A program made the translations under genes and the position numbers. This document shows, piece by piece, positions 1-22,992 of a stretch of 22,992 nt of DNA (the stretch's first letter is position 1; each line of letters starts with the position of its first letter). This DNA comes from Saccoglossus kowalevskii (lineage: Eukaryota; Hemichordata; Enteropneusta; Harrimaniidae), in the NCBI RefSeq assembly GCF_000003605.2, contig NW_003116958.1, forward strand, positions 101,700-124,691, written 5' to 3'. The notes under the pieces were generated by a model, which was not told where the DNA came from, ran no database searches, and saw nothing but the letters and a program-made list of their open reading frames with translations.

Positions 1-690
1 CATGTAGTATCTATATATGTAATATCAAAGCAATTGAACTATTGGTTTTCAACAAGAAGTCGAAAATATCACTTTTTACCAAAAATGACAAAAATATTCA
101 CCAAAATTAGAGAACTGAAGATATCATCACAAAATGAACAAATCTGAGAAAGGTCTACATGTAGTATCTATATATGTAATATCAAAGCAATTGAACTATT
201 GGTTTTTAACAAGAAGTCGAAAATATCACTTTTTACTAAAAATTACAAAAATATTTACCAAAATTAGAGAATTGAAAATATCATCACAAAATGAACAAAT
301 CTGAGAGAGATCCACATGTAGTACCTATATATGTAATATCAAAGCAATCGGACTTGCGGTTTTTAACAAGAAGTCGAAAATATCACTTTTTACCAAAAAT
401 GACAAAAATATTCACCAAAATTAGAGAATTGAAGACATCATCACGAAATGAACAAATCTGAGAGAGATCCACATGTAGTACCTATATATGTAGTATCAAA
501 TCAATTGGACTTGCGGTTTTTAACAAGAAGTCGAAAATATCACTTTTTACCAAAAATGACAAAAATATTCACCAAAATTAGAGAATTGAAGATATCAACA
601 TGAAATGAACAAACTTAAGAGAGGTCTACCCAAGGTACATATACACCAAGTATCAAAGCATTCAGGCTTGTAGTTTTCAAGAAGAAGTCG
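1..690. repeat. 157-bp tandem repeat array (at least 4 copies)
   Basis: Four consecutive copies start with catgtagt at 1, 158, 315 and 472, an exact 157-bp spacing. A degenerate fifth copy runs from about 629 to 690, where only the tatcaaagca and agaagtcgaaaa parts are still clear. Copies share the aacaagaagtcgaaaata block and differ by scattered substitutions. The array is cut by the window start and probably continues left. It lies in the sarcoglycan intron or its flank and has no coding potential. Together with 701-787 it looks like the core-repeat part of a pearl/Helentron-like element. Confidence 0.93.
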
Positions 691-700
691 AAAAAGTAAA

Positions 701-787
701 ACATTGACACGGACGACGGCGACGGACGATGACGACGGACAATCACTCATATGATAAGCTCCGCTCGACAAAGTCGACAGCGGAGCT
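701..787. mobile_element. ACGG-rich tract plus terminal palindrome (pearl/Helentron-like end)
   Basis: Right after the 157-bp array comes an ACGG/ACG-rich stretch (about 708-740). It is followed by an inverted repeat at 757-787 with arms agctccgct and agcggagct, and an inner cgac/gtcg pair around aaa. From memory, bivalve pearl-type elements combine core repeats of about 160 bp, an ACGG microsatellite and terminal or subterminal inverted repeats, and they are grouped with Helentron-type non-autonomous elements. The structure is seen directly; the family assignment is inferred. The left end is outside the window and no Rep/helicase gene is visible. Confidence 0.55.
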
Positions 788-2444
788 AAAAATGTTTTGG
801 CTGTATTATTAAATGCCTACCATATTGAATGCCCAAACTATTTTTATGTGATATGCGTCAAATCATTGGAGAGAGGACGTCAGCCGGAAGTCTCAATTGC
901 TGTAGATGCTATTCTATTACAGGTCATAGGTTAACATTTTAATCACTGAGCTTACAAGAAAACCTACCAAAAACTCTATTTGCATAATTCAGTTTTATTA
1001 AGATTTACTAAACTGCCAGTATTACTGTATCTGCTCTGATCAAAATGCATACAAATTAAAAATTTCATTTGTTGTAGGTTAAAATATTACTAGTTTTGAC
1101 GATACAAACACCTTTGTAATTCACATAAGACCATGTAAGCTACTAATACATAATTTTTCACTGTATTAGAAGCATATGTCAACATTTTCAACACCAGAAT
1201 TTCTGGCCCACATTTGTCTGCACTTTCTTTTTAAATTCTTCAATATTTCTGGAAATGAACCTTAATTTTGGAGCCAACAGAAAAAATTTAAGTAAATTTT
1301 TAGTTTTTACTAAAAAAATGGCTATTTTTGTCCCAATCTTCTGAAGAAAAGTGCAAACTATAAATAGGACTATTTTGTGAATTTGTGATGAGAGGAGGGA
1401 ACTGATGGTGAAAAGGTTAAAACTCTGCAGAAAAGAATTCAGGATTTTTCACTTGGGAAAACAGTATTGTCAATCAAATGAGAGTTACAGACAGGTTACT
1501 GACATGTACATTCTAGGCTATAACACTATTAACAATACATTATAAATTATGCAAATCCCAAGACATGAACTATTCGAAAGTCATACAACTGTCAGTTACA
1601 GCAACGTGCACCAAGTGTTCAGTATTAATAATGATAGATCTTAAGTGCTAATGTCTGCCGAGGACTCGGTAAACGCGAGAGTCACATGACTTGTTTCTGT
1701 AGTATTTCATACATGTGTCCTGCGTTACCTTAACCTATGTAAACATCGTATTTTTTTAAACAAGCGTCTGTTTGCATATTAGGTCAATTACGAAGTCACA
1801 AGTAAACAATCTCACATCATTCAATGAAATATTATATTTTTATCGTTGCGTGAATTTAACATGTGCATGTTGAAAACAGATGGAGGTCGTTCCCTAGGCA
1901 TCGGATAAGTGTATTTAAAGGTCATTTGCAAGCAATTCAAAATAATAAGTATCGAGAGAGGGGAAAAATTTACAATGTTTTGACATCAACTTTACCCAGC
2001 ACAAAATATTTATACATGTATGGGAAAAATCCAAAAATGAACATTCCAAAGGAATCCATTTTTAGAAATACAAATAGTATTTGTCAGAATTTACTAATAA
2101 TTCCTGACAAACACAAGCACCTATTTTATAATTACATACATTTTTTTAATCCTGTATAACCAAACAAAGATTGATCTGTTTACCATAGAAAGCAATGGTA
2201 AATGGCTAAAAATCACCATTTTTATTGATGTTTGACTTGTGTTTTTAGCGAAAATCAGTTCAATGACCATATTTATATTTGGATTTTATCATCAAAAACA
2301 GCATAAAACAAAATCAGACAAACTGGTTGAATGGCAGCCAACTATAAGTCCCTCAATGCATAATACCATTATTAATATTATTAGATCTTTTATACCTATA
2401 AGTAACTAACACTTTACATTACAGATATAATATTTTATACTCAC
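788..2444. other. Sarcoglycan intron downstream of the transmembrane exon (no exon seen)
   Basis: I searched the minus strand here for the next sarcoglycan exon, which in the family begins with a DGMG-like segment in phase 0, and found none. That exon should lie left of position 1. The stretch holds one copy of a dispersed repeat (1186-1453) and otherwise AT-rich sequence. The 98-codon open frame at 1863-2159 on the plus strand has no recognisable motif and no conserved-looking composition, so I treat it as chance. Confidence 0.6.
1186..1453. repeat. Dispersed repeat A, copy 1
   Basis: This segment is a diverged direct copy of 3032-3240. Shared blocks in the same order include atttgtctgcacttt, tctggaaatgaac, ccaatcttctgaag, the actataaat block and a gaactg-tggt-aaaagg block. 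Copy 1 carries extra bases in the middle. No terminal inverted repeats or target duplications were recognised, so the repeat class is unknown. Confidence 0.75.
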
Positions 2445-2645
2445 TATTGAAAAATCCATAACTTTGAGTATCCATATTGTGAGCGCTAAGTTGACAATTA
2501 TCGTAACCATTAAAAGAAGCACCAGTAAATAAAGGCATCGTTTTCTCCAACCATAGATACCGATTTTATAAATGACAGTCGCTTCTCTGTTATTTGGAGT
2601 GACAGGAGTATAACTACTCCCACTGGCTCTGCCCCTGCCTCCCAT
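2445..2645 (-). CDS. Gamma/delta/zeta-type sarcoglycan, N-terminal coding exon (partial gene)
   Basis: Reads as 67 codons in phase 0. Residues 1-36 are a hydrophilic cytoplasmic tail ending in the family block [11 protein letters not shown] (29-39). Residues 38-60 are the single signal-anchor transmembrane helix of this type II protein. The near-invariant [13 protein letters not shown] block is at 51-63. The exon stops at DFSI before a strong donor (ATA/gtgagt on the minus strand, junction 2445/2444), where vertebrate gamma, delta and zeta genes also have an exon end. The sarcoglycan complex sits in the muscle plasma membrane beside dystroglycan and stabilises the dystrophin link. The extracellular part with its C-terminal cysteine cluster is not in the window. 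This ATG gives a tail of the usual length and lies just behind a splice acceptor. The three preceding codons are also open, so an upstream coding start cannot be fully excluded. Many invertebrates have one gene for this subgroup, so I give no paralogue symbol. Confidence 0.93.
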
Positions 2646-2656
2646 TCTGATAACCT
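2646..2656 (-). other. 3' splice site and 9-nt leader of the sarcoglycan exon
   Basis: On the minus strand the sequence tgttttgacag/gttatcaga precedes the ATG. The AG lies at 2656-2655 and the exon starts at 2654. The pyrimidine tract is modest. Because the start codon follows only nine exon bases, the mRNA must have at least one further 5' exon at higher coordinates, probably untranslated as in vertebrate gamma and delta sarcoglycan genes. Confidence 0.75.
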
Positions 2657-3031
2657 GTCAAAACATACAATAGATTAGATAATTAGAAACAGCACATAAA
2701 TAATAACAGGAATGATGTATTTATTTATTTATTTATAACTTTTCTTACCATCTGGTACACATTAGGAAATTATATTAGAGTAAAATTCACCAAAAAGTGA
2801 ATGGTATATACAGTGTGGTGGACAAATTGATGTACATTGGTGTTTTGGATGGGTACTTATATTATAATACCATACACTACCCGTTATTGAAACGCTGCAT
2901 TCTCATTGGTTGATTGGTACCACATGCAGTCCTGTTTTCAGACGATAACAGGGCAGTGCTTGAGGTCAATTCAAGAGCATATGGACAAGACTGTGTCACT
3001 GTTTTCCAACATTTGTATGGACAGTTTAACC

Positions 3032-3240
3032 GTTTCACCACCAGACATTCTCACCCAAATTTGTCTGCACTTTTCTTTTTCTTCAATACTTCTGGAAATG
3101 AACTCCATGTAACAGACAAAATTTGAAACAATTTTCTATTTTTGCCCCAATCTTCTGAAGGAAAATGCAGACTATAAATGGGAACTGGTGGTAAAAAGGT
3201 AAACAAGAAAAGCACAATTATTTGTTCAGGTTTTTTACTA
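3032..3240. repeat. Dispersed repeat A, copy 2
   Basis: Diverged direct copy of 1186-1453 on the same strand, sharing several exact blocks of 10-15 bases in order. The short plus-strand open frames at 2906-3126 overlap this repeat and are probably not genes. Confidence 0.75.
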
Positions 3241-3559
3241 TTAAGATTTCTTAATTTTTTTCATTTTCATCTGGTAATTTATGTGCAAATGTCAATATAA
3301 GCGTCTTTTTCCTTTTTCTCAAGCTACCACTGTTCCTATGTTCAATTGTTGAGAATTCATGGTAATATAATTGAAATAAAGACTCCACAATGGCCATTAT
3401 TAACTTAAATTAAGTGATAACTTGGTTTGGATGATGACTAGGCTTGGACGTGTACATGTGTACGTCTCACCAATTATTGTGCACATCCCCGTACTTGCTC
3501 TGTTATCACACATTGATGGGCATCCTTCATTCCCTGAATGTAAACGTGATTTAATTGAC

Positions 3560-3708
3560 AAGACAGATTTTTTCACAAGTGAAAGAAAATTGTTAATGTT
3601 GTAGCAGCGATCATTTTACTGGTACTTCAACAATTCACAAAAATTACTAGTAGCAACCACAGTATGCTAACACCAATAAAAATGAGTAAAACAGTCACTA
3701 TTGGTCCA
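3560..3708. repeat. Dispersed repeat B, copy 1
   Basis: Similar in order and orientation to 6182-6372. Shared blocks include tttcacaagtgaaagaaa (gag in the other copy), atattgtagcag or atgttgtagcag, ttcacaaa, and atgagtaaaacagtca or atgagtaaagcagtca followed by ttggt. Copy 2 has an extra stretch near its 3' part. Repeat class unknown. Confidence 0.7.
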
Positions 3709-4270
3709 AGCTTTTTATTTCAAGACATTTGGACTATTGATGTGAGTGGGCATGATAAATGCTACACAGTTTCCATGTATAACTCATCTTAGTTGTGCAT
3801 GATAACATGTTCATAGAGTATCTAGTTTCAAGGAGTGTTCCACAGTTGCCATGTTACTGTACATGCTCTCAACAGAATGGGAGAAGGAAGGGGGAGGGGC
3901 GATTTAACAACAGGTCATTCATGAGCACCAGCACCATGTTTGCACCAGATGAATATCGTACATGTTAGTATGTTGTCCCCCCTAAGTACAGGGGTAAGTA
4001 CAGATACAATAGGGATGTAAATGATATTTTGTCCATATTTCACCATGAATGAATGAATGAATCATTTTTTATGAAAAGTTTGCGAGCTTTCAAAGTAATG
4101 TTGCATTCATATAACACAGAATCAATATGTGCAGTACAAAATTTAAGTTGGTATAGTAAAATAGCTACCTAAAACTGCTGACCGGAAATGAATCTATCGG
4201 TACACCGATTCAACCTCATTTTATGCACATGGTAGCCAAGCAGTCAGTGGAACTTTGGAAACCCCAAACG

Positions 4271-4465
4271 AGTCTATTAGATTTGCAAGCGTGGAGCTGA
4301 CATGCAATACAAGTCTAGACATGCATACTTACTTCAAATAATAGAAGTACATGTGTGAGTAATATGGTGTAACCACATTAGATTTATTAAACGTACATCT
4401 GCTGTTCTTTCAATACTAGATTGGTACATTTCAATACGAATATGTAAATGTAAATCTAATAGACT
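4271..4465. mobile_element. 195-bp MITE-like element with 14-bp perfect terminal inverted repeats
   Basis: The left terminus agtctattagattt (4271-4284) is exactly complementary to aaatctaatagact (4452-4465). Pairing extends inward to 16 of 17 bases. The interior is AT-rich and non-coding, and a tagattt motif recurs inside at about 4379-4385. I could not define a convincing target-site duplication, so the superfamily is undetermined. Confidence 0.6.
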
Positions 4466-6089
4466 GGGTTGAAATTGAAAACTGTGAACTATTTTCATCA
4501 GTCGATTTTTCACAATATGTTACCTTGACGACACCAGTGAATGACAGTCACTGGGACTGGTTGTCTTAAATATCCAATTGTGTGATGTCCCTGACTCATA
4601 AAATTTGAGAGCATTTGTCCCTTAAAGCTACAATGCGGAAATAAAGTGCACTGGTTGATTTAGACAACACTGTCTGTCGTTTGTAATATCACCAGTACTA
4701 ATTGTATGTACTGTAGAATCATTAAAGTTTGTGCATTTTTTATGTAGCATAATTTTACAGCCTTAAGAATCAAAATCAAAACTATCGATAACAATGATGC
4801 TTCTCAGTAGAATCCAACCATCAAATTAAGATTTAGGAACACCAAATTTTCATGTGTTTTGAATTCCACGATTTTTGCTTGTGAAATTAAAAACATGCAA
4901 CATGCATGTTAGACACAAATACATTTCATACGGGTCTACTGCACCAATAAGCAGTTTATAATCGTGAGTCTGAGGGACTAAGCACGGGAATAAGTCACTA
5001 ATAAAGTCATAGATTTATATTAAATCCCAACCCTGCATGGAATGACATACTTTGAGATACAATGTGGAAAGAAGTGATGATAAAACTACATGTAAGGAAT
5101 GTTGATCCTAAAACCAGCCATCCATGTGAAATTAAGAATGGTTAATGTACTGAAGATAAGACAGCACTCATTTCATACCCAATAGACACACTGTAACACA
5201 AATGTAAACAGCATTTACTCCATTATAAGTGCACATGAACCAAAAAATTGCAGTAACGCATGCTGAGCTCTAAAGTCAACTCCAGATACCATTCTCTAAA
5301 TAGTCTTTGCTCTTTCCCATTTGAATTGTTGCCAAAAATTCAAATTTTCCACCAAAATGTAACAGCAATGACATTTTTTGTCTGTTTTGGTTCTAAATTA
5401 AAATTAAATTCAGTGAATATTACAGAAAATGAGAACAAATTTACCCACATTTATGCGGGAACAAAATTTGGTGTTCAAATAGTTAAAAATAAGACTTATT
5501 TTGACACATATACCCCTGCCAACTTACATATGCCAGAGAAACGGTTGATGGCATTAATTTTTTCTCTAAAATCTGAAAATAACTGAAGAATGTGCAACCG
5601 CATTATGTCCTTCCTTCTTACATGTACCAAATTTAAATAATATCTGTAAACAGGAGAACATTTGTAAAAACCAAAATGGCAAATCATGATTTAAAATAAG
5701 ACGTACCAGTAAACTACCATGTGTGATGTCAATGCCAAGTTTGAATGTTAACAACATGTTTAATTGTTGATTTTTGGACAAAGATGGCTGTCAGTCGGTC
5801 ATTAATCAATGTAACAAAAACAATTTAACATGTACATGTATAAACACATGACTTGGTACCAACATTGAACAAAATTATTATGTAGTTTTCTTGATTTATT
5901 CTCCAGATATCGATAAAATATAGGTAAGGCTTTTGAGAAATTTGAAAGAGCAACTAATATTCTTCAAGATGGTATTTTTTATAGATTTTATTTTTTATTC
6001 TGTACGTCTGTTTTTTCCAGTTTAAAAAATATGAGCTCGCTGAAGACTTCATTCCTTGTGCATTTCTTATACTGGATACCAGCCGATAT

Positions 6090-6101
6090 CCCCCCCCCCC
6101 C
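6090..6101. repeat. Poly-C run (C12)
   Basis: Twelve consecutive C on the plus strand, followed by tcc. On the sarcoglycan sense strand this is poly-G. Such homopolymers are length-unstable and prone to sequencing error, so the count is uncertain. Confidence 0.9.
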
Positions 6102-6181
6102 TCCATAGAGACTGCGTACAGTTGATTATAGTTCCTGGGCTCCCTGTGCTCCCAACAGGGATTAAAATAATATAAACTGTT

Positions 6182-6372
6182 GTGACAGATTTTTACAAAT
6201 TTCACAAGTGAGAGAAAGTCATGAATATTGTAGCAGTGACTGCTAGTATTTCAGTGACGAGACTTTCACAAATTACGCACATCAAAAACTAAGCGGTTCA
6301 CATCACGTTCTCGTCAAGGACATCTGTTGTACTGATTGCTTTAAACAATGAGTAAAGCAGTCATTGGTTCAT
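6182..6372. repeat. Dispersed repeat B, copy 2
   Basis: Diverged direct copy of 3560-3708. The shared blocks are a cacaagtg-agagaaa block, ttgtagcagtgac and atgagtaaagcagtcattggt. Confidence 0.7.
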
Positions 6373-8065
6373 ATAAAACGGACTGACAAGAACATCAGGC
6401 AATGTACAGATAATGTATCATGTATAGCATTAATGTTTAACATCAATATTAAACAGCAGGCAGTAAGGGACAAACCAAAAAAAATAGTGAGGGCAAAAAT
6501 AGCACAACTAGTGAGTGAATGTCATGAGAAGTATTTCTATCAAACCACTATCCCCTCAATGGTTTATAAAACCCTTCAAAACACTCCCATCTATTCCCCA
6601 GAGGTTGATGAACCCATCCTAATTAGACAATCATATTAGAACCGACTGATTAGTAAGTAAGCACATTATCCTGGTTACAAATTATACCTCACATTATACC
6701 ATACTGTGAATTAAATTACTGCTAATTTTATCTCATTCCAATGTATAATACTCTGAGAAGCAGAAACATGATACGATATGATTTACAAGAACCGTTTAAC
6801 TGATACAAATGTAGGTAAAGGACAGCTATGAAGATGCTAGGGATAGTTAACACCTTTTGTAAAGAAAGACAATGGGCCAACGATATGCAGAGATCACACC
6901 TGATTCACTTACGTGGACTACTAGTATTTTGATTTCAAGCACAAACTACCAGCTTACATGTAGCTTGATCAGTTAAGTGAACAAGTTCCAAACATAGCTC
7001 ATCAATCTGAAAATCATTGATTTGAATCCAGGGGTGTCTCTGCTCTAAAAGTGTCCCATTTTTAAATATTGTGCTGGATGTTGTACTCTCTAGGATTGTG
7101 TCATAAACAAAGCAACGAGTAAACTGGCACTTTTCTAGTAAATGCATAATTATCCGTTATCAAAGTTTAGTGGACTATTAAGACAAAAAGTAATATTACA
7201 TACAATAAATATTCATTGTATCAATTCCCAAACTGGGTATTACAGGGTAATAAATTATGTGCATACCTCAGTGAACATAAGATCAGAAGCATGGTATCCA
7301 CCTTTCTATAATACATGATGCAATTATTGGTTTGTATGTGATAATGTGCACTTTTAACCTTTTGAGAGCGAGCTATTTTTTCCCACAAAACTCAGTGCAA
7401 ATATTTTCACAGACAGTTTTAGATATTGCTTCTAGTTTTTAATCAATTTTTATCAACATTTTAAGTTAACGTTTATACATGTATCAAGAGTGTTTTGCAG
7501 AATTATCACTTCAGTGGAAATAGCGAAAATAAATTCCAAGCCAAAATATAGTATTTTCAGGTACTCCGGTGGCCTAAAACAATTACAACTTGACAAGGCA
7601 CTCTTGACAATAAGAAGTTCCCAAGATGTCATTATCTCCAACCCAACCAAACCCATAGTAGAAAAAAAAAACAATAGTCAAGAAAATTCAAATACTTGAA
7701 ATTCAGCAAAGCAACACATATGGTATCTAGTGTCAAGTATACCCCAGTATATGTACATGATGCTGACTAAAGCACTCTGATGCACACACAATGACAGAGC
7801 TTGTCAAATACACAAAATTGTGCAGTCAGAACTATTTATATGTACTCATAATGCACATTAACAACTCGACCACAGTGTGTTTCAATGCTATTATTACATT
7901 TCGAACATAATGTTATAACCTTGTATCCACTTTCACCCAGACATTCCGTTATTCACACCGATACATTTCAAAAATGCATACCAGCGAGTTATTGTTACAG
8001 AACAATTCAACACTTTCTAAAATCATTACGAAAATAATTGACTTAATGCCATGCAGCAATAATGA

Positions 8066-8353
8066 TCAACAAAATTGCATTACTAGTTTTAAACTGGGCA
8101 TACATGTATGCAATATGATGGTTCTTCCATCAACTATGAAGTGTTCCACAAAGAGCATGTGCGTCTCTTGCAAGACGCTTGCAGGGTATGCATCAAGAAG
8201 GGCATCAAGTTCCAAGCGAAATAATGAAATCTGCTGCGAAATCATCTCTATTTGCCCGCAATTTGTCATGAATGAAACTATGCATGCTAAAGAGGTTATT
8301 ACACAACAACCTTGTGATATCGCTGGGATAGTAGTGTAATAACCCCTAAGCAT
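8066..8353 (-). other. Unrecognised open frame, possible decayed exon or element fragment
   Basis: A 95-codon frame on the minus strand overlaps a 121-codon frame on the plus strand (7974-8339) in a stretch richer in G+C than its surroundings. The minus-strand product has a mixed hydrophobic and charged composition, with segments such as RLELDALLDAYPASVLQE that look more protein-like than the average chance frame here. A stop lies immediately upstream of the ATG. I recognise no family. No convincing splice sites bound it. It lies within the inferred sarcoglycan leader intron, so it is most likely a repeat-derived remnant or chance. Confidence 0.15.
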
Positions 8354-8662
8354 TTACTACTAGTTTGCAGGATAATTTTGGCAGACAGACACAATTACGC
8401 ATGTAATGTGATGCAAATAATGTGAAGTCTGAAAATCTGACAATGGTTGAAAAGAGCCTAGTTTGTTATACTAATCCTGGCTGTCAATCTATGATCGAAA
8501 ATGTCTAGTCAGTGTCGATCTGGCTGTAATCAGTGTTCTCACAGCAACATGGCTAATTTACATAACACTAAAACATATTAACTACCTCTATTGTATTCAG
8601 TTTTATTTTTTCTACAAAATTATAAGTAGGAGACTATTACATAACAGTTTCTAAGCTTTGTT

Positions 8663-8689
8663 GACATGGCAGTCATGACCGCCTGTCTA
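8663..8689. repeat. 37-bp minisatellite, left part (interrupted array)
   Basis: One partial unit (gacatggcagtcatgaccg followed by cctgtcta) matches the array at 9342-9508. It ends where the TIR element at 8690 begins, so the element appears to split a single minisatellite. Confidence 0.85.
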
Positions 8690-9333
8690 TAGTGGCGTTC
8701 ACGTTAGAGATCTCAGTACGTGCAGAGACTCAGGACTGAGTCGGCACGTGTCGAAAAAAACTCGTTCTCTGTCCCAATATATGCTTGGGACCGAAACTTG
8801 GCACGTGTCGAGATTTGCTGCCTGAACGCCCGGCACGAGCCAAAATCACGCCCTCGGTGGTAAGAGAACATACGCTAATTCATACTACATGCTGCAGCAA
8901 GAAATGATGATGACAGGAATGAAGATATACTAGTATATGTACGGATGCTGTAGTAATGAATGAAATGAATGCAAACCGTTGCAGCAATGCATATTTATGC
9001 GCTGCTGCAACCGCCATTTTCTTGCAATGCTACATTGACGTGAAAAATAATTGTTTTTGAATCTTCTTTGCCGTTCATGTGCACGATGACTTGTAATAAA
9101 AACTATAACAACAAATGGATACAATTTCAGTATAGCAATTATTATCATATGCGTATTGTTTTCCATGTTTGGGCCAAATAACAGATCGACGAATGAGGGC
9201 GTGATTATGGCATGAGCTGAGTCGGTCCTAAGTGGGTCCCGAATAACGTGAACGCAATTGCTGTAATCCCTCTGCAAACACAAAGGATTAAAAATTTCGG
9301 CACGTGCCGAGATCCCGTAACGTGAACGTACTA
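8690..9333. mobile_element. 644-bp TIR element inserted in a minisatellite, flanked by TA
   Basis: Termini are inverted. The left end, with gcgttcacgtta then gatctc and acgtgc (8690-8723), pairs with the right end, with gcacgtgccgagatc then gtaacgtgaacgtacta (9300-9333). A second inner block also pairs: 8839-8855 against 9195-9211, 16 of 17 bases. The inverted arms are thus roughly 140-165 bp with internal gaps. TA dinucleotides flank both ends (8688-8689, 9334-9335), as a TA target duplication would. The arms are rich in CpG and in cacgtg motifs, unlike the surroundings. A 141-codon minus-strand frame (8930-9355) overruns the element end and shows no transposase motif. This is best called a non-autonomous MITE-like element of uncertain superfamily. 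Confidence 0.75.
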
Positions 9334-9335
9334 TA

Positions 9336-9508
9336 TGTGATGACATGGCAGTCATGACCGCCTGTCTAAGTTTGTGTTGACATGGCAGTTATGACAGCCT
9401 GTCTAAGTTTGTGATGACATGGCAGTCATGACAGCCTGTCTAAGTTTGTGATGACATGGCAGTCATGACCGCCTGTCTAAGCTTGTGTTGACATGGCAGT
9501 TATGACCA
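9336..9508. repeat. 37-bp minisatellite array (about 4.5 copies)
   Basis: gacatggcag recurs at 9342, 9379, 9416, 9453 and 9490, an exact 37-bp period. Each unit contains the near-palindrome ggcagtcatgaccgcc. The last unit decays after ttatgacc. The array continues the partial unit at 8663-8689 on the other side of the inserted element. Confidence 0.93.
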
Positions 9509-12500
9509 ACACTGCATATTTTTACTACTGATCACCAGGACCACTCCATAGCAGCCACTCAACAATCCAGGAACAAATATAGCTATGCACATATTGTACA
9601 AGCGTGTGGATAAGTGCAATATTGCAGTACCTAGCAACAACTGAAAGCTGCGGCTGTTACTGAAACAATAACTGGGATATACAAGCATCGTTATATTTTA
9701 ATGACTATTTAATGCAGCTGTACCAATCAAGTCCCATAGAAACCAACAAACTAACTACAATACAAGGCAATGTTCTGTAAACAAATTTACATAGGCATAA
9801 TTTGTACATTATTAGCAGTTGTTTTGTTTATTTCACATCAAAATGACTTTTGTAAGGCAGGTGGTATATGAGCCCCATAAAACTTATGGAGAACACATGT
9901 GCAAAGATGTATATAGAGGATATCTCAAAAGTGAGCCTACAATGTCAAATTTAATAAATTTAGAACATATGAAATCACTTCACAAGTTTAATAAATCTAT
10001 GGTTACCTCCTGTGACTAATAGAGTTGGGTTATTTTGGGAGCCACCCATCTATTTATGGTGCTTGGTCCAATAATTACCAATTTTGGAGTCAATTAATAT
10101 GTAGCTTTTACACAAACTGAAATGGCCACTAGACATACAGACTTGTGGACACACTAAGGTTGTGGGAATTAGAAATTGCGCCTCAGTTTATGTGGCTTTC
10201 TACATGGAATAAAAGCACATCTCTGATAGAAGCACACATATGATTGATTATGATTGATCGTCAATACGAATTTCTGTTGTTAATGTAAGCCCATTCGCTA
10301 ACAACAGATCAAATACATTGAAAGAAATTTGAAAGTATCAGAAATATTCGCACTAATATAATTCCTCAAACTTTTTCCAAAAGATATAGCAAACCAATTA
10401 TTACACTTCTTTAAACACAAAATTATACTATGCTATATGGGATAAATAGAATTGTTGAACATCTGCTATTGAAAACCAAATCTAGCATAGAAACGGGAGT
10501 GCAATGATCACCTTTTATACACTGTTCTTTAATGAGGTATTCAAATAAGAGCTCTCTCTTTCAGCATAGAGATGAGCTAATTAGTAGAACAGTGATCATA
10601 TTCATTAATTTAAATTTTTTTTTTTTAGTTTTTCACAATTTAAACGAATATGATCTTCATGAGTATCAGTAGCATCAATAAAATGGTACACAGTCACCAA
10701 ATCAGTGACTAGTAAACTTGTATTTGTTTCTGTGTACAGAAATATATTTTTGCTTTCAATGTCCCAGTTTTTTTCCTATTTGTTAAGTGGAAAGAATAAA
10801 TTCCTTTAAAGGCCCATACCACTTTTCAAGATTAAATATGACAAATGGAAAATACCGATTATCTTGCAGCCATGTTACAAAACATGGACCATCTATATAT
10901 AACTACATGTATTGGCAAGTAAGGTTATTTTTACACAAGAATTGAAGTCCATTTTTTACTATACATGTTTAGATTTTATGATGAAATATGCATGTTGTAG
11001 ACAAAATTTAACATTCAAATGCCATTAACAGAAGTGCTCATAAATAACTTGTAATATGACCTAAATTAACTTACTTTCATTCAGTGATTGTGTTAGCATA
11101 CCTATCACTGCCGCGACAGTGTTATTATCTATGTATTTAAATCAGTACGAGGCACAGAAACCAACTTACATGTATTACACCGGAAGATGACAAATAGGAA
11201 CATAATTTGCATACAATTAGCATAAGAAAATTCAATTGTTTGATCAAATTTGCATTTTCTAAAAAAACACACGATAGGTGGATGCCAAAAGAAGTATACA
11301 GGCAGGGCATCAAAACCCAAATCCCTTGTGTTAGATAGTACGTGCATACATCAGATTGACATAATTCAACTACAGTTTTGTATAGTGAATCACATAGCTG
11401 TATACACCTCAGCTGTCATGTGTTGAGTTGCACACAAAGGTCAGGAGACAACATTCCTCAATAGATATCTACTATAAATGTACAGTTATTATTTCAATGT
11501 TTTCATGGGCTCATTAATGAACCAATGAGTTCTAATTCTAAGTACTCAAAATTAAAACACTTTAATAATCAAGTCTTTTATAGAATAATTTGAGTTCCCA
11601 TTTTATACTACATGTATCAATACATTCATGTACATTCCTTTTGAAGACAAAATAAAAAAACATCACCATTCACACCCTGGCTGTCGGGAACATATGTAAA
11701 TAGGATGGCTTACAACATGTATTTGTACTCCTAAGTGTTTGTACATGTATGGCCCAAATTACACACTTAAGTGGTCTGAGAAAATTAAACAGAAACACAT
11801 CGTTACATTAAAAAGGCTTCCTGTTTTAGAGTAGGTGAGACCATGCCAATGCTGTTAGGATTCTTGTTGAAGAATCTTGTCAGTGGTGGTGAAGGTATGT
11901 CTAATACTGCTAAAACTGCCCTGACTCCAGTAAAATTCTGGTCTGTGATTGACTTCTTTGACTAGCTTGGGGTTAGGACCAGTTTAAACAATCCGATTTA
12001 TCAAATGAAACTACAACTGATTAATCTGATCACAAAATAGGTTTACATAATCAGATTTATGTCATTAGACTAATCTGACAAAATTGAACATGCTCACTAT
12101 TCAAATCTGAACAGACATCACATTCTTCAGTTTAGATCAGATTCATCAGAAGCTAAAGTTGCATCTTTGCCAGCCAGGGTTCATTTATTCAGCTGTTGCC
12201 TCACTATTATATGTTGAATGAAATAAAACACAGTGGCACTTGCTCTGATGCGTTACCATGGTAAAATAAACACAAGTCACATGTTGTGACGTGTTTCCAT
12301 GTCAGTTCAGCTATAAGGTTATATACATGTAAGTCTATCGGTTTAAATTTGTTTAAAAACCCATAACAGAAACCCTGTATTCTAAGAACCCCTGTGAGAT
12401 GGAAACCAATACATCGCTCTGATTGGCTTGTACATGCTCTCAGAATGGTATAGTATTTGTGCTAGTTGATTTTTGTATATCAACCATGTTTAGGATCAAA

Positions 12501-13989
12501 ATATCATAACTTTGCCAACAAAATTTACTATTATCGGATCTGCGATTTCTGGTAAAATATCAAAAATGTTCTAACTTGTATGATTTAGATACACAAAAGC
12601 TGCATATCATGCATGATTTTTGTGATCTAATATTAAATTTAATTTGCTTTTAATTTTTTTTAAAGAGTTTCATTATTATTAAATCCTTTTGATATGAGGA
12701 AACCAACCCATTCATGCATATTTTTTGCTTTTAATAAACACAACCCACAGACTCACTTGGTTGTACTGTATTGACTGTGCCTCATTTTCAGTTATAACAT
12801 TTTTGGTGAATTTAACGAGTGAGATTGAGCAATAAATACATGTAGTTCATAAATATAGAAACTTATGTGTGCTGTATAACATCAATAACAGCATGTGTTA
12901 TTTCAAGTATGCCTAATATTATGTGTTTTTTACTGCAAACATGCAATTTCAAAAACATTTTTTTTCATTAAATTGTTTTTCCCAATTTGGCCAATAATTG
13001 TGGATAAAACATTCAGTTTCATTCAAGTCTCATTGTAATTTTGTGTAATTTTGTTTAGGGTGGCAATAAATTTTAGTTTGGGGGATAGTTATTGGAACAA
13101 CACATACTGTATGAGAAATATGAATGACAGTTTATAGAAAGTTTTCAACAAATATAATAATAATATAATAAATTGTTTAACGTTTTTCTTCAGCCTGGAA
13201 TTATGTATCATGTATCTGAAAATAGTTAGATGGTGTCCAGTAGAAAGAAAAGTCATCACTACTATTGCCTCCTGAGAATCTACATCTTCAAACACTGCAT
13301 TCTTTGTCTTTGAAGTGTGTCAGTATTATAAAAAGCTCTATAATTCTGTTCTAATAGCTGAGACAAATTGCTGTAAATTTGATTGTCAAAATGAATATAC
13401 TAAGACAAAGAAATATTTGATTAAATGAACTGTATGTCAAATACAGAGTACACATTTTTGAGTACAATTTTCCTCTTACAACGACAACGACGAGACATTT
13501 TTCCCTGTAATATATTTTCCCTTTCATCTTTGATGACATGAGCAAGGTTATAAAAAGCCACTAAAAAAATGAATAATGTCAATTTTTTAATACTAATTGA
13601 CCAACAAGTTTCTTGCAAGACAGTTTTGAGATGTTAAGCTTTATCCTTGCTGTAGGAAAATGCCCTAGAACAGTAGTCAAATCATGCTATTTTTATAATA
13701 AATAATATTAATTTTCTTCAAACTGAGTATGATCACCCCAGATTTTTATTTCATGTTCTTTATCTATGCATTTTGTCTCCAAAAAGGACATACATGTACC
13801 ATGATAAAAAGTGATGCATGTTCAGACATAAAAGTCTTGCTACGTCACATATCCGACAATGGAACTGTTTTTGCTCCCCCTAGAGCTTTTCCATTCATTT
13901 TACTTATAAGGATAAATTTGTCGTTATATTCCTAAAGACACGATCAAAGCAGATTTTATTCCCTCAATACTCTTTCAGAATGAAGACAA
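9509..13989. other. Inferred leader intron, middle part (nothing coding recognised)
   Basis: About 4.5 kb of AT-rich sequence with only short, unrecognised open frames. Notable contents are a T12 run (10615-10626), six of the window's TACATGTA octamers between 10904 and 12844, and a cluster of AATCTGA/TCAGATT motifs at about 11990-12150 flanked by related cagttta-containing blocks. I see no exon, tRNA or other RNA gene. Confidence 0.5.
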
Positions 13990-14401
13990 TTTATTTTGTT
14001 TGAGTGTCACTTGTACTAATGTAATCAGCATGCTCAGTCGTACTTGCAGAGAATAAAACGTAGTCACAATATTTTTTATTATACTGTAAACTTTTTTTTA
14101 TTCTTGCTGGAATTAATTTCCGTTGAAAAGATATTTTAGTTATTTTATGTGAGGTTTATTTTCACTGATTCTTGAAGAGTTTAATGTAAAACATAGAAAA
14201 AAAGTTTATTTTGTTTGAGTGTCACTTGTACTAACGTAATCAGCATGCTCAGTGGTACTTGCAGAGAATGAAATCTAGTCACAATATTTTTTATTATACT
14301 GTAAATTTTTTTTTTTTATTTTAGCTGAAAAGATATTTTTGTTATTTTATGTGAGATTTATTTTCACTGATTCTTAATGTAAAACATAGAAAAAAAGTTT
14401 T
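13990..14401. repeat. Two-copy tandem duplication, about 215-bp unit
   Basis: Copy 1 begins near 13990 and copy 2 near 14205. The offset is 215 bases, measured from ttattttgtttgagtgtcac in both. Shared blocks continue through taatcagcatgctcagt, gtacttgcagagaat, tagtcacaatattttttatt, aaaagatattt and acatagaaaaaaagtt. Copy 2 is shorter because of internal deletions and has a longer T run. Both copies are AT-rich and non-coding. Confidence 0.88.
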
Positions 14402-14611
14402 TTTCACCGGATTTTATTTTTATTGTTTGATCACTTCAGCAAAAATTAATGTAGTGTAAAAATAGTGTATTTAAGACCACAACTTGACTATCCATACTCC
14501 TACACCACTTATGAATATTAATTGCACACCACAAATGTAGACCTCAATCCAAATAAAATACAAGCAATACCTAGATGTATGCAGTGGGACACAGGGAGAA
14601 ATCACATCATA

Positions 14612-14811
14612 TACTGTAAAACATGTCTTTTTAGCCAACATGTCATTTTAGCTAATTTAGCTGACCTGTAATTTCGCTTATTCAAGATGTTGCTAATTTA
14701 GAATAAAGTATATTCTCACAATGAGACTGTTGGCATTTTAGCTAAATTAAGATTTTGCTAATTCATGCATTGAGTCACTGGCATGTAGCTATTTCAGTGT
14801 ATTTTACAGTA
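14612..14811. mobile_element. 200-bp MITE-like element with TA-CTGTAAAA termini
   Basis: tactgtaaaa at 14612-14621 is complementary to ttttacagta at 14802-14811. If the outer TA is the target duplication, the TIR is CTGTAAAA. The interior contains repeated tttagctaa motifs on both strands, including two cattttagctaa direct copies near 14643 and 14733. No coding capacity. The superfamily is uncertain; a TA duplication would be compatible with Tc1/mariner-like elements. Confidence 0.55.
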
Positions 14812-14853
14812 TTCTATTCAAGTTTTAGACTATGGGAATATTGAAACAGTAGA

Positions 14854-14880
14854 GGGGGAGGGGGAGGGGGAGGGGTAGGG
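14854..14880 (+). repeat. G-rich GGGGGA repeat with G-quadruplex potential
   Basis: Three tracts of five G, then one of four and one of three, separated by single A or TA, on the plus strand. This fits the four-tract G-quadruplex pattern with very short loops. It lies on the strand opposite to sarcoglycan transcription, that is, the template strand of the inferred intron. Confidence 0.85.
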
Positions 14881-15166
14881 TAAGTGAAATAAATGGATAG
14901 TTGATGAGAAAATGACGACACACATCTGTCAGCTGAAATCTTAGAGTACATACCTATTATAGGTGATAAGTACTATCACGCTGAACCCCTAATAAAAGTT
15001 CAATCTCTACATGTTGTGTGAGGTTATGCATTACAAACTATAGCTGAGGTCCTACAAGGTTAATACAGTTTATCGTTTATTTATCAAGACATACAGAATA
15101 GAATAACACCAGTAAAATCAAGAAAAATTGATAATAAAATTTCGGATAAGAAATTAATTTGAATTG

Positions 15167-15448
15167 CTAAATTTTGCTTATTTCCTGATAGTTTTGGTCG
15201 ATTTCCTCGATAATTAAATTCATAGTGTTTATTTTTTGCTCATAAAGTCTGTTCTCTATCAGCCACATTTCCTCTTTCATTTGTCTGCAATATTCACATA
15301 CTAGTAATGTCTGTTTAACTTGTTTTTTTGGGTACATTGCATACATCAGCCCGGTTCTGAATTGAGCATTTGCTTTGATAAATTGGTGATACACTATGTA
15401 ATGTTCCAGTGATAGTCTTATTATGTACAAATTGAATTCAGACTTCAC
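15167..15448 (-). other. Unrecognised 93-codon open frame in the inferred leader intron
   Basis: Starts at an ATG and ends in a stop. The C-terminal half (about residues 50-93) is rich in E, K, I, L, N and Q and could form an amphipathic or coiled-coil helix, with a CEYC pair at about 51-54. I recognise no domain or family. A possible acceptor-like cttag lies just upstream on the minus strand, but no convincing donor follows. It could be an undescribed small gene nested in the intron on the same strand, a remnant, or chance in AT-rich DNA. Chance is the default view. Confidence 0.18.
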
Positions 15449-15850
15449 TTTCTAAGGCGAGTGATCACTCCATTTGCCTATCATTTGCCCAAATTAAGAC
15501 CCAAAAGAGCTACCGGTAATTATCACACTCCCAAACCATACTATTTTGTATTTTGCACAGCTCCTCTCATCAATCACATTACTGCATCCTGAAAAGCCAT
15601 TTTTAGCACACCATCCATTTTTAAAAGCCATTTGTGCTTTCTTTTTCATTGTTATCTACCCGTGTATTACAAATATTTTGAGATAAAACCCATCCAGAAT
15701 TTTATAATTCTTTGTACTTGCTGTATTTGTAGACTAAAATTTGGTAGGGGACCATGTGTGTATTTATGCCTGGAAAATATCAACAATCAGTGAAATACAT
15801 AGTTAAAAGTCAGACAACATGAAACATTGACAGACGTTTAATGTATTACA

Positions 15851-15985
15851 AGTGTTTATATAAACTATCAATTCAAAACTGACATCTCACTAATGGATGT
15901 CACTCTCACCATAAAACACTAGCAAAATCAATTCTAGTTCTATTTAAATACTGAACTTCATAAGCAATATGGTTATTTTTATATT
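15851..15985. repeat. Dispersed repeat C, copy 1
   Basis: Direct copy of 16525-16654. Shared blocks include cactctcaccataaaaca, tatttaaatactgaactt, and taagcaatatggttattttta. Separated from copy 2 by about 0.5 kb of unrelated sequence. Confidence 0.85.
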
Positions 15986-16524
15986 GCGTGGGAAATTTCA
16001 CAGCAATCTTATCTTCAATACAGCAAATCCTGTCTCTATTTTCATTTTCTCATGACTTAAATTACAAAGAGATTAAATAAATCAGCACAAAGACATTTCT
16101 AATCTGAATTCTACCATGGCAGATATGGTTTTGAAATCTCAAAAAACAATAATATGAAAATGATTGATATAAAACAGTTGCACAAAATTTGAAGACCACA
16201 GCTGATTTATAGCGGTACAATAAAGATACAATCTTACTTGAAAAAAAGATATTCTGTCAATCTGCCTACAAAACAACCTAACCAACACAAAATGGACAAA
16301 ATGCTTACATGTAGAGTCTATTTGTAAGCAATCTAAGTGTTATTAATAAATTTATACAAAGGCCATCAGTTCAAAGTTGAACATCATACAGTCACTTGCA
16401 GTTTTCCTAATAATTAACATACATTGTAGCATTCAATACACAGTAAATAACACAAATATGTAGAGAACAGGAAAAGCTATCAATGACAAAATCAGCTGTT
16501 TGGAATTCACATTTCTGTCTGTGA

Positions 16525-16654
16525 AATGTTTATAAAACCTATGAACTAAAAACTGACTAATGGTTTTCACTCTCACCATAAAACAAATTTTAAAATAATT
16601 CCGGTTATATTTAAATACTGAACTTGATACATGTAAGCAATATGGTTATTTTTA
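16525..16654. repeat. Dispersed repeat C, copy 2
   Basis: Direct copy of 15851-15985 on the same strand. It carries an inserted catg that creates a TACATGTA octamer (16628-16635) absent from copy 1, which shows that such octamers can arise within an existing repeat. Confidence 0.85.
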
Positions 16655-18810
16655 GATAAATTATCAATTCTTTGAGCCTGAAATTTGCAATGTCAGTCCT
16701 TATAGAATAGAAAAACATTAGCTGAATGAATGAATGAACATTGTACATAGACACACACTGGAAGCATTGAATTATACCCAATAGCAATCAATATTATGAA
16801 GTGTTTTTGAATGGCATTAGATGAAACATACCCGGACATGTTACAGGTCTCTGAGTTTGGAATACCTCAATAATTATTTAATTTCTTGCTCTGCATGTGT
16901 GCGTGATGAATGCAGTGATTGTATTTCACTCACTAATTACTAGTTGACAGCAAGTGAATGAACCATTCAATATTTTATACAAACTAGGTCAAGGACCTGT
17001 CACATGACCACAAATTACACTCACCATGGTAGATAGGTTTCTTGATAATGAGACAAATTAATTAATTGTTTACAATCTTTTGGGATCATATCCTCTATTT
17101 GACATGGTAGAAAGGATCTCATTGCAAGTAGTCAGATAATAAAAGCAAATATATCTATTTACAGCATTGCTAGTGGAGTACAGAGTTCAGTTTGATGCAG
17201 TTAAAAATACATTGATTGCAGTGGACAGCTGACGATTCAATGGTTATATTTAATATAAACATTTGTAACTCAACCAACGGATATATGATTGAATTTTGTA
17301 TAGCACTTCAAAGTTGTAATATCTCCCATGAGAGCCACAACAATAACAAGTTATCCTCAAGAATCTGTCTTATTTGCATAACTGGTTTATTATTACAGAT
17401 ACTGTATTTGCTCTATTAGAGGCGCATCTCTAAGAGAAGAGCACATAAACCAAAAATTGCATCTATGCTTGATTATTGAAATACAGCTTTTATGAACGGT
17501 AGCAGCAACTGTAAGCACACGAGTTATGTTACTCATAATGTTCTATAAACATGTCATAGTTACATATACAACAAGTGTAAAATTCATTGGTTGTCTACTT
17601 AAGATTTGAACACAGGTTACTAATGACTGCAGCGTTTTAAAAAAGCTTATGCGAAATTCAAGTGTGCTCGCTATTAACCATGACAATGCTTTAGGAAAAT
17701 TAATTGCCACATAATGTGATGAAAAATATTAATTTATTTTTTGGCGAAAAATAACAATGTTATCATTATTTTTAATGTCTATGACGATTTTTTTTGCACC
17801 ACTGGCTGTGACTGGCATAATATTGATAAGTAATATCAATTCAAGATAAAATATCAATAATGAATGAATAATATTATAGAAACTCACTAAATTAAAAAAT
17901 CTGATTCATATCAATAACAATATACGATTTTTTCAGCCCAACATGTAATCGAGCAAAAAGTTGAAAATATGAGAAAATATTTTCACCACATTCTGATGGA
18001 ATAAACAAATACCCGGTATAAAATGAACATTTTGCAATCAAACATTTTTTTAAATCAAATCGTTGACTGGTGACCCATTTTTTTTCTTTTTACACACAAG
18101 TATGACTATAACCTTCAATGAAACTTTTAAACTAGCGGTCATGTATTTATGAAAGAAGATTCTTATTGGCAACTTATTGGGTCAGAAGATACTTTTTGCT
18201 GAACTCTAGACCATCCTGCATTTAAAAATCAACAAATGAGATTGAAGAAAATAGATTCCAGACTTCCAGAATTTGCAGAGAATCTTGTTTTATCCTACTT
18301 CAATAATTCCACAAAAAAAGATATAATTCACACTCAGATTTCAACATTATAAAAACTGAGCTATGCTTGAATCTCCAGGATTCATGATTCATCTTGTATA
18401 AATACAAAAACCCAGAAGTTATGGGTACTTGAAACGAATAAAAATATTACAGAAAATCTTTAAATAGGCATTGCCTGTCTGTCAATAGTCATTTGAGAGG
18501 CCCCAACATCACACTATTTATAATATCAAATAGATTACCACTATCTACTGTCTGACTAATTATCTGTGATGGGCAAAAAGAAAAAGAATTATCGTATCAT
18601 GGGTGACATTGGGGGAGAGAAATTTATCAACTGAAAACAAAAATCGTCTACACTAGTTCCTGTTTGATTGCTATTGATGTTATGGGGGGGGGGGGGTTAC
18701 TAACAACACATATGCTGTTGGGTTGCTTAGCATTCCAAGATATGCATCAATGGGTTAGACATAAAACATTCCACACACATATTGATGGTGTATCATAATA
18801 AAAACAATTC
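16655..18810. other. Inferred leader intron, distal part (nothing coding recognised)
   Basis: About 2.1 kb of AT-rich sequence. It contains a GAAT microsatellite (about 16725-16738), a G13 run (18684-18696) and only short chance-like frames, such as 17216-17419 on the plus strand. No recognisable exon, RNA gene or regulatory module was found. Confidence 0.45.
18684..18696 (+). repeat. Poly-G run (G13)
   Basis: Thirteen consecutive G. The length is likely unstable and error-prone. On the sarcoglycan sense strand it reads as poly-C. Confidence 0.9.
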
Positions 18811-18871
18811 ATTCCCCACAGTGCCAATGTACTCAATGGAATACTCATTCCAATATGGCACTATGGGAAAT
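18811..18871. repeat. Nested imperfect hairpin
   Basis: Outer arms attccccacagtgcca (18811-18826) and tggcactatgggaaat (18856-18871) pair at 14 of 16 positions. Inside them, tggaat (18837-18842) and attcca (18847-18852) pair perfectly around a 4-nt loop. This may be a small foldback repeat. I see no evidence that it is a microRNA, because the arms pair only in two short blocks. Confidence 0.6.
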
Positions 18872-19380
18872 TATCACAGCTTTGAAAATAATCTGTCAAA
18901 TTTATTTGCTGGTTTACTAATTGTTCTCTCAATTAAGTTTCCATGACACAACTGTAAATTAATGGCAGAAATATTCAAGACGTTTTAATTTCATTTATAT
19001 GATTTGTTTAAAAGGTTTGTTTTCAAGTTAATTTAGCCTATTCGCTACAGGTATTCTTTATTTTCATTTTGAAACATATCCCTTCTTCGTCGTCAATAAA
19101 ATATGACAGTAATTTATTCATATAACACTCCCATTCCGTTTAGTTATCTCAAACAAATCGAAAGGCATTTGTATGTAGCTGGACTAGTGAATATGACACA
19201 AACCACATGGCCGACAGTAAACATGATTAGAATTCTGAATGCTATAAAAATAATTCTGAATAATGAAATGAAGGGTATGATTCAAATCTGAATTAATAGA
19301 TCTGTATTCATTAATTAACAGATTGTTTAAAAGAATAAATGCATGTTATGTTGTTGATTGGAGATTAGTCATTTTAACCA
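18872..19380. other. AT-rich stretch, nothing recognised
   Basis: A short unrecognised plus-strand frame (19103-19291) is present but has no motif or splice support. No repeat, RNA or promoter element could be supported. The change to CpG-richer sequence begins at about 19410. Confidence 0.4.
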
Positions 19381-19830
19381 TACTGCCAGTGGTTATAATT
19401 TGGCAAACTGACGGGTGATCGACAAACTAGCTAATATACCGAGCGTTCGTAGTTTTGTGTCACCAAAATATACTTTTACATTTAATATCGGCATCGAACA
19501 ACGGCTAGTAAACGACATAATACGGGTAACACGACAAAGCATCTGTATTATAGTTGGGTGAACCGCACGAAGCAGTAAAACTAACCGAACGTAAACAAGC
19601 CGCCGAATTCTTTGCATAGTAAACTGAAGGGTTAGGAAGACCACACAGTTCAGTGGACAACGACAACAAAAACACGAACTCTGCCCAGAAATCGGAAAAG
19701 CTTTAGTGACTATAGACTGGTACCAAATTCCCACAATCACATAATGTCCCACAATCAAGGATCTAGTATAAGTGCACTCAAAGCACCGCTGAAAGCGTTA
19801 AATATACAAGAAAAGGGAAACTTCACTGAC

Positions 19831-19855
19831 CTGCACACTCTCACGATCAACTCTC
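19831..19855 (-). other. Candidate untranslated first exon of the sarcoglycan gene
   Basis: A minus-strand donor CAG/gtcagt lies at 19831/19830. A TATAAATA lies about 25-30 bases upstream of 19855, so a short leader exon ending at 19831 is plausible. It would splice to the acceptor at 2655 across an intron of about 17.2 kb. The transcription start is only estimated from TATA spacing. No transcript evidence is available, and intermediate leader exons could exist. Confidence 0.3.
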
Positions 19856-19876
19856 TGGTGCGGGCTGTGAAAATGA

Positions 19877-19884
19877 TATTTATA
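19877..19884 (-). promoter_or_regulatory. TATA box candidate on the minus strand
   Basis: TATAAATA reads on the minus strand from 19884 to 19877, within gcggtataaatatc. A CCAAT lies 12 bases upstream on the same strand. A good splice donor follows about 46 bases downstream. The arrangement points leftward, toward the sarcoglycan gene. Confidence 0.45.
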
Positions 19885-19896
19885 CCGCGTTTTTCT

Positions 19897-19901
19897 ATTG
19901 G
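19897..19901 (-). promoter_or_regulatory. CCAAT box (minus orientation)
   Basis: ttctattggtcg on the plus strand reads cgaccaatagaa on the minus strand, a good NF-Y core with purine-rich flanks. It is close to the minus TATA candidate and about 100 bases from the OST3/OST6 start, so it could serve either gene. Confidence 0.5.
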
Positions 19902-19930
19902 TCGAAAAATACAGGTCAGTTTGTAATTAA

Positions 19931-19935
19931 CCAAT
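19931..19935 (+). promoter_or_regulatory. CCAAT box (plus orientation)
   Basis: ttaaccaatcgacc is a strong NF-Y-type CCAAT context, 65-69 bases upstream of the OST3/OST6 ATG. With the inverted CCAAT at 19897 it forms a pair about 34 bases apart, a spacing often seen in NF-Y-driven divergent promoters. Confidence 0.55.
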
Positions 19936-19970
19936 CGACCTCAATCTTTCTTATAGATGATTAAGTGGAC

Positions 19971-19980
19971 TGCGCATGCG
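19971..19980 (+). promoter_or_regulatory. NRF1 palindrome
   Basis: TGCGCATGCG contains the palindromic GCGCATGC core of the NRF1 (nuclear respiratory factor 1) consensus. It ends 19 bases before the ATG, so it lies at or just upstream of the expected transcription start. NRF1 sites of this kind are typical of housekeeping CpG-rich promoters in animals. Confidence 0.7.
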
Positions 19981-19995
19981 TTGATGGTACTTGAA

Positions 19996-20007
19996 CAACA
20001 TGGCGGA
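19996..20007 (+). promoter_or_regulatory. TISU/YY1-type start element overlapping the ATG
   Basis: CAACATGGCGGA matches the TISU consensus SAASATGGCGGC at 11 of 12 positions and contains the YY1 core ATGGCGG. TISU elements mark genes with very short 5' leaders that use scanning-free initiation. This fits the NRF1 site only 20-29 bases upstream and fixes the chosen start codon. Confidence 0.7.
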
Positions 20008-20104
20008 ATCAACGAGTACCGGGATATGGTTCTTTTTGTTATTATTCGTTATAGTTAATATTATTGCTTCAAACACGCCACTCGTAGATGCCAAAAAGAA
20101 AGAA
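20000..20104 (+). CDS. OST3/OST6 gene, exon 1 (signal peptide)
   Basis: Thirty-five codons from the TISU start to a consensus donor GAA/gtaagt, phase 0. It encodes a short polar N-terminus, the hydrophobic stretch [15 protein letters not shown] (9-23) and the basic KKKE end that in the family follows signal cleavage. Confidence 0.92.
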
Positions 20105-21611
20105 GTAAGTTATAAACCGATCTGTTTTAATTGTCGATAGTTTGCAATTCTGTTGCATCGAGATTCGTTGAACACGTAGTGTACGCACAAAACTCCAGAT
20201 GTACAAATTTCATTGGTTCATTCATGGACAGTGTTGATATATGGTGCCTCCCATTGACTGGAATTGTTTTTGTTCTTCAAATAAATATATTACAATTTAA
20301 CTGAGAAAATTTTATGCAGATCAACGAGTTTGATTATACCTTTATTTTTGTGGTATCATTTTTGTAGTGTTGTTTCCCAATTTTATAGAATCCTTCACCT
20401 TCACAAGACTTGTTTCACTTTCACTGATAAATTTTGTGCAGAGCAAGATGCATATGCAATTTGAATAGTATTGTGATTTTGAACACCATGTGTTTCGTAT
20501 TTGGAATGTGTGTGTCTGTATCCCCTGTGGAATGCACAGGGGAGAGCATTGGAGTTTGTGATCAGAGGAAGTGAAACTTTCTGCAATTATAAACTATTTC
20601 AGTTTTCTCTCTGTGTGTTCTTGTAGCAGGTACTGGGGGATAGAGTTAAGCAGCTAATGGACTGGAATATGAAGAGATCTGTTATCAGACTAAATGGTGA
20701 CAAATTCCGGCAATATGTGAAAGCAACGCCTCGAAACTATTCTATGCTAGTAATGTTCACAGCTATGCAGCCACAGAGACAATGTACAGTGTGCAGGTAA
20801 GTACTAATTACATGCTGGTTACAAATCAGTATGGTGCTCAACACTTTTCATCAGTAAGTCTTGATCTAGCCTGACATGTACGCGTGAGTAGGCCTGACAG
20901 TAGGCTAACGCCTGACAGAATAGTGTATGTCATGTGAATATTGAGAATTCGCAAAGTTCACACCTTCTTTCAATGAGTTCAATGAATATTCATTTTGGTG
21001 GTCATGGTAACACCTTCAATCAAAGCTGTGTTTGCATTGTTGGCAAATATCACAGACCGTTTTCAACAAGATGATAAATATTATGTCAACAAATAAACTC
21101 TGTCATGAATTGTTACTCTTTGATGGCTGTCACTATCTGACGTTCCTGCAATTTGATTAGTACCAACAAAAAATCGTCAAGGGAAGTGAAAAACTACATC
21201 GTTCTATCAGGCTTGTATTGGGTTTGGAGCACCACAGAGGGCGCCACCTCATCCGGCTAGTCTTTATCTATTTATCAAGTTTTTGTTTTTTTTCTTATCA
21301 GACAAGTTAATGATGAATTCCAGATCCTTGCCAATTCGTGGAGATACTCACAGGCTTACAGCAATAAGCTATTTTTTGCCAGTGTAGATTATGATGAAGC
21401 CCACGATGTGTTTCAATCTGTAAGTATAAAGTTACTTTCTGGTTTACTGTAATAAATTGTTCTTTGCAAGTGTGGAAAATAAGATTATGATGAAGCCAAT
21501 CCTCAATTTCATCACTTATTTATTGTAGCTAAAACTGAACTCTGCGCCTGCTTTGATGCACTTCCCACCGAAAGGAAAAGCAAAGAAAGGAGACACTTTT
21601 GATATCCAAAG
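20000..21611 (+). CDS. OST3/OST6-type oligosaccharyltransferase subunit, TUSC3/MAGT1 family (exons 1-4, 3' part missing)
   Basis: The joined exons 20000-20104, 20627-20796, 21302-21419 and 21529-21611 encode 158 complete codons plus a split Arg. Residues 9-23 are the hydrophobic core of a signal peptide, with likely cleavage near A23 or A30 before KKKE. From about residue 36 a thioredoxin-like ER-lumenal domain follows. It contains RLNGDKFR, the glycosylation sequon NYS (N72), the redox motif C88-T-V-C91, [22 protein letters not shown] and the NSAP cis-proline segment (P138) before MHFPPKG. In the family this domain forms mixed disulfides with substrates so that cysteine-near sequons are glycosylated by the STT3B-type oligosaccharyltransferase. 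A role in magnesium transport has also been proposed for TUSC3 and MAGT1. Vertebrate relatives are about 330-350 residues, with four C-terminal transmembrane helices that are absent here. Intron phases are 0, 2, 0, 2. Intron 4 runs past the window end. TUSC3 and MAGT1 are vertebrate duplicates, so I assign no single symbol. Confidence 0.95.
20105..20626 (+). other. OST3/OST6 intron 1 (522 nt)
   Basis: gtaagt donor and ttgtag acceptor. It contains a perfect 8-bp hairpin (20522-20542, cccctgtg / cacagggg). This lies inside a looser inverted pair, gtttcactttcactgat near 20411 and gatcagaggaagtgaaac near 20559, which may be the ends of a small foldback repeat. The 61-codon minus-strand frame here (20401-20586) follows that repeat and is not taken as a gene. 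Confidence 0.8.
20627..20796 (+). CDS. OST3/OST6 gene, exon 2 (CxxC exon)
   Basis: 170 nt, phase 0 in and phase 2 out, donor CAG/gtaagt. It encodes residues 36-91 and two bases of R92, including NGDKFR, PRNYSM and RQCTVC. The acceptor is a tandem tagcag. The upstream AG gives EQVLGDRV, which aligns without a gap to the vertebrate family, so I chose it. The downstream AG would drop one Gln. Confidence 0.95.
20797..21301 (+). other. OST3/OST6 intron 2 (505 nt)
   Basis: Bounded by a gtaagt donor and a strong acceptor, gtttttttttcttatcag. Three cctgaca motifs occur at about 20869-20920. Nothing else was recognised. Confidence 0.85.
21302..21419 (+). CDS. OST3/OST6 gene, exon 3
   Basis: 118 nt, completing R92 and encoding residues 93-131, donor TCT/gtaagt, phase 0 out. 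It carries [16 protein letters not shown] and [18 protein letters not shown], which correspond to the helix and beta-strand after the CxxC motif in the thioredoxin fold. A partial copy of this exon lies in the following intron. Confidence 0.95.
21430..21497 (+). pseudogene. Partial, frameshifted copy of exon 3 inside intron 3
   Basis: Intron 3 (21420-21528, 109 nt) contains a diverged copy of exon 3 bases 21342-21401 at a constant offset of 88. After an 8-base insertion near 21476-21483 the offset becomes 96, and the last 15 bases (gattatgatgaagcc) are identical. In the parental frame the copy reads [12 protein letters not shown], against [12 protein letters not shown] in the exon. Over the eight codons N to V there are six base differences, all synonymous. 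The copy lacks an acceptor or donor of its own, and its frame is broken by the insertion and by the stop in the exon 3 read-through frame. It is best seen as a remnant of a tandem exon duplication that once stayed under coding constraint. Confidence 0.8.
21529..21611 (+). CDS. OST3/OST6 gene, exon 4
   Basis: 83 nt from acceptor tattgtag to donor CAAAG/gtaaga, phase 0 in and phase 2 out. It encodes residues 132-158 and two bases of the next Arg: the [17 protein letters not shown] segment with the cis-proline, then GDTFDIQ. In relatives the next exon begins with a GF-A/S-AEQ block, which I could not find before the window end. Confidence 0.94.
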
Positions 21612-22992
21612 GTAAGAAACGGCACTGACTACAGTTCTCTTTTCTCTGCAGCGTTGTTCGTGTAAAATTATTCAATGTTTATTTACATTAAATGAGTTTG
21701 ATTTTCAATTAAATATGAATACAAGCTATGATATAATATATCACTCTCACTGAATAGACAGGCAATGCTCAATCAGTGCATTCAATTAATTGACACTGTA
21801 AGGGTAGCGCCGATAGTATAGTTTCAGCATCTCATCAAATGTAGTGGGACTTTCAATATGCAAATCAGTGTGCTCACTTTCCAATGGTTGATGGTAAAGT
21901 CATACACAAACTCTGCTGGAAATGTTCTAGGAATTTTACAATATTTGCAAAAGAGAATATTACAAATATAGTGGTTTCTGATCGGTTTATTTTGGTGCCT
22001 GCCTGCTGTAAGTTGCTAGTTTTTGATGAAAATGACTGAAAATGAATCTGTATATTATAAATTAGTCATCTGGTGTACATTGATTACTAGAATCACAGAC
22101 TTCTTACATATCCTAAAATGGTAAACTTATAGTTGTAATTTAAATACCAACCTTACCATCACATGCACATATATTATTAAAAGGTTAAAATTACCGTTCA
22201 ATAATTACCAGTTACTTTCCCTACCATTTCTAACAACACCCACTTTCCTCACTCAATGACAGTTACTATGCAATAATTATATTGGCTATTCAATTCGATT
22301 ATATTGGCTATGCTTTTGACAATGCAATGTCAAATGACTAAAATCAACCAAGTATAAGCCAGTGTTCTTCACAATCCAAAATAGCTGGTGGGCGGCTTAA
22401 TTAGCATAAATTTGCATATCATTTACATACAGCATTCTAGCATTTATGTCATGAACTGCAATACACACTAAGTTATTTACTATACTCTTTTTAATTTAAT
22501 TGAAACATGTTACATTTTTTTGAAATACAAACAGATTGGCCACTATCAATATTTACAAAATTGCAAAAAGTTTGAAATCGTTGATTTATACGTTCGCAAA
22601 TTATTCTATGTTCAAGAAATGCAATTCGAGTAACCAAGAGCAGGTACAAAACATAATTGAGTTATAATGTAGAAAATATACAAGGTGATTTGACCTCGAA
22701 GCCAAAACGGACGGTTTGTCAAAACAAAACCCATTTTTATTTGTGGCATCAGTACTCACCGGTAAGATGCATTTATGCATGTACGGTCACGATACGTTGC
22801 GTTTTCACACGTTGTTTTGGAATTCAAGAAAAAATGATAGCAATCACCAAAATAAGAGAATCTGCCATGTTCTCGATAGATTAGACATAAAAAATGGATA
22901 AATTGAAAAAAGTACGTGGAAAAGATAACTAAAATATTATTCAATTACGAATACTCGCGGTAAACTAATCCGGCAGGAAGGTTTGGTTTTTT
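21612..22992 (+). other. OST3/OST6 intron 4, incomplete at window end
   Basis: At least 1381 bases of AT-rich sequence after the gtaaga donor. No exon encoding the expected GF-xAEQxAxWIADRT segment was found in any frame. The short overlapping frames at 22657-22944 occur on both strands and show no family motif. Confidence 0.75.

Follow-up and report, generated by a model that had tools for sequence, protein, structure and literature searches.

Does the back-to-back arrangement of a sarcoglycan gene and an OST3/OST6 gene in the hemichordate Saccoglossus kowalevskii reflect an ancient neighbourhood that is also found at human 8p22, and what would have held the two genes together? We analyzed a 22,992-nucleotide stretch of contig NW_003116958.1 (positions 101,700 to 124,691), called the window below, and the contig that carries it in its own genome (C1059). 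COX1 has ATA codons where isoleucine is usual, which suggests Ambulacraria and agrees with a hemichordate. The answer that we favor, with moderate confidence, is an ancestrally linked pair that was retained at 8p22 after duplications and that, in this animal, a compact shared promoter would hold together.

Identity and orientation of the two genes

The window contains only the 5' parts of two genes in divergent order, a sarcoglycan of the gamma/delta/zeta type on the minus strand and a TUSC3/MAGT1-type gene on the plus strand. Pfam and PDB matches, together with clean splice frames, confirm both identities and the divergent order, as given in a preliminary description of this DNA.

The first coding exon of the sarcoglycan gene (2445..2654, minus strand) comprises 9 nt of 5' UTR and 67 codons including a transmembrane segment. 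It runs from an ATG at 2645 to a final coding base at 2445, with a splice acceptor ahead of 2654 and a GTGAGT donor past 2445. This exon matches PF04790 with 58.2 bits (E-value 1e-15, cut-off 32.5), and its closest PDB proteins are delta sarcoglycan (34/49 residues identical) and gamma sarcoglycan (36/46). Further sarcoglycan exons are present on the same strand past an assembly gap, at 89.5, 88.5 and 87.7 kb of C1059, and the one at 88.5 kb scores 44.9 bits against PF04790 (cut-off 32.5). A C-terminal cysteine cluster is a mark of the gamma/delta/zeta sarcoglycan family. It is found at C1059 87643-87837 (minus strand) as a CxC and two later cysteines, which align (E 0.00046) with the end of delta sarcoglycan. 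This final exon was overlooked by the motif search of the contig and revealed by Pfam, with a match to profile positions 211-258 of 259 that, at 26 bits, is below the whole-protein cut-off.

Four exons of the TUSC3/MAGT1-type gene are found on the plus strand: coding exon 1, from the ATG (20000..20104), exon 2, which holds a CxxC (20630..20796, or possibly from 20627, as the acceptor is of the NAGNAG type), exon 3 (21302..21419) and exon 4 (21529..21611). They join in frame to 157 codons. The encoded protein matches PF04756 (1.3e-39, 136.9 bits against a cut-off of 27) and also the thioredoxin family PF00085 (4.9e-07), and is identical to TUSC3 at 86/127 and to MAGT1 at 85/149 positions. The CxxC of the thioredoxin-like domain is kept, with CTVC opposite CSVC of TUSC3. 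C-terminal transmembrane helices are a feature of the OST3/OST6 family; neither these nor later TUSC3-type exons were found by motif search of the contig, where an assembly gap follows the window. The viral and plasmid collections contained no relative of the protein.

Intervening DNA and copy number

The preliminary description had made the linkage conditional on the absence of another gene between the two, and none was recognized by Pfam, Rfam and tRNA searches of the window. There are 171 stop-to-stop frames that reach 45 aa, and in the 150 longest of them the only Pfam families detected at E <0.002 were those of the pair itself (PF04790 and PF04756/thioredoxin); seven weak matches had E-values from 0.0021 to 0.036. 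The count of frames with at least 70 aa is 32, where the random expectation averages 22.5, and the longest frame, with 152 aa, is inside the random range (up to 161). Rfam searches of the window and of 8 out of 24 contig pieces gave no family that reached the gathering score, and no tRNA was detected in the window.

Most of the DNA between the coding regions would belong to a putative 17-kb intron 1 of the sarcoglycan gene (2655..19830, minus strand), in which no other gene was recognized. We infer its 5' boundary from a putative non-coding exon 1 (19831..19870, minus strand), which has an uncertain start and a CAG end before GTCAGT, tentatively read as a splice donor. If the sarcoglycan start is close to the coding exon instead, 17 kb separate the two genes.

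No second copy of either gene was found in the animal's own genome. Both families match C1059 only, with two matches each, so both genes are apparently single-copy by an exon-level search that recovered 2 of the 4 known OST3/OST6 exons and, for the sarcoglycan gene, 2 out of at least 4, a partial recall that a divergent second copy could escape.

A putative shared promoter

The 5' ends of the two genes may be about 150 bp apart, as predicted from the stretch 19831-19999. It contains TATAAA (19879..19884, minus strand) within TATAAATA, a possible but weak sarcoglycan core promoter, apparent CCAAT boxes at 19897..19901 (minus strand) and 19931..19935 (plus strand), and, at 19972..19980 (plus strand), GCGCATGCG, which we take to be an NRF1-like motif and which has no other copy in the window and five copies on the contig. 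Taken singly, the motifs are weak. Their probabilities of chance occurrence in this stretch are ~0.06 for TATAAATA, ~0.33 for TATAAA, ~0.06 for two CCAAT within 169 bp and, uncorrected for the motifs tried, ~0.007 for GCGCATGCG. The CpG richness of the stretch ranks 7/448 within the window (600-bp windows), but its CpG count ranks just 101/1,668 contig-wide (400 bp).

The predicted divergent starts, a stretch that is CpG-rich relative to the window, and NRF1-like and CCAAT elements resemble bidirectional promoter pairs, in which transcription begins on opposite strands at points less than 1 kb apart. Unlike in such pairs, the sarcoglycan start is a predicted one, and the partners differ in expected breadth of expression, one being muscle-biased and the other broadly expressed. 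A much stronger reading appears very doubtful to us, namely that one shared promoter, dating from the deuterostome ancestor or from a still earlier time, has kept the sarcoglycan coupled to the OST3/OST6 oxidoreductase. Sarcoglycans, as cysteine-bearing N-glycoproteins, would then need the OST3/OST6 subunit for their glycosylation, and the vertebrate SGCZ-TUSC3 neighborhood would be a relic left after the promoter split.

Neither of the two genes is known as a developmental regulator of the classic kind, which counts against an explanation by enhancers in the long sarcoglycan intron 1, or between the genes, that act on the partner gene. No direct sign of such elements was found, the Rfam search having been empty in the pieces covered. 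We consider this explanation unlikely, even though the 17-kb length of the putative intron is in its favor and passages of one paper report the mechanism for other ancient pairs (PMC8851819).

Comparison with the human region

Passages of papers agree with the human neighborhood of SGCZ and TUSC3 from which the idea of a conserved pair had started. They group KIAA1456, DLC1, C8orf48 and SGCZ in the 8p region, assign three genes, DLC1, SGCZ and TUSC3, to 13.0-15.7 Mb, and place miR-383 in SGCZ intron 3, with the surrounding part of SGCZ upstream of TUSC3. We detected no miR-383 in our window, nor elsewhere on the contig in the pieces covered (8 of 24). Adjacency of the two families is thus seen in two distant phyla, in this genome and, from those passages, in human, where the neighbors at 8p22 are also back to back. 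The spacing is different, possibly ~150 bp here versus a large distance in human, where, again from passages of papers, 319 kb lie between TUSC3 and the end of an SGCZ deletion upstream of it. A shared promoter, suggested beforehand as one possible cause of the linkage, is possible as a prediction for this animal; at the human distance it cannot hold the pair.

Other genes were considered. A Trm9-like first exon located 66 kb away from the ATG of the TUSC3-type gene, also on C1059, is a new observation and may represent a candidate TRMT9B (KIAA1456) or ALKBH8, judging from a weak family match (E 0.49). It had no match in Pfam or NCBIfam, a motif search of the contig found no later Trm9 exons, and an own-genome search for Methyltransf_11 gave 26 matches from 50 candidates, 0 of them on C1059. 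Here this gene is on the side of TUSC3, in human on that of SGCZ. C1059 has an assembly gap at 162891-183916. A scan of 300 out of 3,060 chosen frames of the contig revealed no DLC1-like or FGF gene, and the FGF matches in the genome (9 from 16 candidates) are on different contigs, C1514, C2951, C2659, C3698 and C2167, and so show no wider linkage.

In human, Xq21.1 carries MAGT1, FGF16 and ATRX together, and the flanks of FGF9 and FGF20 are related, the FGF16 flank being less clear in the paper that describes this relation. The proximity of MAGT1 and FGF16 and the related FGF9/FGF20 flanks make a linkage that predates the vertebrate genome duplications plausible. The same regions, including ATRX, lend plausibility to the proposal that SGCZ-TUSC3 is the vertebrate copy that kept the ancestral order.

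For this particular divergent pair, the probability of a coincidence is ~1e-4. Across a genome-wide scan of all pairs, however, ~0.5 to 1 divergent pair would be expected to arise by coincidence; taken by itself, the match of the two genes is thus suggestive without being decisive. The claim of conserved microsynteny is partly supported by divergent neighbors from both families here and in human. That the neighborhood arose independently here and in the vertebrate lineage would fit this expectation, but is highly improbable in view of the possible TRMT9B linkage and the kinship among the FGF blocks, MAGT1 being part of one of them.

Ancient metazoan microsyntenic gene pairs were reportedly described by Irimia in 2012 and by Simakov in 2013 and 2015. 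As in such pairs, unrelated adjacent genes have their order preserved across phyla, and the present pair is likely a further example of this known phenomenon. The pair is not named in the titles or abstracts of microsynteny papers among the matches listed, which include PMC8851819, PMC4582122 and PMC10293626 and do not cover the main ancient-pair lists. We found no paper on SGCZ/TUSC3 synteny, on an FGF9/16/20 paralogon, or on SGCG-FGF9-SACS at 13q12.

Discussion

In the explanation that we favor, the sarcoglycan gene would be the pro-orthologue of SGCG/SGCD/SGCZ, and the OST3/OST6 gene, for a thioredoxin-like oligosaccharyltransferase subunit, that of TUSC3/MAGT1. The two would already have been linked in the deuterostome ancestor, from which their order would be inherited. 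Of the copies made by the two genome duplications of vertebrates, the one at 8p22 (SGCZ-TUSC3) would have retained both genes, and the SGCG, SGCD and MAGT1 copies would each have lost the partner. In the hemichordate, with both starts predicted within ~150 bp in 19831-19999, breakage would harm at least one gene.

Another explanation departs from this one solely in the holding force: the ancestral linkage may have been unselected and simply unbroken toward this animal and human. It is a serious possibility that we nevertheless judge to fall somewhat short of probable. The predicted starts are very close here, as in a constrained pair, which argues against it. The human genes, however, are far apart, and SGCZ is described in passages of papers as unexpressed in two rearranged breast lines and in the normal line HB4a, the reference for TUSC3 expression. 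The Trm9-like gene, if it is TRMT9B, has moreover switched sides.

Under the favored explanation of an ancestral pair with a shared promoter, as under its unselected variant, the locus serves as an outgroup in tracing how two human families linked to disease evolved, the sarcoglycans on one hand and TUSC3 and MAGT1 on the other. Since both genes are apparently single-copy and adjacent in a hemichordate, the SGCZ-TUSC3 order is likely ancestral, and MAGT1 and SGCG/SGCD are likely dispersed duplicates. The pair is also a simple test case for why neighbors persist though their spacing differs greatly between lineages.

Gene models of the divergent pair

The two divergent genes of the preliminary description, a sarcoglycan and a TUSC3/MAGT1-type gene, were confirmed by exons on opposite strands matching the sarcoglycan family PF04790 (58.2 bits for the window exon, Pfam cut-off 32.5) and the OST3/OST6 family PF04756 (136.9 bits). 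The sarcoglycan coding exon in the window (2654-2445, minus strand) consists of an acceptor, a 9-base leader, an ATG at 2645, 67 codons and a GTGAGT donor, and its top solved relatives in a PDB search were delta sarcoglycan (34/49 identical) and gamma sarcoglycan (36/46). A genome-wide profile search identified a further PF04790 match at 88532-88666 (minus strand) of C1059, the contig carrying the window. The exon beside it (C1059 89484-89618) had no Pfam match on its own; joined to the 88.5-kb exon, it matched delta (39/69) and gamma sarcoglycan (32/67) in the PDB. Another exon, at C1059 87643-87837, spans PF04790 profile positions 211-258 and contains the C-terminal cysteines. We read these three exons and the window exon as a single sarcoglycan gene running leftward over an assembly gap.

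The TUSC3/MAGT1-type gene has four exons on the plus strand between 20000 and 21611. Its protein retains the CxxC and was identical to TUSC3 at 86/127 positions in the PDB comparison and to MAGT1 at 85/149, the latter over a longer alignment that includes the N-terminal region; over a near-equal stretch the values were 85/125 versus 80/126. The PDB chains matched by both genes' products are, we assume, human. A NAGNAG acceptor (20627-20629) precedes exon 2, making one extra glutamine possible.

Copy number and assembly context

Genome-wide profile searches covered 572,110,611 bases in 4,830 contigs. PF04790 gave two matches from three candidates, both on C1059 (the window exon and 88532-88666, minus strand), and PF04756 two matches from four candidates, both window exons. 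As the searches recovered 2/4 known OST3/6 exons and two of at least four sarcoglycan exons, a divergent extra copy of either gene could have been missed. C1059 has 238,542 bases, including 68,969 N, and the window is exactly one piece of it, bounded by contig gaps 89674-101699 and 124692-141784. A 157-base tandem repeat (4.4 copies, window 1-694) adjoins the assembly gap.

The same assembly contains a mitochondrial contig (C4830, 17,037 bases) with COX1, whose open frame has nine TGA, no AGA/AGG and ten ATA codons. Most of the ATA codons presumably stand where other animals have isoleucine; ATA read as isoleucine is a mark of echinoderms and hemichordates, and we accordingly take the animal to be probably a hemichordate.

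The interval between the genes

The preliminary description depended on no other gene lying between the pair, and none was recognised by Pfam (the 150 longest among the window's 171 stop-to-stop frames with 45 or more residues), nor did Rfam and tRNA scans of the window find anything; a non-coding or poorly conserved gene may lie there. Beyond the pair, seven Pfam matches (DUF5422, E 0.0021; six others, E 0.014-0.036) were of the size expected by chance in 150 scans. The window has 32 frames of at least 70 residues, versus a mean of 22.5 in 50 random sequences, and its longest frame (152 residues) exceeds the random mean maximum (125), yet falls inside the random range (up to 161).

A CpG-rich stretch (8690-9350) has matching inverted arms and resembles a non-autonomous DNA transposon; a 37-base tandem array (9336-9507) abuts it and, by eye, a similar unit immediately precedes it. 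A direct duplication of roughly 170 bases was also seen by eye at 13985-14390.

A possible shared promoter

Between 19831 and 20000, from the putative sarcoglycan donor to the TUSC3 ATG, the minus strand carries TATAAATA and a CCAAT, and the plus strand a second CCAAT together with an NRF1-like GCGCATGCG. With the motif density of the window as background, the NRF1-like site was the one least likely to occur by chance (uncorrected P 0.007), the remaining motifs having P about 0.06 or more. The CpG count of 19500-20099 ranked 7/448 in the window, where the other peak is a repeat-like element near 8651-9350. The CpG of the putative promoter stretch is not outstanding, since a 400-bp piece around it ranked 101/1,668 across C1059. 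Motif and CpG data would fit a pair of divergent promoters sharing a single stretch, and say nothing beyond that.

A shared promoter had been proposed as one possible cause of the linkage. For this animal the idea is plausible, if tentative, whereas in human SGCZ-TUSC3 a shared promoter is ruled out; the human linkage therefore has another cause, or none.

Human neighbourhood and paralogues

Published reports place three genes (DLC1, SGCZ, TUSC3) in the 8p region from 13.0 to 15.7 Mb (PMC2576333) and four (KIAA1456, DLC1, C8orf48, SGCZ) in a neighbouring interval (PMC3464216). One deletion, 319 kb upstream of TUSC3, removes three of the eight exons of SGCZ along with miR-383, which sits in intron 3 (PMC4005464); another covers part of SGCZ, miR-383 and the entire TUSC3 gene (PMC6791072). 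From these two deletions combined, we infer that SGCZ has its 5' part turned towards the TUSC3 5' end.

In human, FGF20 presumably lies near TUSC3 and FGF9 near SGCG, and we take DLC1 to be on 8p22, STARD13 on 13q13 and STARD8 on Xq13. Xq21.1 holds FGF16, ATRX and MAGT1 together (PMC3916240), and the authors of one paper, in which the FGF9 and FGF20 flanks are related, date the origin of FGF9 to the vertebrate genome duplications. A literature search for a paper on SGCG linkage found none. The human pattern fits one ancestral block holding both families, the SGCG and FGF20 links being presumed.

Other genes on the contig

Outside the window, we scanned 300/3,060 selected frames of C1059 and made single checks. 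SLC6-type transporter exons lie at 2.6 and 7.8 kb (contig pieces L003:2607-7992, minus strand) and at 63, 69 and 71 kb (L009:3232 to L010:1584, plus strand); on opposite strands and about 60 kb apart, these groups are perhaps two related genes. The scan also turned up an exon encoding phospholipase A2 (PF05826; 149 kb, minus strand), a lipoyl synthase (218 kb, plus strand) and a frame with an OCIA domain. Further single matches were weak and included an integrase zinc-binding domain (4.1e-05).

At C1059 188133-187972 (L020:7972-8133, minus strand) there is a clean first exon, apparently from a Trm9-like methyltransferase gene. It had no match in Pfam or NCBIfam, and its sole PDB match was weak (E 0.49), to a chain named tRNA methyltransferase and presumably Trm9; a genome search returned one candidate, the exon itself. 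We tentatively favour TRMT9B (KIAA1456) over ALKBH8 for this exon, as a lead. Human KIAA1456, its possible counterpart, is also placed on 8p near SGCZ in the published reports.

Chance or ancestral linkage

Assuming 18,000 to 35,000 genes and 3 by 2 paralogue combinations, we computed a chance of about 1e-4 that precisely this pair would be divergent neighbours in human. A scan over all gene pairs of a genome would yield ∼0.5 to 1 such coincidence, so the two-gene match by itself is suggestive. Caution over single cases also comes from a study in which the vertebrate ancestor retained 70 inherited blocks, fewer than shuffled genomes did (110, 120 and 124; PMC8851819). Support is added by the FGF blocks and by TRMT9B, if that gene is indeed linked, and it is likely that the linkage of sarcoglycan and TUSC3/MAGT1 genes is ancestral.
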